From: Arthrobacter sp. zg-Y769
GTDB lineage: Bacteria; Actinomycetota; Actinomycetes; Actinomycetales; Micrococcaceae
Assembly: GCF_020907405.1 (NCBI RefSeq)
Contig: NZ_JAJJOE010000004.1
Location: forward strand, 248,001-312,000
DNA: 64,000 nt
Direction of reading: 5' to 3'
Made by a program: the position numbers and the translations under genes. Below are positions 1 through 64,000 of the stretch, in pieces (the stretch's first letter is position 1; each line of letters opens with the position of its first letter). The notes below the pieces were generated by a model, which saw nothing but the letters and a program-made list of their open reading frames with translations, searched no databases and was not told where the DNA came from.

Positions 1-246
1 CACGGTGTCGGCGATGACCGTGGTGCGGTTGTCTGCGTACCACTGGCCGGGGGCTAGCTGCAGGCGGAGCCGGTCCAGGGTTCCGGCGAGGAAGGCCTTG
101 CTCAGCGGCGGCCGGTCATAGGGCAACCCGGCCGGGTCCACCAGCGACAGCTCACCGGCGTAACCGTGCCGGCGGAGTTCGCGGACGGCACTGAAACCGG
201 CAATTCCGCCGCCCACCACGGCGATCGACGCGGGGGCAGCAACCAT
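1..246 (-). CDS. FAD-dependent ferredoxin reductase, N-terminal part (runs off left edge)
   Basis: Only the first 82 codons are present. The N-terminus reads VAVVGGGIAGFSAVRELRRHGYAGE-like and contains the GxGxxG dinucleotide-binding fold followed by the PYDRPPLSK motif. That motif is typical of FAD/NAD(P)H reductases serving ring-hydroxylating or P450 systems. The start ATG overlaps the stop codon of the Rieske ferredoxin gene (TGATG), so the two are translationally coupled. By family knowledge the enzyme passes electrons from NAD(P)H to the adjacent Rieske ferredoxin. The oxygenase partner is not in view. The class is secure; the substrate system is unknown. Confidence 0.85.
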   Translation of the reverse strand, partial: MVAAPASIAVVGGGIAGFSAVRELRRHGYAGELSLVDPAGLPYDRPPLSKAFLAGTLDRLRLQLAPGQWYADNRTTVIADTV

Positions 247-590
247 CAGGCGTCGAGCGGGCTCACGTTGGGGTATAGCCAGACGCCGCCGTCGCGCACG
301 TCAACACGGTGCGCCTTGGTGTTGATAAGGGCCGGCAGGCACAGGGCTTCGCCGGTGCGGAGGCAGAACCGTGCCGAATGGATGGGGCATTCCACCTCGT
401 CGCCCTCGATCCACCCGTCGGCAAGGGAAGCGTCCTCATGCGTGCAGGTGTCATTGAGCGCATAAAACCGCCCGTTGTCGCTGTGGAAGACGGCAATGTC
501 GTCTGCCGTGCCCGCCGTCTCCGCATCCACCGTGAGGGCCTCGCCCTCATCTATCTCGTCGACATCGGCAACGCGAATACCCTCGCTCAT
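246..590 (-). CDS. Rieske [2Fe-2S] ferredoxin
   Basis: A small electron-transfer protein of 114 residues with the paired Rieske ligands CTH and CPIH near residues 49 and 67, which bind a [2Fe-2S] cluster through two Cys and two His. The start MSEGIRV was preferred over an upstream in-frame ATG because GGAAGG lies just before it. Its size and standalone nature match the ferredoxin component of multicomponent dioxygenases, and the ferredoxin reductase gene follows with overlapping stop and start. Which oxygenase it serves cannot be told from this window. Confidence 0.85.
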   Translation of the reverse strand: MSEGIRVADVDEIDEGEALTVDAETAGTADDIAVFHSDNGRFYALNDTCTHEDASLADGWIEGDEVECPIHSARFCLRTGEALCLPALINTKAHRVDVRDGGVWLYPNVSPLDA

Positions 591-644
591 GCCCTTCCTT
601 CCCCGGCGCCAGGCCAAATAACGTGCTGCTCTTAGGTCAACACG

Positions 645-1160
645 TTACCCCGGCAGCGGAGGGACGAGCGGCCCCTCATGCTGTGCACCCGCCGGAGCCG
701 GTCTGTGCGGGGCCTGCTGCTGCCTGCCGCGTTCCAGCGCGCGGATGAGCGTGATCAACTCCGACCGCAGCTCCGGGCCGATTCCGGCAGTGGACGTGTC
801 CTGCTCCAGGTTTTCGGCGTCGGCGAGCAGTTTCTGCCCGCGCTCCGAGATGGCCATCCATCGTCCGGACCGGCCAACCGTCTCGCCGGGCACCTCCTCC
901 ACAAGGCCCTGAGCGACCATGCTCACCAGTGCCGTGCCCAGGGTCTGCGCGGTAACGCGCAGGCGCCGGGCCAGTTCCGCACGCCGCATGGGTCCGTCCG
1001 CCAGGAGGATCCGCAGCACGGTGACGCGTTCCTGGGTCAGCCCCACGGCACGCAGTTTGTTGTCTACTTCTCGTCTTACCAGTCTTGCAGCCGTTGAGAG
1101 CAGCCGCACGGGTTCCCAGTCCCCCTCGTTCTGCATCTTCCTGCTTCCCTGATACGTCAT
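645..1160 (-). CDS. MarR-family transcriptional regulator
   Basis: A winged-helix regulator of about 171 residues. The DNA-binding region includes RAELARRLRVTAQTLGTALV followed by a wing with VGRSGRWMAIS, the pattern of MarR proteins. The long N-terminal extension of the open frame was dropped. The chosen ATG has an AGGA upstream; a second ATG eight codons later with GGGA and AGGAAG nearby is also possible. It lies just upstream of, and on the same strand as, the Rieske ferredoxin and reductase genes, so it may control them. The ligand is unknown. Confidence 0.75.
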   Translation of the reverse strand: MTYQGSRKMQNEGDWEPVRLLSTAARLVRREVDNKLRAVGLTQERVTVLRILLADGPMRRAELARRLRVTAQTLGTALVSMVAQGLVEEVPGETVGRSGRWMAISERGQKLLADAENLEQDTSTAGIGPELRSELITLIRALERGRQQQAPHRPAPAGAQHEGPLVPPLPG

Positions 1161-1245
1161 TGGTAGGCGGTCCTGCTCCGCTGAAACAATCAGTGTGCTT
1201 ACTATTTCAACGCCAAAGAGGGGGTACTTGTCAAGCCGGGTCAAG

Positions 1246-1875
1246 TTAGCGGGCTGCCCACTGGCGGAACACGCGGACGGCGTCACCGCCGCCTTCGATG
1301 CTCACATTGGCCGCGGCACGCCGTCCCATGGCGTGCAGTGCGAGGTCCACCACGTCCCCGGAAACCAGCACCGACGGGCTGCCCTTCTTCACCCGGCGCC
1401 GGCCGGAACCGGGCAGGGCCAGCTCCACGCCCACGGGGCTGCCGCGGTATCCCATCCGCGCCATCAGGCCCAGCTGCTTCCACAGCGCCTGCTGCTCCCC
1501 GGCGGGAAGCACCCGCGGTGCTGCCATGACGCCTGCACGGCGGATGTCCTCGTGATGAATGACGTATTCCACCAGGTTCGCCGCATCCAGCCGGTACGGC
1601 GAGAACCGGGCCGGCCCGGCAGCGAACCGGTCCACCAGTGCGGCATACCCGTCCGGGGTGCCCGCGGCGTCGGCTTCGGCACCCAACTGCTTTTCCTGGC
1701 CGGGCTTGGGCCGGCGCACCGCATCGGCGGCGATCTTCCAGGGCGCGTGTTCCCGCAGCACCAGATGGGCCAGCAGCCGGCGCACGTCCCATCCTTCACA
1801 CAGCGTCGGCGCCAGCGGATCGGCCTCCCGCAGCGTCCGGACCAATTCCGCGCGTTCCGTCTCCACCCATGCCAT
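1246..1875 (-). CDS. TIGR03085-family metal-binding protein (DinB/maleylpyruvate isomerase-like fold)
   Basis: A protein of 209 residues starting MAWVETERAELV, with an AAGGAG site eight bases before the ATG. The N-terminal pattern PTLCEGWDVRRLLAHLV and the later VEYVIHHEDIRRA match the actinobacterial TIGR03085 family, related to mycothiol-dependent isomerases and the DinB four-helix bundle, where His residues bind a metal. The biochemical role of the family is not established. The gene reads toward the MarR regulator on the same strand, but no functional link is evident. I trust the family assignment more than any enzymatic function. Confidence 0.7.
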   Translation of the reverse strand: MAWVETERAELVRTLREADPLAPTLCEGWDVRRLLAHLVLREHAPWKIAADAVRRPKPGQEKQLGAEADAAGTPDGYAALVDRFAAGPARFSPYRLDAANLVEYVIHHEDIRRAGVMAAPRVLPAGEQQALWKQLGLMARMGYRGSPVGVELALPGSGRRRVKKGSPSVLVSGDVVDLALHAMGRRAAANVSIEGGGDAVRVFRQWAAR

Positions 1876-1975
1876 AACAATCTCCTTCACGTTGAACCTG
1901 CACCGGTTTTCCGCCTTTTCCAGGCGGCTCCCTCCGGCTTTGCGGCCTGCGGCCAACATTAGCCATCCAACCCCC

Positions 1976-2003
1976 TTTACCCCTACCTACTGACGCGTAG
2001 CAT
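1976..2003 (+). promoter_or_regulatory. possible promoter of the VLCAD-like gene
   Basis: TTTACC and TAGCAT are separated by 16 bases, each matching four of six positions of the sigma-70 hexamers. They lie about 80 bases upstream of the ATG at 2085. This is a weak prediction in GC-rich DNA. Confidence 0.3.
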
Positions 2004-2084
2004 GGTCCCCACAGTGAGCCGAGGTTGCTACGCCGGTACCGGTATCGGCGTATGGCGGCGCGGCCGTGACCGAGGAGAAATCCC

Positions 2085-4055
2085 ATGAGCACCACTGACA
2101 TTCATGACGCCAGCCGGAACCGAAGCGCCCGCAGAATCAAAGAGCGCGTGGTAACCGAGCAGGACGCCCGCAACGCCACAGAAGCAGCCCGCGATACCGG
2201 GGAATCCCGCCCGAGTTTCGCCAAGGGAATCTATCTGGGAAATTACAATCTCGATCTGGTGGGCTCGCTGCCGCCGGCGGACCTCGATGAGGAGGCCCGC
2301 GCCCAGCTGTTCCTGGAAGCACTGACCGAGTACTGCCGGACCATGGACGGCCTGGCCATCGAGCGGACCGGCGTGATCCCGGATGAGAACCTGCGCGGAC
2401 TCGCGGACCTGGGGGTATTCGGTATCAAGATCCCCCAGCACTACGGCGGGCTCGGGCTGTCCCTGCTGAACTACGGACGCGCGCTGATGATCCTGGGCAC
2501 CGTGCACCCCAGCCTCGGGGCGCTGGTCTCCGCCCACCAGTCCATCGGCGTGCCGGAGCCGGTGAAGGTCTTCGGCAACGAGGCGCAGAAGGAGGAGTAC
2601 CTGCCGCGCTGCGCCGCCGGGGCGGTGACCGCCTTCCTGCTCACCGAGCCCGACGTCGGTTCCGACCCGGCGCGGCTGCGCACCACGGCCATCCCCTCCG
2701 AAGACGGCAGCGAATACGTCATTGACGGCGTGAAGCTCTGGACCACCAACGGCGTGATTGCCGAACTGGTGGTGGTGATGGCCGCCGTTCCGCCGCACGG
2801 CGAACATAAAGGCGGCATCAGCGCATTCGTGGTGGAGATGTCCGCCCCGGGCATCACGGTGGAGAACCGCAATAACTTCATGGGCCTGCGCGGCATCGAG
2901 AACGGCGTCACCCGGTTCACCAACGTCCGCGTTCCGGCAGCCAACCGTTTGGGCCGCGAGGGCCAGGGCCTGAAGATCGCCCTGACGACGCTGAACACCG
3001 GGCGCCTCTCCATTCCGGCCATGTGCGCGGCCTCGGGGAAATGGTCGCTGAAGATTGCCCGCGGCTGGTCCGGCGCCCGGGAACAGTGGGGACGGCCGAT
3101 CGGCCGGCACGAGGCCGTGGCCAAGAAGCTCGCCTTCATTGCGGCCACCAGCTTTGCCCTTGAGGCAGTCTTCGAACTCGCCGCCGAACTGGCCGACGCC
3201 GGCACCAAGGACATCCGCATCGAGGCGGCCCTGGCGAAGCTCTGGGCCAGTGAAATGGCCTACAACGTTGCCGACGAGCTGGTGCAGGTGCGCGGCGGAC
3301 GCGGCTTCGAGACGGCCGATTCCCTCGCCGCCCGCGGTGAGCGGGCGGTCCCGGCGGAGCAGCAGCTGCGGGACCTGCGCATTAACCGGGTGTTTGAGGG
3401 CTCCACCGAGATCATGCACCTGTTCATTGCACGGGAAGCCGTGGATGCGCACCTTTCCGCGGCCGGGGACCTGGCGGTGGCGGATGCCCCGGTGGGCGCC
3501 AAGGCACGGGCGGCGCTGAAGGCCAGCGGCTTTTACGGCAAGTGGCTGCCGACCCTCGCGGCAGGCAAGGGCAACGTGCCCACGTCCTACGCCGAGTTCG
3601 GCCTGCTTGCCCGGCATCTGCGCTACGCCGAGCGGGCCTCGCGCCGGCTGGCCCGCTCCACCTTCCTCGGCATGGCGCGCTGGCAGGCCGGACTGGAACA
3701 TCATCAGGTCTTCCTGGGCCGGATTGTGGATATCGGCGCGGAGATCTTCGCCATCTCGGCCTCGTGTGTCCGCGCCATGAAGATCCGGCGGGAGGATCCG
3801 GCCGAGGGTGAAAGCGCGTTGGAGCTCGCGGACGCCTTCAGCCGGCAGTCCCGGGTGCGGATCGAGTCCCTGTTCGACGGTCTCTGGAACAACTCCGACG
3901 CCGCCGACCGGCAGCTTTCCAAGGGAGTCCTGGACGGACGCTACACCTGGCAGGAGGACGGCGTACTGGACGGGTCCGAGGGCACCGGGCCGTGGATTTC
4001 CGAGAATGCCCTCGGCGACGCACCGAAGGAGAACCTGCACCGCCGGTACCGGTAG
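2085..4055 (+). CDS. VLCAD-like acyl-CoA dehydrogenase
   Basis: An FAD enzyme of 656 residues that introduces the alpha,beta double bond into acyl-CoAs in beta-oxidation. The length, with about 220 residues beyond the core, matches the VLCAD/ACAD9 type rather than the usual 390-residue dehydrogenases. LTEPDVGSD (186-194) is the flavin/substrate-contact signature, and VFEGSTEIM around residue 436 carries the expected catalytic glutamate (E438). GAGGAG sits just before the ATG. It stands upstream of a TetR-controlled cluster of acyl-CoA genes on the same strand but is separated from it by the TetR gene. The chain-length specificity is inferred from domain length only. Confidence 0.88.
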   Translation: MSTTDIHDASRNRSARRIKERVVTEQDARNATEAARDTGESRPSFAKGIYLGNYNLDLVGSLPPADLDEEARAQLFLEALTEYCRTMDGLAIERTGVIPDENLRGLADLGVFGIKIPQHYGGLGLSLLNYGRALMILGTVHPSLGALVSAHQSIGVPEPVKVFGNEAQKEEYLPRCAAGAVTAFLLTEPDVGSDPARLRTTAIPSEDGSEYVIDGVKLWTTNGVIAELVVVMAAVPPHGEHKGGISAFVVEMSAPGITVENRNNFMGLRGIENGVTRFTNVRVPAANRLGREGQGLKIALTTLNTGRLSIPAMCAASGKWSLKIARGWSGAREQWGRPIGRHEAVAKKLAFIAATSFALEAVFELAAELADAGTKDIRIEAALAKLWASEMAYNVADELVQVRGGRGFETADSLAARGERAVPAEQQLRDLRINRVFEGSTEIMHLFIAREAVDAHLSAAGDLAVADAPVGAKARAALKASGFYGKWLPTLAAGKGNVPTSYAEFGLLARHLRYAERASRRLARSTFLGMARWQAGLEHHQVFLGRIVDIGAEIFAISASCVRAMKIRREDPAEGESALELADAFSRQSRVRIESLFDGLWNNSDAADRQLSKGVLDGRYTWQEDGVLDGSEGTGPWISENALGDAPKENLHRRYR

Positions 4056-4064
4056 GTCCGGCGG

Positions 4065-4676
4065 TTAGGCCGCACCCACCGCGCCGCGGCAGATCTGCAC
4101 GTAGCGCACCGCCAGTTCCTCCGGGCTGAGCGGGCCGCCGGCGCGATACCACTGGGCCACTCCGGTGCACATGGTGGTAACCGCCCGGCTGGCGTCCTTG
4201 GGATAGCCGGTGGCGAAGCGGCCGGTGCGGGCGGCTTCGGCGACGACGTCGTCGAGCAGTTTCTGCTGCCGGTCGCGGGCGGCGATATGCCCGGCCCGGG
4301 CGGGGCCTTCCAGGCTGCGGATCTCGCTGGCCGCGATGAAGGCGTGTTCCCAGCGGTAGGCGTGGACCAGGACCAGGCATTCGACCAGCAGGGCAAACCG
4401 TTCCTCGACGTCCCCGCCTGCCTCGGTGAGGGCGGCGGTGCTGCGCGCGTAGAGATCCGCCATGGCGGATTCGGCTATCCCCACCAGCAGCGCCTGCTTG
4501 GACGGGTAGTGGTGGTAGATGCCGGGCACCGACAGCCCGGCGCGGGTGGCGACGGTCCGGATGGTGGTGCCGTGGTAACCGTGCTCCACGAAGCAGTCCA
4601 GTGCGGCGCGCAGCAGCGGCGGCAGGGCCGGGACGGAGAAGTCCCGCCAGGCGGGCGGCATGCGGGCCTCGGTCAT
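4065..4676 (-). CDS. TetR-family transcriptional regulator
   Basis: A repressor of 203 residues with the N-terminal helix-turn-helix region TTIRTVATRAGLSVPGIYHHY, which fits the TetR family. The start MTEARMPP was chosen because AAGGGGA precedes it; the longer open frame upstream lies antisense to the divergent SDR gene. It is divergent from the SDR/dehydrogenase/kinase cluster, and a strong inverted repeat in the shared upstream region is the probable operator. The ligand is likely an acyl-CoA or hydroxyacid intermediate of the cluster (inference). Confidence 0.85.
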   Translation of the reverse strand: MTEARMPPAWRDFSVPALPPLLRAALDCFVEHGYHGTTIRTVATRAGLSVPGIYHHYPSKQALLVGIAESAMADLYARSTAALTEAGGDVEERFALLVECLVLVHAYRWEHAFIAASEIRSLEGPARAGHIAARDRQQKLLDDVVAEAARTGRFATGYPKDASRAVTTMCTGVAQWYRAGGPLSPEELAVRYVQICRGAVGAA

Positions 4677-4742
4677 GGTGTCCCCTTTGAAGGTGGATAT
4701 GTGACCCTTGACACTTTTCGGGGGCCTGCACCAGACTAACCA

Positions 4743-4762
4743 TACCGAGCGGTCGCTCGGTA
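4743..4762. promoter_or_regulatory. probable TetR operator (perfect inverted repeat)
   Basis: TACCGAGCG-GT-CGCTCGGTA is a perfect inverted repeat with 9-bp arms and a 2-bp centre. It lies between the divergent TetR (start 4676) and SDR (start 4792) genes, where a repressor could control both. The ACCGAGCG half-site resembles known TetR operators in actinobacteria. Confidence 0.7.
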
Positions 4763-4791
4763 GAAGCTGGAAACGGAAGTTGGCGCCACAC

Positions 4792-5598
4792 ATGACGGAA
4801 CAGACGCCGGAGCAGGCGCCGGAGCACGGCATAGCCAGGCCCCGTCTCGAAGGCAAAACCGCCGTTGTCACCGGCGCCAGCTGCGGCATCGGGCTGGCCA
4901 TCGCCCGGCGGCTGGTCGCCGAAGGCGCGAAGGTCTGCATCACCGCCCGCAACATCGGGCCACTGAAGGAAGCCGCCGCCGAATTCCCGGAAGGCACGGT
5001 GCTGGCAATGGCCGGCAAGTCCGACGATCCGGAGCACCGTGCCGAGGTGCTGGACGCCGTCGCCCAGGCCTGGGGCCGGCTGGACATCCTCGTGAACAAC
5101 GCCGGGGTGAACCCGGTGTACGGCCCGCTGAGCGAGCTGGACCCGGAGGCCGCCCGCCGCATCCTGGACGTCAACGTGCTCGGCACCCTCGCCTGGGTGT
5201 CGGCCGTCTGCGCCCACGAAGCCCTGGACTTCCGGGGCCGCGGCGGTTCGGTGCTGAACCTCTCCTCGGTCTCGGCGCAGACCCCCGCCGCCGGCATCGG
5301 CTTCTACGGCATCAGCAAGGCCGCCGTGGAACAGCTCACCCGCACCCTCGCCGTCGAGCTGGCCCCCACCGTGCGGGTGAACGCGCTGGCACCCGCCGTC
5401 GTCAAGACGCAGTTTGCGCGCGCCCTGTACGAGGGCCGCGAGGAGAAGGTCAGCTCCGCCTACCCGCTCAAGCGGCTCGGCACCCCGGAGGATGTCGCCG
5501 GGGCAGCCGCCTTCCTCGCGTCCGACGATGCCGCCTGGGTCACCGGGCAGATCATCAACCTCGACGGCGGCCTGCTGGTGGCCGGCGGCTCGGCCTGA
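4792..5598 (+). CDS. SDR-family NAD(P)-dependent oxidoreductase
   Basis: A short-chain dehydrogenase of 268 residues. TGASCGIG (27-34) is the nucleotide-binding motif, NNAG follows, and the active site includes LSSVSA and Y172-x3-K176 (YGISK). The acidic or neutral residue after strand beta-2 was not resolved well enough to choose NAD over NADP. It is the first gene of a tight cluster: the dehydrogenase gene follows after 32 bases and the kinase 5 bases after that. In the levulinate pathway of Pseudomonas an SDR (LvaD) oxidises 3-hydroxyvaleryl-CoA, and a similar role here is plausible but inferred. The ATG at 4792 is preferred because the longer frame would run through the operator. Confidence 0.85.
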   Translation: MTEQTPEQAPEHGIARPRLEGKTAVVTGASCGIGLAIARRLVAEGAKVCITARNIGPLKEAAAEFPEGTVLAMAGKSDDPEHRAEVLDAVAQAWGRLDILVNNAGVNPVYGPLSELDPEAARRILDVNVLGTLAWVSAVCAHEALDFRGRGGSVLNLSSVSAQTPAAGIGFYGISKAAVEQLTRTLAVELAPTVRVNALAPAVVKTQFARALYEGREEKVSSAYPLKRLGTPEDVAGAAAFLASDDAAWVTGQIINLDGGLLVAGGSA

Positions 5599-5630
5599 CC
5601 GTTTCCACCGCACCCCCTAAGGACACCTTC

Positions 5631-6884
5631 ATGAGCACCCTTACGCCGGAGATCGAAGACCTGCGCCTGCGGACCCGCGAATTCATCCGCGGCACCGTGA
5701 TGCCCGCCGAACCCCGGCCCGGCGCCGTCGTTCCGGATGCCCTGCTGGAGGACCTCCGCACAGCCGCCAAAGCCGCCGGCGTCTTCGCCCCGCACGCGCC
5801 CCGGGAATACGGCGGGCAGGGCGTTCCGCTGGAACACTGGTCCCCCATCTTCCAGGAGGCCGGCTATTCGCTGATCGGCCCCTCGGCACTGAACTGCATG
5901 GCCCCGGACGAGGGAAACATGCACATGCTGCACCTGATCGGCAGCGAGGAGCAGAAACGCCGCTACCTCGCCCCGCTCGTCGCCGGCGAGGCCCGCTCCT
6001 GCTTCGGCATGACCGAGCCGCACCCGGGCGCCGGATCGGACCCGGCCGCCCTGCGCAGCAGCGCCGCGAAGGTGGACGGCGGCTGGCTGATCAACGGGCA
6101 CAAACGGTTCACCAGCGGCGCCAACAACGCCGCGTTCTGCATTGCCATGGTGCGCACGGACGCCGTGGACGGCGCCCCCGCCGGAGCCACCATGCTCCTG
6201 GTGGACATGGACGCCCCCGGGGTGCGGATCGGCGAGCAGCTGCACACCATGGACCGCGCGATCGGCGGCGGACATCCGCACGTGCACTTCGAGGACGTGT
6301 TTGTGCCCGACGGCGCCGTGCTCGGCGCACCCGGGGAGGGCTTCCGCTACGCGCAGGTCCGGCTCGGGCCGGCCCGGCTGACCCACTGCATGCGCTGGCT
6401 CGGCCTGGCCCGGCGGTCTCTGGACATTGCGCTGGACCGCACCAACCGGCGGGAAATCTTCGGCTCGGTGATGAACGAGCTCGGCCTGGCCCAGGAGATG
6501 ATCGCCCAGTCCGTCATCGATATTGAAACCTCCGACGCGATCATCACCAAGACCGCCGCCCTGCTGGAGGCCGATGCCAGGGCCGGCTCGGCCCTGTCCT
6601 CGGTGGCCAAGGCGCACACCTCCGAGGCGGTGTACCGGGTGATCGACCGCAGCCTGCAGCTGTGCGGCGGCGACGGCGTCACCGACCGGCTGCCGCTGGC
6701 CTCCTACCTCAACGAGGTCCGTGCCTTCCGCATCTATGACGGCTCCAACGAGACGCACAAGTGGGCCATCGCCCGCCGCGCGTCCGCCGGCCGCCGCCGC
6801 GAGGTGGAGCGCGGCGCGCAGGATCTCGCCGATGTGTCCCGCCCGGCGAACGACGCCGGTTTCCCCGCCGAAGCGAAAGCCTGA
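5631..6884 (+). CDS. ACAD10/11-like acyl-CoA dehydrogenase
   Basis: A flavoprotein of 417 residues of the acyl-CoA dehydrogenase family. The MTEPHPGAGSD motif starts near residue 127. The usual catalytic YEG motif is replaced by YDGSNETH (369-376), with Asp in place of the general-base Glu. ACAD10/11 proteins also carry a D-G motif there. The next gene encodes an APH-type kinase; in human ACAD10/11 these two domains are fused. Family knowledge therefore suggests it eliminates phosphate from, or otherwise processes, a 4-phosphoacyl-CoA made by the kinase. It could instead be an ordinary branched-chain acyl-CoA dehydrogenase. Confidence 0.82.
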   Translation: MSTLTPEIEDLRLRTREFIRGTVMPAEPRPGAVVPDALLEDLRTAAKAAGVFAPHAPREYGGQGVPLEHWSPIFQEAGYSLIGPSALNCMAPDEGNMHMLHLIGSEEQKRRYLAPLVAGEARSCFGMTEPHPGAGSDPAALRSSAAKVDGGWLINGHKRFTSGANNAAFCIAMVRTDAVDGAPAGATMLLVDMDAPGVRIGEQLHTMDRAIGGGHPHVHFEDVFVPDGAVLGAPGEGFRYAQVRLGPARLTHCMRWLGLARRSLDIALDRTNRREIFGSVMNELGLAQEMIAQSVIDIETSDAIITKTAALLEADARAGSALSSVAKAHTSEAVYRVIDRSLQLCGGDGVTDRLPLASYLNEVRAFRIYDGSNETHKWAIARRASAGRRREVERGAQDLADVSRPANDAGFPAEAKA

Positions 6885-6889
6885 ACCCG

Positions 6890-7987
6890 ATGCACACCAC
6901 CGCCGACGGCGCCGAAGTTGTCGCCACCCGCTCCGATGCCGAAGCGCTTGCCTCTCCGCCGCTGCTGATCCTGGACGAGGTCACCGCGTTCTTCGACGCG
7001 CACGGCCTGGGGTCGGGGCCGCTGTCCTGGCAGCAGATCGGGGACGGGCAGTCCAACATCACCTACCGGATCCGGCGCGGAAACGAGGACTTCGTGCTGC
7101 GCCGCGGCCCGCGCCCGCCGCTGCCGCGCTCCACCCATGACATGGTCCGCGAGGCCCGGATCCAGCAGCTGCTGCGCGTCCAGGGTGTGCCGGTGCCGGA
7201 AATCCTGGCCGTGTGCGAAGACGAGTCGGTGCTCGGGGTGCCGTTCTACGTGATGGGTTTCCTCGACGGACTGGTCATCACCAAGACCATCCCGCCCGCC
7301 CTGTCCTCGAGGGAGGACCGGCGGGCCACCAGCGCCGCCGTCGTCGACACCCTGGTGCGTATCCATTCCGTGGACGTGAGCGGCGGGGACCTCGCCTCGT
7401 TCGGCAAGCCGGAGGGCTACCTGCAGCGTCAGGTGGCCCGGTTCTCCGGGTTGTGGGAGGTCAACACCATGCGCACCCTGCCCGAGGTGTCCCGGATCGG
7501 CAGCTGGCTGGCGGACAACGTCCCCGACAGCCAGGCCGCGGCTGTGCTGCACGGGGATTACCGGCCCGGAAACCTGATGTTCGCTCCGCACTCCCCCGCA
7601 CGCGTTATTGCCGTTCTGGACTGGGAGATGTCCGCCGTCGGCGATCCGCTGGCGGACCTGGGGTACCTCACCGCCACCTATTCCGAACCCGGCAGCGCCG
7701 CCACCCCGCTGGAGCTGACCGGGGTGACCCGCAACCCGGGCTATTACACCCGGGCGGACATCATTGAGGCGTACCGCGAGCGGATGGACGTGGACCTGGA
7801 GGCCCTGCCCTGGTACCAGACCCTGGCGCTGTGGAAGGCGTCGATTTTCTGCGAGGCCATCTACACCCGCTGGCTCAAGGGCGAGCGCCCCAATGACAAG
7901 GTGTTCGGCCCGTCGCTGGAGGCCGGCGTGCCGCAGCTGTTGCGCGCTGCCGCCGGGTTCGCCGGGCTGGCGCCGGCACCGCTGTAG
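6890..7987 (+). CDS. APH-type phosphotransferase (hydroxyacyl-CoA kinase-like)
   Basis: A kinase-fold protein of 365 residues. HGDYRPGN (221-228) is the Brenner-like catalytic loop, and DWE (244-246) followed by GDPLADL is the metal-binding region of the choline/aminoglycoside kinase family. QSNITYRI near the N-terminus corresponds to the nucleotide loop. It begins 5 bases after the ACAD10/11-like gene. The pairing matches the APH-ACAD fusion of ACAD10/11 and the LvaA/LvaC pair of Pseudomonas, where the kinase phosphorylates a 4-hydroxyacyl-CoA. Antibiotic resistance is unlikely given the context. The substrate is inferred. Confidence 0.82.
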   Translation: MHTTADGAEVVATRSDAEALASPPLLILDEVTAFFDAHGLGSGPLSWQQIGDGQSNITYRIRRGNEDFVLRRGPRPPLPRSTHDMVREARIQQLLRVQGVPVPEILAVCEDESVLGVPFYVMGFLDGLVITKTIPPALSSREDRRATSAAVVDTLVRIHSVDVSGGDLASFGKPEGYLQRQVARFSGLWEVNTMRTLPEVSRIGSWLADNVPDSQAAAVLHGDYRPGNLMFAPHSPARVIAVLDWEMSAVGDPLADLGYLTATYSEPGSAATPLELTGVTRNPGYYTRADIIEAYRERMDVDLEALPWYQTLALWKASIFCEAIYTRWLKGERPNDKVFGPSLEAGVPQLLRAAAGFAGLAPAPL

Positions 7988-7997
7988 CTTCCGGCTG

Positions 7998-9035
7998 TTA
8001 CGGCACAACGACGGCGCGGCCGAGGAGCTGGTTGTTCTTCAGCTTTTCATAGGCCGCCGGGGCTTCGTCCAGGCTGAACACCTCGGTGTGCACGTTGATG
8101 CCTTCGCCCCGCGCGAGGTCCAACACCTCGAACAGCTCCGACCGCGAGCCCCAGTACGGCGCCCGGATGGAGGTTTCCCACGCTGCGGTGGCGCTCAGGC
8201 CCACCGGCAGGGTGCCGGCGCCTACGCCCACCAGCACCTGGTCGCCCTGTGATCCCACCATCGCCTGGCCCAGGTCCAGCGTGGCCTGGTTGGTCACGAA
8301 GTCGAAGACGGCGTCCACGCCCCGCCCGCCGGTCAGGTCCCGGACCATGTCCACCGCGCCGGGCTCGGACGGGAAGGTGTAGTGCGCGCCGACATCGGTG
8401 GCCAGGTTCAGTTTCGCCTCGTCAATGTCCAGCGCCACCACGGTGGCCGCGGTCATGGCCCGCAGGATCTGCACGGCCACATGCCCCAGCCCGCCCACTC
8501 CGATGACGACGGCGGTCGCACCGGAGGGCAGCTTCTCCAGCGAGCCTTTGATCGCGTGGTACGGGGTGAGCCCGGCGTCGGTCAGGGACACGTTCTGCAC
8601 CGGATCCAGGTCCCCGAGCGGGAGCAGATGCCGGGGGCTGTCCACAATCAGGTATTCAGCCATGGCCCCCGGCGCACCGAGCCCGGGCGGAACAATGCCG
8701 AATTTCGCGGCGTTGCGGCAGTAGTTTTCCCGGCCGCTGGAACACTCATAGCAAAGCCCGCAGCCCCAGGGCCCGTAGACGGCCATGGACGTACCTTCTT
8801 CGATGTACTGCACGCCGTCACCCACCCGGTCCACCACGCCGGCGCCCTCGTGCCCGAGTGTCAGGGGCAGCCCGTAAATGTACTCGTTCTCCGGCAGGCT
8901 CATGATGAATTCGTCGGAGTGGCAGACACCGGCAGCCGTCACCTTCAGGCGCACCTGCCCGGGTCCGGGTTCGGGGGTGTCGATCTCCACGACTTCGGGC
9001 GGCTGGCCGATGGTGCGGTATTGAAGGGCCTTCAT
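7998..9035 (-). CDS. zinc-dependent alcohol dehydrogenase (MDR family)
   Basis: A medium-chain dehydrogenase of 345 residues, MKALQYRT onward, with AGGAG before the ATG. Catalytic zinc ligands are seen in GVCHSD and LGHEGAGV. The structural zinc lobe has the spaced cysteines CGLCYECSSGRENYC. The Rossmann motif GVGGLGHVAVQ indicates NAD(P) binding. It is convergent with the kinase gene, with 10 bases between stops, and is probably transcribed separately. It likely oxidises a primary or secondary alcohol; a role in hydroxyacid metabolism next to the acyl-CoA cluster is possible but not shown. Confidence 0.88.
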   Translation of the reverse strand: MKALQYRTIGQPPEVVEIDTPEPGPGQVRLKVTAAGVCHSDEFIMSLPENEYIYGLPLTLGHEGAGVVDRVGDGVQYIEEGTSMAVYGPWGCGLCYECSSGRENYCRNAAKFGIVPPGLGAPGAMAEYLIVDSPRHLLPLGDLDPVQNVSLTDAGLTPYHAIKGSLEKLPSGATAVVIGVGGLGHVAVQILRAMTAATVVALDIDEAKLNLATDVGAHYTFPSEPGAVDMVRDLTGGRGVDAVFDFVTNQATLDLGQAMVGSQGDQVLVGVGAGTLPVGLSATAAWETSIRAPYWGSRSELFEVLDLARGEGINVHTEVFSLDEAPAAYEKLKNNQLLGRAVVVP

Positions 9036-9156
9036 GGCATGCTCCTGCTCTCCGCACCGGCGCGGATCCACGGCACGGGTGGATGGACTTTGCCCTTTAA
9101 GCGTTGCACCCGTGCCTAAGTTCCACAGCCCCTTAACGGCAGGTACGGTATGGGCC

Positions 9157-9672
9157 ATGAAGAATCTTCCGCTCTCCCTCGCGCTCGCCGCTGCCGTCGG
9201 CGGTTTCACCCTGTCCCGGCCGGCCGACTGGTCCCCGAGGGTCCGCCGCGCCTACGTCCTTGGTTCCGGCGCAGCCGTGGGCACCGGCGTCGCGCTGGTA
9301 CTCCGAAAAGGCAGACGAAAAGGCAGGGAGCTGGCTGCTGCCGGAACCGTTGACCTCGTCACCCCGTTCACGGCCGGGGCCGGGGGTGATTCCGCAACCG
9401 TGCCTTCCTACGTTGCCGCGCGCACGGCCGAGTCCCAGACGCGGAGGCCGGAAATTGCGATGACGGGTCTGGCTGCACTGATGGGGGTAACCGTCAGCGG
9501 GATCACGGCACTGACCCTGGTGCTGGATGAGGCTGTCGAAATGTGGCTGGTTCGGCGCGGGGTGGCCCGTCCCCGTCGCGTCATGGCAATGGCGATGGCA
9601 CTCCATTCCCTCGTCATGGACCAGGTGATGGATTCGAAGGACGCCAAGAAGGCCGCCCATCAGTCTTCGTAG
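9157..9672 (+). CDS. hypothetical membrane protein
   Basis: Not recognised. The protein is 171 residues long from MKNLPLS, with hydrophobic stretches at roughly 3-18, 31-47 and 101-120, so it is probably a small multi-pass membrane protein. A basic segment (LRKGRRKGRE) follows the second stretch. The start was chosen because it begins with a plausible membrane or signal segment; the Shine-Dalgarno signal (GGCAGG) is weak. Its end overlaps the convergent gene by 13 bases. Confidence 0.55.
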   Translation: MKNLPLSLALAAAVGGFTLSRPADWSPRVRRAYVLGSGAAVGTGVALVLRKGRRKGRELAAAGTVDLVTPFTAGAGGDSATVPSYVAARTAESQTRRPEIAMTGLAALMGVTVSGITALTLVLDEAVEMWLVRRGVARPRRVMAMAMALHSLVMDQVMDSKDAKKAAHQSS

Positions 9673-10094
9673 AGCCGGCGGACCGCTTCCGCGATGACCG
9701 GATAGGCACCCGTTATGTAGGCGGGGCCGTCGAAGTGGGGTATGCCTCCCACCTCATTGATAAGTTCGTTCAGCCGCTGCCAGAAGGCCTCGTCCGAGCT
9801 GATTCCCGTCGGTCTGGCCAGGAACCAGACGTATCCGGGCGGAATCGGAGGGATTCCCGCCCCCGCCAGATAGGCGTTGGTGAGTTCGTAGATCCATTCC
9901 TGGTCCTCGGCAGTCAGGACCTCCTGCGACTGCAGGGTTTCGTTGAGGGTGCCGAGCCTGCGGCAGGTGTGTTCCGGTCCCGCCGCCCAGCCCATCGTCA
10001 GGAACCAGCCGGTAAACGGAAGCTGCGTGTATCCGTCTACCGGCTGTTCCTGCGGCAGAACAGGGATTTCGTCCCAGCTGCCGGACGTGCTCAT
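9660..10094 (-). CDS. hypothetical protein
   Basis: Not recognised. It is an acidic cytoplasmic-looking protein of 144 residues, rich in Trp, Tyr and Pro, with no signal peptide or membrane segment. Sequence such as DQEWIYELTNAYLAGAG suggests a small helical fold. It lies downstream of the OFA transporter and its companion peptide on the same strand, 23 bases after the companion stop, so it may share their transcript. I cannot assign a function. Confidence 0.6.
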   Translation of the reverse strand: MSTSGSWDEIPVLPQEQPVDGYTQLPFTGWFLTMGWAAGPEHTCRRLGTLNETLQSQEVLTAEDQEWIYELTNAYLAGAGIPPIPPGYVWFLARPTGISSDEAFWQRLNELINEVGGIPHFDGPAYITGAYPVIAEAVRRLYED

Positions 10095-10117
10095 CCGTGC
10101 AGTCCGCTCAGACCGGT

Positions 10118-10219
10118 TCAGCCGAAGAGCGCAGCGGCCCGGGTCAGGGTCTGGAAGACTCCGTAGGCGAGCGGAACGCCCACCAGCAGCCAGCTAACCG
10201 TCAACTTTGCCTTCGTCAT
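10118..10219 (-). CDS. MFS transporter small companion protein (33 aa)
   Basis: A very short open frame encoding 33 residues with one hydrophobic helix (VSWLLVGVPLAYGVFQTL). Its ATG overlaps the stop of the MFS gene (ATGA), a sign of translational coupling. Small single-helix proteins at this position are known next to OFA-family transporters in actinobacteria and are annotated as MFS transporter small subunits. I rely on memory for that name. The short length and overlap make it easy to miss in automated gene calls. Confidence 0.75.
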   Translation of the reverse strand: MTKAKLTVSWLLVGVPLAYGVFQTLTRAAALFG

Positions 10220-11616
10220 GAGTGGTCTCCTTGTCCCGCCTGGGCCGTGGCCGGCTTCGCGGATTGCGGTTCGTGGTATTTGGACGCCACCGGTGTCACC
10301 AGCAGGTTGGCGACGAAGCCCACCACCAGCAGCGCCACCATGGTCAGAAGCGCGGGCTGGTACGCCGCGGCAGTGAGTTCCCCGGGGGTGCCCTGGGAAT
10401 CAAGGAATGAATTGACGATCAGCGGACCGGCGATGCCGGCGGCAGACCAGGCGGTGAGCAGCCGGCCGTGGATTGCTCCGACCTGGTACGTGCCGAAGAG
10501 ATCCCGCAGGTAGGCCGGGGCCGTAGCGAATCCTCCACCGTAGAAGGAGAGGATGATGAACGCCAGCGCCACGTAGAGGAAGGTGGAACCGCCGCCGAAG
10601 AGGGACAGCAGGATGTACAAGGCGGCACCGAGGCCGAGGTAGACCATGTAGATGCGTTTGCGGCCCACCACGTCCGATGTTGCGGACCAGACAAAACGCC
10701 CGCCCATGTTTCCAATGGAAAGCAGGCCCACGAACCCACCTGCAACTGCGGCGGAAACCAGGGAGACGCCGTCGGGCTGGCGGAAGAAGTCCTGGATCAT
10801 CGGGGCAGCCTGTTCCAGGATGCCGATGCCGGCGGTGACGTTGCAGAAGAGCACAACCCAGACCAGCCAGAACTGCTTTGTCTTGATGGCGTTGGCCGCG
10901 GAGACGTGGTTGGTGGTGACCATGGACTTGGCCTTGACCGTGGAGGGGTCGAAGCCCTCGGGTTTCCAGTCCGCCGCGGGCACCCGGATGCTCCATGCCC
11001 CGTAGAGCATGTACACCAGGTAGAGCGCGGCAAGGGTGAGGAACAGCTTGCCGACGGCGTCGCCGCTGGCCACCCAGCCCTCGGTGCCGGAATCCGGGTC
11101 AAAGAAACTCAGGAGGGCCGAGGACACCGGGCTGGCGATCAGCGCGCCGCCGCCGAAGCCCATGATGGCCATGCCGGTGGCAAGTCCGGGCCGGTCCGGG
11201 AACCATTTGATCAGGGTGGAGACCGGAGAAATATAGCCGATGCCCAGGCCGATTCCGCCGATGAAGCCGTAGCCCAGGTACAGCAGCCAGAGCTGTCCGG
11301 TGAAGATGCCCAGGGCACCGATCAGGAATCCGCCCACCCAGAACATGGCGGAGACGAACATCGCCTTGCGGGGTCCGTTGGCGTCCACCCAGGTGCCCAT
11401 CACGGCGGCGGAGAGGCCCAGCATCACGATGGCGATGGAGAAAATGATGCCGATCTGGGTGAGGCTCGCATCGAAGTAATTCACCAGCGCCGTCTTGTAG
11501 ACGCTGGTGGCGTACACCTGGCCGATGCACAGGTGCACGGCCAGTGCAGCCGGCGGGATCAGCCATCGATTAAATCCGGGCGGGGCGATGGTTCGTTCGC
11601 GGTCCAGCCAGCTCAT
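10216..11616 (-). CDS. OFA-family MFS transporter
   Basis: A 466-residue transporter with about twelve hydrophobic segments and the N-terminal pattern NRWLIPPAALAVHLCIGQVYA. That pattern, with WFPDRPGLATGMAIMGFGGGA later, marks the oxalate/formate antiporter group (MFS). Family members move small monocarboxylates or dicarboxylates such as oxalate, formate, lactate or pyruvate. GGGAG precedes the ATG. The 33-residue companion overlaps its 3' end. The actual substrate cannot be read from the sequence, and no metabolic gene for oxalate lies nearby. Confidence 0.85.
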   Translation of the reverse strand: MSWLDRERTIAPPGFNRWLIPPAALAVHLCIGQVYATSVYKTALVNYFDASLTQIGIIFSIAIVMLGLSAAVMGTWVDANGPRKAMFVSAMFWVGGFLIGALGIFTGQLWLLYLGYGFIGGIGLGIGYISPVSTLIKWFPDRPGLATGMAIMGFGGGALIASPVSSALLSFFDPDSGTEGWVASGDAVGKLFLTLAALYLVYMLYGAWSIRVPAADWKPEGFDPSTVKAKSMVTTNHVSAANAIKTKQFWLVWVVLFCNVTAGIGILEQAAPMIQDFFRQPDGVSLVSAAVAGGFVGLLSIGNMGGRFVWSATSDVVGRKRIYMVYLGLGAALYILLSLFGGGSTFLYVALAFIILSFYGGGFATAPAYLRDLFGTYQVGAIHGRLLTAWSAAGIAGPLIVNSFLDSQGTPGELTAAAYQPALLTMVALLVVGFVANLLVTPVASKYHEPQSAKPATAQAGQGDHS

Positions 11617-11939
11617 ACAGACTCCCTATTTAAGTAACGCAAAACTTGTCTGCTCTTAACGATGCCGGTCGTGAACTGGGTTACCACGGTCCGACACGCA
11701 GTTTCGCTAGGGCAGCAAAACATACCGCGCAACCTACCGGTCGGTAACTAATTTGGAAAAAGCCTTGCTTTGTTACTCACGGGTAGCTTAGATGTAACAG
11801 ACATCACACTGGTTCCGCCCGGATGCGTCTCGTTGTTGCGACGGTTCCGGGTCACTTGCATCCGCGAAGGTAACGCCCACAGGCCTGTTACTCGCCGCTT
11901 AGTCAGTCTCATCCGTAAGAAGCAGAAGAAGGATATTCA
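11617..11939. other. divergent intergenic region with a small palindrome
   Basis: About 320 bases between the OFA transporter and the heptad-repeat protein, lower in GC than its surroundings and with no convincing open frame. It holds the inverted repeat TACCG-GT-CGGTA at 11735-11746 and several GTAAC/GTTAC elements, so it probably carries both promoters and a regulator site. No clear sigma-70 pair was assigned. Confidence 0.45.
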
Positions 11940-13841
11940 ATGACGAGTTCCACGTCCGGGCGCGCCTCCAGCCGCCCACACACACTTTTAACCGTACTTT
12001 TGGCGTTGTTCCTGGTCCTCCTCCTTGCCTTCTTCGTGCTCTTCACGGGCAAGGTTGCCAGCGGGGCATCGGAACTGAGCGACGGCGCCGAGCGCGCCTC
12101 CACCGGGGCGGGAGACCTGAAGGCCGGCGCCGAAAAGGCACAGACCGGCGCCAATGACCTCTCCGACGGCGCCAAGAAGGTCGACACCGGCGCCAACACC
12201 CTAGCCAACGGAATCGGCTCCGCCAAGGCCGGCGTGACCACCCTGAAGGAAGGCGCCACCACGCTGGATGAAGGAGCCGTCCAGCTTCTCACCGGCGCAG
12301 AGGCCGCCAACACCGGTGCCAACAAGCTTGCTGTCGGTGCCACGAATGCCCGTACCGGTGCCGGTACGCTGGCCGCCGGTGCCTACAGCGCTGCCGACGG
12401 CGCCAACCGGCTCAATGCCGGCGCCGGTGAATTGGCAGCAGGCATGGCCCAGCTGAATGACCCGAAGACGGGCGTTCCATTCCTGGCAGCTGGCGCACAG
12501 CAGTTGGCTAAGGGCACCGACGAGGCTGTAGTGGGCGTTGACGAACTCGACGCCGGCGCCCTTCGGCTCAAGAACGGCGCATTGGTTCTCCAAGCCGGCG
12601 TGAATCAGCTGGCAGCCAAGGATGCAGCGCCGGCACTCGCAGAGGGTGCCACCAACCTGAATAACGGAATCCAGCAGCTTGCTACTCTCAGGCCAACTCT
12701 CGTCAGCGGTGCCAATAAGCTCGCTGCCAGCGCTCCGACCGTTGCGGGCTCTGTCCAAGCCTTCCAAGGCGGCGTGAAGACCTTCGCCGGAGCAGCAGCA
12801 CCGGCAGCCGATGCTGCCAAGGCGACATCGGGCGATATCTCCCGCCTTCGCGCCGACATTGCGGCAGGCACGCTCACTACTCAGCAGATTGCCGACCGCC
12901 TTGCCGCAATACAGGGTACGGCTGACCAAGCGGCCATCAACACCGCGACGGCCAAGGCGGGCTTTGAGGGTGCAACTGCTTTGTATTCGCCCGACGTCGC
13001 CGCGAAGTTCACCGAGTTCACCCAAGGCGCGACACAAATCGGAAGCGTCGCCGGAGCTCCTGCCTTCGCCGGGGGACTCGACCTGCTGGCGCAGGGAGCT
13101 CCTGCTCTGGCCGCGGGTGCAGAAAAGGTGAATGCAGGAATCACCCAGGTCAAGATAGGAATCGACGAAGGCAAGCGCACCGAGCTGGAACCCGGTCTGG
13201 TTCCCGGAACGACGAAGCTCTACGCGGGTACCCAGAAGTTGAAGGCCGGCTCCGCCGACCTGAACAAGGGTGCTTACCAGGTTGCGGGTGGTGCAGGCAA
13301 GGTCAAGGCCGGCGTCGACAAGCTCTCCGCAGGCGTGCAGACACTCCGCGCCGGTGCAGGCACGCTGGCCGACGGCAACGGCCAACTCGCCACCGGCGCA
13401 GGAACCCTCGCCACCGGCCTGGACACCCTGGAAACCGGCGCTTACACGCTGGCCGACGGCAACTACAAGATCTACGACGGCACCATCAGCCTCTCCGACG
13501 GCACCAGCCGCCTGGTCACCGGCACCGAGTCCCTGGACGAGGGCGTGGTGAAGCTCGACGAAGGCGGCAAGACGCTGACTGCCGGCACGAGCGACCTGAA
13601 GGAAGGCGCCGAGAAGCTGGCCGACGGCAATACCGAACTGGCCGAAGGCAGCAAGACCCTGGCCGACGGCAACGGCAAGATCTCCGAAGGTGCAGACACC
13701 ATGCAGGCCAGCACCACGGCGCTGACCCCGGGCGAAATCTTCACCTCCCCGAAGATCCTGGCCGTGCTCATCCCGCTGCTGCTGCTGCTGGTTCCGATCG
13801 GCATGCTGATCGCCAGCACCCGCCGCGGCACCCAGCACTAG
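11940..13841 (+). CDS. membrane-anchored heptad-repeat protein (YhgE/Pip-like repeats)
   Basis: A protein of 633 residues built almost entirely of a seven-residue repeat of the type L-x-x-GA-x-x (for example LSDGAERASTGAGDLKAGA). There is one transmembrane helix at each end: about residues 15-37 and a Leu-rich one near 605-623. The topology would place a long helical rod outside the cytoplasmic membrane, tethered at both ends. Similar repeats occur in the extracytoplasmic part of YhgE/Pip and some MmpL-type proteins, but the transporter or permease domain is missing here. A region around 240-400 is less regular. The function is unknown; a strong terminator follows the gene. Confidence 0.8.
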   Translation: MTSSTSGRASSRPHTLLTVLLALFLVLLLAFFVLFTGKVASGASELSDGAERASTGAGDLKAGAEKAQTGANDLSDGAKKVDTGANTLANGIGSAKAGVTTLKEGATTLDEGAVQLLTGAEAANTGANKLAVGATNARTGAGTLAAGAYSAADGANRLNAGAGELAAGMAQLNDPKTGVPFLAAGAQQLAKGTDEAVVGVDELDAGALRLKNGALVLQAGVNQLAAKDAAPALAEGATNLNNGIQQLATLRPTLVSGANKLAASAPTVAGSVQAFQGGVKTFAGAAAPAADAAKATSGDISRLRADIAAGTLTTQQIADRLAAIQGTADQAAINTATAKAGFEGATALYSPDVAAKFTEFTQGATQIGSVAGAPAFAGGLDLLAQGAPALAAGAEKVNAGITQVKIGIDEGKRTELEPGLVPGTTKLYAGTQKLKAGSADLNKGAYQVAGGAGKVKAGVDKLSAGVQTLRAGAGTLADGNGQLATGAGTLATGLDTLETGAYTLADGNYKIYDGTISLSDGTSRLVTGTESLDEGVVKLDEGGKTLTAGTSDLKEGAEKLADGNTELAEGSKTLADGNGKISEGADTMQASTTALTPGEIFTSPKILAVLIPLLLLLVPIGMLIASTRRGTQH

Positions 13842-13892
13842 GGTCCGGGCAGCACACAGCTAGAGCGCACCGCATCACCTCGCATCACTAAG

Positions 13893-13930
13893 AAAAGGGC
13901 AGGTACCGCAACCGCGGCACCTGCCCTTTT
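13893..13930 (+). terminator. intrinsic terminator after the heptad-repeat gene
   Basis: AAAAGGGCAGGT (13893-13904) pairs perfectly with ACCTGCCCTTTT (13919-13930) across a 14-base loop. The A and T ends make it potentially bidirectional, serving also the convergent IclR gene. Confidence 0.85.
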
Positions 13931-13960
13931 CCGTGCCCGGGAAAAGTCCCGGGGACGGCC

Positions 13961-14716
13961 CTACCCGTTCAGCTCGACGGAGATCTTTTTCACGGCCTCG
14001 CGCAGCAGCGGCACCGCCCGGTCCGCGAAGCCCTCGTCCACGCGCGAGACCGGACCGGAGACGGACACCGCCGAGGGCGTGGGCGCGTTGGGAACGGTCA
14101 TGGCGAAGCAGCGCACCCCGAGTTCCTGTTCCTGCTCGTCCACGGCGTAACCGCGTTCCCGGATGCGCGCCAGGTCCGCCAGGAGCGCCTCGACGCTGCC
14201 CAGGCTGTGCCCGGTGGGCGTGGGCATCCCCGCCCTGCCTACGATGCCGCGGACCTGTTCATCCGGCAGCTGCGCGAGGATCGCCTTGCCGACGCCGGTG
14301 TCATGGGTATGCGCCCGGCGGCCCACTTCAGTGAACATCCGCATGGAATGCCGTGACGGGACCTGGGCAACATAGACCACCATGTCGGCGTCGAGCACGG
14401 CCATGTTGGAGGTCTCCCCCAGATCGTCCACGAGGCCTTTGAGCTGCGGCATGGCCAGCGCACCCAGCTGCAGGTTGGCGCCTTCGCCGAGCCGGATCAG
14501 CTTCGGCCCGAGGGCGTAACGCCGGTTGGGCAGCTGCCGGGCGTAGCCCAGGCCCACGAGCGTGCGCAGCAGCCGGTGAATGGTGGGCAGGGGCAGGGCC
14601 GTGGAGGCGGCGAGTTCGCTCAGCGTGACCGCCCCGCCGGCGTCGGCAATCAGTTCCAGCAGTTCAAAGACGCGTTCCACGGACTGCACGCCGGATCCGG
14701 CGGCACGTTCAGCCAT
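13961..14716 (-). CDS. IclR-family transcriptional regulator
   Basis: A regulator of 251 residues. The N-terminal winged helix includes VTLSELAASTALPLPTIHRLL. The C-terminal effector domain includes HTGVGKAILA-like sequence (THDTGVGKAILAQLP) and RGYAVDEQEQELGVRCFA, both IclR hallmarks. GGAGGG precedes the ATG. IclR proteins commonly govern catabolism of small organic acids or aromatics. Its target is not evident, because the neighbouring genes do not form a recognisable catabolic operon. Confidence 0.88.
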   Translation of the reverse strand: MAERAAGSGVQSVERVFELLELIADAGGAVTLSELAASTALPLPTIHRLLRTLVGLGYARQLPNRRYALGPKLIRLGEGANLQLGALAMPQLKGLVDDLGETSNMAVLDADMVVYVAQVPSRHSMRMFTEVGRRAHTHDTGVGKAILAQLPDEQVRGIVGRAGMPTPTGHSLGSVEALLADLARIRERGYAVDEQEQELGVRCFAMTVPNAPTPSAVSVSGPVSRVDEGFADRAVPLLREAVKKISVELNG

Positions 14717-14796
14717 AGTTGACCCTCCCCGACAATTTGCCCCACTTTATCGCAGAGCGGAAACTTTCTTCCTTATTCGGGTCTGACTGCACGCCC

Positions 14797-15426
14797 TCAG
14801 ACGGACATTCCGGAGCCGGCGTCGGATCCCGTGCCGGCCGGCAGCGCCGCGGGGTGCAGCGTCACGGAGATGGCTCCGGACCGCGTGGTCTGCGGCTGGG
14901 ACACACTGTAGGAGGCGGCCTCACGGATGTCTTCGAACAGCCGCTTGCCCTGGCCCACCACCACCGGAAAGATCAGCAGGCGGTAGGCGTCCACCAGCCC
15001 GGCGGCCGCCAGGGCCTGGACCAGCTGGTAGCTTCCGTGCACCTGGACCTCGCCGCTGCGCCGGGACTTCAACCGTTCGACGCCGGCCACCAGGTCCCCC
15101 TGCAGCAGCCGCGTATTGTGCCAGGGCACCGTCGGCATAGTGGCGGAGACCAGATACTTCGGCAGTCCGTTCAGTACTGTGGCGAGAAAGTCCCCGGGAT
15201 CGGTCACCGCCTCCCAGTAGGGCTGCATCATGTCGTACGTGTTGCGTCCCAGCAGCAGCGCATCCGCCATGGCGTACCACTGGGTGACAATCTGCTCCAG
15301 GTCCGGATCCGCATGCGGGGCCAGCCAGCCGCCTCCGGTGAAACCGCCGGACGGGTCCTCCTCGTTGCTGCCCGGAGCCTGCATCACGCCGTTCAACGTC
15401 AGGAAAGTGTTGACCGTCAGCTTCAC
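14797..15426 (-). CDS. dihydrofolate reductase family protein (RibD C-terminal-like)
   Basis: A protein of 209 residues with a GTG start. MKLTVNTFLTLNGVMQAPG, LLLGRNTYDMM and VHGSYQLVQAL are typical of the RibD C-terminal/DHFR-like family widespread in actinobacteria. Most members are of unknown function, with an NADPH-reductase fold. It is unlikely to be the cell's folate-pathway DHFR. No operon partner is apparent. Confidence 0.8.
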   Translation of the reverse strand: MKLTVNTFLTLNGVMQAPGSNEEDPSGGFTGGGWLAPHADPDLEQIVTQWYAMADALLLGRNTYDMMQPYWEAVTDPGDFLATVLNGLPKYLVSATMPTVPWHNTRLLQGDLVAGVERLKSRRSGEVQVHGSYQLVQALAAAGLVDAYRLLIFPVVVGQGKRLFEDIREAASYSVSQPQTTRSGAISVTLHPAALPAGTGSDAGSGMSV

Positions 15427-15517
15427 CGAGCACCCCGTTCCTAGGTCCCCCTGCTTCTAGGTTCGGCCCGCTATCCGGGGGTGTCAACGGTCCCGGGTGC
15501 CGGGACGGAAAGTTCGC

Positions 15518-16066
15518 CTAGGCCCAGGTGTGCGGGGCGGGACGGCGGGTGCTCGGCAGCGCGACGGCGGCACGCCACTCGCTGATCCACTCCGGCAGTT
15601 CCAGGTCCGACGGCGGGACGGCACCTACGGCCTCGAAGATCTCCTCGTTGCTCACCGGGCCCTTCTTGGACACCAGGCGGGTGCAGATGACGGCGCTGGC
15701 ATAGATCTCGCCGTCCGCCACCATGCGCTGCTCAATGTAGATGGCGCGTTCATCGAAGCCGATGACCCGGGTTTCAATGCTGTACTGCTGGTGCAGCTGC
15801 AGGGACTTGCGGAAGCTGATGGTTTCGTTGTTCGCCACCGGGCTCCAGCCGCGCTTTTTCATGATGTCCCAGACGCCGCTGCGGACCAGCAGGTCAAAGC
15901 GGCCCAGGTCCATCAGCGAGAAGTACATGCCGTTGTTCAGGTGCATGGCAAAGTCGATGTCCGTGACCAGGACCTTCATGGGCACGGAGGAGGTCTCGAA
16001 GAAACCAAGCTTGGGCCGGCGTCGGGCGCGGAAGAGAGTCAGGATGGTGCGCAGTATCAGGTGCAT
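15518..16066 (-). CDS. thioesterase-family (hotdog) protein
   Basis: A hotdog-fold protein of 182 residues. The motif VTDIDFAMHLNNGMYFSLMD corresponds to the acyl-CoA thioesterase catalytic region, where a conserved Asp and the HLNN segment line the active site. By family it hydrolyses acyl-CoA thioesters. The ATG at 16066 was chosen because a promoter-like pair ends just before it and no ribosome-binding site is visible, which suggests leaderless translation. Upstream in-frame ATGs would lie within that promoter. The substrate is unknown. Confidence 0.75.
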   Translation of the reverse strand: MHLILRTILTLFRARRRPKLGFFETSSVPMKVLVTDIDFAMHLNNGMYFSLMDLGRFDLLVRSGVWDIMKKRGWSPVANNETISFRKSLQLHQQYSIETRVIGFDERAIYIEQRMVADGEIYASAVICTRLVSKKGPVSNEEIFEAVGAVPPSDLELPEWISEWRAAVALPSTRRPAPHTWA

Positions 16067-16073
16067 GGCCGCT

Positions 16074-16101
16074 ATATTACCGCTCAGTAACATAGTGTCT
16101 A
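16074..16101 (-). promoter_or_regulatory. candidate leaderless promoter with embedded palindrome
   Basis: On the minus strand TAGACA and TAATAT are 16 bases apart, and the -10 ends about 7 bases before the thioesterase ATG. The imperfect palindrome TTACTGAGCGGTAA lies between and over the hexamers, where a repressor would block transcription. Confidence 0.45.
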
Positions 16102-16160
16102 GTTGCGACGCGGGACTTTCTTCAGCGGGCACCGGTCCGAACCGCTACACCGCTGCCCCG

Positions 16161-17264
16161 TCAGCGCCACGGCTGGACCATGGCCTTGAGCGCGCCCGGC
16201 TCCTGCCCGGCGTCGAGCGCCTCCTGCACCTGGCCGAGCCCGAACTGATGGGTGACCAGCACGTCCAGATCCACCTTGCCCTCGGCGGCCAGCGCAATGG
16301 CCGTCGGCCAGGTGTTGGCGTAGCGGAAGACGCCGGTGAGCCAGATTTCCCGGTTCTGAATGACTCCGACCGGCAGTTCGACGTCCTCGGCGCCCATGCC
16401 CACCAGCACGGCCCGGCCGCCCGGTGCCACCGCCCGGATGCCGGCGCGGACGGCACGGGGCGCACCGGAGGCGTCGATGAACGCATCCACTCCCAGCCCG
16501 TCCACCGGATGGGAGGCGTGCAGGGTGTGGGTGGCTCCGTGCCGGGCCGCGAAGTCCAGCCGATCCTGCGCGATGTCGCTGATGTAGACGGCACTGGCCC
16601 CGAAGGCCCGGGCCACCTGGGCAATGATGACCCCGATGGGACCGGCACCGGCTACCAGCACCCGCTGGCCGGGTCCGATGCCGGCCTTCCGGCAGGCCCA
16701 GATGCCCACCGACAGCGGTTCCAGCAGGGCAGCGGCCTCGTCGGAGACGGTGTCGGGGACGGCGTGGGCGAAATCGGACTCGATCGCCACGTATTCGGCG
16801 AACGCGCCGTCGACCGGCGGGGTGGCATAGAAGGCCATGTCCGGGCAGAGGTTGTAGCGGCCCTGCTTGCACTGCTCGCAGCGGCGGCAGGGTTTCTGCG
16901 GCTCGATGGATACCCGCTGGCCGATCCGGGCCGGATCCACGGCGGCGCCGACGGCGGCAATGGTCCCCGACGCTTCGTGCCCGAGCACCAGCGGTTCCTC
17001 CACCACGAACTGCCCGATCCGTCCATGCCGGAAATAATGCACGTCGCTGCCGCACACGCCGACGGCGGCCACCCGGACCAGCACCTCGTTCGGTTCCAGC
17101 TGCGGAAGCGGGCGTTCGTCGACGGACAGCTGGGTGGGAACGGGATTGTCTGCATTTTCGATGTTGCCGATGCTGCCGGCCGGGACGCGCAGGACCGAGA
17201 CGCGCATGGTGTCCGGAAGCCCCGGCGTCGGCGTTGAGGCGGCGGGACTGGTGAAAAGCGACAT
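16161..17264 (-). CDS. zinc-dependent NAD(P) alcohol dehydrogenase, sorbitol/xylitol dehydrogenase-like
   Basis: An MDR-family enzyme of 367 residues. Catalytic zinc region: GVCGSDVHYFRHG and LGHEASG. Structural zinc lobe: CRRCEQCKQGRYNLC. Cofactor motif: GAGPIGVIIAQ. The CGSDVHY pattern and the EPLSVG segment are characteristic of polyol dehydrogenases (sorbitol, xylitol, threitol), which oxidise a secondary alcohol of a polyol to a ketose. GAGGAA precedes the ATG. It stands alone, with no sugar kinase or transporter next to it, so the polyol is not defined. Confidence 0.85.
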   Translation of the reverse strand: MSLFTSPAASTPTPGLPDTMRVSVLRVPAGSIGNIENADNPVPTQLSVDERPLPQLEPNEVLVRVAAVGVCGSDVHYFRHGRIGQFVVEEPLVLGHEASGTIAAVGAAVDPARIGQRVSIEPQKPCRRCEQCKQGRYNLCPDMAFYATPPVDGAFAEYVAIESDFAHAVPDTVSDEAAALLEPLSVGIWACRKAGIGPGQRVLVAGAGPIGVIIAQVARAFGASAVYISDIAQDRLDFAARHGATHTLHASHPVDGLGVDAFIDASGAPRAVRAGIRAVAPGGRAVLVGMGAEDVELPVGVIQNREIWLTGVFRYANTWPTAIALAAEGKVDLDVLVTHQFGLGQVQEALDAGQEPGALKAMVQPWR

Positions 17265-17409
17265 GGCGGTTCCTCTTCGTTGCGGGTCTGCGGGATGGAT
17301 GCCTCCGGCGTACTGAGGACTCTAGCCCGGTGCGGATGCACGTGTCCTTAACCGGCACCGGACCGCAGCACCCTGTTTCGCCGTGGCCTGCCGCGCTACG
17401 TTGTCCGGC

Positions 17410-17706
17410 ATGCACACCCTCGTTGTCCTGTTCGGCCATCCCCGGGATCCCGGCGCCTTCCGCCGGCACTACCGCAGCGTGCACCTGCCGCTCGTGCGCA
17501 ACATTCCCGGGATCCGCGCGCTCCGGGCCTCGCAGGAGCTGGGCTCATCCGCGGGTACACCGCCGTATTTCGCGCTGTTTGAAGCCGATTTCGACGATGA
17601 GCCGGCCATGCAGGAGGCCCTGACCACGGCCGAGGGGCAGGCGGCCAACGCTGACATTCCCCATTTCGCCACCGGCGGGCTGACCGTGTTTACGTACCGG
17701 AACTAG
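17410..17706 (+). CDS. EthD-family protein
   Basis: A small protein of 98 residues beginning MHTLVVLFGHPRDPGAFRRHYRSVHLPL. The FRRHY-x-x-VHLPL stretch and FALFEADFDDEPAMQEAL match the EthD dimeric alpha+beta barrel family. EthD is needed for ETBE degradation, but homologues are found in many settings with unknown role. Its 3' end overlaps the convergent DUF3592 gene by 17 bases. The ribosome-binding site is weak. Confidence 0.75.
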   Translation: MHTLVVLFGHPRDPGAFRRHYRSVHLPLVRNIPGIRALRASQELGSSAGTPPYFALFEADFDDEPAMQEALTTAEGQAANADIPHFATGGLTVFTYRN

Positions 17707-18283
17707 TGGCGGCTTCCTCGGCTGCTGCAGGAGTACTTTCTGATGCTGCTGCCTTTCGTTTTTTCCTAAAGCCCCGTATCGCCGGGACCAGGAACATGGT
17801 GCTCATTAGTACAGCGCCCCCTCCGCGCAGTGACGCTCCGGAAAATGAGCGTTCGTCGCCCTCTACAACGGCTTTGCCGGGATGGGCAGGGTCGTAGAAA
17901 AGCGGCACTTTGCTGCCGACCATCTCCCAGTAGACGTCTGAAGTGGATCCTTCCTTCTTGCGGCGGTACCGCTCGCTATAACTCGTGGAATGGGTGCGTC
18001 CGCTTTCAACGTCGTACGCAACGGAGATGACTTTCCGCATGCTCCTCTTGCGCATCCGCTCGAAGTCCACCTCCGTGACGACGCCCTGGGTGCGCACCCC
18101 GTCGGCCATCAGACGGTGGTCCTCCCGTGCGTCCCCAAGGTCAATGACTCCGAAAACGATTCCCACGATCAGGAGAAAAGCGCCGATCATCAGGTTGGTC
18201 GCCGGATGCTCCTTAGCCGTGCCCTTCCGCCTGCCGCGTCGATTCGCTTTCCGCGGCTCGGCCGGATCAATCTCTGCTTGCAT
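17690..18283 (-). CDS. DUF3592-type membrane protein
   Basis: A protein of 197 residues. A basic N-terminus is followed by a membrane segment around 31-48, a soluble central part with TQGVVTEVDFERMRKR and VPLFYDPAHPGKAVVEG, and a second membrane segment near 153-168. The VTEV..Y...G and YDPxxP pattern fits DUF3592 domains of unknown function. It is probably an inner-membrane protein with the central domain outside the cytoplasm. No functional context is evident. Confidence 0.65.
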   Translation of the reverse strand: MQAEIDPAEPRKANRRGRRKGTAKEHPATNLMIGAFLLIVGIVFGVIDLGDAREDHRLMADGVRTQGVVTEVDFERMRKRSMRKVISVAYDVESGRTHSTSYSERYRRKKEGSTSDVYWEMVGSKVPLFYDPAHPGKAVVEGDERSFSGASLRGGGAVLMSTMFLVPAIRGFRKKRKAAASESTPAAAEEAATSSGT

Positions 18284-18397
18284 TACTAAAGCCCCCAGGC
18301 CAGTTGATTTGCTTCAAGCACCCTACCCCTGAATTTACGGCGGGAGCTGTCTTCTCCCCGCCGCCCTCCGTGAAGTCCGCGCCCTGCTCCTTCAGGC

Positions 18398-19093
18398 TCA
18401 GTCGCCGTCGCCCGGCGCGGACCGGAAACCGCGCCGCTTCGCGTCCATCCACAGCACCACGTCCATGGCGCGCAGGGTGGACACCCGCGCCGGCAGTGCC
18501 GCCCGGTCCTGGACGGCGTCCAGGCACCGGACCAGTTCCCGGTCATTGGCGGTCAGCAGTGCATGCCATTCCTCCCACTGTGTGAGGGAGCTGCCCGCCC
18601 CGATGCTGCGGGCCACCAGGGGATCCCAGATCGGAATCAGTTTCGGCCGCTTGCGGGCCAGCAGCTTGCTGGTTTTCGAGGCGCCCATCCTCCACTGGCC
18701 ACCCCGGTAACCGCGGAAAATGTCCCAGAGCAGCCACGCCGGGCTTTCCTTACCGAGCACGTGAAAGTATTCGACGCCGGTGACATCCGCCAGTTCCAGG
18801 GTGACCGGGATCAGTTCCAGCAGCTCGCCGATCTCCGGCGCCTTGGTTTCGAGCAGGCCCACCACCGCCGGGCCCTTGACGTCCTCCCCCAGGAGCGCCA
18901 GCGCCACCAAATCATCGGCGGTGATCCGGTTGGCAGCCCCCGGGGAGTCCCCGCCGCCGGCCCAGGTGTCGAACCGTGCCCCGGTCCGCACGTGCCCCGA
19001 GGTCAGCTTCTGCGTGTAGTAGCGGCGCAGCAGGTCGGCGGCGTCGTCGACACGGCCGGCGTCGAGGATGGCTGGCAGCTGCACGGTGTCCAC
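18398..19093 (-). CDS. DUF6308-family protein, paralogue 1
   Basis: An uncharacterised protein of 231 residues with a GTG start one base after the stop of the osmoprotectant-binding-protein gene, so it is probably the last gene of that operon. Conserved blocks shared with the paralogue at 45.2 kb are RTGARFDTWAGGGD (36-49), ITADDL, SKLLARKRPKLIPIWD and the C-terminal MDVVLWM. No membrane segment or known catalytic motif is seen. The RKRP..IPIWD block resembles the region that DUF6308 proteins use as their signature. The function is unknown. Confidence 0.75.
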   Translation of the reverse strand: MDTVQLPAILDAGRVDDAADLLRRYYTQKLTSGHVRTGARFDTWAGGGDSPGAANRITADDLVALALLGEDVKGPAVVGLLETKAPEIGELLELIPVTLELADVTGVEYFHVLGKESPAWLLWDIFRGYRGGQWRMGASKTSKLLARKRPKLIPIWDPLVARSIGAGSSLTQWEEWHALLTANDRELVRCLDAVQDRAALPARVSTLRAMDVVLWMDAKRRGFRSAPGDGD

Positions 19094-19094
19094 C

Positions 19095-20096
19095 TCACTC
19101 GGGAGCGGTGATCAGGCCCTTCTCAACCATCCAGTCGAACGCGACGTCGGCGGGTTCCTGGCCGTTGACATCCACGGCAAGGTTCATCTTGCGCAGTTCC
19201 TCGTCGGTAAGCAACGGAGATACCTGCGCGAAGATGTCCACCAGCTCGGGATACTCCTCCAGTGCCTCCGTGTTGAAGACCGGGGCCGCGTTGTAGGCGG
19301 GGAAGTAGGCGAGGTCGTCCTCGAGCACGGTCAGTTCGAGCGAATCGATCCGCCCGTCCGTGGCAAAGACCTCGCCGAAGTTGCACTCCCCGGCGTCGGT
19401 GGCCGAATACACGGCACCCGTGTCATAGATCCCCACGTTGGCGTCCGGCACGCCGTTCGGGGACCCGCGCGGGATGCCGTACTTCTCCAGCATCGGGTTC
19501 ATGCCGTCAGGGCGGGAGTTGAATTCCGCCTCCAGGCAAAAGGTGCGTTCCCCCACCGGCAGGGCAGCGATGTCGGAGATGCTGTCCACCCCCAGCTTCT
19601 CGGCGGCTTCACTGCGGATGGCGAAGGCGTAGGTGTTGTTCAGCGGCGCCGGATCCCCCCAGGTGACGCCGTTGGCCAGGTCGGCGTCATGCACGGCCTG
19701 CCACTGTTCCTGCTTGTCGGGAATGCCTTCACTCTGGCCCAGGTAGGCGATCCACCCGGTGCCGGTGTATTCCCAGGTCATGCCTGCCTGCCCGGACAGC
19801 AGTAGCTCCCGCGCCGGCTGGCTGCCGGGCACGTTGGTCAGGTCGGTGACATCGAAACCGGCTACCTTGGTGGCCAGCACGGCGATCTTGCCCAGGATGA
19901 GCTGTTCGGTGAAGTTCTTGCTGGTGACGGTGAGTTTCGCGTCGTCGGGCAGTCCCTCGACCGGCTGGATCAGCCCGGGGTCCGCCTCCGGCACGTAGGA
20001 GGCGGCAGGCTGCAGTCCGCAGCCCGAAAGCAACAGTCCGACGGCGGCGGCACCGGTGGCGGCCAGACGGATCCGGATGTTCGGCTGCTTTTTCAT
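19095..20096 (-). CDS. osmoprotectant ABC transporter substrate-binding lipoprotein (OpuC/ProX type)
   Basis: A lipoprotein of 333 residues. The signal peptide ends in the lipobox LLSGC, so it is anchored outside the membrane. LTVTSKNFTEQLILGKI and the later GRTFCLEAEF-like segment are diagnostic of glycine betaine/choline/carnitine binding proteins of the OpuC/ProX class. Its ATG overlaps the stop of the permease gene (TGATG). Substrate by family: quaternary ammonium osmoprotectants. Confidence 0.9.
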   Translation of the reverse strand: MKKQPNIRIRLAATGAAAVGLLLSGCGLQPAASYVPEADPGLIQPVEGLPDDAKLTVTSKNFTEQLILGKIAVLATKVAGFDVTDLTNVPGSQPARELLLSGQAGMTWEYTGTGWIAYLGQSEGIPDKQEQWQAVHDADLANGVTWGDPAPLNNTYAFAIRSEAAEKLGVDSISDIAALPVGERTFCLEAEFNSRPDGMNPMLEKYGIPRGSPNGVPDANVGIYDTGAVYSATDAGECNFGEVFATDGRIDSLELTVLEDDLAYFPAYNAAPVFNTEALEEYPELVDIFAQVSPLLTDEELRKMNLAVDVNGQEPADVAFDWMVEKGLITAPE

Positions 20097-20875
20097 CAGA
20101 GTCCCTTCGGCCGGGCGATGTGCTCGACCAGGCGGCCGATCCAGTCGACCACCAGGGCCAGCAGCGCCACCAGCAGGGCACCGGCAACCAGCACGGTGGT
20201 CAGGTTCAGGTTCACGCCGGTGGTGATGAGGATGCCCAGCCCTCCGCCGTTGACGAAGGTGGCCAGGGTGGCCGTGCCGACCAGGAGCACCAGGGCGGTC
20301 CGGACACCGGAGAGCATCACCGGTACCGCAAGCGGCAGCTCCAGCCGGAACAGCACCTGGGCGTTGCTCATGCCGACGCCGCGGCCGGCCTCCACGATGC
20401 GCGGGTCCACCTGCTGCAGGCCCACCATGGTGTTCCGCATGACCGGCAGCAGGGCGTAGACCACCAGGGCGCCGATGGCGGCCCAGAAGCCGAAGCCGAC
20501 CCAGAAGGCCAGCAGCACCAGCAGCCCGATGGCAGGCGCGGCCTGGCCGATGTTGGCCACCGCCATGATCGGTCCGGTGAAGCGGCGCATCCGTCCACGC
20601 GTCAGCAGGACACCCAGCGGAATGGCGACCACCAGCACAATCACTGCGGATATGCCGGTGAGCAGCAGGTGCTGCACGGTGTAGTCCCAGAGGGCTGCGG
20701 GGTCCAGGGTGGTGCGCTCGGTGACGCTGAGCTCGGCGGTGGTCAGCCAGAGCATCAGCAGCCCGAAGGCCACCGCGATACCTGCCAGCTGCAGCAGCAG
20801 CGGGCGCCACGACGTCGGGCCGGCACCGGTTTCCGCTTCGGCCCGGGCCTGGGCGGCCGTGGGGACGGCGGTCAT
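20096..20875 (-). CDS. osmoprotectant ABC transporter permease (second)
   Basis: A membrane permease of 259 residues with six or so hydrophobic segments. The cytoplasmic coupling loop EAGRGVGMSNAQVLFRLELPLAVPVM (about 163-188) is the EAA motif of OpuC/ProW permeases. It overlaps the ATP-binding gene by four bases (ATGA) and the binding-protein gene by one. With the permease at 22.1-22.8 kb it would form the heterodimeric channel. Compared with that partner it has a longer N-terminus. Confidence 0.9.
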   Translation of the reverse strand: MTAVPTAAQARAEAETGAGPTSWRPLLLQLAGIAVAFGLLMLWLTTAELSVTERTTLDPAALWDYTVQHLLLTGISAVIVLVVAIPLGVLLTRGRMRRFTGPIMAVANIGQAAPAIGLLVLLAFWVGFGFWAAIGALVVYALLPVMRNTMVGLQQVDPRIVEAGRGVGMSNAQVLFRLELPLAVPVMLSGVRTALVLLVGTATLATFVNGGGLGILITTGVNLNLTTVLVAGALLVALLALVVDWIGRLVEHIARPKGL

Positions 20876-22155
20876 CGGGTGCCCTGGCCGGCGGCAGCAC
20901 CGGCGTCATCCTTCACGGGGGCCTGGGCTTCGGTCCCGTTGCCGCGCTGGATGCCACCGCTGTTAATGCCCACCGGTGCGCTGGAGGAACCCAGCTGCGC
21001 GGCGTCGTTCGCTGCCGTGATCGCCTCCATCACGGTCTGGACGGTGACCGTTCCGAGGAATCTGTCGCGGGGTCCCGTGACAAGCGCGGCGCCGGTGCTG
21101 GAGACCAGCATGGTGTCCAGGGCGTCGTTGAGCGTGGACTGCTCGCTGATCACCGGAAGCTTGGGATCAACGATGTCGGTGTGCCGGTCCAGCCGGCTGA
21201 GCTGACGGCGGGAGAGCCACTGGATGGGCCGTTCGCGTTCGTCCAGGACCACGGCGTTCTGCTCGCCGGCGCCCTGCAACCGGGAAAGGGTATCGCTGGC
21301 CAGGCCGCCGATGTCCGCCGTGATCGGCCTCGTCAGCTCCACCTCGTTCACCCGGGTGAGGGTGAGCTGTTTCAGGCCGGCGCCGGAGCCGATGAAGTTT
21401 TCCACGAACTCGTTGGCGGGGTTGGCCAGGATGCGTTCCGGGGAGTCATACTGCACCAGCTGGGCGCCCTCATCGAAGATGGCGATCCAGTCCCCCAGCT
21501 TCACCGCTTCGTCGAAGTCATGGGTCACGCAGACGATGGTTTTGTGCAGTTCGGACTGGATGTGCAGCAGTTCGTCCTGCAGTCGCTGGCGGGTGATGGG
21601 GTCCACGGCGCCGAACGGTTCATCCATCAGCAGCACGGGCGGATCGGCGGCCAGCGCACGGGCCACCCCCACGCGCTGCTGCTGCCCGCCGGAAAGCTCC
21701 TTCGGGTAGCGGTCCCGGTAGAGGGCCGGGTCCAGGGAGACGAGTTCGAGCAGTTCGTCCACCCGGGCCTGGATGCGGTCCTTGTCCCAGTTGAGCATCT
21801 TGGGCACGACGGCGATGTTCGCCGCCACGGTCATGTGCGGAAAGAGGCCGCCGGCCTGGATGACGTAGCCGATGCCGCGGCGCAGCTGGTCGCCGTCGAT
21901 CCCGGTGACGTCTTCGCCGTCGAGGATGATCCGCCCGCTGGTGGGCTCGATGAGCCGGTTGATCATTTTCAGCGTGGTGGTTTTGCCGCAGCCCGACGGG
22001 CCGACCAGCATCACGATGCTGCCCCGCGGGATTTCCATGGTCAATCCGCCGACCGCCGGTTTGTCCTGCCCGGGGTAGCGCTTGGTCACGTCTTCGAGCA
22101 GGATGCCGGTGGCGGTGGCTTGTGCGCCGGTGGAGGGGGAAACAGTCTCAGACAC
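20872..22155 (-). CDS. osmoprotectant ABC transporter ATP-binding protein with CBS domains
   Basis: An ATPase of 427 residues. Walker A GPSGCGKTT, signature LSGGQQQR, Walker B VLLMDEP, then a C-terminal pair of CBS domains (about 250-390) that in OpuA/OpuC sense ionic strength or cyclic nucleotides. The GTG at 22155 is chosen as start because GAGG lies six bases upstream and the gene then overlaps the upstream permease by 8 bases; an ATG 17 codons earlier lies deep in the permease. It energises uptake of glycine betaine-type solutes. Confidence 0.9.
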   Translation of the reverse strand: MSETVSPSTGAQATATGILLEDVTKRYPGQDKPAVGGLTMEIPRGSIVMLVGPSGCGKTTTLKMINRLIEPTSGRIILDGEDVTGIDGDQLRRGIGYVIQAGGLFPHMTVAANIAVVPKMLNWDKDRIQARVDELLELVSLDPALYRDRYPKELSGGQQQRVGVARALAADPPVLLMDEPFGAVDPITRQRLQDELLHIQSELHKTIVCVTHDFDEAVKLGDWIAIFDEGAQLVQYDSPERILANPANEFVENFIGSGAGLKQLTLTRVNEVELTRPITADIGGLASDTLSRLQGAGEQNAVVLDERERPIQWLSRRQLSRLDRHTDIVDPKLPVISEQSTLNDALDTMLVSSTGAALVTGPRDRFLGTVTVQTVMEAITAANDAAQLGSSSAPVGINSGGIQRGNGTEAQAPVKDDAGAAAGQGTR

Positions 22156-22789
22156 GGATACCTCGCGGGGTTGTGAGCCGGCCGAGGCCGACCAGGAGAA
22201 GGTCAAGGATCAGGGCCAGCAGGATGACGCCGACGACGCCGACCACCACGGACTCGAGGGAGTTGGCGCCGCCCAGGCGGGACAGGCCGGTGAAGATGAA
22301 GCCGCCCAGCCCCGGGCCGAGGGCGTAGGCCGCAATGGCGGCAATACCCATCACCATCTGGGCGGACACCCGGACACCGGCCAGGATGACCGGCCAGGCA
22401 AGCGGCAGTTCAATGCGCAGCAGCGTGCGCATCCGGCCCATGCCGACGCCGCGGGCGGATTCGACGACGGTCGGGGAAATCCCGGCCAGTCCCACCACGG
22501 CGTTACGCAGGATGGGCAGGGTGGCGTAGAAGGCCACCACGATCACTGCCGGCACGGCGCCGAACCCGAAGGGGGCGATCAGCAGGCCGATCAGGGCGAA
22601 GGACGGCAGCGTCAGTCCGACCGCGGAGACGCCGTTGGCCACTCCGCTGAGGGTTTTGCTGCGGTACACCAAGGCCGCGATGACCACGGCAATGACCGTG
22701 GCCAGGACCAGGCACTGGATCACTAGGCTGAAGTGCTGCCATCCGGCGAACAGGATCTGCTGATACCGGTCCGCTACGAATTCCCACAC
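22148..22789 (-). CDS. osmoprotectant ABC transporter permease (first gene of operon)
   Basis: A permease of 213 residues, the usual length for OpuCB/OpuCD. ESARGVGMGRMRTLLRIELPLAWPVI near the middle is the EAA loop. It leads a tightly overlapping operon: permease, ATPase, permease, binding protein, then DUF6308. AGAGG is found upstream of the ATG. The operon as a whole imports osmoprotectants during high-osmolarity stress (family knowledge). Confidence 0.9.
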   Translation of the reverse strand: MWEFVADRYQQILFAGWQHFSLVIQCLVLATVIAVVIAALVYRSKTLSGVANGVSAVGLTLPSFALIGLLIAPFGFGAVPAVIVVAFYATLPILRNAVVGLAGISPTVVESARGVGMGRMRTLLRIELPLAWPVILAGVRVSAQMVMGIAAIAAYALGPGLGGFIFTGLSRLGGANSLESVVVGVVGVILLALILDLLLVGLGRLTTPRGIRV

Positions 22790-23027
22790 ATCAAGACCTC
22801 TTAACTCTGGTTACGTATGCTTCTTGTCGCCGCCCGGGGTTTGGTGTCCGGGGTTTGGTATCCGGGCGAAAACTACCAAGCAACCTTACCGTTACCTCCT
22901 TCACATTAAGCGCCGAAATGGCCCCAACCGGAACAACGTGATGCTTTCGGAACGGTCCGGCGCGCGGTTTGCCTGCAGCTTTGCCGGGGTGCTGGCGGGG
23001 TGTTCCGGGGTGGGCTTTCGGGGCTGT

Positions 23028-23274
23028 CGCCTTCTGTACAGCTGATGCTGCTGCCTGGGAGGCCTCTGCCTCCGCCTTCTGTACAGCTGATGCTGTCTTG
23101 CGGAGTGCTATCGCGGACCGGCCCCGCCTTCTGTACAGCTGATGCTGCCTGGCGGGCCCCTGTCCCCGCCTTCTGTACAACTGATGCCGTCTGGCGGGCT
23201 TCTGCCTCCGCCTTCTGTACAGCTGATGCCGTCTAGGAGGCCTCCAGAGCGCATTTGCTGTACAGAAGGTGGCG
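23028..23274 (+). repeat. repeat family A: five direct and one inverted 23-bp copies
   Basis: The core CGCCTTCTGTACAGCTGATG plus three variable bases starts at 23028, 23073, 23125, 23167 and 23209. One inverted, diverged copy lies at 23251-23274. Copies 3 to 5 are spaced 42 bases apart, with the intervening sequence also similar (TGGCGGGC..CTG). The first two intervals are 45 and 52 bases. The centre CTGTACAG is itself a palindrome. Not a CRISPR array: the spacers are short and related. A single related core (CAGCTGATGCTGCC) is found near 45021. Confidence 0.85.
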
Positions 23275-23401
23275 ACTTCGGGCCAGCTTGAGCAGGTTTT
23301 CCCACCCGCTGTGACTGTTGCGACTGCCGTTGTCCCAGCAGCAACAGCTGCACCACGGGCTGGACGCTCTGCCGGAATCGAGGGCTCCTGGGCAGTTCAT
23401 A

Positions 23402-23557
23402 GTGCAGCAGATGCCCCCTCGCCGGTAACGTCCGGACCGGAATCTAGTGAGCAGATGACGGGCTTACCCGGAATCTACTGAGCAGATAACCGGGCTACCC
23501 GGAATCTAGTGAGCAGATGACGGGCTTACCCGGCGCCGATGAGCCCGTTATCTGCTC
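23402..23557 (+). repeat. repeat families C and B, locus 1
   Basis: Motif C, GTGCAGCAGATGCCCCCTC, is at 23402-23420. It is followed by three exact 31-base-spaced copies of motif B (CCGGAATCTAnTGAGCAGAT then ACGGGC; CCGG at 23437, 23468 and 23499). An inverted copy of B (23542-23557) can pair with the third direct copy (23511-23526, 15 of 16 bases) around a 15-base loop. The same C-then-B order recurs at 45.06 and 47.62 kb. Confidence 0.85.
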
Positions 23558-23575
23558 AGTAAACGCGATTCGGGG

Positions 23576-23675
23576 CTAAGCCCGGTCGGGGTTTGAGGCG
23601 CTCCGCCACCGCTGCCGCGCATCCACAGGGACCACGCCCATCGCCTGGAGCCGGGAAATCCGGCGGGAGGTCCCG
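23576..23675 (-). pseudogene. 3' remnant of a DUF6308 gene
   Basis: The minus strand from about 23675 aligns with the 3' end of the intact DUF6308 gene at 45152-45847, about 85 percent identical by eye over some 60 bases. It would read ISRLQAMGVV and then, after removal of one extra base near 23630, LWMRGSGGGAP, against SRLRAMDVVLWMHGTGGGAP in the intact copy. A TAG stop lies at 23576-23578. Nothing upstream of about 23675 resembles the rest of the gene, so only the C-terminal end was left or duplicated here. Confidence 0.7.
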
Positions 23676-23733
23676 CCTGCTCGGTATGCCGCTGGACGAA
23701 GATCAATGCCCAACACTCAGTGCCAGCCGATGA

Positions 23734-23762
23734 TTGTGCACTACTGAACTGGTACGTACAGT
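23734..23762 (+). promoter_or_regulatory. island promoter 1 with ACTG-N7-CAGT operator
   Basis: TTGTGC (23734-23739) and TACAGT (23757-23762) are exactly 17 bases apart. The 15-bp palindrome ACTGGTACGTACAGT (23748-23762) covers the -10 element. Three other promoters in the island share this architecture. It drives the monooxygenase gene at 23802. Confidence 0.7.
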
Positions 23763-23801
23763 ATAGTTCCGGTTATCACGTCACCCACGAGAGGTATACC
23801 G

Positions 23802-24989
23802 ATGTCGATGACGACAACGACCGCCCCCACAGCAAGCGAGCTCATCGCCCGCGCGGAAAAGCTGGTCCCGCTGTTGCGGGAGCGCGCATCCGAGGCCGAA
23901 AACCTCCGACGGCAGCCCGATGAGACCATCGAAGATTACAAATCAGCCGGGTTCTTCACAGCGATGGTGCCCGCCGAACATGGAGGCTCCGCACTCGGCC
24001 TCAGCGAGTTCGCCGACCTCGTCCGCGTCCTCTCGCGGGGTGACGCCTCTGCTGGCTGGATCGCCGCATTCCTCATCTCGCACTCAACCCTCCTCTATCG
24101 CTACGGCGCCGAGGCACAGGGCGAGTTCTTCGCGGAAAAACCGTACGGCCTGACCGTCGCAGCTGCGGGCCCGCCCGGAGCCGCAACCCCTGTGGAGGGC
24201 GGATATAACCTCTCCGGCACCTGGCGCTTCGGTTCCGGTGTTCTGCACGCCGAGTGGGCCGCGCTCAGTGCAATGTCCCCCGATGGCCCTCTCAGCGTTG
24301 TGGTACCCGTCAGTGAGACCGAGATTGTCGACACCTGGCACGTCCCCGGAATGAAGGCGACGGGCTCCAACGACATCAAGGTAGAGGGACTCTTCGTTCC
24401 CCGCCACCGCACGGTTCCCTTCCCCAAGTACTCGTCGGAGCACAACGAGGGTGCGGCACTGACTGAATACCCGCTCATCGGCTACCCCATGAACCGCACG
24501 CTCAACCTCATCCATTCCGCCGTCGCGATCGGCACCGCAGACGCAGCCCTCGAGCTGTTCGCGGCCGGTCTCGGTAAGCGGGTCCGGATGCAGACGCGGC
24601 AGAAGCAGATCGACGAACCGATCACCCGCCAGACCTACGGCAAGGCATGGGACCTCGTACAGGTCGCGGGTCTCCAGTTGCACGACGCACTTGCGCACAC
24701 TGACCGGGTTTACGGCAGGCACTCGACCGGTCCCGCGACGCTCGCAGATCGCGCCCGCATCAATCTGGGGCTAACCGGATCCGGGCAGAAAGCTTTCCAG
24801 GCCATCGACCTAGTAGTACGGGCAGCCGGCGCCTCCATCTTCCGCACCGGGGACCCTCTGGAACGGATCGTCCGCGACACGCAGGTCATGCGCAACCACG
24901 CCGCAGTCGACTTCGAGACCATGGCATCGGTTGCCGGCGGAGCGCTGCTCGGTGTTGGCATCGGCGACTACGCCGAGCCCATGTTCTAA
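23802..24989 (+). CDS. class D flavin monooxygenase-like protein (acyl-CoA dehydrogenase fold), copy 1
   Basis: A protein of 395 residues of the acyl-CoA dehydrogenase superfamily. SRGDASAGWIAAF, GTWRFGSG and WHVPGMKATGSNDI resemble HsaA/DszC-type two-component flavin monooxygenases rather than true dehydrogenases, and the catalytic YEG-Glu motif is absent. Such oxygenases use reduced FMN or FAD supplied by a separate reductase to hydroxylate aromatic rings or similar substrates. It is paired with an NTF2-fold gene 41 bases downstream. The same pair, clearly paralogous, occurs at 32.7-34.6 kb. GAGAGG precedes the ATG; MTTTT two codons later is an alternative start. Confidence 0.8.
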   Translation: MSMTTTTAPTASELIARAEKLVPLLRERASEAENLRRQPDETIEDYKSAGFFTAMVPAEHGGSALGLSEFADLVRVLSRGDASAGWIAAFLISHSTLLYRYGAEAQGEFFAEKPYGLTVAAAGPPGAATPVEGGYNLSGTWRFGSGVLHAEWAALSAMSPDGPLSVVVPVSETEIVDTWHVPGMKATGSNDIKVEGLFVPRHRTVPFPKYSSEHNEGAALTEYPLIGYPMNRTLNLIHSAVAIGTADAALELFAAGLGKRVRMQTRQKQIDEPITRQTYGKAWDLVQVAGLQLHDALAHTDRVYGRHSTGPATLADRARINLGLTGSGQKAFQAIDLVVRAAGASIFRTGDPLERIVRDTQVMRNHAAVDFETMASVAGGALLGVGIGDYAEPMF

Positions 24990-25030
24990 GTCGATCCGAC
25001 CGACCTCCACCAACTGAAAAGGAAGACCGC

Positions 25031-25684
25031 ATGACCGACATTGCTGCACTTGAACGCCGGATTTCCCGAACCGAGGCCTACATCGAGATCTCGAACATCA
25101 TGGGAAGGATTGAATTCCTCCACTCCGCGTACGCGAACGAGCCGATTGTGCCCTACTTCAGCACACGGCCCGACACCGTGATCGAGCTCCCCTTCGGCCG
25201 CTACACCGGTTCCGACGCCGCGCAGCGCTGCTTCGTCGGCGCTCTCGATGAGGGCCTGCCGCCCCGCGACCTCAGCGGTGAGTACGTCGAGCACCTCTTG
25301 TCCACGCCCGTCATTGAGGTTGCCGATGACCTCGAAACGGCGAAGGCAGCGTGGATCACGCCGGGCGCCGAGGCGCACCACCTCGGTTGGGTTGAGGGCA
25401 ATCCCCTCCACGGGTTCTGGTACTGGGGTCGCTACCATCTGGTCTTCCGCAAGGAGGACGGCGCCTGGAAGATCTGGAAGTACCGGAACTCCCTCACGTT
25501 CGTGGCCGACTACTACAAGAGCTTCACGGACGGCAGCCTCCCCCGTCCCCCCGCCCCGATCGGCAACGGCGGACCGGACAGCGCTCCGCGATTCCAGGTC
25601 GAGTACACCCCGTCGTGGGATCCCAAGGAACTCGTGCACGCGCCCGAGCCCTATGCCACGTTCGTCGACGAGGACGAGTTCTAG
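25031..25684 (+). CDS. NTF2/SnoaL-fold protein, copy 1
   Basis: A protein of 217 residues with blocks such as GRIEFLHSAY, PFGRYTGSDAAQ, GAEAHHLGWVEGNPL and FWYWGRYHLVF, also found in its paralogue at 32.7-33.3 kb. The fold resembles SnoaL-like or ring-hydroxylating dioxygenase small-subunit proteins of the NTF2 superfamily, whose cone-shaped cavity binds small hydrophobic molecules. The His pair in AEAHHLGW is conserved between the paralogues and may be functional. It is co-transcribed with the monooxygenase and followed by a strong terminator. Whether it is an enzyme or an accessory subunit is unknown. Confidence 0.7.
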   Translation: MTDIAALERRISRTEAYIEISNIMGRIEFLHSAYANEPIVPYFSTRPDTVIELPFGRYTGSDAAQRCFVGALDEGLPPRDLSGEYVEHLLSTPVIEVADDLETAKAAWITPGAEAHHLGWVEGNPLHGFWYWGRYHLVFRKEDGAWKIWKYRNSLTFVADYYKSFTDGSLPRPPAPIGNGGPDSAPRFQVEYTPSWDPKELVHAPEPYATFVDEDEF

Positions 25685-25701
25685 CCACGCAGGAACACCA
25701 A

Positions 25702-25736
25702 AAAGCGGCCGGGTGAACAATTCACCCGGCCGCTTT
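25702..25736. terminator. bidirectional intrinsic terminator
   Basis: AAAGCGGCCGGGTGAA pairs perfectly with TTCACCCGGCCGCTTT around a 3-base loop, between convergent NTF2 and thiolase genes. Confidence 0.9.
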
Positions 25737-25748
25737 CCGTTCTGCCGA

Positions 25749-26969
25749 TCAGCTGAGGCGTTCCAGCACGATTGCCATTCCCTGCCCGCCGCCCACGCAC
25801 AGCGTGGCCATGCCAAGCGTCTTGTCCTCAGTCGACAGGCCGTTGATCAGCGTACCGATGAGGCGGGTACCGGTCGCACCGAACGGATGCCCGATGGCGA
25901 TCGCCCCGCCGTGCGTGTTGAGCTGACGGTCCACGTCGATCCCGAGCTCCCTCGCAGAAGCAACGACCTGGACGGCGAATGCCTCATTGATCTCGATCAG
26001 GTCGAGGTCAGCGATGGTCAGGCCGGCCCGACGAAGCGCCCGCCGCGACGATTCCACTGGTCCGAGCCCCATGATCTCCGGCGACAGACCCGAGACAGCG
26101 GTAGAGACGATGCGTGCCAGTGGCTGCAGACCGTGCGCCTTCGCATACCGCCCGGAGACGACCACTGCGGCGGATGCACCGTCATTGAGCGGGCAGGCAT
26201 TGCCGGCCGTGACCGTTCCGACGGGCGAGAACACGGGCTTAAGCTCGGCCAGGGCCTCCGCCGTGGTTCCCGGACGGAGCGAGTCATCCTGATCGAAGAT
26301 CGACCCGTCCGACCGCACCACGGGAACGATCTCCCGCGCCAGGTAGCCGCTGGCCTGCGCTTCCCCCGCCAGACGCTGCGAGCGTGCAGCAAATGCGTCC
26401 TGCTCCGCGCGGCTGACGCCGGTCAGCCGCGCCACATACTCGGCCGTGTGACCCATTTGGATATAGGCGTCCGGCATCCCGCCGTCGGCGCGTGGGTCAT
26501 GCCACGGCGCCCCCGACAGCATCGCCTGTGCCGTGCGTTCTGCAGCTGCGTCGAACGCGGCATTGCCCGCCCCGGCCGGCGGGGCCGCGTGGGATGTCGA
26601 CTCGGTGCCTCCAACAAGGAACGCATCCCCTTCGCCGGCCTTAATGGCGTGGAAGGCCATCCGGGTGGTTTGGATCGAGGACGCGCAGAAGCGGTTCACG
26701 GTTGTGCCCGGCAGCGTGTCGTAGTTGAGCAGCGTTGCCACGACGCGGGCCATGTTGAACCCCTGTTCACCGTCGGGGGCCGCCGTGCCGAGCATCAGGT
26801 CGTCGACGTCGTCGATTGACAACCCAGGTACACGGTCGATGACGCCGGCGAAGACCTGGCGCGCGAGTTCATCGCCGCGCACATCGGCCAGACCGCCCTT
26901 GCGGGCACGGCCGATGGCGGTACGGGCGATGGAGACGATGACGGCGTCGTCGTCGGTAAGAGTGGTCAT
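25749..26969 (-). CDS. thiolase (acetyl-CoA acyltransferase)
   Basis: A thiolase of 406 residues with the nucleophile in NRFCASS (C95), NEAFA (328-332), GHPFGATG (H361) and the second catalytic cysteine in CVGGGQG (C391). It cleaves 3-ketoacyl-CoA with CoA, or acetoacetyl-CoA to two acetyl-CoA. It is the last gene of the minus-strand island operon. With acetoacetyl-CoA synthetase two genes upstream, splitting acetoacetyl-CoA is the likely job. It overlaps the hydroxylase gene by 4 bases. Confidence 0.9.
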   Translation of the reverse strand: MTTLTDDDAVIVSIARTAIGRARKGGLADVRGDELARQVFAGVIDRVPGLSIDDVDDLMLGTAAPDGEQGFNMARVVATLLNYDTLPGTTVNRFCASSIQTTRMAFHAIKAGEGDAFLVGGTESTSHAAPPAGAGNAAFDAAAERTAQAMLSGAPWHDPRADGGMPDAYIQMGHTAEYVARLTGVSRAEQDAFAARSQRLAGEAQASGYLAREIVPVVRSDGSIFDQDDSLRPGTTAEALAELKPVFSPVGTVTAGNACPLNDGASAAVVVSGRYAKAHGLQPLARIVSTAVSGLSPEIMGLGPVESSRRALRRAGLTIADLDLIEINEAFAVQVVASARELGIDVDRQLNTHGGAIAIGHPFGATGTRLIGTLINGLSTEDKTLGMATLCVGGGQGMAIVLERLS

Positions 26970-28543
26970 GCGGACTCCCGTAGCTGGGCCGATTCAAGGG
27001 CGGACATGAGGTGGATGGCGTCGTCGACGGTCTTTGCAGAGGCGAACCCGTGGAAGTCGGGACGGTAGACGACGGCCACGGCCGTATCGAAGACCTCACC
27101 GTATCGGCCGTCGACGTCACTGCCGCTGTGCCGGTTACGGGCCGCGGTATCGGGGGGCATGACCTCGATGACCTTGCACGGGAATCCGGCGGGTTTGGCC
27201 GCGCGGATACGCTCCGCTTCGTCCTCGCCCACCACGCGCCCGTCGACGAAGGCCACGAACTCACCCCAGGTAATTTGGTCTGCGGCTGTCTCGCTGCCGT
27301 CGAGGCCGCGCAACCGTCCCTGCACGCCGATTCGGCCGGCCACCGGATCGGCCCCGGGCGCACCGCCGGGGAAGAAGCCCGGCCCGAGGATCTCCGGCGG
27401 CATGGGGGGAAGTGCATTCCAGGGGAACGGCCCGGTACTGAGGAAGTGGGCGTCCCGCGCCTCGACCTTGGCGGGGTCGGTCTCGCAGATCATCCGCCCG
27501 AGTTCGAGTGACATCATCAGCGCATGCTGCACGTGTGCACCCCGCTCGCTCCCATAGGTGTCGAGCAGGCTGAGCGGCGCGAGCCCGCTGAGCACGTGGT
27601 CAATCTTCCACACGAGGTTCGCGACATCGCGGACCCCCGACACCATGCCCCGCCCGAAGAAAGGCGGCATCTGGTGCGCGGCGTCGCCGGCGACGAACAC
27701 GCGCCCGCGGCTCCATTCGGTGACGCACCGCGCGTTGAACGTGTACATCGCCAGGCGCTCGAGGTCCGCGTTCTCGGGAGTGACCTCCCAGGGAGCGACG
27801 AGTCCCCAGGCGTTCTCCGTGCTGGTGAATGCCGCAGCGTCCTCGCCGGGCATCAGCATGAATTCGAAGCGACGCCGGCCAGGACCGCCGGAGACGACAG
27901 ATGTCGGACGCAGGGGGTCGCAGATCTGGCCGTTCTCGGGCGTCCATTCACGCTCGGCCATCTGGAGATCCATCACCAGCCAGTCCGAACTGAAGTCCAG
28001 ATCCGTCATCGCCAGACCGGCGAGTTCCCGCACGGCCGAGTTGGCGCCGTCGCATCCCACGAGGAACTTGGCCCGGACCGTGGCCCCGCCGGCAGGTCCG
28101 TCGATGACCGCCGACACCCCCTCGGCATCCTGGTCAAACCCGGTAAGAGCGGTTCCCCAGCGAATCTCGAGCCCTTCGGCCACCTCCTGGTGCCGCCGCA
28201 GCGCGGCTTCGAGGTCGGGCTGGGCGAACATCGTGGACTCCGGCCAGCCCTGCGGCCCGTCGAGGGGCGCCGGGAAGGTCAGCAGGAGCTTCCGATCGGC
28301 AGTCAGCCAGTCGTAGCTCAGGGCAGGCTCGCTGAACCTGGCCTGCTCCTCCGCATCCAGGCCTACTCCGGCCAGGAAGCGGTTGACGTCCGGGTCGTAG
28401 TGGACCGCCCGCGGCAGAGAATACGGTTCACGGTGCTGCTCAACGGCCAGCACCCGGTACCCGCGCTGTGCAAGGTAGAGGGAGGTCAGTTGCCCCACCA
28501 CACCCTGTCCCACAACAAGCACATCGACATCGTTGTCGCTCAT
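26966..28543 (-). CDS. FAD-dependent aromatic monooxygenase (MhpA/PheA-like)
   Basis: A class A flavoprotein hydroxylase of 525 residues. GxGxxG motif GQGVVG (12-17), CDGANSAVR (the DG motif, about residue 170), and GDAAHQMPPFFGRGMVSGVRD (the GD motif, near 300) are all present. The PPFFGRG form is typical of 3-(3-hydroxyphenyl)propionate hydroxylase (MhpA) relatives, which hydroxylate phenols ortho to an OH using NAD(P)H and oxygen. Its overlap with neighbouring genes and the presence of an extradiol dioxygenase in the same operon suggest it makes the catechol-type ring-cleavage substrate. The exact aromatic is not known. Confidence 0.85.
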   Translation of the reverse strand: MSDNDVDVLVVGQGVVGQLTSLYLAQRGYRVLAVEQHREPYSLPRAVHYDPDVNRFLAGVGLDAEEQARFSEPALSYDWLTADRKLLLTFPAPLDGPQGWPESTMFAQPDLEAALRRHQEVAEGLEIRWGTALTGFDQDAEGVSAVIDGPAGGATVRAKFLVGCDGANSAVRELAGLAMTDLDFSSDWLVMDLQMAEREWTPENGQICDPLRPTSVVSGGPGRRRFEFMLMPGEDAAAFTSTENAWGLVAPWEVTPENADLERLAMYTFNARCVTEWSRGRVFVAGDAAHQMPPFFGRGMVSGVRDVANLVWKIDHVLSGLAPLSLLDTYGSERGAHVQHALMMSLELGRMICETDPAKVEARDAHFLSTGPFPWNALPPMPPEILGPGFFPGGAPGADPVAGRIGVQGRLRGLDGSETAADQITWGEFVAFVDGRVVGEDEAERIRAAKPAGFPCKVIEVMPPDTAARNRHSGSDVDGRYGEVFDTAVAVVYRPDFHGFASAKTVDDAIHLMSALESAQLRESA

Positions 28544-30495
28544 TTTGCTTCGATTCCGTTCTGTTCGTTGAACACTCGGGCACGCTGGACGAACCAGTCG
28601 ACCGTGCCTGGGTTCTGCAGCGATCCGCGGTTGACCGCCTTGGCCTGGTCATACCCCAGGAACACCTTCTTCAAGGGCACCTCGATCCGCTTGCCGGAGT
28701 ACGTGACGGGGATGCCCGGCGCTGCCTCGATCGCATCGGGAACATGCCGTGCCGTGGCCCGGGAGCGGATCGCGGTCCGGATCCGTGCCACCAGGTCGTC
28801 GCTGAGGTCGACGCCGTCGGCCAGTTCGACGAACAGCGGCATCCAGTACCGCCCGCCCGGCATTTCGATCCCCAGAACGACGCCGTTACGCACCTCGTCC
28901 AGAGTCTGCAGCGCGGCGTAGATCTCGGCGCTTCCGAGCCGCACGCCGTCGCGGTTGAGCGTCGCGTCGGATCTTCCGTGCACCACCACACCCCCGCGCG
29001 GGGTGCGGCTGATCCAGTCGCCGTGCGTCCAGACGGAGGGATCTGCCTCGAAGTACGCCGCGTGGTACTTGGCGCCATCCTCATCGCCCCAGAAGCGGAC
29101 CGGCATCGACGGCATCGGCCCGGTCAGCACGAGCTCGCCCACTTCGTCGTCCGCCGCCTCGCGGCCGCCCTCGGCGCGGACCTGGACGGGAGTTCCCAGC
29201 GTCGGCCCCTGCAGTTCGCCGAGGTGCACGCGCTGCCAGGGGTTGCCCCCGATGAAACCGCTGCAGATATCGGTGCCGCCGGAATCGCTTGAGAGGTGGA
29301 CATCGGCCTTGACCGCCGCGTGGACCCAGCGCCAGGTCGAGGGGGCGAGAACCGATCCCGTCGACATGATCGTGTCCAGGCACGAGAGGTCGTGACGATC
29401 CCCCGGGCGCAGCCCGGACTTCTCCACGAGGGCGAGATATGCGGCACCGGTCGCGAGCATCGTCGCCTGCGTCTGAGCAACGAGGGCGAACTGGCGGTCG
29501 GCATCCGGCCACATGGACGCACCGGGGAAAGTGACCACGGATGCCCCGACGCTGAGCGTGTTCGGAAGAGTGTTCCACACCATCCAGGAGGTGTTCGCGG
29601 CGGTGAAGTAGCGATCACCCGGACCGAGGTCGAACTGCAGCCCGATTCCCTTGGCGGATTCCAGCAGCATTCCGCCGTGTCCGTGCACGATCCCCTTCGG
29701 TATGCCGGTGGTTCCGGAGGAGAAGAGAACCCACAAGGGGTGGTCAAACGGGAGGCGCCGGTAGTCCGCGGGTGCAGGCGGCAAGGCATCGAGGCCGTCG
29801 AGGTACACGACGTCGGTCACCGTGGGCAGCGCGGAGCCGACCGAATCGACCAGTGGCCGGGAGTCGACCGCGCGGCCCTTGAACGTGTAGCCGGAGAAAC
29901 CCAACAGCACGCGGGGCTCGAGCGGTGCGAGCCTGTCGACGATGGCGGGTTTAGCGAAGTCGGGTGAGCACACCGACCAGATGGCGCCGAGGGATGCGGT
30001 CGCGAGCATCGCAGCGATCGCCTCGGGGATATTCGGAAAGATACCCGCGACGACATCGCCCTGCTCGACGCCGAGGCCGCGGAGGCGGGCGGCGAGGGCC
30101 GCGACACGATCACGGAGACCGGCCCAGGTCCACTCGATGCGCCCGTCCTCGGCCAGTCCGACGATCGCCACCTCGTCCGACCTTGTGTCCGCATGCCGCA
30201 GGACATTCTCGGCATAGTTCAGCCGCGCCTGCGGGTACCAGACCGCACCGGGCATGCGGCGCTCCGCAAGGGCAGGTCCCACCAGCCCGTCGCCTATCAG
30301 GCCTGCATGCTCACGTACGAGATCCCAGAATGCCCCGGGCTCCTCGACCGACCACCGCCAGAAGGCAGGGTAGTCGTCGAGGAGCACGCCGTGGCGTTCC
30401 AGGGCCAGCTCACGGAGGGACCACAGCTGGGTCTGCCGGATACTCTCCTCGGTCGGAGCCCAGGTGACCTCGGGCGCCGCAGACGTCTCGGTCAC
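28540..30495 (-). CDS. acetoacetyl-CoA synthetase (acetoacetate-CoA ligase)
   Basis: An AMP-forming ligase of 651 residues. The N-terminal segment with DDYPAFWRWSVEEPGAFW and YAENVLRH is the acetoacetate-CoA ligase signature. The nucleotide loop is SSGTTGIPKGIVHGHGG and the C-terminal lysine is in TYSGKRIEVPLKK. It activates acetoacetate (or a similar 3-keto acid) with ATP and CoA. Gene overlaps of 4 bases on both sides place it inside the operon after the FAH-family hydrolase, consistent with acetoacetate as a ring-cleavage product. Confidence 0.85.
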   Translation of the reverse strand: MTETSAAPEVTWAPTEESIRQTQLWSLRELALERHGVLLDDYPAFWRWSVEEPGAFWDLVREHAGLIGDGLVGPALAERRMPGAVWYPQARLNYAENVLRHADTRSDEVAIVGLAEDGRIEWTWAGLRDRVAALAARLRGLGVEQGDVVAGIFPNIPEAIAAMLATASLGAIWSVCSPDFAKPAIVDRLAPLEPRVLLGFSGYTFKGRAVDSRPLVDSVGSALPTVTDVVYLDGLDALPPAPADYRRLPFDHPLWVLFSSGTTGIPKGIVHGHGGMLLESAKGIGLQFDLGPGDRYFTAANTSWMVWNTLPNTLSVGASVVTFPGASMWPDADRQFALVAQTQATMLATGAAYLALVEKSGLRPGDRHDLSCLDTIMSTGSVLAPSTWRWVHAAVKADVHLSSDSGGTDICSGFIGGNPWQRVHLGELQGPTLGTPVQVRAEGGREAADDEVGELVLTGPMPSMPVRFWGDEDGAKYHAAYFEADPSVWTHGDWISRTPRGGVVVHGRSDATLNRDGVRLGSAEIYAALQTLDEVRNGVVLGIEMPGGRYWMPLFVELADGVDLSDDLVARIRTAIRSRATARHVPDAIEAAPGIPVTYSGKRIEVPLKKVFLGYDQAKAVNRGSLQNPGTVDWFVQRARVFNEQNGIEAK

Positions 30496-31343
30496 GGTGC
30501 CGCGGTGAACTCGTTCGTAAACGAGCCGAAGCCGTCGAGGGTGCTGGTGAGGCGATAGCCCGGCCGCATCAGGATCCCGCGCGAGAGTCCCACACCCGCG
30601 GGCGTGCCCGTGAAGATGATGTCCCCGGGCAGCAGCGTCACGATCTGCGAGAGCCGGTGGATGCTCTCGTCAATCGGGAAGAAGAGCTGATCCGTGTCAC
30701 CGTCCTGAAGGGTAATCGTCTCTTCGCCCGGGCGCTCGAGCACCGCGTGGAAGGAGATGGAGTCACGGTCCGGGAATTCGTCCGGGGTGACCACGAACGG
30801 TCCGAACGGTCCGAAATTCGGGAACGACTTGCCCATCGAGAACTGCGGTACGGGGGGACGGCGCTGCACCGTGCGTTCCGAGTAATCCTGCCCGACGGCG
30901 ATGCCGGCCACGTGCTGCCACGCATCGGCCTTCGGGATCCTGCGGCCTCCCTTACCGATAACCACGACAATCTCGGTTTCGTAATCGACGTCGTCGCTCG
31001 GCAGTTCGACCTGCGCGTTGGGGGCTGCGAGGCAGGATTGGAACTTCGTGAAGACGATCAGGTCTTCAGGTGCCGGGATGTTCGCCTCCGCGGCGTGGTC
31101 CTTGTAGTTCACGCCGATGGCGAGCACCTGCGGAGGCCTCGGGACCGGGATGCCGAGATCGGCCGGTTCGAAGGGCACAGCCGCCGGCAGGGTCGCCGCC
31201 GCAGCCCAGGCAACGAAGTCACTCCAGCGCTCGTACACATCCATCGGGTCGGGCCCGAAAGCGCCGCCGGAGGCTTTCGCTACGTCGACTGCTCCCCCCT
31301 CGGTAACGAGGGAAGCGCGGCCGTTCAGGTTGGCGATGCGCAT
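30492..31343 (-). CDS. fumarylacetoacetate hydrolase family protein
   Basis: A hydrolase or isomerase of 283 residues with GVNYKDHAAEANI, the metal-site ExE region DYETEIVVVIGKGG, and GIFTGTPAGVG-like DIIFTGTPAGVGLSRG near the C-terminus. The family cleaves C-C bonds of 3,5-diketo acids (acylpyruvates) or handles meta-cleavage products, with a divalent metal. In this operon it follows the extradiol dioxygenase by 3 bases, so it probably acts on the ring-opened product. No alpha/beta meta-cleavage hydrolase is present, which makes this the best candidate for that step. Confidence 0.88.
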   Translation of the reverse strand: MRIANLNGRASLVTEGGAVDVAKASGGAFGPDPMDVYERWSDFVAWAAAATLPAAVPFEPADLGIPVPRPPQVLAIGVNYKDHAAEANIPAPEDLIVFTKFQSCLAAPNAQVELPSDDVDYETEIVVVIGKGGRRIPKADAWQHVAGIAVGQDYSERTVQRRPPVPQFSMGKSFPNFGPFGPFVVTPDEFPDRDSISFHAVLERPGEETITLQDGDTDQLFFPIDESIHRLSQIVTLLPGDIIFTGTPAGVGLSRGILMRPGYRLTSTLDGFGSFTNEFTAAP

Positions 31344-31346
31344 TTA

Positions 31347-32039
31347 TCAGGCCTCCGCTGCGAGCGGGAAGGGAACTCCGCGCAGGAGCTCGGGGTTCGC
31401 CGCGATCTTCTCGGCCCAGCGGTCAGGGAATGACGGGTTGGGCACTTCGACGGCGGGACGGAACTCGCCGGCATACGCTCGGCGGTGGATCTCGTCGTGG
31501 TCCATCCCCGCCTCGCGTGCGGCAACCAGCTTGTCCGGGTCGAACTGCGGTCCGAGCTGGTCCTCCGCGAACTCGCGTGATGCCCACATCCACTCGCTCG
31601 ACTTGCCCCAGTCATGGAAGTTGTCCACCTGGATCTCGATGCCGTTCCCGTCCGGGTCTGTGTAGTACATGGACATCGTCATGCCGTGGTCCATGTTGAA
31701 GGCGGGAAGGATGTCCTGGTCGCGCAGGCGGACGTAGTTGTCCAGCCACGAGTCGAAGTCGGGGTACTCGAACGCCGTGTGGTGGATCCCGGCCGAGTGG
31801 GGTTTGTCCACCGGCGGGACCGTGCCGGGGATCCGGAGAAGCGCGATGCGGTGGTTCGCCTCATCGTTGACCAGCCAGGCGGCGTTCTCCGAGTAGAAGA
31901 TCGGCTGCAAGCCGCAGACTGCCTCGTAGAACTTCACCATGGGGTCGATCTCCATGGTCATGAAGGTCGCGTGGTGGAGCTTCGGGGCCCGGATAGGGCG
32001 CGGTTTCGGCGTGGTGGCGTAGACGGACTGGGACATCAT
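31347..32039 (-). CDS. VOC-family extradiol ring-cleavage dioxygenase
   Basis: A protein of 230 residues from MMSQSV, with AAAGGA just upstream. Likely Fe(II) ligands are H22 or H23 (KLHHATF), H86 or H87 (GIHHTAFEY) and E135 (GNGIEIQVD), the 2-His-1-Glu facial triad of type I extradiol dioxygenases. The VOC fold also serves isomerases, but the order of ligands and the operon favour meta cleavage of a catechol. The single VOC module of this size resembles one-domain extradiol enzymes. Confidence 0.78.
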   Translation of the reverse strand: MMSQSVYATTPKPRPIRAPKLHHATFMTMEIDPMVKFYEAVCGLQPIFYSENAAWLVNDEANHRIALLRIPGTVPPVDKPHSAGIHHTAFEYPDFDSWLDNYVRLRDQDILPAFNMDHGMTMSMYYTDPDGNGIEIQVDNFHDWGKSSEWMWASREFAEDQLGPQFDPDKLVAAREAGMDHDEIHRRAYAGEFRPAVEVPNPSFPDRWAEKIAANPELLRGVPFPLAAEA

Positions 32040-32113
32040 TGTTCCTTTACTCGGCGGCTGCGCTGCAGCCGATTCATTGCTGTAATTACGGGTCGGTTTG
32101 GTAGGGACGGCCC

Positions 32114-32614
32114 TCAGGCCGCTGGCTCCACCGGAGTGAAGTGACCGAACCGGCGGTGCTGGTAAACGAGGCCGGCAACATCGAAGCTGTCCGCAGCACC
32201 GACGAGACCCGTCACGATCGTGTGATCCCCGGCCCGCACCAGGTCCACGACCTGGCACGCTGCCCACGACGCGATGCCGGCAATACGCGGCAATCCCTGA
32301 TCCATCACCCAATTCACGCCAGCGAACCGATCGAGCCCACGCCTTGCGAAGGTCGAGGCGATCCCCGCCTGGTCGAAGGCGAGGACGTTGAGACCAAACC
32401 GCCCGGACCGCGTGATCAACTCGAGCAGGTCCGAGTCGTGTTGAAGCGACACGAGGACCATCGGCGGATCGAGCGACAACGACGCGAACGCACTGACCGT
32501 TGTCCCATGCGGGACACCGAGAGTGGTCGTCACGATGGAGACGGGCGTGGCGACGGCTCCCATAGCTGCACGGAATGCCTGCGGATCAACGGAAACTTCT
32601 GCGTGCGTATCCAC
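32114..32614 (-). CDS. flavin reductase (HpaC/HsaB-like)
   Basis: A flavin reductase of 166 residues. The segments TPVSIVTTTLGVPHGTTVSAFASLSLDPPMVLVSL and FGLNVLAFDQ are typical of the FMN-binding split-barrel reductases that feed reduced flavin to two-component monooxygenases. The GTG at 32614 is chosen because GAGGAGG lies five bases upstream; the ATG eight codons earlier contains that site within its reading frame. First gene of the operon, directly under promoter 2. It probably serves the class D monooxygenases of the island. Confidence 0.82.
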   Translation of the reverse strand: MDTHAEVSVDPQAFRAAMGAVATPVSIVTTTLGVPHGTTVSAFASLSLDPPMVLVSLQHDSDLLELITRSGRFGLNVLAFDQAGIASTFARRGLDRFAGVNWVMDQGLPRIAGIASWAACQVVDLVRAGDHTIVTGLVGAADSFDVAGLVYQHRRFGHFTPVEPAA

Positions 32615-32644
32615 CGGTACCTCCTCATTGAGATTCATAGTCGT

Positions 32645-32673
32645 ACTGTACGGTGTAGTGCAGGTAAGCGCAA
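32645..32673 (-). promoter_or_regulatory. island promoter 2 with ACTG-N7-YAGT operator
   Basis: Minus strand: TTGCGC (32673-32668), 17 bases, TACAGT (32650-32645). The palindrome, read on the plus strand, is ACTGTACGGTGTAGT (32645-32659), one mismatch from ACTG-N7-CAGT. It drives the flavin reductase to thiolase operon. Confidence 0.7.
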
Positions 32674-32678
32674 TGGGT

Positions 32679-33332
32679 TTACTGCGGCGGCCCGGGGAAC
32701 GTGTCGTACGGCTCCGGGGCGAACGGGAGCTCACGGGGGTCCCAGGCCGGTGAGTACGGCACCTGCCCGCGGGGCGGAGCATCCGGCCCGTTCTCGTCGT
32801 AGGGCGGCAGAGGCGGGATCAGCTGCGCAGCGGCATCCGTGAAGCTGGCGCTGTAGTCCGTGATGAAGGTGGCCGAGAGCCGGAAGTGCCAGAGCCGCCA
32901 GGCATCGTCTTCACGGACGAAATCCGCCGAGTAACGTCCCCAGTACCAAAGCGCCCGAAGCGGGTTGCCTTCAACCCAGCCGAGGTGATGCGCCTCGGCG
33001 CCCGGTGAGATCCATGCCGCCCGAGCGGTGCGCCCGTCCCGGGCAACTTCCACCACCGGAGTCGTGAGCAGGTGCTCAACGTACTCACCGGTCAGATCGC
33101 GCGAGGGCCCCTTCATGGGGGGCGGCGCCCACGCTCTCCGTGCGGCATCCCGCCCGGTGAACGTACCGAACGGCATCTCCACGACCAGGTCCTCTCGGTC
33201 CGCGAACAGCGGTGGAATCAGGTCGTCCCGGTAGGCCGAGTGGTAGAACGCATAGCGCCCCATGAGGTTTTCGATTTCATGAACAGCTTCGAGGCGCTCC
33301 AGTCGGCGGGTGATATCTGCGAGTTCGGACAT
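32679..33332 (-). CDS. NTF2/SnoaL-fold protein, copy 2
   Basis: A protein of 217 residues, the same length as copy 1, sharing GRYAFYHSAY, PFGTFTGRDAA, GEYVEHLLTTPV, GAEAHHLGWVEGNPL and LWYWGRYS. It follows the monooxygenase copy 2 gene by 41 bases, the same spacing as in the first pair, so the two-gene module is duplicated with opposite orientations. AAAGGG precedes the ATG. It is the last gene of the minus-strand run that begins at 38.8 kb and ends just upstream of promoter 2. Function unknown. Confidence 0.7.
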   Translation of the reverse strand: MSELADITRRLERLEAVHEIENLMGRYAFYHSAYRDDLIPPLFADREDLVVEMPFGTFTGRDAARRAWAPPPMKGPSRDLTGEYVEHLLTTPVVEVARDGRTARAAWISPGAEAHHLGWVEGNPLRALWYWGRYSADFVREDDAWRLWHFRLSATFITDYSASFTDAAAQLIPPLPPYDENGPDAPPRGQVPYSPAWDPRELPFAPEPYDTFPGPPQ

Positions 33333-33373
33333 GATGCCCTTTCGTAACGGAGGGGATGGAGGGGCGGTGTCGA

Positions 33374-34561
33374 TTAAAAGAGGGGCTCGGGGAAGTCGCC
33401 GAGATCCTGCCCGAGGAGGACACCGCCGGCAACAGCGCTCATGGTCATGAAATCTGCGGACGCATGATTGCGGACGACCTGCACGTCCCTGCAGATGCGC
33501 TCCAGCGGGTCACCCGTGCGGAAGATAGAGGCCCCCGACGAGCGCACCACAAGGTCCACTGCAGCGAATGCCTTGGTGCCCGCCCCGGTGAGACCCAGGT
33601 TGATCACGGCGCGATTCTCAAGGCTTGCCTCCTGCGAGCGCTCAGGCCCGTAGATGGCAGCCGTCATTTCGAGTGCGTCCCTCATTTGCAGCTCTGCGAC
33701 GTGCAGCAGGTCCCACGCGTGGGCGTATGCCGACCGCACGAGGGGCTCGTCCACGATTCGCTGCCCGGTCTGCATGCGGACACGCTTACCGGCATTTCCG
33801 CGGAACAGCTCCAAGGCCGCATCCGCGGTGCCGAGCGCAACTGCAGCCTGGATGACAGGCAGAATGCGGTTGACGGGGTACGCAGCGAGCGGGTAACCGG
33901 GGTGCAGCGCAGCAGCCCGTTCCGAGTCCGCGGAGAACAACGCGAACTCAATCGTTCGGTGCGCGGGAACGAAGACGTCCTGTGCCTCTACATCGTTGCT
34001 CCCGGTGCCCTTCATACCGGGGACCTGCCACGTGTCGATCACCGTCACGTCCTCGATGGGCACCGCCACCGAGAGCGGCCCGGTTGGAGAAAGGGCGCTG
34101 ACCATCACCCATTGGGCGTGCATCACAGCGGAGGCGAAGCGCCAGCGACCGCTGACCAGGTAGCCGCCCTCGGTCGGCGCTGCCGTTCCGGGAGGGGTGG
34201 CCGCCGCTGCTGCCAGCGCGTACGTGCCGCCCTGGAAGAAGTCCGCCTGTGCCTGCACCCCGTAACGAGCGAGCAGGAGATTGTGGGCCATGAGGAACGC
34301 GCCGACCCACCCGGCCGACGCGTCGCCCCGGGACAGGGTCCGGACGATGTCCACGTACTCGATGAGGTCGATCTGGGAGCCGCCCAGCGTGGCCGGGAGC
34401 ATCGCGCTGAATAGGCCTGCCCTTTCGAAGTCGGAGATCGTTTCGTCCGGGAGGCGGCGAAGCTCCTCGGTCTCGGCCGCACGCTCCCTCAGCAGGGGCA
34501 CCAGTGCTTCGGCATTCGACAGGAGTTCGGCAGGGAGGGGGGCGGTAAGCAGAGGGGACAT
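33374..34561 (-). CDS. class D flavin monooxygenase-like protein, copy 2
   Basis: A protein of 395 residues, paralogous along its length to copy 1: SRGDASAGWVGAFLMAHN, SGRWRFASAVMHAQW and WQVPGMKGTGSNDVEAQD match corresponding blocks. As in copy 1, there is no YEG catalytic Glu segment and the C-terminus RTGDPLERICRDVQVVRNHA fits two-component flavin monooxygenases. The pair with NTF2 copy 2 suggests a related but distinct substrate or product position. It is preceded by the MFS transporter gene on the same strand. Confidence 0.8.
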   Translation of the reverse strand: MSPLLTAPLPAELLSNAEALVPLLRERAAETEELRRLPDETISDFERAGLFSAMLPATLGGSQIDLIEYVDIVRTLSRGDASAGWVGAFLMAHNLLLARYGVQAQADFFQGGTYALAAAAATPPGTAAPTEGGYLVSGRWRFASAVMHAQWVMVSALSPTGPLSVAVPIEDVTVIDTWQVPGMKGTGSNDVEAQDVFVPAHRTIEFALFSADSERAAALHPGYPLAAYPVNRILPVIQAAVALGTADAALELFRGNAGKRVRMQTGQRIVDEPLVRSAYAHAWDLLHVAELQMRDALEMTAAIYGPERSQEASLENRAVINLGLTGAGTKAFAAVDLVVRSSGASIFRTGDPLERICRDVQVVRNHASADFMTMSAVAGGVLLGQDLGDFPEPLF

Positions 34562-34674
34562 AACGGGGAACCTTTTCTTGGTGATGGGACGTGGGTGATA
34601 GAGAGAGTGGTGAGATGGCTGCTCGCGTCACGGATGCCGGCGGGTGTCCGCCAGGCGGGTGACGTAACGGGGAC

Positions 34675-36195
34675 TCAGTCAGTAGGTCGGGGCTCGACCA
34701 GCGTTTTCTCGTCATGAACGGCAGGCCCCGTCCACGGGGCGGGGAACTTCGGCAGAAGGGCGGCGCACGCTACCGCGATGACCCCCAGCACAACGAGTAC
34801 GAGCATCGGCGCGGCGTAGCTTCCCGTAGCTGCCTGAAGCGCACTGAAGAGGTACGGGGACGCCGCAAGCGCAACTCCCGTAACCGCGAGCGTCATGCCT
34901 TGGAGTGCCGCGAAGGACTTCATCCCGAAATACTTGGCGATCAGCGCCGGGCCCAGGGCCGACTCCACGCCCGCGATGATGCCGAGCAGTCCCATAGAGA
35001 GATAGACGAGCACCAGGGAACCACCGTTACCGAGTGCGAGCAGGAGACCTAGCGGTGCGCCGAGGAGAAGCAGCGCTACGACCCACGGGCGGCGTGTGCG
35101 GTCAAGAGTGGTACCCCCGGCAAGCAGTCCAATGATTGACGTGCTGGCGAGTACCGAAAGCGAGACCGAGACGGCGGCGGGATTGACACCGGACTGGCCG
35201 AAGAAATCCACTGCGTTCTGACGCATCGCGATCGGCCCGGTCCCAGCGAGGACGAGGAAGAGGATGAGTAGAATCCACGGTCGCGTCAAAATCGCCTTCC
35301 GGAACGGCACCCCGGGAAGAGAAGCGTCGACTGCCTTGGGCAGAGGAACGCGCGCAGTGACCTTGGGCTCGGAGATGAGCCAGAGCACGGTGGGGATTCC
35401 GATGACGGCGACCGCGATGGCGGTGACGAGGTAGGTGCCGTCCCAGCCAAGCCCCGCGAAGACCCCGGCGTCGACGGCAGGCATCGGCGCACCGCCCGTG
35501 TCACCAGGTGGAACCAGGCCGCCGCTTCCGGAGTCTGCGGGGGGCTCGGCGCCCGCCGGCGCCTCGCCTGCCGGGGGCACCCCACCTGTCCGGGGCGCGG
35601 CGTTCCCATTAATAAGCCACTGGAACAGAGGAGATGAGATCGCTGCGATCATGCCGGACGTCACGCCGACGAGGCCGAAACCAATACCACGATGCGCCGG
35701 GAACCACCCGGAGATGACTTTGAATACCACCCCCAGGCTCGCGCTGAAGCCACAGATGGCCGTGAGGGTAAGGAGCACACCGAGCAGCCATGGGGTGGTG
35801 CCGGCGACCGGAACCAAGGCCATAAAAACCGCATAGAGAATGATGGACGGCAAAGCGACCGTCCGGGCGCCGTGGCGGTCGACCCAGCGTCCGAGGAAGG
35901 GAAGGAACAATGGTCCGACGAGCAGCGGAATGCTGACGAACAGAAGTATCCCGTCCTGCGGCGGTGTACCTGTGCTCATCGCGTAGGCCGGAACAATAAA
36001 GGGGGTCATTGCAGCCAGGGCTGCAGGACTCACGGCGACCAGCAGGAGACTGCCGATCAGCGCCGCCTTGGCCCGGCCCGGGGCCTTCAGGAAGTCGACG
36101 GCGTATTGTCGAAAGCTGGTTTTCGCTGCGTCGTCGAGCAGGGGCACGGGCTGCGGAACGCTCGACGCCGGCACAACGGGATGATCTTTCTGCAT
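34675..36195 (-). CDS. MFS transporter (monocarboxylate-type)
   Basis: A transporter of 506 residues with about twelve hydrophobic segments; AAGGAG is seen before the ATG at 36195. LGRWVDRHGARTVALPS is the MFS loop 2-3 motif, and VFKVISGWFPAHRGIGFGLVGVTSG resembles monocarboxylate-porter MFS proteins. A loop of about 50 residues rich in Pro, Gly and Ala (NGNAAPRTGGVPPAGEAPAG onward) is inserted between transmembrane helices in the middle of the protein, which is unusual. It lies among monooxygenase genes and probably imports the aromatic or organic acid substrate of the island. Confidence 0.82.
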   Translation of the reverse strand: MQKDHPVVPASSVPQPVPLLDDAAKTSFRQYAVDFLKAPGRAKAALIGSLLLVAVSPAALAAMTPFIVPAYAMSTGTPPQDGILLFVSIPLLVGPLFLPFLGRWVDRHGARTVALPSIILYAVFMALVPVAGTTPWLLGVLLTLTAICGFSASLGVVFKVISGWFPAHRGIGFGLVGVTSGMIAAISSPLFQWLINGNAAPRTGGVPPAGEAPAGAEPPADSGSGGLVPPGDTGGAPMPAVDAGVFAGLGWDGTYLVTAIAVAVIGIPTVLWLISEPKVTARVPLPKAVDASLPGVPFRKAILTRPWILLILFLVLAGTGPIAMRQNAVDFFGQSGVNPAAVSVSLSVLASTSIIGLLAGGTTLDRTRRPWVVALLLLGAPLGLLLALGNGGSLVLVYLSMGLLGIIAGVESALGPALIAKYFGMKSFAALQGMTLAVTGVALAASPYLFSALQAATGSYAAPMLVLVVLGVIAVACAALLPKFPAPWTGPAVHDEKTLVEPRPTD

Positions 36196-36287
36196 CGGGA
36201 CTCCTTGTGGTCGGTTGTCGCCGGCGTCGACCTTGACGCCTGCGCTTTCACCTGCTGGGGCACGAGGGCGAACCCCCGGGACACGAC

Positions 36288-37670
36288 TTACGGGCGCGGG
36301 GGAACTGCCGGAGGACGCCCGCCCTTGGGCGCAGTGACGGGCGAACTTATCGCCGCCATCATCGGAAAAGGTGCAAGACCGAACATCGCCCGGCCATTGA
36401 TCTCGGCCATCGGATCGATCCGGAACGCCCCATGCGTGGCCAGGACATGAATCTCCCGCACCGCGCGCTGGAGCGGGTTCGAGAGCGCAACCGCCGACGA
36501 TCCCAGGGCGAGGAGGAGTCCGTCCACAGTATGAAGGCACTGGTGGATCAGGTGGACGAGGTCCATGGTGATCTCGGGCTCTTCCGACGGCAGATAGTCC
36601 TCTCCCGCGAGCGCCCGCCGATCGGCCTCGTCCATGTGCCGGGCGAGAACGGCGTCCGCCGCGTTGATGGCCGCACGCGCTTTGCCGGCGACCATCTGGA
36701 TCGAGGCCATTTCCGACATAGTCGGGTAGGGCAGATTGAACGGCGGACGCTTCGCGGCCTGCGCCAGGAACGAGTCCAGTGCCCCCTGTGCGATCCCGAT
36801 GGCCAAGGCGGCGAACGCGCCGCTGCTGCCGATCATCATCCCGAACGCTCCGTGCTTGAAGCCCAACCCCGAGTAGGCGCCTCGAAGTGAATCGCTCAGA
36901 CGCGGAAGGTCAGCGGTGTGGACGACGCGGTAGTCGGGGACGAAGATCTCCTCGTCCGCCCGGATGCTGTTCGAATTCGTTGCCTGAAGCCCCATGACAT
37001 GCCAGTCGTCGACGATCGTGTACTGGTCCCTGGACAGGACAGCCATTGCGCGTCGCCGCTCGCCGCTTGCCGGGTCGTCATACTCGAAACCAACGGAGCC
37101 CCAGGCAGCGTGCTTGCTGCCGCTGCCGAACGACCACTTGCCCTTCACCTGGTAGCCGCCGGCCACCTTGCGGCCGTCGCCGACCTTCGGAGCGAAGACG
37201 GTCGCACCGAACACGAGCGGACCGACCCATTCGTCGATTCCCGCAAGTACTTCGTCGCGGAGCTTCGCATCGAATCCAAGGATGTTCCGGGTCGCGCTCG
37301 AGACGATTACCAGCCAGGCGGCTGCCGCATCGCCCAGGCCGAGTGTCCGCACTACCTCCGCAGTGTCGCGAGCCCCGAGTGCGTAGCCGCCCAACTCTGT
37401 GGGGATCGTGATTTTGAAGGCACCGACCCGATTCACCGCCTCCAGGGTGGCAGGAGTCAGTGCGCCGAGCGCTTCCCCCTCGGCGGCCTGTTGGCGCAGC
37501 AACGGGAGGAGCTGGACAATCTCGTCCCGCATTCGGCGACCCTCATCACTCAGGTACGGCGACTCGGGAAACTTCGCCCTGGTGGCGGAAGGCCCGTCCG
37601 GCAGGATCGGCTCTCCGTTGGGGATACCTGCCGGCGGCAGTGTGCGTGATGTTGTCATCGAGGGATCCAT
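36288..37670 (-). CDS. class D flavin monooxygenase-like protein, copy 3
   Basis: A protein of 460 residues of the acyl-CoA dehydrogenase fold. The block GYALGARDTAEVVRTLGLGD and the C-terminal LALGSSAVALSNPLQRAVREIH closely match copy 4 at 40.6 kb and are less like copies 1 and 2, so the island holds two subfamilies with two members each. WHVMGLQATNSNSI occupies the place of the WHVPGMKATGSNDI block in copy 1. MDPSMTTS is taken as start because AAGAAGAGA precedes it; MTTSRT four codons on is possible. By family it uses reduced flavin from a separate reductase, which is encoded just upstream. Confidence 0.78.
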   Translation of the reverse strand: MDPSMTTSRTLPPAGIPNGEPILPDGPSATRAKFPESPYLSDEGRRMRDEIVQLLPLLRQQAAEGEALGALTPATLEAVNRVGAFKITIPTELGGYALGARDTAEVVRTLGLGDAAAAWLVIVSSATRNILGFDAKLRDEVLAGIDEWVGPLVFGATVFAPKVGDGRKVAGGYQVKGKWSFGSGSKHAAWGSVGFEYDDPASGERRRAMAVLSRDQYTIVDDWHVMGLQATNSNSIRADEEIFVPDYRVVHTADLPRLSDSLRGAYSGLGFKHGAFGMMIGSSGAFAALAIGIAQGALDSFLAQAAKRPPFNLPYPTMSEMASIQMVAGKARAAINAADAVLARHMDEADRRALAGEDYLPSEEPEITMDLVHLIHQCLHTVDGLLLALGSSAVALSNPLQRAVREIHVLATHGAFRIDPMAEINGRAMFGLAPFPMMAAISSPVTAPKGGRPPAVPPRP

Positions 37671-37693
37671 TCTCTTCTTTGAGGCTTCCGTGA

Positions 37694-38305
37694 TCAGGGG
37701 CGGGGCGCCGGGGAGCCCGACGGCATCGTCGGGGGCGGCGGGCCTTCGGCACGGAGCGGCCCCAGCGCATGCGTCCACCGCAGCAGTTCCGTCAGCATCG
37801 GTGCGACGGCACCCTGGGCGGAAGGCGGCGGCACGAAGTTGCCGGCCTCAAAGTTCTGCATAACAAGCGGCAGTACGACGCCGTCCGGCAGCGGCATCAT
37901 GCGAACAGTCGTGACGATCTGTTTCATGACCTGGACTGCACGGAGACCTCCCGCGATGCCGCCGTAGCTGACGAAGGCGACGGGAGCATACGTCCACTCG
38001 CGCCCGAGGTAGTCGAAAGCATTCAGCAGGGCGGCCGACGGCCCGTAGTTGTACTCCGGTGAAACGAAGATGAACGCGTCCGCTTCCCTGATTTTCGCGG
38101 CCCACCGCTGCGTGTGCCCATGCTCGTAGCGTCCCAGGACAGGGTGGTGGCGTTCATCGAGGACGGGCAGTTCATACTCCGCGATGTCGACGAGCTCTAC
38201 CTCGAATCTCCCATCCGCCACCGCTCGCTCGAAGGCCCACTGCGCTATGGGTCCGGCGAGGCGGCCGGGGCGAGTGCTGCCGACAATGATCTGCAGTTTG
38301 GGCAT
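37694..38305 (-). CDS. NADPH-dependent FMN reductase (flavodoxin fold)
   Basis: A protein of 203 residues. The GSTRPGRLAGPIA phosphate loop and SPEYNYGPSAALLNAFDYLGREW are the hallmarks of the NADPH-dependent FMN reductase family. It lies 23 bases upstream of the start of monooxygenase copy 3 and 3 bases after an NTF2-fold gene on the same strand, so it is probably its reductase partner. The C-terminal tail rich in Pro (EGPPPPTMPSGSPAPRP) is odd and likely disordered. Confidence 0.85.
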   Translation of the reverse strand: MPKLQIIVGSTRPGRLAGPIAQWAFERAVADGRFEVELVDIAEYELPVLDERHHPVLGRYEHGHTQRWAAKIREADAFIFVSPEYNYGPSAALLNAFDYLGREWTYAPVAFVSYGGIAGGLRAVQVMKQIVTTVRMMPLPDGVVLPLVMQNFEAGNFVPPPSAQGAVAPMLTELLRWTHALGPLRAEGPPPPTMPSGSPAPRP

Positions 38306-38308
38306 CGG

Positions 38309-38830
38309 TCAGTCCCCCAGCGGATCCTGGCCGGGGGCCGCTTTGCGGAAAGTGCTCCAATGCTCGGCAAGCTTGCCGTTGTGCACCCGAAAAACGGTGA
38401 GGATGTTCCAGTCGTAGGAGGCCTCCGGAATGACGGGATCGGGGACGACTTTTCGCATCATGAGGCACGCAACCTCGCCATCGAGGATGACGCCAACCAC
38501 CGGCGGCGGGATCTCACCCACGACCGGCACATGCCGGAAATGTTCAATGAGCTTCTCGAGGCCGTTACCGGCGGCGTTCGGATCGTGCTGGACGTAGTCT
38601 TCGGCGGCGTATCTGGTCATGACCTCGACGACCTGTTCCTGCACCTTGTCGTCGCGGACCATGCGGGCCATGTCTGCTTCGAAGTCGATAAGCAGGCGCT
38701 TGACCGCTGTGCGTTCCGGCGAAGAATCGGCAGCGACCGCCGCCTTGAACTCCTCATTGTCGAGCCAGTTCTGATAAATCGCGGGATCACTGATCTCTGC
38801 GATTCCATTGATGACGGTAAATCCAGCCAT
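38309..38830 (-). CDS. SnoaL/NTF2-like protein, type 3
   Basis: A protein of 173 residues unlike the two 217-residue NTF2 proteins. AAEDYVQHDPNAAGNGLEKLIEHF and VFRVHNGKLAEHWSTF are typical of SnoaL-like polyketide cyclase-family proteins, in which the His and Asp of YVQHDP line the pocket. GAGAGGA precedes the ATG. First gene of the run leading to the FMN reductase and monooxygenase copy 3. Enzyme activity is unproven; SnoaL relatives catalyse aldol-type or isomerisation steps or have no known activity. Confidence 0.78.
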   Translation of the reverse strand: MAGFTVINGIAEISDPAIYQNWLDNEEFKAAVAADSSPERTAVKRLLIDFEADMARMVRDDKVQEQVVEVMTRYAAEDYVQHDPNAAGNGLEKLIEHFRHVPVVGEIPPPVVGVILDGEVACLMMRKVVPDPVIPEASYDWNILTVFRVHNGKLAEHWSTFRKAAPGQDPLGD

Positions 38831-38881
38831 GGTGCGGGTCCTCTCTGCAGCTGTCGGCGTCGCGTCAGGGGCAGACACCGC

Positions 38882-38903
38882 ATCGAAACGCCATCGTTTC
38901 GAT
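38882..38903. promoter_or_regulatory. perfect inverted repeat, probable TetR operator
   Basis: ATCGAAACG-CCAT-CGTTTCGAT: 9-bp arms and a 4-bp centre, in the otherwise empty stretch between the TetR gene (stop 39103) and the SnoaL gene (start 38830). It differs from the ACTG-N7-CAGT sites, so it probably belongs to the second TetR protein. Confidence 0.6.
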
Positions 38904-39102
38904 CAGCTCGAGGGCCACGCTACTGCCACGCCACAGGCAGCGCAACCCCCGTCACATTCGCAGCCTGCTCCCGGTGCAGGAGATCAGTGGGTTGGCCGGT
39001 CGGTTCCGGCATGGTTTTGCCGCCGATGACCCGTGCTCGTAGAGGGGTTGCCGCCGGAGCCGATGTGGCGCGTGGGCGACGTCGGGGCGAGAGCGTGAAG
39101 TG

Positions 39103-39699
39103 TCAGCGGTGCGAGAGCACCGGGAGCAGAATCGTGTCGACAAAGCCGGCCAAGTACTCGCGGTCCGGAAATGTCCCCTCCGCCAGGTGTTTGGCAAGCG
39201 GCATGGATAAGAACGCATGATGGCAGTACCGCCGAACGGTCGCATCGACGGAGATTTCCCGCCGCTCGACGGCGCGGTCGATGGCGCGGTCGAGCGGGGA
39301 ACCCGCGGGAGCCGAGAGCTGCTCACGCATCGTCTCCGCGAGTGCCTCATCGCGCATCGACGCGTGGGCGAGGGCCGCGAGGAGCGTCATCTCGGATTCA
39401 GCCACATGGGCGATCTGCTCCATGACGGCGAGTAGATCGCCGCGTAACGTGCCGGTGTCTACATCGGCCGGCTCCCCCAGCTGGGAGTGTGAACGGAGGG
39501 CGGCCATCACCAGGCCCGGCTTGCCGTGCCACTGGCGATAGATCGTCGCCGTGCTGCATTTGGAGCGTTTCGCCACGGCGGGCATGGCCAGACCTTCATA
39601 ACCGACCTCCTCGAGGAGGCCAAGGGTCTCGGCGAGGATCTCTGCCTCACGGTGCGGCGAGAGCCGGCTGTGCCGAGGCCGTTCAGCGGGATCGCTCAC
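39103..39699 (-). CDS. TetR-family regulator (second of two)
   Basis: A regulator of 198 residues with a GTG start (AAAGGG upstream). The N-terminal helix-turn-helix has MPAVAKRSKCSTATIYRQWHGK. It begins 25 bases after the first TetR gene on the same strand, so the two are probably co-transcribed. The nearest regulatory palindrome downstream (38882-38903) sits in front of the SnoaL/FMN reductase/monooxygenase run, its likely target. Ligand unknown. Confidence 0.82.
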   Translation of the reverse strand: MSDPAERPRHSRLSPHREAEILAETLGLLEEVGYEGLAMPAVAKRSKCSTATIYRQWHGKPGLVMAALRSHSQLGEPADVDTGTLRGDLLAVMEQIAHVAESEMTLLAALAHASMRDEALAETMREQLSAPAGSPLDRAIDRAVERREISVDATVRRYCHHAFLSMPLAKHLAEGTFPDREYLAGFVDTILLPVLSHR

Positions 39700-39724
39700 C
39701 GTCGCACCCTTTCTACAATCATCC

Positions 39725-40423
39725 CTAGCCCAGCGCCGGGCCCCACGGATAGTCGTAGCCGGGCTTCAGCACCAGGTCCTGCTCCCCCGCAATCGGACGC
39801 AGCCCGCGCAGGAAGACACGCACAATGTAGTCAACATGAGCTTCGAGCAGCTCGTCGGAGACGTCGAAGTCTGAGATCAGTGCATCGAACTCGATGCCGG
39901 ACACCGTCATCCGCAGGAGCATTGAGGCGTGCGCCTCGGGCCGATCAACTTCGAAGCCGTGCTCGGAGCCATAATCAACGAGCAGCTGCGCGATGATGCT
40001 AATGATGTCCGAGACGTCAGGCATCGCAATGGTCGTGAACGCTGCCTGGATCTCGCGCCGCCGGTTGTGCTCAGCGATCATCACACGGAAGTACGCGATC
40101 GCCTGTGCACCCGTGCCGGCCCTGGTCGCCGCGACCAGCGCGCCCACCAGCCGATCCTCAGCGGACCCCTCTCCGGATCCGTCGCGCTGTCGAAGCTCGC
40201 GCAACCGCTGCCCGAGCTCCATGCTTCCATGCTGCAGGACAGCTTTGAAGAGCTCGAGCTTGTCCGCGAAGTGCGCATAGACCGTCGTCTTGGACACTCC
40301 TGCCCGAGCCGCCACCGCATCCATGGATGTGCCGTCATACCCATTGAGCAACAACAGTTCAACAGCGGCGTCGAGCACCGCGTCGCGCTTGCTGCGCCTG
40401 CCGCTTGGTTTTGCCCGTGGCAT
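39725..40423 (-). CDS. TetR-family regulator (first; probable regulator of the ACTG-N7-CAGT regulon)
   Basis: A regulator of 232 residues. SMDAVAARAGVSKTTVYAHFADK is a classic TetR helix-turn-helix region, and the larger C-terminal part would bind the ligand and dimerise. It is divergent from monooxygenase copy 4, and the 154-base space between holds two ACTG-N7-CAGT-type palindromes 43 bases apart. The same palindrome is found at the other island promoters, so this is the best candidate for the regulator of the whole set. Confidence 0.85.
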   Translation of the reverse strand: MPRAKPSGRRSKRDAVLDAAVELLLLNGYDGTSMDAVAARAGVSKTTVYAHFADKLELFKAVLQHGSMELGQRLRELRQRDGSGEGSAEDRLVGALVAATRAGTGAQAIAYFRVMIAEHNRRREIQAAFTTIAMPDVSDIISIIAQLLVDYGSEHGFEVDRPEAHASMLLRMTVSGIEFDALISDFDVSDELLEAHVDYIVRVFLRGLRPIAGEQDLVLKPGYDYPWGPALG

Positions 40424-40492
40424 TCGGCTCTCCTCTGTTTACGCTCCGACTCGACTCGCACCTGCGAGTTGCCGCTCATCGCCATCTTATGC

Positions 40493-40507
40493 TCTGGACG
40501 GACCAGT
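40493..40507. promoter_or_regulatory. operator 3a of the ACTG-N7-CAGT family
   Basis: TCTGGACGGACCAGT, one mismatch from ACTG-N7-CAGT. It lies upstream of the TetR gene and exactly 43 bases, about four helical turns, from operator 3b. Probably involved in autoregulation. Confidence 0.6.
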
Positions 40508-40521
40508 ACGGAAAGAGGGCA

Positions 40522-40550
40522 TGGACAAGGGGCGCACTGATCCGTACAGT
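40522..40550 (+). promoter_or_regulatory. island promoter 3 with ACTG-N7-CAGT operator (3b)
   Basis: TGGACA (40522-40527), 17 bases, TACAGT (40545-40550). The palindrome ACTGATCCGTACAGT (40536-40550) covers the -10, as in promoters 1, 2 and 4. Start codon 40578, with GGAG before it. Confidence 0.75.
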
Positions 40551-40577
40551 ACAGGCCACCCAACGGACGGAGATAAT

Positions 40578-41897
40578 ATGACTGACACGATTCCCCAGCA
40601 CTCTAACGAACTGAGTCCCGGGCTCCCCCCTGAGCGGTCGAGCCCCCTGGATGCACCGGCGTCGAGATATCTCAGTGCGGAGGGGAAACGGCTCGCCGAC
40701 GGGGTGCGCGCCCTCCAGCACCGCATTCGGGAGCTCGCCCCCGAGGCCGAGCGCCGCGGCCGCCTCAGCACGGAGATTGTCGAGGCCTTTACTGAACTTG
40801 GTCTCTACCGCGCCTGTGCCCCCATCGAGTACGGCGGATCCGCTCTGGGCGCTCGTGACACCGCTGAGATTGCGCGGGCACTTGGACGAGGCGACGCCGC
40901 TGCAAGTTGGACCTTCTTCGTGGGCACCAGCCTCCGCATGGTCAGCACCTTCCCGAAGCCCTTGGTGGACGAGCTCTACAGCCGTCAGCAGGGCCACATC
41001 GGCCCCCTGGCCGCCGGGGGGTCGACGTTCGCCGCCGTGACGGGCAAGGCGGTCAGGGTGGAAGGGGGATGGAGCATCGAGGGGAAATGGACCTATGTAT
41101 CGGGGAATCACGACGCCGCCTGGCTCTTCGGCGGTGCCGCCTGGGTCGATGGAGACCGCAGCGGTCATGCGCTTTTCATGATGGACCCGGCCGACGTTGA
41201 ACCGATTGATGACTGGCATGTGGCCGGCATGATGGCATCCGACTCCAACTCCGTCACCACGAAGAAGCCGATGTTCGTGCCCGACCACCGCTTCATCGAT
41301 ATGGCAGAGTTCCCGATGCACCTGGACAGTGCGGCGGAACGGTTCGCGGGTCTTGCCTACCGGGCGAAGACCCGCGCATCCATGATGACCGCCACGGTAT
41401 TGAACATGGCCACCCTGGTCGGCATGGCCGAGGGGGCCTTGGAGGTGTTCCAGGAGCTCGCGCCGAAACGGAAGCCGTTCAGCCCGCCGTATGACACGGT
41501 CGCCGAAATGGCGTCCAGCCAGGTTGCAGCCGGGAAGGCAAAGGCGCTTCTCGGCGTTGCGGGCGCGGCCGTACTCCAGTATGCGGACGAGATCGACCAT
41601 CTCGCGGTTCGCGGGGAAGACTACACCGGCGATGAGGAAGCGCAGGGCTGCACGGATCTCGCCTTCGCCGGCCAGCTTGCGAAGGACGCAATCGACCTCC
41701 TCCTGCGCATCCTGGGTTCGTCGGGTATGGCACTGTCCAATCCGCTCCAGCGTTACTCGCGCGACGCCGGCGTCATACTCTCCCACGGCGCCATGCGTCT
41801 CGAATCGCTTGCGGAGATCAGTGGACGCCGCCTCCTCGGACAGCCCCCGTTCAAGATGTTCGCCGGTGGGCTGCAGGACAAGGGTGCGCAGAAGTAA
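40578..41897 (+). CDS. class D flavin monooxygenase-like protein, copy 4
   Basis: A protein of 439 residues of the acyl-CoA dehydrogenase fold, closest in the window to copy 3: GSALGARDTAEIARALGRGDAAASW and ILGSSGMALSNPLQRYSRDAGVI align with that protein. WHVAGMMASDSNSVTTKKPMFVPDHR fits the substrate/flavin region. The longer open frame runs back through the divergent TetR operators, so MTDTIPQ at 40578 with GGAG nearby is taken as start. It is a monocistronic unit, ending at a strong terminator. Probable oxygenase component needing reduced flavin from one of the two reductases. Confidence 0.8.
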   Translation: MTDTIPQHSNELSPGLPPERSSPLDAPASRYLSAEGKRLADGVRALQHRIRELAPEAERRGRLSTEIVEAFTELGLYRACAPIEYGGSALGARDTAEIARALGRGDAAASWTFFVGTSLRMVSTFPKPLVDELYSRQQGHIGPLAAGGSTFAAVTGKAVRVEGGWSIEGKWTYVSGNHDAAWLFGGAAWVDGDRSGHALFMMDPADVEPIDDWHVAGMMASDSNSVTTKKPMFVPDHRFIDMAEFPMHLDSAAERFAGLAYRAKTRASMMTATVLNMATLVGMAEGALEVFQELAPKRKPFSPPYDTVAEMASSQVAAGKAKALLGVAGAAVLQYADEIDHLAVRGEDYTGDEEAQGCTDLAFAGQLAKDAIDLLLRILGSSGMALSNPLQRYSRDAGVILSHGAMRLESLAEISGRRLLGQPPFKMFAGGLQDKGAQK

Positions 41898-41912
41898 CCG
41901 GCGAAAGACGCT

Positions 41913-41956
41913 GAGGATCATGGGTGGAGCTTTCGTTCCACCCATGATCCTCTTTT
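41913..41956 (+). terminator. intrinsic terminator after monooxygenase copy 4
   Basis: A perfect 16-bp stem (GAGGATCATGGGTGGA with its complement), an 8-base loop, then TTTT. Confidence 0.9.
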
Positions 41957-41970
41957 CAGAGCTAGCCGTG

Positions 41971-42011
41971 AAAAAGGGGGAGGCAGAGGCGCTGGTCGCC
42001 CCGCCTCCCCC
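41971..42011 (-). terminator. intrinsic terminator of the sugar-type ABC operon
   Basis: Minus strand: GGGGGAGGC pairs with GCCTCCCCC, followed by TTTTT (AAAAA at 41971-41975 on the plus strand), just after the ATPase stop codon. Confidence 0.75.
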
Positions 42012-42023
42012 TCTGCGTGCAGC

Positions 42024-42800
42024 TCAGGAGGCCAGGATGCCCTCTTGGACGGAGGCTCCCGTGATCCAGCCGATGACGCTTTCCTTGTCGACTGACCCCG
42101 TCGCGGTGTCTGCCACCTTGCGCCCGCGGTTGAGGACGACGGTGCGGTCGGACACGGCGAAGGCGAGGGGAAGGTTATGGGTGACCACGACGATCGAGGT
42201 GCCGCGCGCAGCGAGGGCCTGGATGAGCTCCTCGACGAGTTCGGTCTGCTCGTGTCCGAGCGCAGCCGTCGGCTCATCCATGAGGAGGATGCCCTGTTCG
42301 GGCAAGCGGGCGCTGGCGCGCGCAATGGCGATTACCTGGCGCTGTCCACCGGACAGCATCTCGACGGGGCGAGTCACCGGCGCCGTCCGGATTCCCAGCT
42401 CGTCGAGTTCGCGCTCCGACTCGCGCCGCATCGCCTTGTGGTCGAGAAAGCCGAGCCATCCGAGAGGACCTCGCATGAGTTGCTCCCGGCCCAGGGTGAG
42501 GTTCCCGGCAATATCCATCGCCTCCACCAGTGCGAGATCCTGATACACCATCTGGACCCCTGCCCCGGAAGCATCCCGCGGCGACTTGAAATCCACCGGG
42601 CGCCCGTGCACCAGGATCTGCCCGGAACTGGGGCTATGCGCACCCGACATGACCTTCAGAAGCGTCGACTTGCCGGCACCGTTGTCGCCCAACAGCGCGA
42701 CGACCTCGCCTGGCCGGACAGCCAGGGACACTCGCTCCAGGGCGCGCGCATATCCGTAGTGAACAGAGATGTCCTTCAGTTCCAATGCGGCGTCGCTCAT
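42024..42800 (-). CDS. sugar-type ABC transporter ATP-binding protein
   Basis: An ATPase of 258 residues with Walker A GDNGAGKST, signature LSGGQRQ and Walker B ILLMDEPTAALG. The GDNGAGKSTLLKVMSG pattern belongs to the CUT2 (ribose/fructose) group. Unlike RbsA it has only one nucleotide-binding domain, as in FrcA, so it would act as a homodimer. GAGGAA precedes the ATG, which overlaps the permease stop (ATGA). The longer open frame upstream belongs to the permease. Confidence 0.88.
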   Translation of the reverse strand: MSDAALELKDISVHYGYARALERVSLAVRPGEVVALLGDNGAGKSTLLKVMSGAHSPSSGQILVHGRPVDFKSPRDASGAGVQMVYQDLALVEAMDIAGNLTLGREQLMRGPLGWLGFLDHKAMRRESERELDELGIRTAPVTRPVEMLSGGQRQVIAIARASARLPEQGILLMDEPTAALGHEQTELVEELIQALAARGTSIVVVTHNLPLAFAVSDRTVVLNRGRKVADTATGSVDKESVIGWITGASVQEGILAS

Positions 42801-43844
42801 CGTGTTCCTCTTTTCGCGCCGTCGTCGCCGCTGGCGAGAAGGAGCTTTGACGTTGTGTTTGTCGTCCACATGTTGAGGCCGAGACCGCCGACCAGCAGCA
42901 CGCCCGTGACCACGGAAGACCAGTCCGCCGGCACCTTCGCCAGCAGCAGTCCGGCGGAGATCGTCGCTACCACGATCACGCCGAGGCCGACTCGAGGGAG
43001 GCTCCCCCGCCCACCGACGAACGGCACCCCCGCAAGCGCAACAGCTGTCATTGCGGTGAAGACGGTGCCCACGCTGGCGCTCGGGACCGCGGTCGTGATG
43101 TAGGCCGCCGTCACGATTCCTCCGAGGGCTGCGCACAGACCCGAGATCGCGAAGCCGAGGATGCGGTACCAGTTAACCGCGATGCCGACGCGACGGGCGG
43201 CCTCGGCGCTGCCGCCAACGGCCAGCAGACGTGTCCCCCCCGCGGGTGAACTTGAGGAACACAGTGAGGATAATGAAGAGGACCACCGCGATGTACACCG
43301 GTGCGGGTATGCCGAAGTATGTCCGCGTTCCCATGAACACCAGCTGGGTGAGCCCCGAGATGTTGTAACTGCCGGCGATCAGGAGCGATGCACCGCTGAG
43401 CACGCTGAGCATGGCGATGGTGACGATGAGGGGATTGAACCCCCGGAGTACGACCACGGCGTTGACAAGACCCACGACGAGTCCCACCAGCAAGCCGCAC
43501 ATGATCGCCGCCCCCACCGGCAGCCCCTCCTGAAGGAGGCGCCCGGTGACGACGCCGGCCAATGCGGCTGTGCCAGGCACCGAGAGGTCCAGCACTCCCG
43601 TCATGATCCCCACAGCGACACCCGCGGCGAAGATGCTCGCGATCGCTGCCGCGTTCAATATCGAGATAGCGGTGGGGAGGGTGAGGAAGTACGGTGCCCC
43701 CCAGAACGCGAAGACGATGATGATCGCGATGAAGAGTGCCAGGAGGCCTTGGTCACGGATCAGGAGCAGCCCGCGGATCTTCCAGGGCAGGGCGTTATTC
43801 GGCGAGAGCTGACTCACCGTGTCGGCCCGGGTAACAAGCGCCAT
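42797..43844 (-). pseudogene. sugar-type ABC transporter permease, interrupted by a frameshift in a G7 tract
   Basis: Two open frames cover one permease. The N-terminal part (43844 to about 43235) ends ...FLKFTRGG and then goes out of frame into an Arg-rich tail. Removing one base from the run of seven C on the plus strand (43235-43241) restores TRLLAVGGSAEAARRVGIA and continues to the stop at 42797, for 348 residues. This is the expected length for a CUT2 permease, and the restored junction matches the family's AVGGN-EAAR motif. Other genes of the operon are intact, so a sequencing error in the homopolymer or slippage/phase variation is more likely than a dead gene. Confidence 0.82.
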
Positions 43845-43846
43845 AT

Positions 43847-44818
43847 TCAGTTACCGCCCGTGGCCTTAACCGGAGTCTCGATGATCCCGCCCTGGGAGGT
43901 GGGGTCAGAGATCAGGCGAATGAGGTCTGCTCCGGCCTCGTCAACGGCGCTGGAGTAGTCCCAGCTGACGACCGCCGTGATGTCTCCGGCCTCCTGCGCG
44001 GCCACGGCCGCGTCACCGCCGCCGCCGGCCACGATGCAGGCCGGAGTCTTGTTGGCAGCCTTGAAGGCACCCGCCGCACCGAGCGCGGTCTCGTCGCTCG
44101 CCGCAATGATGACGTTCGCATCGGGGTTGGCGATGAGGAGCTGCGAGACGGTGGTCTGTGCACTCGAAATATCCGCAGCCTCGCCGGTTGCGACGATGGG
44201 GACGTCCGGGGCTCCGGCTGCAAAGGAATCCTCGATGGCACCGATGACCTGCTCTGTGCCGCCGGCGGCATCAGGCGGCATCAGGAACAGCGCCTCGCGC
44301 CCTTCGCCGTCAACGGCGCACGTCGCTGCGGTGTCGCCGATCATCGTCCCGTACTTCATGAAGTCCGGCTCGTCGAACGCGATTCCCGGCTGAGGTCCCT
44401 CTAATCCGACCGACATGGGCGGACCCTCCACGACCACGGGAATCTTCGCCGCCTGCAGCGCCGCGATGCTCTGAGCGGCGGTCTCAGGCGCCACGGGCAT
44501 GATCCACGCCCCCACGATGCTGCGCGTGTCGATGGCCTGCTGGATCTGCTGGGCCTGCTTCACCGCGTCGAAGCCCGCGTCCTGGATGGTGACGGTGTAC
44601 CCCTCACCCTCGAAGTACTCGACCACGCCGTCGGCTAGCGCAGCGACGACGTCGATCTGGGAGGACGGAGTGAAGAAGGCAATCTCTCCCTTCGACTCCG
44701 CGCCGGCGGAGCCGGCGGGCTTGGCAGCCGCTTCCTCGGATGCGGCACATCCGGGTAGGGTCAACAGGCTGACCGCGAGCGCGGTGCCTGCGATTGCGAG
44801 GGAGCGAGTATTCTTCAT
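43847..44818 (-). CDS. sugar-type ABC transporter substrate-binding lipoprotein
   Basis: A lipoprotein of 323 residues with lipobox LTLPGC and a following mature protein of the periplasmic-binding type I (RbsB-like) fold: GEIAFFTPSSQIDVVAALADG, SIVGAWIMPVAPETAAQSI and VIIAASDETALGAAGAFKAA fit. AAGGAG precedes the ATG. It is the first gene of the operon and lies under island promoter 4. The ligand is unknown; placement in the island regulon hints at the growth substrate or a glycoside of it rather than free ribose. Confidence 0.88.
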   Translation of the reverse strand: MKNTRSLAIAGTALAVSLLTLPGCAASEEAAAKPAGSAGAESKGEIAFFTPSSQIDVVAALADGVVEYFEGEGYTVTIQDAGFDAVKQAQQIQQAIDTRSIVGAWIMPVAPETAAQSIAALQAAKIPVVVEGPPMSVGLEGPQPGIAFDEPDFMKYGTMIGDTAATCAVDGEGREALFLMPPDAAGGTEQVIGAIEDSFAAGAPDVPIVATGEAADISSAQTTVSQLLIANPDANVIIAASDETALGAAGAFKAANKTPACIVAGGGGDAAVAAQEAGDITAVVSWDYSSAVDEAGADLIRLISDPTSQGGIIETPVKATGGN

Positions 44819-44881
44819 TGAATCTCCTTGTGCACGGGGCAGCATTGCCTGCGAAAGACACCAGACATTATCGGTTTCTGC

Positions 44882-44910
44882 ACTGTACCGACCAGTAGCC
44901 TAATGCGCAA
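44882..44910 (-). promoter_or_regulatory. island promoter 4 with ACTG-N7-CAGT operator
   Basis: Minus strand: TTGCGC (44910-44905), 17 bases, TACAGT (44887-44882). The palindrome ACTGTACCGACCAGT (44882-44896, plus strand) matches ACTG-N7-CAGT exactly. It drives the ABC importer operon about 60 bases downstream. Confidence 0.75.
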
Positions 44911-45020
44911 TACCCCCGGCGGCGCCCAAGCCTCTTCTCCTTGGAACCCGACGGTTCCTGGATGGAGTTTGCCTGGCCCGGAGGACGTACTGGATGGTTT
45001 CATGGCAGTCACGCTGCGCG

Positions 45021-45140
45021 CAGCTGATGCTGCCCGCGTGCGGTTCGGGCATAATTCGTGCAGTAGATGGCCCCTCTTCGGTCTCCAGGCGGCATCTACT
45101 GAGCAGATAACGGGGCTACCCAGCAACCGGTGAGCAGATA
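45021..45140 (+). repeat. repeat families A-core, C and B, locus 2
   Basis: A single A-like core CAGCTGATGCTGCC starts at 45021. Motif C, GTGCAGTAGATGGCCCCTC, is at 45058-45076. Two B units have GAGCAG at 45101 and 45132, again 31 bases apart; the second is diverged. No inverted B copy was found here. The last B unit ends 12 bases from the stop codon of the DUF6308 gene. Confidence 0.8.
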
Positions 45141-45151
45141 CATGTTCAGGG

Positions 45152-45847
45152 TTAAGCCTCTTCGTCTTCGCCGGTCGGGGGCTGGGGAGCTCCGCCACCG
45201 GTGCCGTGCATCCACAGCACCACGTCCATGGCGCGGAGCCGTGAAACGGGGTGGGGCAGTTCAGCGCGGCGCTGGATTTCGTCGAGGTGGAGGGCGAGCG
45301 CCGCGTTGTCCTTCGTGAGCGCCGCGTGCCAGTCATCCCACTGGGTCAGGGAGCCCTTCAGCTTCGTTTCGCTCTTCACCACCGAGTCCCAGATCGGGAT
45401 CAGGCGGGGACGCTTGCGGGCCAGCAGCTTGCTCGCCTTGGTCGAGCCAATCCCCCATCCTCCGTCTTCCTTGCCGCGGAGAATATCCCAGAGCTTCCAT
45501 GCCGGGCTCTCTTCGCCGAGGACCTTCTCCACCTCGTCGCGATTGAGGGCCGTTAGGTCCAGATCAGCCGGGATCTGGGCAAGCAGCGCGGTAATGTCGT
45601 CCCGGCGCGTCTCAAGGATGCCGATCGAAGCCCTCGGGGAAAAGCGGACCGAAAGGAACGACGCCGCCAGCATGTCATCGGCCGTGATGGTGTTGACGAC
45701 GTCGGGTGCGTCTCCACCACCGGCCCAGGTGTCGAAGCGGGATCCGGTGCGCACCCTGCCCTTGGAACCGCGTTCGGTGTAGTAGTTCTTGAGCAGCGTG
45801 ACCGCGTTTTCGGTCTGCTTTTCGGTGAGTATTTCCGGAATGTGCAT
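45152..45847 (-). CDS. DUF6308-family protein, paralogue 2
   Basis: A protein of 231 residues, exactly the length of paralogue 1, sharing RTGSRFDTWAGGGD (33-46), ITADDM, SKLLARKRPRLIPIWDSVVKS, SLTQWDDWHAALT and MDVVLWM. The start MHIPEIL has GGGGGA upstream; the long open frame before it is spurious. No signal peptide, membrane segment or known active site is recognised. Its 3' end adjoins repeat locus 2, and a decayed copy of that same 3' end stands at the other edge of the catabolic island. A terminator-like hairpin separates it from the genes upstream. Function unknown. Confidence 0.78.
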   Translation of the reverse strand: MHIPEILTEKQTENAVTLLKNYYTERGSKGRVRTGSRFDTWAGGGDAPDVVNTITADDMLAASFLSVRFSPRASIGILETRRDDITALLAQIPADLDLTALNRDEVEKVLGEESPAWKLWDILRGKEDGGWGIGSTKASKLLARKRPRLIPIWDSVVKSETKLKGSLTQWDDWHAALTKDNAALALHLDEIQRRAELPHPVSRLRAMDVVLWMHGTGGGAPQPPTGEDEEA

Positions 45848-45905
45848 GTGTCGGTCCCCCAATAGTTCGCACGGGCAGCGAGCGCTCCCCAGTTCCGTCG
45901 ATAGT

Positions 45906-45940
45906 ACAGAAAGCGTCCCCTCCGAAGCCCGGAGGGGACG
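45906..45940 (-). terminator. intrinsic terminator of the proline-rich protein pair
   Basis: CGTCCCCTCC pairs with GGAGGGGACG around GAAGCCC. On the minus strand it is followed by CTTTCT. It lies between the gene ending at 45981 and the DUF6308 gene. Confidence 0.75.
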
Positions 45941-45980
45941 TTTGCGGCATACCCCAAGCGGCGGCGCTGCCCGTGGCGGG

Positions 45981-46577
45981 CTACTTTTCGGCGGGCGCCA
46001 TAATCTCCAGGACCACATTCGATCCGGAGTCCGGGTGGTAACTCCAGGAGGCGGAAATGCCGTCCCACTCCGAGCTTTGCCGCCCGTCCAAGGCCCTCGT
46101 GTTGTCCATCCGACTGCCGACGCTATCGGGCATGCCGGTTCGGCGGAGAACACACTGAATGTCCGCGTAGTCCGCGCCCTCGGCGTAGTAGTCCTCCCCT
46201 TCGCTGTTCATCGTGAGGCTTTGGCCCCCGTCACCGAGCTCTATGCCTGTGGCACCCTCTAGGGCGCACTCGCTCACCGCATCAACCAGAGCGGTGGAAG
46301 GCTGGGGCGACCCGGACAGGTCAATCTGCGCGAGCAGGAGCCCCGCACCCAGACCAACGACCAGCCCGGCACCGGCGAACAACACGTAGTTCCGCCGGGA
46401 CGGGGGCAACTGGACCGTAGGCGGGTACGGCGCCATACCGAACGGCATTGCCGCAGGAGGCAGAGGAAGCGGCCCGGACTGCGCTGGCGGAGCCGGAGGC
46501 ATCGGCGGCAAGGAGTTCAGCCGGGCACTATCCCCGCCATCAGCAGGGTCCTGAGACGTTGCAGATTCATTCATCAT
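45981..46577 (-). CDS. proline-rich single-pass membrane protein, hypothetical
   Basis: A protein of 198 residues, not recognised. A cytoplasmic N-terminus rich in Pro, Met and Ala (MPPAPPAQSGPLPLPPAAMP) is followed by a membrane helix (about 64-82) and an outer domain of about 115 residues with two cysteines that could form a disulfide (SECALEG and DIQCVLR). The start ATG overlaps the stop of the preceding gene (TAATG), so both are translated together. The shared architecture with that gene suggests a surface or secretion-linked role, but nothing more can be said. Confidence 0.65.
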   Translation of the reverse strand: MMNESATSQDPADGGDSARLNSLPPMPPAPPAQSGPLPLPPAAMPFGMAPYPPTVQLPPSRRNYVLFAGAGLVVGLGAGLLLAQIDLSGSPQPSTALVDAVSECALEGATGIELGDGGQSLTMNSEGEDYYAEGADYADIQCVLRRTGMPDSVGSRMDNTRALDGRQSSEWDGISASWSYHPDSGSNVVLEIMAPAEK

Positions 46578-47359
46578 TACTGCTTCACCCACTTGCCGCA
46601 GTTGCTGGACTTGAAGTCCTGTCCCTCGGCGAGAGTGACAGTGGGCCGGCCACCGCCGGGGATGTCGTTCTGCAGGATGTCGTCACCGTTGGAACCGCTT
46701 CGGTAGATACCCCAGTAACAACGGGAGCCGACGTCGGCCGCGGTTGTGTAGGTACCCGGCGAGACGTTGCTGCCCACGGTCCAGGTTCCGTCGCTAATGG
46801 TGTTGGCTGCCTTCTGCTTCTCCGCGGAGGTGACAGCGGATTCGCGCTTTTTCACGTCCGCCTCGGACTTCGCGACGGCGTCCTCCCGCTCCCCCACCTT
46901 TTTCTCCCGTTCGTACATGCCGCTGGAGAGCTTGTCATAGTCCTCCTTCATCGTGCTGTAATCGTCCTGGGACTTCTCGAGCATCGACTGGCGCTGCGCC
47001 GATTCTTCCGAGAGCGCGATGTATTCCTCGCTCCGGGTCGGGTCGGTCAGGAAATGTCCGCCGACGGCGCCGCCGGCCAGCAGTACGACGCCGGCGGCCG
47101 CCAGCCAGATCCGTGCGGCTTTACGCTTTGTCGCCTGCCGGTCCGTTTGGGGCTTATCCGTCCGGGTCCGTTCGGCAGCCTTGCGACGGTCTCCCCGCTT
47201 CTGCGGGCCCATGGCCGGCGCAGCTTCGGCTGCGGTCTCCGGGGCGGGCGGTGGAGGCGGAAGCATCGGGCCGGGAACCGGTGCGGTCTCCTCCGGCTGC
47301 TTATCTGCGGGAATCGGAGGGACGGACTGTCCGGAGTGCTGCTGCATTCGCTGTTTCAT
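46577..47359 (-). CDS. proline-rich membrane-anchored coiled-coil protein, hypothetical
   Basis: A protein of 260 residues. Pro-rich cytoplasmic part (residues 13-50), basic stretch, membrane helix (about 84-104), an acidic/basic heptad region likely to form a coiled coil (about 110-185), then a C-terminal domain with DGTWTVGSNVSPGTYTT and two cysteines (SRCYWGIY, SSNCGKW). This last domain, beginning DGxWxVGxDIxPGTY, is common at the C-terminus of actinobacterial surface proteins of unknown function. The protein probably faces outward at the membrane. Confidence 0.65.
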   Translation of the reverse strand: MKQRMQQHSGQSVPPIPADKQPEETAPVPGPMLPPPPPAPETAAEAAPAMGPQKRGDRRKAAERTRTDKPQTDRQATKRKAARIWLAAAGVVLLAGGAVGGHFLTDPTRSEEYIALSEESAQRQSMLEKSQDDYSTMKEDYDKLSSGMYEREKKVGEREDAVAKSEADVKKRESAVTSAEKQKAANTISDGTWTVGSNVSPGTYTTAADVGSRCYWGIYRSGSNGDDILQNDIPGGGRPTVTLAEGQDFKSSNCGKWVKQ

Positions 47360-47851
47360 TTCTTCGGTGCGGATCTAGGCTGGAGTGCACACCGGTGCCG
47401 CAGGCGCGACGGCTCCCGGGTGCACGCCCCTATATACAGTCGGCAGCCAAATCCCATCCGTAAGGGGAGGGCTCCCACCGCTCCGCATCCCATGGCCTGC
47501 GGTTCACTCCGGGATCCGCCCTGATCCCCGATGGAACTGCGGGACGGCTGCAGTTGTCACACTGCGAACCGGGGCGCCACTGCTTGAAATGTCCGGATAG
47601 AAACTCCGGGCCGGTTCTTAGTGCAGTACATGTCCTCTAGCGGGCCGGCAGCCAGCATCTACTGCACTATGAACGGGCAGGCCACCGTCGGTTGGACAGA
47701 TCCAGGGGGCTACCCGGCATCCGGTGAGCAGATAACGGGCTTATCCGCCGCGGATAAGCCCGTTATCTGCTCAGTAAGCAGGCGAAAGCGCAGGCCCGGG
47801 AGAAGAAACTGCGGGCCAGTGCGTCCCCCGCTGACCCTGCGCCTGACCGGG
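47360..47851. other. gene-poor stretch with repeat locus 3
   Basis: About 490 bases without a convincing gene. The left part presumably holds the promoter of the minus-strand membrane protein gene, with an AT-rich TATATA box near 47431-47436. The right part contains repeat locus 3 (47621-47773). Confidence 0.55.
47621..47773 (+). repeat. repeat families C and B, locus 3, with a 22-bp-arm hairpin
   Basis: Motif C-like GTGCAGTACATGTCCTCTAG is at 47621-47640. A diverged B unit CATCTACTGCACTATGAACG starts at 47656, 43 bases in phase with locus 2. A further B unit and its inverted copy form a perfect inverted repeat: arms 47725-47746 and 47752-47773, loop GCCGC. There is no T-run after the arms, so it is not a typical terminator. 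Confidence 0.85.
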
Positions 47852-48313
47852 TTATCCCTTCTTAGTTCCCGCCCGCAGCGCCTTCCACGCCCCAGTGGAC
47901 CACAGCGCCCACAGCACCAGCGGCGGCTGGAAGAACAACCGCACCAGGCGGGCCCGGTCCGAATCCAGGCCGAACGCGTCCGTGTGCGTGACGTACTGGG
48001 AAATGTTGCCCGGGAAAATCGCGATGAAAAACGCAGCCGCGGCCAGGCCCACCGGCACCCGCCGCTTCGGCAGCAGGATCAGCGCCGCGCCCAGGCTGAT
48101 CTCGGCCACGCCGGAGAGCAGCACCACGGCATCCTCGTTCAGCGGTACCCAGCCCGGCACCTGCGCCTGGAATTCCTGCCGGGCGAAGGTCAGGTGCGAG
48201 GTGCCGGCGAAGGCCAGGAACGTCCCGAGCCCGACGGCGGCAGCGCGCCGGGGTTTCGACGTCGGCGGCGCGGGGCGGGCGGCAAGGGCAAGGACCTTCT
48301 CAACGGCAGACAT
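47852..48313 (-). CDS. DoxX-family membrane protein
   Basis: A protein of 153 residues with four probable membrane helices. GTFLAFAGTSHLTFARQEFQAQVPGWVP and VLLSGVAEISLGAALIL fit DoxX-like proteins; the HLTF..F...VP..VP pattern is common in this group. DoxX relatives are often linked to respiratory or redox functions, but a specific role is not known. It is separated by 59 bases from the convergent-looking end of nothing else: the M20 gene lies on the same strand further right. Confidence 0.75.
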   Translation of the reverse strand: MSAVEKVLALAARPAPPTSKPRRAAAVGLGTFLAFAGTSHLTFARQEFQAQVPGWVPLNEDAVVLLSGVAEISLGAALILLPKRRVPVGLAAAAFFIAIFPGNISQYVTHTDAFGLDSDRARLVRLFFQPPLVLWALWSTGAWKALRAGTKKG

Positions 48314-48372
48314 GCTCCCGACGCTAACACCCCCGCACCGGCCGGGGCAGGGGTGCGGGAAGGGACGGCCAC

Positions 48373-49548
48373 CTAGGTGAGCCGGTTGTAGGCCAGCTGC
48401 GCCAGGGCGGCGGCCTGGTCCCCCAGCACCGAGTCGTCAAAAACCACCCGCGGCGAATGGTTCCAGGCGGCGGTGACCGGATTGACCTCCGGCGGCGTCG
48501 CCCCGAGGAAGAGGAAGGTGCCGGGGACCTCGTTTAGCACCAGCGAGAAGTCCTCCGAGCCCATCAGCGGATCCCGGGATTCGAGCACCCGGTCCTCGCC
48601 GAAGATCTGCCGCAGCCCGGTGACGGCCTCCCGGGTCCGGTCAGCGTCGTTGCGGGTGACCGGGTAGCGGAGGGTGAAGTCCACCTCCGCACTGCAGCCG
48701 TGCGCGCCGGCAATGCCCTCGGCAAGCGCCTTGGACTCCACGATCACCCGATCCAGGGATTCCTCGGACAGGGTGCGGACCGAGGCGCCGAGACTGGCGG
48801 TATCGGGAATGACATTGATCGCTTCCCCTGCGGAAAGCTGGGTCACGGTGAGCACGATCGGGTCGAACGCGGAGAACCGGCGGGTGGCCATGGTCTGCAG
48901 CGCCGTGGCGATTTCGGTGAGGGCCGGAACCGGGTCGATGGCCGTCTGCGGCTGTGAGCTGTGCCCGCCGGAGCCCTTCACCGTGATCCGCAGTTCGTTC
49001 GCACCGGCCATCAGCGTGCCGGGCTTGGTGCGGAAGACTCCCAGCGGTCCGGGCCGCACGTGGATGCCGTAGGCGGCTACGGGACGTTCCCCGGCGGCGT
49101 CGAGCACTCCCTCGTCAATCATCAGGCTCGCGCCGTCGTGACCCTCCTCCCCCGGCTGGAACATAAAGATCACGTTGCCGGCGAGATCCTGCTGCTGGGC
49201 GCAGAGCAGGCGGGCGGCGCCGACCAGGCCGGCGACGTGCAGGTCATGGCCGCAGGCGTGCATGGCGCCGTTGGTGGAGGCATAGTCCAGATCGGTCAGC
49301 TCGTTCACCGGCAGCGCATCCATATCCCCGCGCAGCAGGACGGTGGGCCCGGGTTCGGCCCCGCGGAGCACGGCGACCACGGAGGTGGTCTTCACTCCCA
49401 GGGTGATGTCCAGGTCCAGCCCCTCGAGGGCGGCGAGGACCTTTTCCTGGGTCCGGGGTAGGTTGATTCCGGTCTCCGGATCAAGGTGCAGCTCCCGCCG
49501 CAGGGCCACCAGTTCAGGCAGGATCGCCTGTGCTTCCTGTACAAACAT
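48373..49548 (-). CDS. M20-family amidohydrolase
   Basis: A metallo-amidohydrolase of 391 residues. RGDMDALPV, ACGHDLHVAGLVGAA, FQPGEEGHDGASLMIDEG and GGHSSQPQ contain the binuclear metal ligands and catalytic residues of the M20D group, which includes hippurate hydrolase and N-acyl amino acid amidohydrolases. It removes an acyl group from an N-acyl amino acid or a similar amide. The ATG at 49548 begins the family's usual N-terminus; the longer frame has no family similarity. Substrate unknown. Confidence 0.88.
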   Translation of the reverse strand: MFVQEAQAILPELVALRRELHLDPETGINLPRTQEKVLAALEGLDLDITLGVKTTSVVAVLRGAEPGPTVLLRGDMDALPVNELTDLDYASTNGAMHACGHDLHVAGLVGAARLLCAQQQDLAGNVIFMFQPGEEGHDGASLMIDEGVLDAAGERPVAAYGIHVRPGPLGVFRTKPGTLMAGANELRITVKGSGGHSSQPQTAIDPVPALTEIATALQTMATRRFSAFDPIVLTVTQLSAGEAINVIPDTASLGASVRTLSEESLDRVIVESKALAEGIAGAHGCSAEVDFTLRYPVTRNDADRTREAVTGLRQIFGEDRVLESRDPLMGSEDFSLVLNEVPGTFLFLGATPPEVNPVTAAWNHSPRVVFDDSVLGDQAAALAQLAYNRLT

Positions 49549-49845
49549 GCTTTGAGTCCCGTCATCCACACTGATGGCCGGCAGCCGGTAGCGGCCGCCG
49601 CTATCTACGCAGTAAAGCACTCCTTTCGCTCCAGCACAGCGGGCACGGGCCCAACCACGCCGGTTCCGGTACGACGACGGCGGCCGGCGGGGCTCCCATG
49701 GGTAGTTCGACCCATGGACGGATCGACGCTCTTGGTCCGCTTCGGCCGTGTATGTCACCGGGAAATCCACTTACCGGATCCGCCGTAGGTCGTTCATCCC
49801 TGCGGCGGAGTCCCCGCCGGCAGTCCAGCTCCTAGACTGGGCACC

Positions 49846-51249
49846 ATGATCGAGACCATGGCCTTCGACACGGCCGGCGCCGGCGCGGAACGGCCCGCAC
49901 GGGCCCAGCCAGGCCGGCTTACCCGGCTTCCCTGGCGCACCGGTGAAGACTGGGAACGCCCGGGGCCCACCCGCGACCAGCAGCGCCATGACCTCATCGG
50001 CACCATCATCCTGTTGCTGGTCTCCGCGTTCATCCTGGAGGTGAGCCGCGGGATCGGCGCCCTGGCCGGGGAAACCCAGCCCGCCTGGTTCCAGCACCTG
50101 GCCATGGCCCTGATCATTCTGCCCCTGGTAGTGCGCCGCCGTTACCCGGTAGCCGTGATGCTGGTGTGCAGCGCCGCGTTCCTGGGCCTGGGACTGCTGG
50201 TGCCCATGGTCGCCACTCAGATGACCTTCCAGGCCGCCTATTTCGCCTCGCTCTATACCGCGGTGGCCTGGGCGAAGGACCGCAGGATGCTCTGGCTCGG
50301 CACCACCGTAGTCATTGCCGTGATGGCGCTGTGGGTCATCCTTTCCTTTACCGTTTCCAACGCCTACGACGGCATGCTGGAACGGGTCATGGAGGGCGAT
50401 GACTCCTACCGCGGATTCCTGCCCCCGCTGGTCTCCCTGGCCCTCTATAACCTGGCCATTAACGCCGCCTTCTTCGGCGGCGCCATTATGTTCGGCATGA
50501 GCGCCTGGCGCAGCGCACACCAGCGCGAGCTGCTGATCAAGCAGTCCGCCCAGCTGGAAGTCCAGGCGACGGAACTGGCCCGGCAGGCGGTGCTGGATGA
50601 GCGGCTGCGCATCGCCCGGGAGCTGCACGACGTCGTCGCGCACCACATCGCGGTGATCGGAGTCCAGGCCGGCGCGGCGCGGCGCGTGCTGGAGAAAAAA
50701 CCCGAGGCAACCGCGGGCGCCCTGCAGACCATCGAGGCATCCTCCCGTGAAGCGGTGGAACAGATGCGGTCCCTCCTCGGCGTACTGCGTGCCGGGGAGG
50801 AACCGGGGGCGGAGTCCGACGGCGGTGCGCGGCGGGCTCCGGAGCCCGGTCTGGCGGACCTGCCCGCATTGGTGGCTGAGCACGAGCAGCTGGGCCTGTC
50901 GGTGTCCTTCCACCGGTCCGGGGATGTTCCCGGTGCCCTGGACCGGGTTCCCGCACCAATGGGCCTCTCGATTTACCGCACCGTTCAGGAGTCCCTGGCG
51001 AACGTCCGGCGGCACTCGACCGCCGGGGCCGCCGTCGTTGCCCTGCGCACCGGCACCACCGGGGCGGGACAGGCCTGGGTGGAAGTGGAAACCGTAGATG
51101 ATGGCCGGCCGCGGACCGGCAGCACCGCCGGTTCCGGGTTCGGCATCCGAGGCATCCGCGAGCGTGCCGACCTGCACGGCGGCACCGCGGAAATCGGCCC
51201 GCGGTCCGGCGGCGGCTGGCGCGTCCGGGTCCGTTTTCCGGTGCGCTGA
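49846..51249 (+). CDS. two-component sensor histidine kinase (NarL/DesK type)
   Basis: A kinase of 467 residues. The N-terminal half has five or so membrane segments (about 50-210) with little outside the membrane. The HisKA_3 region LRIARELHDVVAHHIAVIGVQAG carries the phosphorylated H261. The ATPase domain has QESLANVRRHS (N box) and GSGFGIRGIRERA (G box). With the response regulator 71 bases downstream and the ABC exporter after it, the system resembles actinobacterial sensors of cell-envelope or antimicrobial stress. The signal is not known. A start at 49858 is also possible. Confidence 0.88.
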   Translation: MIETMAFDTAGAGAERPARAQPGRLTRLPWRTGEDWERPGPTRDQQRHDLIGTIILLLVSAFILEVSRGIGALAGETQPAWFQHLAMALIILPLVVRRRYPVAVMLVCSAAFLGLGLLVPMVATQMTFQAAYFASLYTAVAWAKDRRMLWLGTTVVIAVMALWVILSFTVSNAYDGMLERVMEGDDSYRGFLPPLVSLALYNLAINAAFFGGAIMFGMSAWRSAHQRELLIKQSAQLEVQATELARQAVLDERLRIARELHDVVAHHIAVIGVQAGAARRVLEKKPEATAGALQTIEASSREAVEQMRSLLGVLRAGEEPGAESDGGARRAPEPGLADLPALVAEHEQLGLSVSFHRSGDVPGALDRVPAPMGLSIYRTVQESLANVRRHSTAGAAVVALRTGTTGAGQAWVEVETVDDGRPRTGSTAGSGFGIRGIRERADLHGGTAEIGPRSGGGWRVRVRFPVR

Positions 51250-51320
51250 CCGCTACCGTGGTTGCCGAAGGCTGCATTCTGCGGCCTTCAGAACTCCTCC
51301 GAAAGGGAGAAACGTAAGCA

Positions 51321-52112
51321 ATGGAACCGATCCGGGTCCTGCTGGCCGATGACCAGGCCCTGCTGCGGGCAGGCTTTGCCATGATGCTCTCCGTCGAGGA
51401 TGAAATCGAGGTGGTGGGCCAGGCCGCCAACGGTGCCGAAGCGGTGGAGTTCGCCGCAGCACATCCCGTGGACATCATCCTTATGGACGTGCAGATGCCG
51501 GTCCTGGACGGGATCCGCGCCACCGAGCAGGTAGTGCAGGCCGGCACCGCGAAGGTCATCATCCTCACCACCTTTGAACGTGACGACTACCTATTTGACG
51601 CCATCAGCGCCGGCGCCAGCGGCTTCCTGCTCAAGAACTCCGATCCGGATGACCTGGTGGCCGCGGTCCACGCCGTCGCGGGCGGCCATGCCCTGCTGGC
51701 ACCGGAGATGACGGTCAGGGTGATCGAGCGCTTCGCCCGGCAGCTACACGCCGAGGCTGCCGGTTCCGGCGCCCGCCCGGCTGCGGCCCCGGCCGCTGCC
51801 CCAGCCGGAACTGCTGCGGCCCCGGCCGCGCCCTCCGCCCCGGGGACAACGCCGCCGTCGTCGGCCGGTTCCGAGGAACAGCGCAACCTGCTGGACTCGC
51901 TGACCGCACGCGAGCGCGAAGTGCTGGTGAACGTGGCCGCCGGCCGGAGCAATGCCGAGATCGCCGCGGGCATGTTCGTGGCCGAAGCCACCGTGAAAAC
52001 CCACGTATCCAACCTGCTGGCCAAGATCCAGGTCCGCGACCGGGTACAGGCAGTGGTGTTCGCCTACGAGTCCGGCCTCATCCTCCCGGGGGACAAACCC
52101 GCCGCCGGCTGA
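51321..52112 (+). CDS. LuxR/NarL-family response regulator
   Basis: A response regulator of 263 residues. The receiver has acidic pocket D10/D11, phosphoacceptor D56 (IILMDVQMP), and K near 109 (LLKNS). The C-terminal LuxR helix-turn-helix reads LTAREREVLVNVAAGRSNAEIA. The linker of about 45 residues is unusually rich in Ala and Pro. It is the partner of the kinase gene before it and probably controls the NatAB-type exporter that follows. GAAAGGGAG lies upstream of the ATG. Confidence 0.9.
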   Translation: MEPIRVLLADDQALLRAGFAMMLSVEDEIEVVGQAANGAEAVEFAAAHPVDIILMDVQMPVLDGIRATEQVVQAGTAKVIILTTFERDDYLFDAISAGASGFLLKNSDPDDLVAAVHAVAGGHALLAPEMTVRVIERFARQLHAEAAGSGARPAAAPAAAPAGTAAAPAAPSAPGTTPPSSAGSEEQRNLLDSLTAREREVLVNVAAGRSNAEIAAGMFVAEATVKTHVSNLLAKIQVRDRVQAVVFAYESGLILPGDKPAAG

Positions 52113-52218
52113 CCCGAACAGGCTCCATCCCGCGGCCGATCCGCTTTGCTGCCTAGCTGCCTAGACTCGATCCAGAAGTCCATCACTAGGCCCGGCCCTT
52201 CCGGGAAAGGAGCAGCAC

Positions 52219-53100
52219 ATGCTGCAGGTCCGCAACCTCACCCGTCGTTTCGGGGACAAAACCGCCGTCGACGACGTCACATTCGATATTCCGTCCGGCG
52301 GCATGACCGGCTTCGTGGGCGCGAACGGCGCCGGCAAGACCACCACCATGCGCATGATCATGGGCGTCCTGACCGCCACCTCCGGCGAGGTGCTGCTGGA
52401 CGGCTCCCCCGTGACCGCCGCGCAGCGTGCACAGTTCGGGTACATGCCCGAAGAACGCGGCCTCTACCCCAAGCAGCCCATCATCGACCAGCTGGTCTAC
52501 CTCGGCCAGCTGCACCGGATGCGCCAGTCATCGGCCCGCCGCGAGGCACTGGAACTGCTGGACCGGTTTCGTTTGGCGGACCGCAGCAAGGACAAGCTCG
52601 AATCGCTCTCCCTGGGCAACCAGCAGCGCGTGCAGATTGCCGCCTCTCTGCTGCACCGGCCCACCGTCCTGATCCTGGACGAGCCGTTTTCCGGACTGGA
52701 TCCCATCGCCGTCGATTCCATGGTGGAGCTGCTGCGCGAGCGGACCTCCGCCGGTGTCCCGGTGCTCTTCTCCAGCCATCAGCTGGACCTGGTGGACCGG
52801 CTCTGTGACAACCTGGTGGTCTTGCAGACCGGCCGCCTGATGGCCGCGGGCAGCGGCGACGAACTGCGCGCCTCGGCACCCCGCCGCCACCGCATCATGG
52901 TCTCCCCCGACGCCGGCTGGCTGCGTGAGGAAACCGGAGTCACCGTCATCGACGTCGCCGGTCCGTCGGCGCTTGTGGAGTTCGACGACGACGCACACGC
53001 CCAGCGCACCCTGACCGCAGCACTCACCCGCGGCACGGTGCAGGAATTCTCCCCCATCCGCCCCTCCCTGAGCGACATCTACCGTGAGGTGACAGCATGA
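52219..53100 (+). CDS. ABC transporter ATP-binding protein (NatA-like)
   Basis: An ATPase of 293 residues with Walker A GANGAGKTT, an atypical signature LSLGNQQR (in place of LSGGQ), Walker B LILDEPFSGLD and a C-terminal regulatory part after residue 215. This form is common in NatA-type exporters. The stop overlaps the start of the permease gene (ATGA). It powers export of ions or an antimicrobial or lipid-like compound through the ABC-2 permease. Confidence 0.88.
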   Translation: MLQVRNLTRRFGDKTAVDDVTFDIPSGGMTGFVGANGAGKTTTMRMIMGVLTATSGEVLLDGSPVTAAQRAQFGYMPEERGLYPKQPIIDQLVYLGQLHRMRQSSARREALELLDRFRLADRSKDKLESLSLGNQQRVQIAASLLHRPTVLILDEPFSGLDPIAVDSMVELLRERTSAGVPVLFSSHQLDLVDRLCDNLVVLQTGRLMAAGSGDELRASAPRRHRIMVSPDAGWLREETGVTVIDVAGPSALVEFDDDAHAQRTLTAALTRGTVQEFSPIRPSLSDIYREVTA

Positions 53101-54326
53101 GCACCGAAACCCGCACCCCCGTAGCCAAGCCCGGACAGGACCCCGAAGCCCCGGATACGACGCCGGCCTGGGCAATCGTGACGCTGCGCGAAGTCATGGT
53201 CAAAATGCGCGACCGCACGTACCTGCTGTCCACTCTGGTGACCCTGCTGCTGATCGCGGGCAGCGTCCTCTTCAACGCCTACATGTCCGCGCGCGGCTCG
53301 GACCACACGGTGGCCGTGGCCGACTCCGCCGCCACTGAGATCATCGCCGCAGCGGACGCCGCCGGTTCCGAGAATGACGGAAATACGTCCTTCGAAGCCG
53401 TAACGGCCGACTCCCCGGACGCCGCCCTGCAGCTAGTCCGCGATGAGGAGGCCGACGCCGCCCTGCTTCAGGACGAGGACGGCAGCTGGACCCTGACCGG
53501 GAAGGACGAGATCGATTCCGGTCTGCGCGGCCCGGTCTCCGAGGCCCTGACCGGCTATGTCATCAGCACCAATGCCGCCGCAGCCGGCACCACGGCCGCG
53601 GAACTGACCGCTGGCAGCGAACTGGGCGAAGCCCTGCTGGAAGGTGACACCGAGCAGGCCGGGATTGCCGCCGTCGTCGGCTTCGCGTTCAGCTTCCTCT
53701 TCTACATGGCCACGATCCTCTTCGGCATGGCCATCGCGACCTCCGTGCTCGAGGAGAAGCAGAACCGGGTGGTGGAGATCCTGGCCACCGCCATCCCCAT
53801 CCGCCAGCTCCTCTACGGCAAGGTGATCGGCAACACCATCCTGGCCGTGGTCCAGCTGGCACTGTACGGCGGAGTGGCCCTGCTGGCGCTGAACGTGACG
53901 GGGACGGCGGACATGGTCGGTTCCATCATTCCGGTGTCCGGCTGGTTCCTGGTCTTCTTCCTGATCGGGTTCCTGATCCTGGCCGCCGGCTGGGCGATGC
54001 TCGGAGCCATGGCGAGCCGTTCCGAGGACCTGAACAGCAGCTCCACCCCGGTGATGGCGGTCATTTTCGCCGCGCTGTTCGCCGGTATGTTCGCCAAGGG
54101 GCAGCTACTGGTCATCGCCTCGTTCGTGCCCGTCATTTCCTCCGTGGCCATGCCCATCCGGATGCTGAACTCGAACGTGCCGCTGTGGCAGACCTTCGCG
54201 GCGCTGGCCATCGCGCTGGCCGCGGCCTACATCCTGCTGAACTTCGCCGCCAAGATCTACCGGCGCGCCGTTCTGCAGAGCGGCGGCTCGCTGACCCTGC
54301 GCAAGGCCATGAAGCTGGAGCAGTAG
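53097..54326 (+). CDS. ABC-2 type permease (NatB-like)
   Basis: A permease of 409 residues. After one N-terminal membrane helix (about 40-62) comes an extracytoplasmic domain of about 130 residues. Then about five helices in the C-terminal half follow, including the loop LEEKQNRVVEILATAIPIRQLLYGKVIGN, which is diagnostic of ABC-2/NatB permeases. It pairs with the preceding ATPase. The substrate is not defined; sodium ions are the best-known case in the family. A hairpin terminator follows. Confidence 0.88.
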   Translation: MSTETRTPVAKPGQDPEAPDTTPAWAIVTLREVMVKMRDRTYLLSTLVTLLLIAGSVLFNAYMSARGSDHTVAVADSAATEIIAAADAAGSENDGNTSFEAVTADSPDAALQLVRDEEADAALLQDEDGSWTLTGKDEIDSGLRGPVSEALTGYVISTNAAAAGTTAAELTAGSELGEALLEGDTEQAGIAAVVGFAFSFLFYMATILFGMAIATSVLEEKQNRVVEILATAIPIRQLLYGKVIGNTILAVVQLALYGGVALLALNVTGTADMVGSIIPVSGWFLVFFLIGFLILAAGWAMLGAMASRSEDLNSSSTPVMAVIFAALFAGMFAKGQLLVIASFVPVISSVAMPIRMLNSNVPLWQTFAALAIALAAAYILLNFAAKIYRRAVLQSGGSLTLRKAMKLEQ

Positions 54327-54349
54327 GCCCGGCGGGAGAATCACGGCGG

Positions 54350-54382
54350 CAGGCGGGGAGCATCGGCTCCCCGCCTGTTTCA
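54350..54382 (+). terminator. intrinsic terminator after the NatAB-type operon
   Basis: CAGGCGGGGAG pairs with CTCCCCGCCTG around CATCGG, followed by TTTC. Confidence 0.85.
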
Positions 54383-54393
54383 TTGCGCTGCCG

Positions 54394-55980
54394 TCAGTCC
54401 CGGTATTGCCGGCGCAGCTCGGCCTTGCGGATCTTCCCGCTCGCCGTCCGGGGAAAGTCCTCCACCATTGTCACGGTGCGCGGCACTTTGTACCGGGCCA
54501 GGCGGCCGAAGAGGTGTTCCTGCACTTCTTCGGCCGTCAGCGCGTATCCCTCCCGCAGGCTGATGACCGCGCGGGGAACTTCGCCCCACCTGCTGTCCGG
54601 CACCCCGACCACCGCAACGGCAGCCACGGCCTCCAGCTCCGCGATAACCTGCTCGACCTCGGCCGGATAAATGTTCTCCCCGCCGGAAATGATCATGTCC
54701 TTGAGCCGGTCGGAAATGAACAGGTACCCGTCGTCGTCGAAATAGCCCATGTCCCCTGACCGGAACCATGCGTCCTCCGCATAGGCTTCCGCAGTGGCGT
54801 CGGGCCGGTTCCAATAGGAGCGGATGACGTTCGGGCCGGAAATCTGGATCTCCCCCACCTCTCCCGCCGGGAGCACCCCGCCGTCCGGACCCGTGATCCG
54901 AACGTCCGTGAAGAAGTGCGGCAATCCGGCGGAACCGGCCTTTTCCCGGGACCGGGCGGCGGGAAGCGCCGTGGCACCCGGGGCGGTTTCAGTCATTCCG
55001 TAGCCGTTGGAGAAGGACAGTCCGCGGGCTTCATAGGCTTCCAGGACCCGCAGGGGCACTGCGGATCCGCCGCAGGTGATGGTGGTCAGCGAGCTGATGT
55101 CCCGCTTGGCCCAGTCCGGGTGTTCACACAGCATCTGGTACGTGGTGGGCACGCCGCTGATGTAGGTGGCGCCATACTGTTCAATCGCGGCAAGCGTGCG
55201 GCCCGGTTCGAACCTGGTTTCCAGCACCACCGTTCCGCCCTTGAGGAGCACCGGAAGGACGCCCATGTCCAGGGAAGCGACATGGAACATCGGGGAGATC
55301 ATCAGTGCGACCTCCGTCCCGGACACGTCATAGTCCACCAGCACGTTGTAGCAGTTCCAGGCCAGGTTGGCGTGGGACAGCAGGGCGCCTTTGGGCCGTC
55401 CGGTGGTGCCGGAGGTGTAGAGGATCATCGCCCCGTCCTCTCCCCCGACTGGCAGGTCCAGCCGGTCCGGAGACGCCCCGGCGATCACGGCGTCGAAGTC
55501 GGACACCTGTCCTCCATCCGATCCCGCCGCCTCGTCCGCCGCCGGATTGACGGCCGGCGCGGCGCCGTCGGCCACCGCGGCGCCGTCGGCCACCTCCAGC
55601 CGCACCGTCACCGAGGTGCCGGCTGACCCCAGCTGCGCCAGCCGGGCGAGCGCACCGGTGTACACCAGTACAGAGCTGCCCGAATCCTGCAGCGCAAACT
55701 GGATTTCGGGCGGCGCCAGGCGGGTGTTCAACGGAACGAAGACGGCCCCCAGCGTTCCGGCGGCGAAAAACGTCTCCAGGAAGGCAGGATGGTTATCCCC
55801 GAGGAAAGCCACCCGGGAGCCGTGGTCCACACCGGCGGCACGCAGTGCCTGTGCCAGCCGGTTGATCCGCTCGTCCAGCTCCGTGTAGCTGATGCCCCGG
55901 CCTTGGAAAATCAGTGCCGTCCGGCCGGCGGACTTCAGGCGCCGGCGGTGTATCCAGGATCCCAGCCCCTGATTCTCCAT
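54394..55980 (-). CDS. AMP-forming acyl-CoA ligase (class I)
   Basis: A ligase of 528 residues. The P-loop ILYTSGTTGRPKGALLSHAN, the SNGYGMTETAPG motif, the hinge SDRLKDMIISGGENIYPAEVE and the catalytic lysine in PRTASGKIRKAEL are all present. A segment of about 25 residues rich in Ala and Asp (EVADGAAVADGAAPAVNPAADEA) is inserted in the N-terminal domain, probably a flexible loop. The gene begins 4 bases after an orphan binding-protein gene on the same strand, so the two are likely co-transcribed. It activates a fatty or aromatic carboxylic acid; which one is unknown. Confidence 0.87.
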   Translation of the reverse strand: MENQGLGSWIHRRRLKSAGRTALIFQGRGISYTELDERINRLAQALRAAGVDHGSRVAFLGDNHPAFLETFFAAGTLGAVFVPLNTRLAPPEIQFALQDSGSSVLVYTGALARLAQLGSAGTSVTVRLEVADGAAVADGAAPAVNPAADEAAGSDGGQVSDFDAVIAGASPDRLDLPVGGEDGAMILYTSGTTGRPKGALLSHANLAWNCYNVLVDYDVSGTEVALMISPMFHVASLDMGVLPVLLKGGTVVLETRFEPGRTLAAIEQYGATYISGVPTTYQMLCEHPDWAKRDISSLTTITCGGSAVPLRVLEAYEARGLSFSNGYGMTETAPGATALPAARSREKAGSAGLPHFFTDVRITGPDGGVLPAGEVGEIQISGPNVIRSYWNRPDATAEAYAEDAWFRSGDMGYFDDDGYLFISDRLKDMIISGGENIYPAEVEQVIAELEAVAAVAVVGVPDSRWGEVPRAVISLREGYALTAEEVQEHLFGRLARYKVPRTVTMVEDFPRTASGKIRKAELRRQYRD

Positions 55981-55984
55981 GGCG

Positions 55985-56998
55985 CTACTGCACCGTCATG
56001 GCATCGACGTCCGGTTCCTTTGCCACAAACTCGTACTTCAGCATGAGGGCGCCCAAGTCATCCAGCTCGTCGCTTCGAAGGTCGCCGTCGAACTCCTCCA
56101 TCCTCAGGTTCTCGGCGACTGCCGCGTCCATCCCCATGAACGCCGGAAGGGTGGCGCGGACGTCGTCGACGTTGGCCTGCGCAGAGGTGAGCGTTTCGGT
56201 GACGGCCTCCTTGAACGCCGTGACGGTCTCCTCATTTTCCTCCGCATACCGGCCGGAGGTAAACGTGACCATCGTGGGCATCCCGGGGATCGCTTCCTGG
56301 TTCGGATAGCCGACCAGCACGTAGTCGGGATTGGCCAGGGCGCGGCTCAGGAATGGCTCAGGCAGCCAGACCGCGTCCGTATTGCCTCGCTCGAGCGCGG
56401 CTTCCATATCCTGGAACGGCAGCTCGTTGAAGTTGATCTGCTCGGGATCGGCGCCGGCCATGGCGGCGCTTTCCATGATGGTGAGATCGCCCTGGGTGTT
56501 GACCGCGTTGACGGTGGTGGTTTTGCCTTCCAGATCGGCGAAGGACGTGATCCCGGAGTCCGCGCGGGCCACCACACCGTTGATGTCGTCGTCTTCGGCG
56601 AGGGAATTGGAGTATCCGGACACGATCTTCATATCCAGGCCCTTGTCCTTGGCCACCATGACCGACAGCGGGTTACCCACCGCAAAGTGGATGTCGCCGG
56701 TGGAGACTGCGGGCAGCATGGCTGCCCCGCCGGTGCCGCGCTGGAGCTCGATCTCCAGCCCGTGCTTCTCGAAAATGCCTTCATCTATGCCGTACTGCAT
56801 GGCCGAGGACGGCGCGATGGACAACACCCCCACCACTACCTGCTGAAGTTCACCGCTGCCGGAGCTTTCGCTGCCCGACGGCGACGACTCGGCGTCGGAT
56901 CCGGAGGTCGAACCGCCGGAGCAGCCGGTCAGTGCCAGTGCCAGCAGAACTCCGCCCGTGGCAGCGGTGGACAGTTTCCTGGTGATTGTGTTCCTCAT
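55985..56998 (-). CDS. ABC transporter substrate-binding lipoprotein (NMT1/TauA-like)
   Basis: A lipoprotein of 337 residues. The signal peptide ends LALALTGC, and the mature start is a Ser/Gly/Asp-rich linker. The NMT1/THI5-like type II binding fold is indicated by FAVGNPLSVMVAKDKGLDMKIVSGYSNS. These proteins bind taurine, sulfonates, nitrate, riboflavin precursors or aromatic acids. No permease or ATPase gene is adjacent, which is unusual for such binding proteins. Its partner is the acyl-CoA ligase, so the ligand may be a carboxylic acid activated by it (inference). Confidence 0.85.
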   Translation of the reverse strand: MRNTITRKLSTAATGGVLLALALTGCSGGSTSGSDAESSPSGSESSGSGELQQVVVGVLSIAPSSAMQYGIDEGIFEKHGLEIELQRGTGGAAMLPAVSTGDIHFAVGNPLSVMVAKDKGLDMKIVSGYSNSLAEDDDINGVVARADSGITSFADLEGKTTTVNAVNTQGDLTIMESAAMAGADPEQINFNELPFQDMEAALERGNTDAVWLPEPFLSRALANPDYVLVGYPNQEAIPGMPTMVTFTSGRYAEENEETVTAFKEAVTETLTSAQANVDDVRATLPAFMGMDAAVAENLRMEEFDGDLRSDELDDLGALMLKYEFVAKEPDVDAMTVQ

Positions 56999-57123
56999 GA
57001 CCTACCTCTTCATTGTGGTGGTAAGAGTGGTGCCGCCCGTGACGGCGGCTTGCTCCATGTCACCCCGGATGGTTGAGAGAGTCAACAGTATTGGTTCCGG
57101 CCGGCAGGCCTTGGGTCGCGCAC

Positions 57124-57165
57124 AAAAAAACGGTGCGGCGGTCCGCACAGCAGACCACCGCACCG
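57124..57165 (-). terminator. intrinsic terminator after malQ
   Basis: Minus strand: a 13-bp stem, with one mismatch, around a 9-base loop, followed by seven T (AAAAAAA at 57124-57130 on the plus strand). It lies between malQ and the binding-protein gene. Confidence 0.8.
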
Positions 57166-57229
57166 GCGCTTGATCCTCGACCGCCGCAACGCCCGAAGGC
57201 GCGGGCGGGGCCGGGGGCGGGGTACAGCC

Positions 57230-59392
57230 CTAGATCCCCTTCTGCATCAGGGCGGCCAGCGACCGGAACCTTTCGTTCTGCTCCAGGTCGTCCAGCAGCA
57301 CCGCCTCGCCGTCGGGACCGCTGAGCGGGATCCGCCAGTTCGGATACTCGTCCGCGGTCCCCGGCTGGTTCTGGGTCTTTTTCTCGCCCACCAGGTCGGC
57401 CAGTGCCACGCCGAGAAGCACCGAGGGGGTCTGCAGGATGAATTCGTGCAGCGCCTCCACGGTCCGCTGCACTTCCTCGCCGTGCATCCGGCCCGCCACC
57501 TGGTCAGAGGCGGACTTAGGCAGCAGCCCGCGCTGCCGGAGCGCATCCAGGACGGCTTCCTGCGCCTCGCTGTCCGCCTTCCGCTCTTCCTCCACCGGCC
57601 GGTTGAGCAGGCCGAGGGACTCGCGCAGGTTCACGTGTTCTCCGGCCAGGTAGCCTGCGGTCGGCGGGAGGTCATGGGTGTTGACGCTGGTCAGTGCGCC
57701 CACCCGGTATTCCCCGGGATCGCGGGGGCCGTCCTCGGTCTGCTCGAACCACAGGATGGAGGTGCCCAGCACACCGCGCTCCCCGAGGTACTCCTGGACC
57801 CACGGCTCAAACACGCCCAGGTCCTCGCCGATGACGACGGCGCCGGCCCGCTGGGCCTCCAGCGCCAGGATGCCGATCATCGCCTCGTGGTCGTAGTAGA
57901 CGTACGCGCCCTCGCCCGGCGACGCGGCGTCCTGCGGGATCCACCAGAGCCGGAAGAGGCCCAGGATGTGGTCCACCCGGATGCCGCCGGCATGCCGGAG
58001 GATGGTGCGGATCATGTCCCGGTAGGCAGCGTAGCCGGACTCGGCCAGCCGTCCGGGGTGCCACGGCGGCTGGCTCCAGTCCTGGCCGCGCTGGTTGAAC
58101 ATGTCCGGCGGAGCGCCCACGGAGATGCCGGAGGTCAGCACGTCGCGGAGCATCCAGGCATCGGCACCGCTGGGGTGCACGCCCACGGCAAGGTCATGGA
58201 TGACACCGATCCCCATGCCCGCCTTCCTGGCCGCCAACTGCACGGCCTCGAGCTGCTCGTCGCAGATCCACTGCAGCCACTTGAAGAAGTCGATCCGTTC
58301 CTGCAGCCGCGGCAGCTGCCGGATGACATAGTCGCTGTCCGGCCCGGTGGCCTCGGCCCACTCCGGAGCGCCGGGGGCCAGTTCCTCGGCCAGGGCGCAC
58401 CAGCGGGCGAAGTTCTCCAGGCCCTCCCCGGCGTCGGCCTTGAAGGCGTCGAACTGCTTCTGCCGGCTCGGGCTGCGCTCCACTTGGTAGACGTCCTGCA
58501 GCACCCGCAGCTTGGCGGCATAGCTGGCGTCGCGGTCCAGTTCCGCCGCGGAGGTATTGGCCGGGTACAGGGAACGGCCCGCCTCCTCGGCGGCCTGCCG
58601 CTGTCCATCGGTCAGGTACGCGTATTCGGGCACGGCCTCCACCCGGATGTACAGGGGGTTGAAGAACCGCCGGGTGGTGGGCAGGTACGGGGACGGTTCA
58701 ATCGGCGGAACCGGTTCCGCGGCGTGCAGCGGGTTGATCAGGACAAACCCGGCGTCGTAATCAGTGCCGGCGACGGCGGCAAGGTCCGCCAGGTCGGTCA
58801 GGTCACCGATCCCCCAGGACCGGGAGGAACGGACCGAGTAAAGCTGGGCCTGCACGCCCCAGGACCGGCTGGCCTCCAGCGCGTCCGCAGTGTCGAGCCG
58901 GTCCGGGGTGACCACCAGCACGGCGCTGGAGGAGGCGTCGCCGCTTGTCACTTCCAGCCGGTGCCAGCCCAGTTCCAGCCCTTCAGGCAGGGGAACCAGG
59001 GTGCGGGCCACGGCGGCGCCGTCCACTTCCCGTTCCTCTTCGGGCGTGGACGGCCAGTCGAGTTCCAGCTCCGAGCCGTCTTCCAGCCGGAGGGTCAGCT
59101 GCGCGGTGCTGCCCGGCGGCAGATGGACCGGAATGCTCCCGGGCTTGCCCTGGCGGACGACGGCGGTGGGCGGCAGCGGCCGCTTCCAGGCGGCGGTCCT
59201 GGACTCCTCGAGGGACCGCTCCAGGTCTTCTTCCGATTCGACGGCCAGGCCCAGGGCAGACAGGACGCTGCGCAGGGTGGAGTCGGAAACCTGCTGTTCG
59301 GAACCGTCCCATCCGGTGAAAGTGGTGGCTACCTTGTGAAAGTCGGCAAGCTGGCGGAGAAGATCCGGTGGGGGTGTTGGCTTTTCACTCAT
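57230..59392 (-). CDS. malQ: 4-alpha-glucanotransferase (amylomaltase)
   Basis: A GH77 enzyme of 720 residues. Catalytic residues can be placed in GGIRVDHILGLFRLWWIP (nucleophile Asp), VVIGEDLGVFEPWV (acid/base Glu) and SVNTHDLPPTAGYLAG (third Asp). The N-terminal extension before the barrel (about residues 1-160) is typical of actinobacterial MalQ. It transfers maltodextrin chains between acceptors, acting in glycogen or maltose metabolism. No recognisable ribosome-binding site lies before the ATG, so translation may be leaderless. It stands alone. Confidence 0.93.
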   Translation of the reverse strand: MSEKPTPPPDLLRQLADFHKVATTFTGWDGSEQQVSDSTLRSVLSALGLAVESEEDLERSLEESRTAAWKRPLPPTAVVRQGKPGSIPVHLPPGSTAQLTLRLEDGSELELDWPSTPEEEREVDGAAVARTLVPLPEGLELGWHRLEVTSGDASSSAVLVVTPDRLDTADALEASRSWGVQAQLYSVRSSRSWGIGDLTDLADLAAVAGTDYDAGFVLINPLHAAEPVPPIEPSPYLPTTRRFFNPLYIRVEAVPEYAYLTDGQRQAAEEAGRSLYPANTSAAELDRDASYAAKLRVLQDVYQVERSPSRQKQFDAFKADAGEGLENFARWCALAEELAPGAPEWAEATGPDSDYVIRQLPRLQERIDFFKWLQWICDEQLEAVQLAARKAGMGIGVIHDLAVGVHPSGADAWMLRDVLTSGISVGAPPDMFNQRGQDWSQPPWHPGRLAESGYAAYRDMIRTILRHAGGIRVDHILGLFRLWWIPQDAASPGEGAYVYYDHEAMIGILALEAQRAGAVVIGEDLGVFEPWVQEYLGERGVLGTSILWFEQTEDGPRDPGEYRVGALTSVNTHDLPPTAGYLAGEHVNLRESLGLLNRPVEEERKADSEAQEAVLDALRQRGLLPKSASDQVAGRMHGEEVQRTVEALHEFILQTPSVLLGVALADLVGEKKTQNQPGTADEYPNWRIPLSGPDGEAVLLDDLEQNERFRSLAALMQKGI

Positions 59393-59455
59393 AAAACCAA
59401 TCTATGGCCCGCAGGCAGCGGAACGCATCTTCAGCGTCGGGGAGCGGCCGCAGCG

Positions 59456-59782
59456 CTAGGGGCGTTCCTGCGTCAGCCGCCAGTTGTCCTGGAAATCCGG
59501 GTGGTCCTCGTGCACCGCAGCGAGGGCGGAGAGTGCCAGCCGCGTCCATTCCAGTTCCTCGCGGAACGGGAGATCGTCGTCCGGATCCACCACCATGCGC
59601 GACAGGGCATGGCGGCGGGCGCCCCCGATGATCTCGATGAGCATAAGCTTCGTTTCGCATTCCTTCAGCAGCCGCTCTTCGTACCAGCGGTCTGAGAGCG
59701 AAACGTCGGAGGATGCGAGTAGTTTGCGGGCCTCGGAGATGTCTTCCTGGAAACGGGTGACCAGGAAATCGACGATATCCAT
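59456..59782 (-). CDS. DUF6221-family protein
   Basis: A protein of 108 residues from MDIVDFLVTRFQEDISEARKLL. The N-terminal helix, the internal ECETKLMLIEIIGGARRH and the C-terminal AVHEDHPDFQDNW match DUF6221, a small helical family of actinobacteria and their phages with no known function. No phage genes are seen nearby. It is 64 bases from malQ on the same strand. Confidence 0.72.
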   Translation of the reverse strand: MDIVDFLVTRFQEDISEARKLLASSDVSLSDRWYEERLLKECETKLMLIEIIGGARRHALSRMVVDPDDDLPFREELEWTRLALSALAAVHEDHPDFQDNWRLTQERP

Positions 59783-59894
59783 GGCCGAATCCTACCCGGC
59801 GCCCTGCCCGCCGGTCAGGGGTCCATGCGCGAACGGGAATATTTAATGGCCATGCGCTGGTTAGTGTAAGTATCAACTAAACAGGAGATGCCTT

Positions 59895-60128
59895 TTGCCG
59901 GTAGCTAATGCCCACTCCCACCAGACGACGACGCATGCCAGGCGCGTGCGCAGCATCCGTTCCCTCCGCCGCGGAGACATTGTTGAAGCCCGCAGCGGCG
60001 GCACCACCTATTTCCGCGGTGAAGTCCAGGACACCGCACCCGGCCTGTCCACAGTGTGGATCCGCGACGAGTCCACCGGTCTGCGGACCGCGGCCAGCAT
60101 GGACGATTTCACCCTCTGGAAAGAGTAG
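59895..60128 (+). CDS. small conserved hypothetical protein with TTG start
   Basis: A basic protein of 77 residues. The reading frame has no ATG at its start; the TTG at 59895 with AGGAG seven bases upstream is the best start. RRGDIVEARSGGTTYFRGEVQDTAPGLSTVWIRDESTG reads like a small SH3-like beta barrel, sometimes seen in Micrococcaceae proteins of unknown function. A competing ATG just before gives only six codons. Confidence 0.6.
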   Translation: MPVANAHSHQTTTHARRVRSIRSLRRGDIVEARSGGTTYFRGEVQDTAPGLSTVWIRDESTGLRTAASMDDFTLWKE

Positions 60129-60149
60129 TTCCCCCGCTCCCGCTTCGGA

Positions 60150-60914
60150 TCAACGGTCGATCAGGGCGCCGGCACTGATGTTCAGTGTCGCCGCAGTCAT
60201 GCTGGCCGCCCGGTCCGAGGCCGCGAAGGCCGCTGCGTAGCCGACGTCGTCCAGGGTGGCGGCGCGGCCCAGCATGGTGGATTTAGTTATGGCGTCGGCG
60301 ATTTCGCCGGCGCCTTCCATGTTTTCCGGCAGGGTTTCCGGAATCCCGCCGCTGCGCAGGGTCAGCACCCGGATTCCGTAGGCGCCCAGTTCGCTGGACA
60401 GCTGGCGGCGCATGGCCTCCATCGCTTCAAACGCCGTCAGCAGTCCGCCCAGGAACACACCCGGCACCGGGTCGCCCGAGCCGCCGAACACCAGGACCAC
60501 CCCGGAACGCTGCCGCATCATGTGCCGTGCGGCAGCCTGCGAGGTCAGGAAAAACGCCTGGACGGCGGTGGAGACCGGACGCAGATAGTCCTCCACCGCC
60601 ATTTCGACCATGGGTGTTCCCTGCGCGTCGCCGTGCTGGATCACGTTCATGGAGATGTCCAGGCTGCCGGCGGCGGCCACCACGTCGTCGGCATGTTGGT
60701 TCACCGCCCGCTCATTGGTGGCATCCAGCAGGGCCGTTTCCACCGTTCCGCCGGCATGCCGGATCCGATCCGCCACGGCTTCGAGCGGCTCCGGCGTGCG
60801 GCCGGCGAGGAATACCCTCGCCCCTTCCCGAGAAAAGGCCTCCGCCACGGCCCCGCCGATGCCTCCACCGCCGCCGTAAATCACCGCGTTCTTCCCAATC
60901 AGCAGCTGCTCCAT
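60150..60914 (-). CDS. SDR-fold protein lacking the catalytic Tyr-x3-Lys
   Basis: A protein of 254 residues with the Rossmann motif YGGGGGIGGAVAEAF and an SDR-like body including MNVIQHG (in place of NNAG) and IRVLTLRSGGIPETL. The usual YxxxK active site is missing. After the Ser-containing FGGSGDPVPG the sequence reads GGLLTAFEAMEAMRRQL, with no Tyr or Lys in the expected places. It may bind a nucleotide without ordinary dehydrogenase activity, or use other residues. No operon partner is seen. Confidence 0.75.
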   Translation of the reverse strand: MEQLLIGKNAVIYGGGGGIGGAVAEAFSREGARVFLAGRTPEPLEAVADRIRHAGGTVETALLDATNERAVNQHADDVVAAAGSLDISMNVIQHGDAQGTPMVEMAVEDYLRPVSTAVQAFFLTSQAAARHMMRQRSGVVLVFGGSGDPVPGVFLGGLLTAFEAMEAMRRQLSSELGAYGIRVLTLRSGGIPETLPENMEGAGEIADAITKSTMLGRAATLDDVGYAAAFAASDRAASMTAATLNISAGALIDR

Positions 60915-61105
60915 GGTCCCGCCTCCCGGTTAGCCTGCCTGCCCTGCCGGTCCCGGCCCGGCCCCGGCCCGACGGCTTTCGATCCCCATCATGGGCCGCT
61001 GCCCGGTGAGGACACAATGTCCCCGGCTCGCCGACGTCGGCCTAGCATGGAGACTACGGTCGCGAAGTGACCCACGGCACATCTGATGGAACGGAGCCGC
61101 ACAAG

Positions 61106-62728
61106 ATGTTCAATGCCCTCACTATCCAGGAACCGGTGGCGCCTGCCGCACTGCTGTGCGACCGGCATCCCGTCGACGCTGTTGCCTTCACCGTCATCGA
61201 GCAGGACCTTTCCGCCACCGACCTCACCTACGGTGAACTGCGGGAGGGCTCCGAGCGGGCAGCAGCGGCATTCGCCCGGCTGGGTGTGCGCCGGGGAGAC
61301 CGCGTGGCCACCCTGATGGGCAAGAGCGGCGACCTCGTGACGGTGCTGCTGGGTCTGTGGCGGCTGGGGGCGGTCCATGTGCCGCTGTTCACCGCGTTTG
61401 CCACGCCTGCCATTTCCGTACGCCTGTCCTCCAGCGGAGCCCGGCTGGTGGTGGCCGATGGAAACCAGCTGGACAAGGTCCTGCCCCTGGTCCCGGAGCT
61501 GGGCCTGACGGTCCTCGCCGCCGGGCCGGATGCCGCGGATGCGGCGGGCGCTGAAGGCCCAGACTGGACGCAGCTGCTCGCTGCGGAGCAGCCCGGCATG
61601 CCGGCGGCCGTCCTGGACCCGGAGGACCTGCTCGTGGAAATCTTCACCTCGGGCACCACGGGCGCACCGAAGGGGGTGCCGGTGCCGGTGAAGGCGCTTG
61701 AGGCGTTTACCGCCTACTTCCACTACGGACTGGATGTGCAGGCGGAGGACGTGTTCTGGAATGCGGCCGATCCGGGCTGGGCCTACGGCCTGTACTACGG
61801 GATCCTCGCCCCGCTGGCGGCAGGACGCCGGAACCTTCTGCTGCGCGGCAGTTTCAGCGCGAAGCTGTGCTGGCAGGTACTGGAGCGCTTCGGCGTCACG
61901 AACTTCGCGGCCGCGCCCACCATCTTCCGCTCGCTTCGCGCCGAGGCGCCCGACGGCGTCGGCCCCCTGGCGCTGCAGCGTGCCTCCAGTGCGGGCGAGC
62001 CCCTGGACGCGGAAACCATCGGCTGGGCCACCCGCTGCCTGGGCACCCCCGTGCGGGACCATTACGGGCAGACGGAAATGGGGATGTGCATTGTGAACGG
62101 CTGGGAGGAATCGGTGTCCCGGGAGATCCGGCCCGGCTCAATGGGGCATGCCCTGCCCGGCTACCGCACCGAAGTCCTGGCACTGGAAGAGGACTCCGCG
62201 GCCGCACCGGGAGAGAAGGGGCGGGTGGCCATTGATGTTCCGGCCAGCCCGCTGATGTGGTTCAGCGGGTACACGGACAATCCGGAGAAAACCGCGGAGC
62301 GCTACAGCAGCGACGGCCGCTGGTATTACACCGGCGACACCGGCTCGCGCGATGCCGACGGCTACACCTATTTCTCCGCCCGGGATGACGATGTGATCAT
62401 CATGGCCGGCTACCGGATCGGCCCGTTCGAGGTTGAATCCGTCCTGGCCACGCACCCCGAGGTGGCCGAGAGCGCCGTGATCGGCGTGCCGGACGAGCTG
62501 CGCGGGGAACGGCTCGAGGCGTACGTGGTGCTCCGCTCCGGCGAGGGCTCCCCCGAGCTGGCGGCGGAACTGCAGCAGCTGGTGAAGACCCAGTATGCGG
62601 CCCATGCGTATCCGCGGGCCGTGCACTTTGTGGATGAGCTGCCGAAAACGCCGAGCGGGAAGCTGCAGCGTTTCCTGCTGCGTGCCTCCCGCCCGGCGTC
62701 GGAATCCGAACCCCCGGTGAATGCCTAG
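61106..62728 (+). CDS. AMP-forming acyl-CoA synthetase (acetate/medium-chain type)
   Basis: A ligase of 540 residues from MFNALTIQEP. FTSGTTGAPKGVPVP is the P-loop, WNAADPGWAYGLYYGILAPLAAG resembles the acetyl-CoA synthetase/ACSM group, HYGQTEMG carries the adenine-binding Tyr and Glu region, and PKTPSGKLQRFLL the catalytic lysine. It activates acetate, propionate or a medium-chain acid; the sequence does not decide. A GTG start 13 codons earlier is possible, but GGAG upstream of this ATG is a better signal. It is convergent with, and overlaps by 4 bases, the PutA-type gene. Confidence 0.85.
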   Translation: MFNALTIQEPVAPAALLCDRHPVDAVAFTVIEQDLSATDLTYGELREGSERAAAAFARLGVRRGDRVATLMGKSGDLVTVLLGLWRLGAVHVPLFTAFATPAISVRLSSSGARLVVADGNQLDKVLPLVPELGLTVLAAGPDAADAAGAEGPDWTQLLAAEQPGMPAAVLDPEDLLVEIFTSGTTGAPKGVPVPVKALEAFTAYFHYGLDVQAEDVFWNAADPGWAYGLYYGILAPLAAGRRNLLLRGSFSAKLCWQVLERFGVTNFAAAPTIFRSLRAEAPDGVGPLALQRASSAGEPLDAETIGWATRCLGTPVRDHYGQTEMGMCIVNGWEESVSREIRPGSMGHALPGYRTEVLALEEDSAAAPGEKGRVAIDVPASPLMWFSGYTDNPEKTAERYSSDGRWYYTGDTGSRDADGYTYFSARDDDVIIMAGYRIGPFEVESVLATHPEVAESAVIGVPDELRGERLEAYVVLRSGEGSPELAAELQQLVKTQYAAHAYPRAVHFVDELPKTPSGKLQRFLLRASRPASESEPPVNA

Positions 62729-64000
62729 ATCAGCGCGTCCGAAAGGAAGTTCGGCGTTCCGAAGCGGTGCGCGGTGATGCTGACGGCCTGCTCGTGCAGG
62801 AACGGCAGCAGCTCCAGGCGGCCGGATTCGGTGACGGGCTGGGCGTAGACGGCAATATCCGGGCTGCCGCCGGTGGCCTCGGCCAGGGCCGGGACGGATC
62901 CGCCGATCAGCCGGACCCGCCCGGAGGCCAGCGAGGCAGCCGAGGCCAGCCACGCGGCGTCGTCCTGAACCCGGAACTGAAGTCCGAGCTCCGTCAGGAC
63001 GGCGCGCAGGCCGGCGGGGAGGTCGACGGCGGCGGACACGGTGACAGTCGATCCCGCGGTCAGCGCTGCGGCGAGGACCCGGACCAGCAAGGCTGCGGGC
63101 TGTCCCTCCGAGAGGCGGACGGTGACGGGAACGGGCACGTACCGGAACACGTTGCGCTCGGCGGACAGGGCGGACACGTCCTTGGCGGTGCCGAATTCGC
63201 CGTTCCAGGCCCGCGCGTCGCTGTTCGCGGCACGGCGGAGGAAGGCGGCGTCGTCGGCGGTGAAGACGGAGCCTGCCGATTCCGCCGCGGCCACCAGCCG
63301 TGCAGCCGGGGCTGCGGCGGGCAGTTCAACGGCTGCCTCGGAGTTGCCGTTCACGGCTTCCCAGTTTCCCAGGCCGATCAGGTAGTTCGGGCCGCCGGCC
63401 TTGGTGCCCGCGCCGACGGCGGACTTCTTCCAGCCGCCGAAGGACTGGCGGCGGACGATCGCGCCGGTGATGCCGCGGTTCACGTACAGGTTGCCCGCCT
63501 GAATGCGGTTCAGCCAGACGTCCATTTCCGCCGGTTCGAGGGAATGCAGCCCGGCGGTCAGGCCGTAGTCGATGTCATTGGCCATGTCGATGGCCTCTTC
63601 GAGGGTGGCTGCGGTCATAACGCCCAGGATCGGGCCGAAGTATTCCGTGAGGTGGTATTCCGAGCCGCGGCGGACACCGGTGCGGATGCCCGGGCTCCAC
63701 AGCCGGCCGCTGTCGTCGAGCTGTTCGGGCTGCAGCAGCCAGGTTTCCCCTTCGCCGAGTTCGGTGAGGCCCCGAAGCAACTTGCCGGCGGCGGGTTCGA
63801 TAACCGGACCCATCTGCGTGGTGGGATCCTCGGGGTAGCCGACCTTCAGCGACTGCACGGCATCCACGAGCTGGTTCCGGAAGCGCGGCGACTTCGCCAC
63901 CGAGCCGACGAGGATCACGAGCGACGCGGCGGAGCACTTCTGCCCGGCGTGGCCGAAGGCGGAGGCGGCGACGTCGCGGGCGGCGAGGTCGAAGTCTGCG
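62725..64000 (-). CDS. putA: delta-1-pyrroline-5-carboxylate dehydrogenase, PutA-type, C-terminal part (runs off right edge)
   Basis: About 425 codons of the C-terminal part are in view. GHAGQKCSAASLVILVGS holds the catalytic Cys of the aldehyde dehydrogenase domain. TEYFGPILGVMTA, NDIDYGLTAGLHSL and AGNLYVNRGITGAIVRRQSFGGWKKS are typical of P5C dehydrogenase domains of PutA. The latter oxidises glutamate semialdehyde to glutamate in proline catabolism. A C-terminal extension of about 230 residues after the ALDH core is present, as in long actinobacterial PutA. The N-terminal proline dehydrogenase domain, if present, lies outside the window, so the symbol is tentative. Confidence 0.87.
   Translation of the reverse strand, partial: ADFDLAARDVAASAFGHAGQKCSAASLVILVGSVAKSPRFRNQLVDAVQSLKVGYPEDPTTQMGPVIEPAAGKLLRGLTELGEGETWLLQPEQLDDSGRLWSPGIRTGVRRGSEYHLTEYFGPILGVMTAATLEEAIDMANDIDYGLTAGLHSLEPAEMDVWLNRIQAGNLYVNRGITGAIVRRQSFGGWKKSAVGAGTKAGGPNYLIGLGNWEAVNGNSEAAVELPAAAPAARLVAAAESAGSVFTADDAAFLRRAANSDARAWNGEFGTAKDVSALSAERNVFRYVPVPVTVRLSEGQPAALLVRVLAAALTAGSTVTVSAAVDLPAGLRAVLTELGLQFRVQDDAAWLASAASLASGRVRLIGGSVPALAEATGGSPDIAVYAQPVTESGRLELLPFLHEQAVSITAHRFGTPNFLSDALI

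Follow-up and report, generated by a model that had tools for sequence, protein, structure and literature searches.

The interval between the opu-type glycine-betaine transporter genes and a small gene that we call g is a turnover hotspot, in which different accessory content lies between the same two conserved genes. In the 64,000-nucleotide stretch analysed here (the window), it holds a catabolic cassette which, judging from identity profiles and trees, moved horizontally. We consider it likely that the interval is an integrase-free exchange hotspot, in which cargo is exchanged by homologous recombination through locally repeated arms. The features on which this reading rests are the following (coordinates in the window, strand, description).

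19095..22789, minus strand, opu-type glycine-betaine ABC transporter genes (Pfam OpuAC, ABC_tran, BPD_transp_1), the conserved left border
23033..23272, no strand, repeat cluster A of TCTGTACAGCTGATGC units, the last unit inverted (repeat scan)
23402..23562, plus strand, left repeat module: C, R, R, R, inverted R (C+ at 23402; R+ at 23449, 23480 and 23511; R- at 23544)
23582..23667, minus strand, D', a frameshifted DUF6308 3'-end remnant of ~28 codons, found by alignment; counterparts in G027, G025, G028, G009 and G010
23742..44940, no strand, catabolic cassette (Pfam and NCBIfam on mechanical ORFs; borders common to the six other hotspot carriers)
23748..23762, minus strand, operator-like site ACTGTACGTACCAGT, left end of the cassette (pattern scan)
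40536..40550, minus strand, inner operator-like site, one mismatch; position the same in 6/6 other hotspot carriers
44882..44896, plus strand, operator-like site ACTGTACCGACCAGT, right end of the cassette (pattern scan)
45058..45140, plus strand, second repeat module, reduced (C+ at 45058, R+ at 45101)
45152..45847, minus strand, D, an intact DUF6308 gene of 231 aa (Pfam PF19827, 200 bits)
45981..46592, minus strand, X, a small protein, membrane-anchored by eye, no family
46577..47359, minus strand, Y, membrane-anchored and coiled-coil-like by eye, no family
47608..47776, no strand, third repeat module: C, inverted C, R, inverted R; adjoins g
47852..48313, minus strand, g, a 153-aa protein with a sub-threshold MauE match, the conserved right border

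We compared 28 relatives of the same genus, reading the interval itself in 18 (for G001, the stretch read was its other cassette site) and relying on match tables only for the remaining ten. The opu genes were 82-96% identical in 500-bp windows in nine close relatives, and synteny broke to their right at ~22.8-23.0 kb (~22.95). In 15 of 19 genomes, the window included, opuB and g lay within one region. The content between the two genes differs among relatives and may include the catabolic cassette, a Type I restriction-modification system, a permease or a DUF6308-X-Y block, or amount to little. The restriction-modification cargo was identified by family tests in G028 and by DNA matches of 85-94% (to G028 or mutual) in G008 and G002, and the permease block occurred in the interval of G019, G021, G009, G010 and G002. 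The cassette, whose presence in relatives was judged from its left 6.8 kb, was found in seven of the 28 (G001, G007, G008, G009, G010, G025 and G027), lying in the interval 0.2 to 5.4 kb left of g in six of these and elsewhere in G001. Across the wider family, the binding-protein gene of the cassette was matched at E <= 1e-80 in 2/197 sampled genomes (the present one and G008), a count that excludes weaker homologues and comes from a sample in which most cassette carriers are absent. In the orders below, I denotes the cassette, R a repeat module, D the DUF6308 gene, D' what remains of its 3' end, s a spacer of ~600 bp, g' a piece of g and RM restriction-modification, with X' as in the orders themselves.

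Present genome: R-D'-I-R-D-X-Y-R-g
G027 (Arthrobacter zhaoxinii zg-Y108): R-D'-s-g'-I-g
G025 (A. yangruifuii 785): R-D'-(short s)-g'-I-g
G009 (Arthrobacter sp. zg-Y238): R-permease-R-D-X-Y-I-R-D'-s-g
G010: as G009, minus D before X
G008: RM-D-g'-I-more catabolic genes-g
G007: g'-I-more catabolic genes-g
G020, cassette-free: R-R-D-X-Y-s-g
G028, cassette-free: R-D-X'-RM-R-D'-s-g
G019 and G021, cassette-free: permease, no D
G017, cassette-free: R-X'-g
G016 and G026, cassette-free: D-X-Y-g and X-Y-g, both without repeats

These orders indicate that D or D' and the repeat modules occur with other cargo or with none. Moreover, sister genomes differed across the interval by whole stretches: G027 and G028 (96-98% identical) agreed through opu and from g onwards and differed between, and G020 had 3.2 kb with repeat-D-X-Y where G019 (98-99% identical) had 1.8 kb with the permease. 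The initial annotation had expected strains lacking the cassette to join one repeat cluster to one intact DUF6308 gene. This was borne out only in part, since G020, which is without a cassette, has a single intact DUF6308 gene but two repeat modules, and the intervals of G019, G021 and G017 yielded no DUF6308.

The cassette encodes four PF08028 flavin monooxygenases (best NCBIfam model HsaA, all below its cut-off), an MhpA-like FAD hydroxylase, a thiolase and an acetoacetate-CoA-ligase-type enzyme (each above a cut-off), as well as an FAA hydrolase, a glyoxalase-fold protein, SnoaL, MFS and FMN reductase proteins, two TetR regulators and a sugar-type ABC importer. These families probably point to the breakdown of an aromatic or steroid-like compound. 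Its GC content is 65.7%, against 67.2% and 67.6% outside, and GC3 is 0.78-0.84 in nine cassette genes and 0.80 and 0.79 in D and Y, with five of six flank genes at 0.85-0.88 and the sixth at 0.69. A palindrome-like site, ACTGTACnnACCAGT, stands at both outer ends of the cassette, and one inner copy carries one mismatch. The three positions are identical in the present genome and 6/6 other hotspot carriers, G001 has one match, and no match was found in the cassette-free regions of G028, G020 and G019; the shuffled cassette gave 0.005 matches at up to one mismatch. Because the pattern was built from the two end copies, it is the inner copy and the conservation that provide independent support. 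At up to three mismatches, the window had 11 matches against 6.1 expected and 5/100 shuffles reached 11, so that only matches with 0-1 mismatch stand out clearly from chance. This operator-like motif, shared at three sites inside the block, is in line with the earlier proposal that the cassette has a regulon of its own. The homology edges of the cassette (~23.72-23.74 and 44.92-44.94 kb) fall at the outermost promoter regions and hence need not mark insertion ends.

In 500-bp windows, identity to G027 was 93.6-99.0 in the cassette (median 97.4, 37 windows), 85.8-96.2 in the left flank (median 90.2, 14 windows) and 76.8-92.2 in the right flank (median 89.8, 13 windows). Median identities were likewise 90.8 in the cassette versus 74.6 and 77.4 in the flanks for G007, 91.2 versus 85.0 and 84.2 for G025, and 95.2 versus 90.5 and 93.4 for G009, the last value being from three windows. 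At fourfold sites, divergence from G027 was 157/2091 (7.5%) in nine cassette genes versus 218/1229 (17.7%) in six flank genes (P 1e-18), and from G007 444/1880 (23.6%) in eight cassette genes versus 149/312 (47.8%) in two flank genes, with opu_ATP (28% aa, a paralogue) and the FMN reductase (no match) excluded for G007. The contrast was small for G025 (22.4% versus 25.7%, P 0.04) and G009 (13.3% versus 17.3%, P 0.002); D and Y were excluded from all these sums, and for G025 also D2 (66.7% aa identity, orthology unsure). The cassette tree joined the present genome with G027 and G025 with G007, both with support of 100. The flank alignments rejected the first pair (p-AU 6e-8 and 7e-7) and the second (6e-5), and the cassette alignment rejected placing the present genome with G009/G010 (p-AU 2e-5), in an AU test that presumes groups named beforehand and was given groups taken from the identity profile and the first trees. 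Only rows covering >=85% of a block were used (8 cassette, 12 opu and 14 g-M20 rows, the g-M20 tree being without G008, G017, G014, G002 and G001). Since identity exceeds that of the flanks and the cassette tree conflicts with the flank trees, these comparisons indicate that the cassette moved horizontally, as the initial annotation had proposed.

To the left of the catabolic genes stands a repeat cluster with a DUF6308 3' end that is frameshifted (23402-23667), and a reduced cluster with the intact DUF6308 gene (45058-45847) follows on the right in the same orientation. This frame, described at the outset, is real: besides the located repeats, D' (23582-23658) aligned to the 3' end of D (45171-45247) with a score of 87, against 27 for the best of 300 mononucleotide shuffles. 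Over 23582-23667 the two are 81% identical (69/85 sites), compared with 58% between D' and a third DUF6308 paralogue (18398-19093), and thus align better with each other than with the other paralogue, as predicted. An extra base near 23629 disrupts the reading frame of D'. No match to DUF6308 was found in solved structures at E up to 1, no mention of it in the literature searched, and no PADLOC match for D or Y.

The duplicated end had been taken as the footprint of integration, and here the evidence speaks otherwise. D' differs from D at 16/85 sites (19%; P 5e-4 at the cassette fourfold rate and 0.44 at the flank rate), although the cassette itself is ~3% from its nearest relative, and D' differs from its G027 counterpart at 14/85 sites (P 0.004 at the cassette rate); these comparisons cover only 85 sites and set all sites of a broken piece against fourfold sites of genes. 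In addition, the counterparts of D' belong to a repeat-DUF6308-remnant-spacer-g block that also occurs in G028, which has no cassette, and to the right of the G009 cassette, where D' is shorter. Therefore, the duplication of the DUF6308 end seems to predate the recent source common to the present and G027 cassettes, which argues that it is not a footprint of cassette arrival. The annotation had also expected related carriers to share the framing, and the exact frame was found in 0/7 other carriers. Its left half (repeat and DUF6308 remnant, not adjoining the cassette) recurs in G027 and G025, and G009 has an intact DUF6308 gene on the left and a remnant on the right. Given the divergence of the ends, the parts in cassette-free strains and the lack of the exact frame elsewhere, the best reading of the frame is a pair of older blocks rather than a target duplication.

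The R unit occurs in 22 copies (<=2 mismatches) at ~10 loci of the whole 3.4-Mb genome (reversed control, 0), and three of these loci lie inside the 25.5-kb interval versus 0.07 expected (P ~7e-5), a post hoc count in which two of the three loci belong to the finding itself. REP/BIME and MITE-type small repeats are palindromic, intergenic and multi-copy. The present repeats are alike in these respects, and they act like inserted elements, a copy of 172 bp at C9:490.5 kb being precisely absent in 3/3 aligned relatives. They differ from those classes in that the REP-associated Y1 transposase (RAYT, PF01797) had 0 matches in the genome and an Rfam search of 22700-48400 gave no match at E up to 0.1; at the 172-bp insertion, no target-site duplication was clear by eye. 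Four other module loci of this genome were compared in G010, G020, G021 and G028 (L061, L062 and L063 were left out). At C9:490.5 kb, three relatives are without the 172-bp module alone and G028 is also without ~2.3 kb to the left of it and 1.5 kb to the right. A ~400-bp module at C9:497.7 kb is absent in 4/4 relatives (3/3 aligned) and other differences are a few hundred bases. At C9:221.6 kb, the modules are kept in at least three relatives with differences below 1 kb. None of the four relatives has the module at C17:48.5 kb, and the gene content beside it is variable: relatives carry an extra 1-2 kb at two points, G028 does not have one of the genes in its place, and of the four only G028 retains the right-hand flank in position. 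Thus, among these module loci, gene content varies near the module at 2/4 (in G028 at C9:490.5 kb, and at C17:48.5 kb), and no hotspot-size block lies beside the modules in comparison with the four relatives. The modules may serve as recombination arms. There is perhaps a slim chance that the composite modules (C, inverted C, R, R, inverted R) are preferred crossover or end-joining sites at which 2-21 kb blocks are exchanged between species without a recombinase of their own.

Several routes could have brought the cassette to its place. Integration of an old element, since deprived of its integrase, at the 3' end of the DUF6308 gene would make the left fragment the displaced gene end, in keeping with the direct orientation, the 3'-end fragment and the intact gene on the opposite side. 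This route is largely refuted and highly improbable, as the ends are 19% divergent versus ~3% for the cassette, other carriers are framed differently, a similar remnant exists in cassette-free G028 and no integrase match lies near. An integrase might instead have acted at the 3' part of g on first arrival, with later deletions and swaps blurring the traces: four of the six other hotspot carriers (G027, G025, G007 and G008) have, immediately left of the cassette, a fragment of g oriented like the intact copy to the right. These fragments, however, span different parts of g (aa 125-151, 117-152, 48-95 and the G008 pieces) with no common core, no PF00589 match lies near the locus in any carrier, and the cassette is elsewhere in G001, so we consider this route unlikely. 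A Campbell-type single crossover, bringing a circle with the cassette and a repeat-D arm into a chromosomal repeat-D-X-Y block, would yield the observed repeat-D'-cassette-repeat-D-X-Y, and the G009 block order resembles the same circle opened elsewhere. We nevertheless hold it to be very unlikely, because a recent event would not have left D copies so divergent and PLSDB (near mode) returned matches in 4/72,556 records, in pieces of 50-58 bases only, which also led us to reject a plasmid origin of the cassette.

Exchange by homologous recombination through local arms accommodates these observations best, in agreement with the mechanism and the absence of an integrase put forward earlier. PF00589 had matches in 11/11 genomes searched, with none in the intervals and none on the contig of the window; rve (PF00665) had matches in 3/11, none in the interval, and Pfam identified no integrase or transposase among 36 chosen window ORFs. 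We infer the route of recombination and the order of events as follows. Blocks of cargo (the catabolic cassette, the Type I restriction-modification system, the permease, the DUF6308-X-Y block) would enter and leave the opu-g interval through ordinary homologous recombination, in some cases with an anchor on just one side. Sequences already repeated locally would act as the arms (repeat modules, pieces of DUF6308 and the 3' portion of g), and the exchanges would leave truncated remnants behind. In the present genome, the cassette would have come between a repeat-D'-spacer-g residue on the left and a repeat-D-X-Y block on the right, possibly by a one-sided exchange (homology-facilitated illegitimate recombination) followed by later deletions. 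The g fragment left of the G027 cassette is 96% like the g of its own lineage, 91% like the G025 g and 85% like the G025 fragment, and the bases after the junction are common to G027 and G025, a pattern that fits a left crossover inside the g arm. On the right, the present sequence is common to G009 up to ~45.0 kb, save for ~140 additional bases in G009; beyond ~45.0 kb the present genome has the repeat module and then D. Identity in the present genome jumps at the cassette edge, not within long arms, suggesting that one side may be an illegitimate joining. Against exchange through local arms stand the location of the G001 cassette elsewhere and the modules at four other loci of this genome without a hotspot-size block.

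Among the literature matches listed for A. zhaoxinii, Arthrobacter islands and Arthrobacter REP, no account of the locus was found. An integrative island with att sites would have an integrase gene and near-identical end repeats, and here there is no PF00589 match at the locus and the ends are 81% identical over 85 sites. A gene end duplicated next to an island is a textbook sign of insertion, but it misleads here, because the duplicate appears to predate the cargo. In one survey, 27% of hotspots were without integrases and transposases (Oliveira et al. 2017, PMC5635113). Horizontal-transfer hotspots of this kind resemble the opu-g interval in the turnover of cargo between the same conserved genes, for which double recombination was proposed (PMC5635113). 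They differ in that flanking core genes were proposed as arms, whereas the likely arms here include short repeated remnants within the interval, and in that species were analysed singly, whereas our comparison is between species. For Vibrio T6SS arrays, homologous and homology-facilitated illegitimate recombination were proposed (PMC5361080), and the displacement is alike in that new modules displace old ones and orphan pieces remain. The cargo is different, the remnants here being DUF6308 and g fragments with no proposed benefit. The opu-g interval adds the exchange of a catabolic cassette between species, with a restriction-modification system in the same interval, and its leftovers allow some steps of the exchange to be read. 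Hotspots without mobility genes are already established and displacement that leaves remnants has been described, and the present locus is a well-resolved further example.

The MFS transporter gene of the catabolic cassette (window 34675-36540) is found in the genome of strain zg-Y769 and in the same-genus relatives G009, G010 and G001, and the cassettes of G027, G025, G008 and G007 are without it. The right end of the cassette is extended by about 4 kb in two relatives, G008 (positions 10050-14155 of its stretch L042) and, with a matching part, G007. Pfam assigns an SDR, an amidohydrolase and an acyl-CoA dehydrogenase to this extension, and inspection by eye adds a regulator of the MarR type along with one MaoC-like protein.

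In relative G028, the interval between the opu genes and gene g contains, at 11244-17500 of stretch L048, a complete-looking Type I restriction-modification system, which is accompanied by a 685-aa companion gene without a family. DNA matching this system is present in that interval also in G008 (stretch L041, 3-6831) and G002, and a 111-bp remnant of the companion gene lies to the right of the cassette in G009. In addition, G019 carries an APC-type permease, named by eye (stretch L051, 10374-11912), at the position occupied by the repeat-DUF6308-X-Y block in the near-identical genome G020.

A second, more distant DUF6308 paralogue is located left of the opu genes (window 18398-19093) and is retained in the close relatives. 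Solved structures gave no match to the DUF6308 sequence, and the literature searched contained no paper on this family.

Elsewhere in the genome of strain zg-Y769, next to another repeat module (stretch L064, contig C17, 46-51 kb), gene content differs from that of four relatives, in which additional stretches of 1-2 kb are present; in G028, the only one of the four with the right flank in place, one gene is out of place. A 172-bp palindromic repeat module on contig C9 (about 490.5 kb; stretch L060, 2448-2619) lies between two gene ends which abut directly in three relatives. This module is a non-coding insertion, with no known transposase accompanying it.
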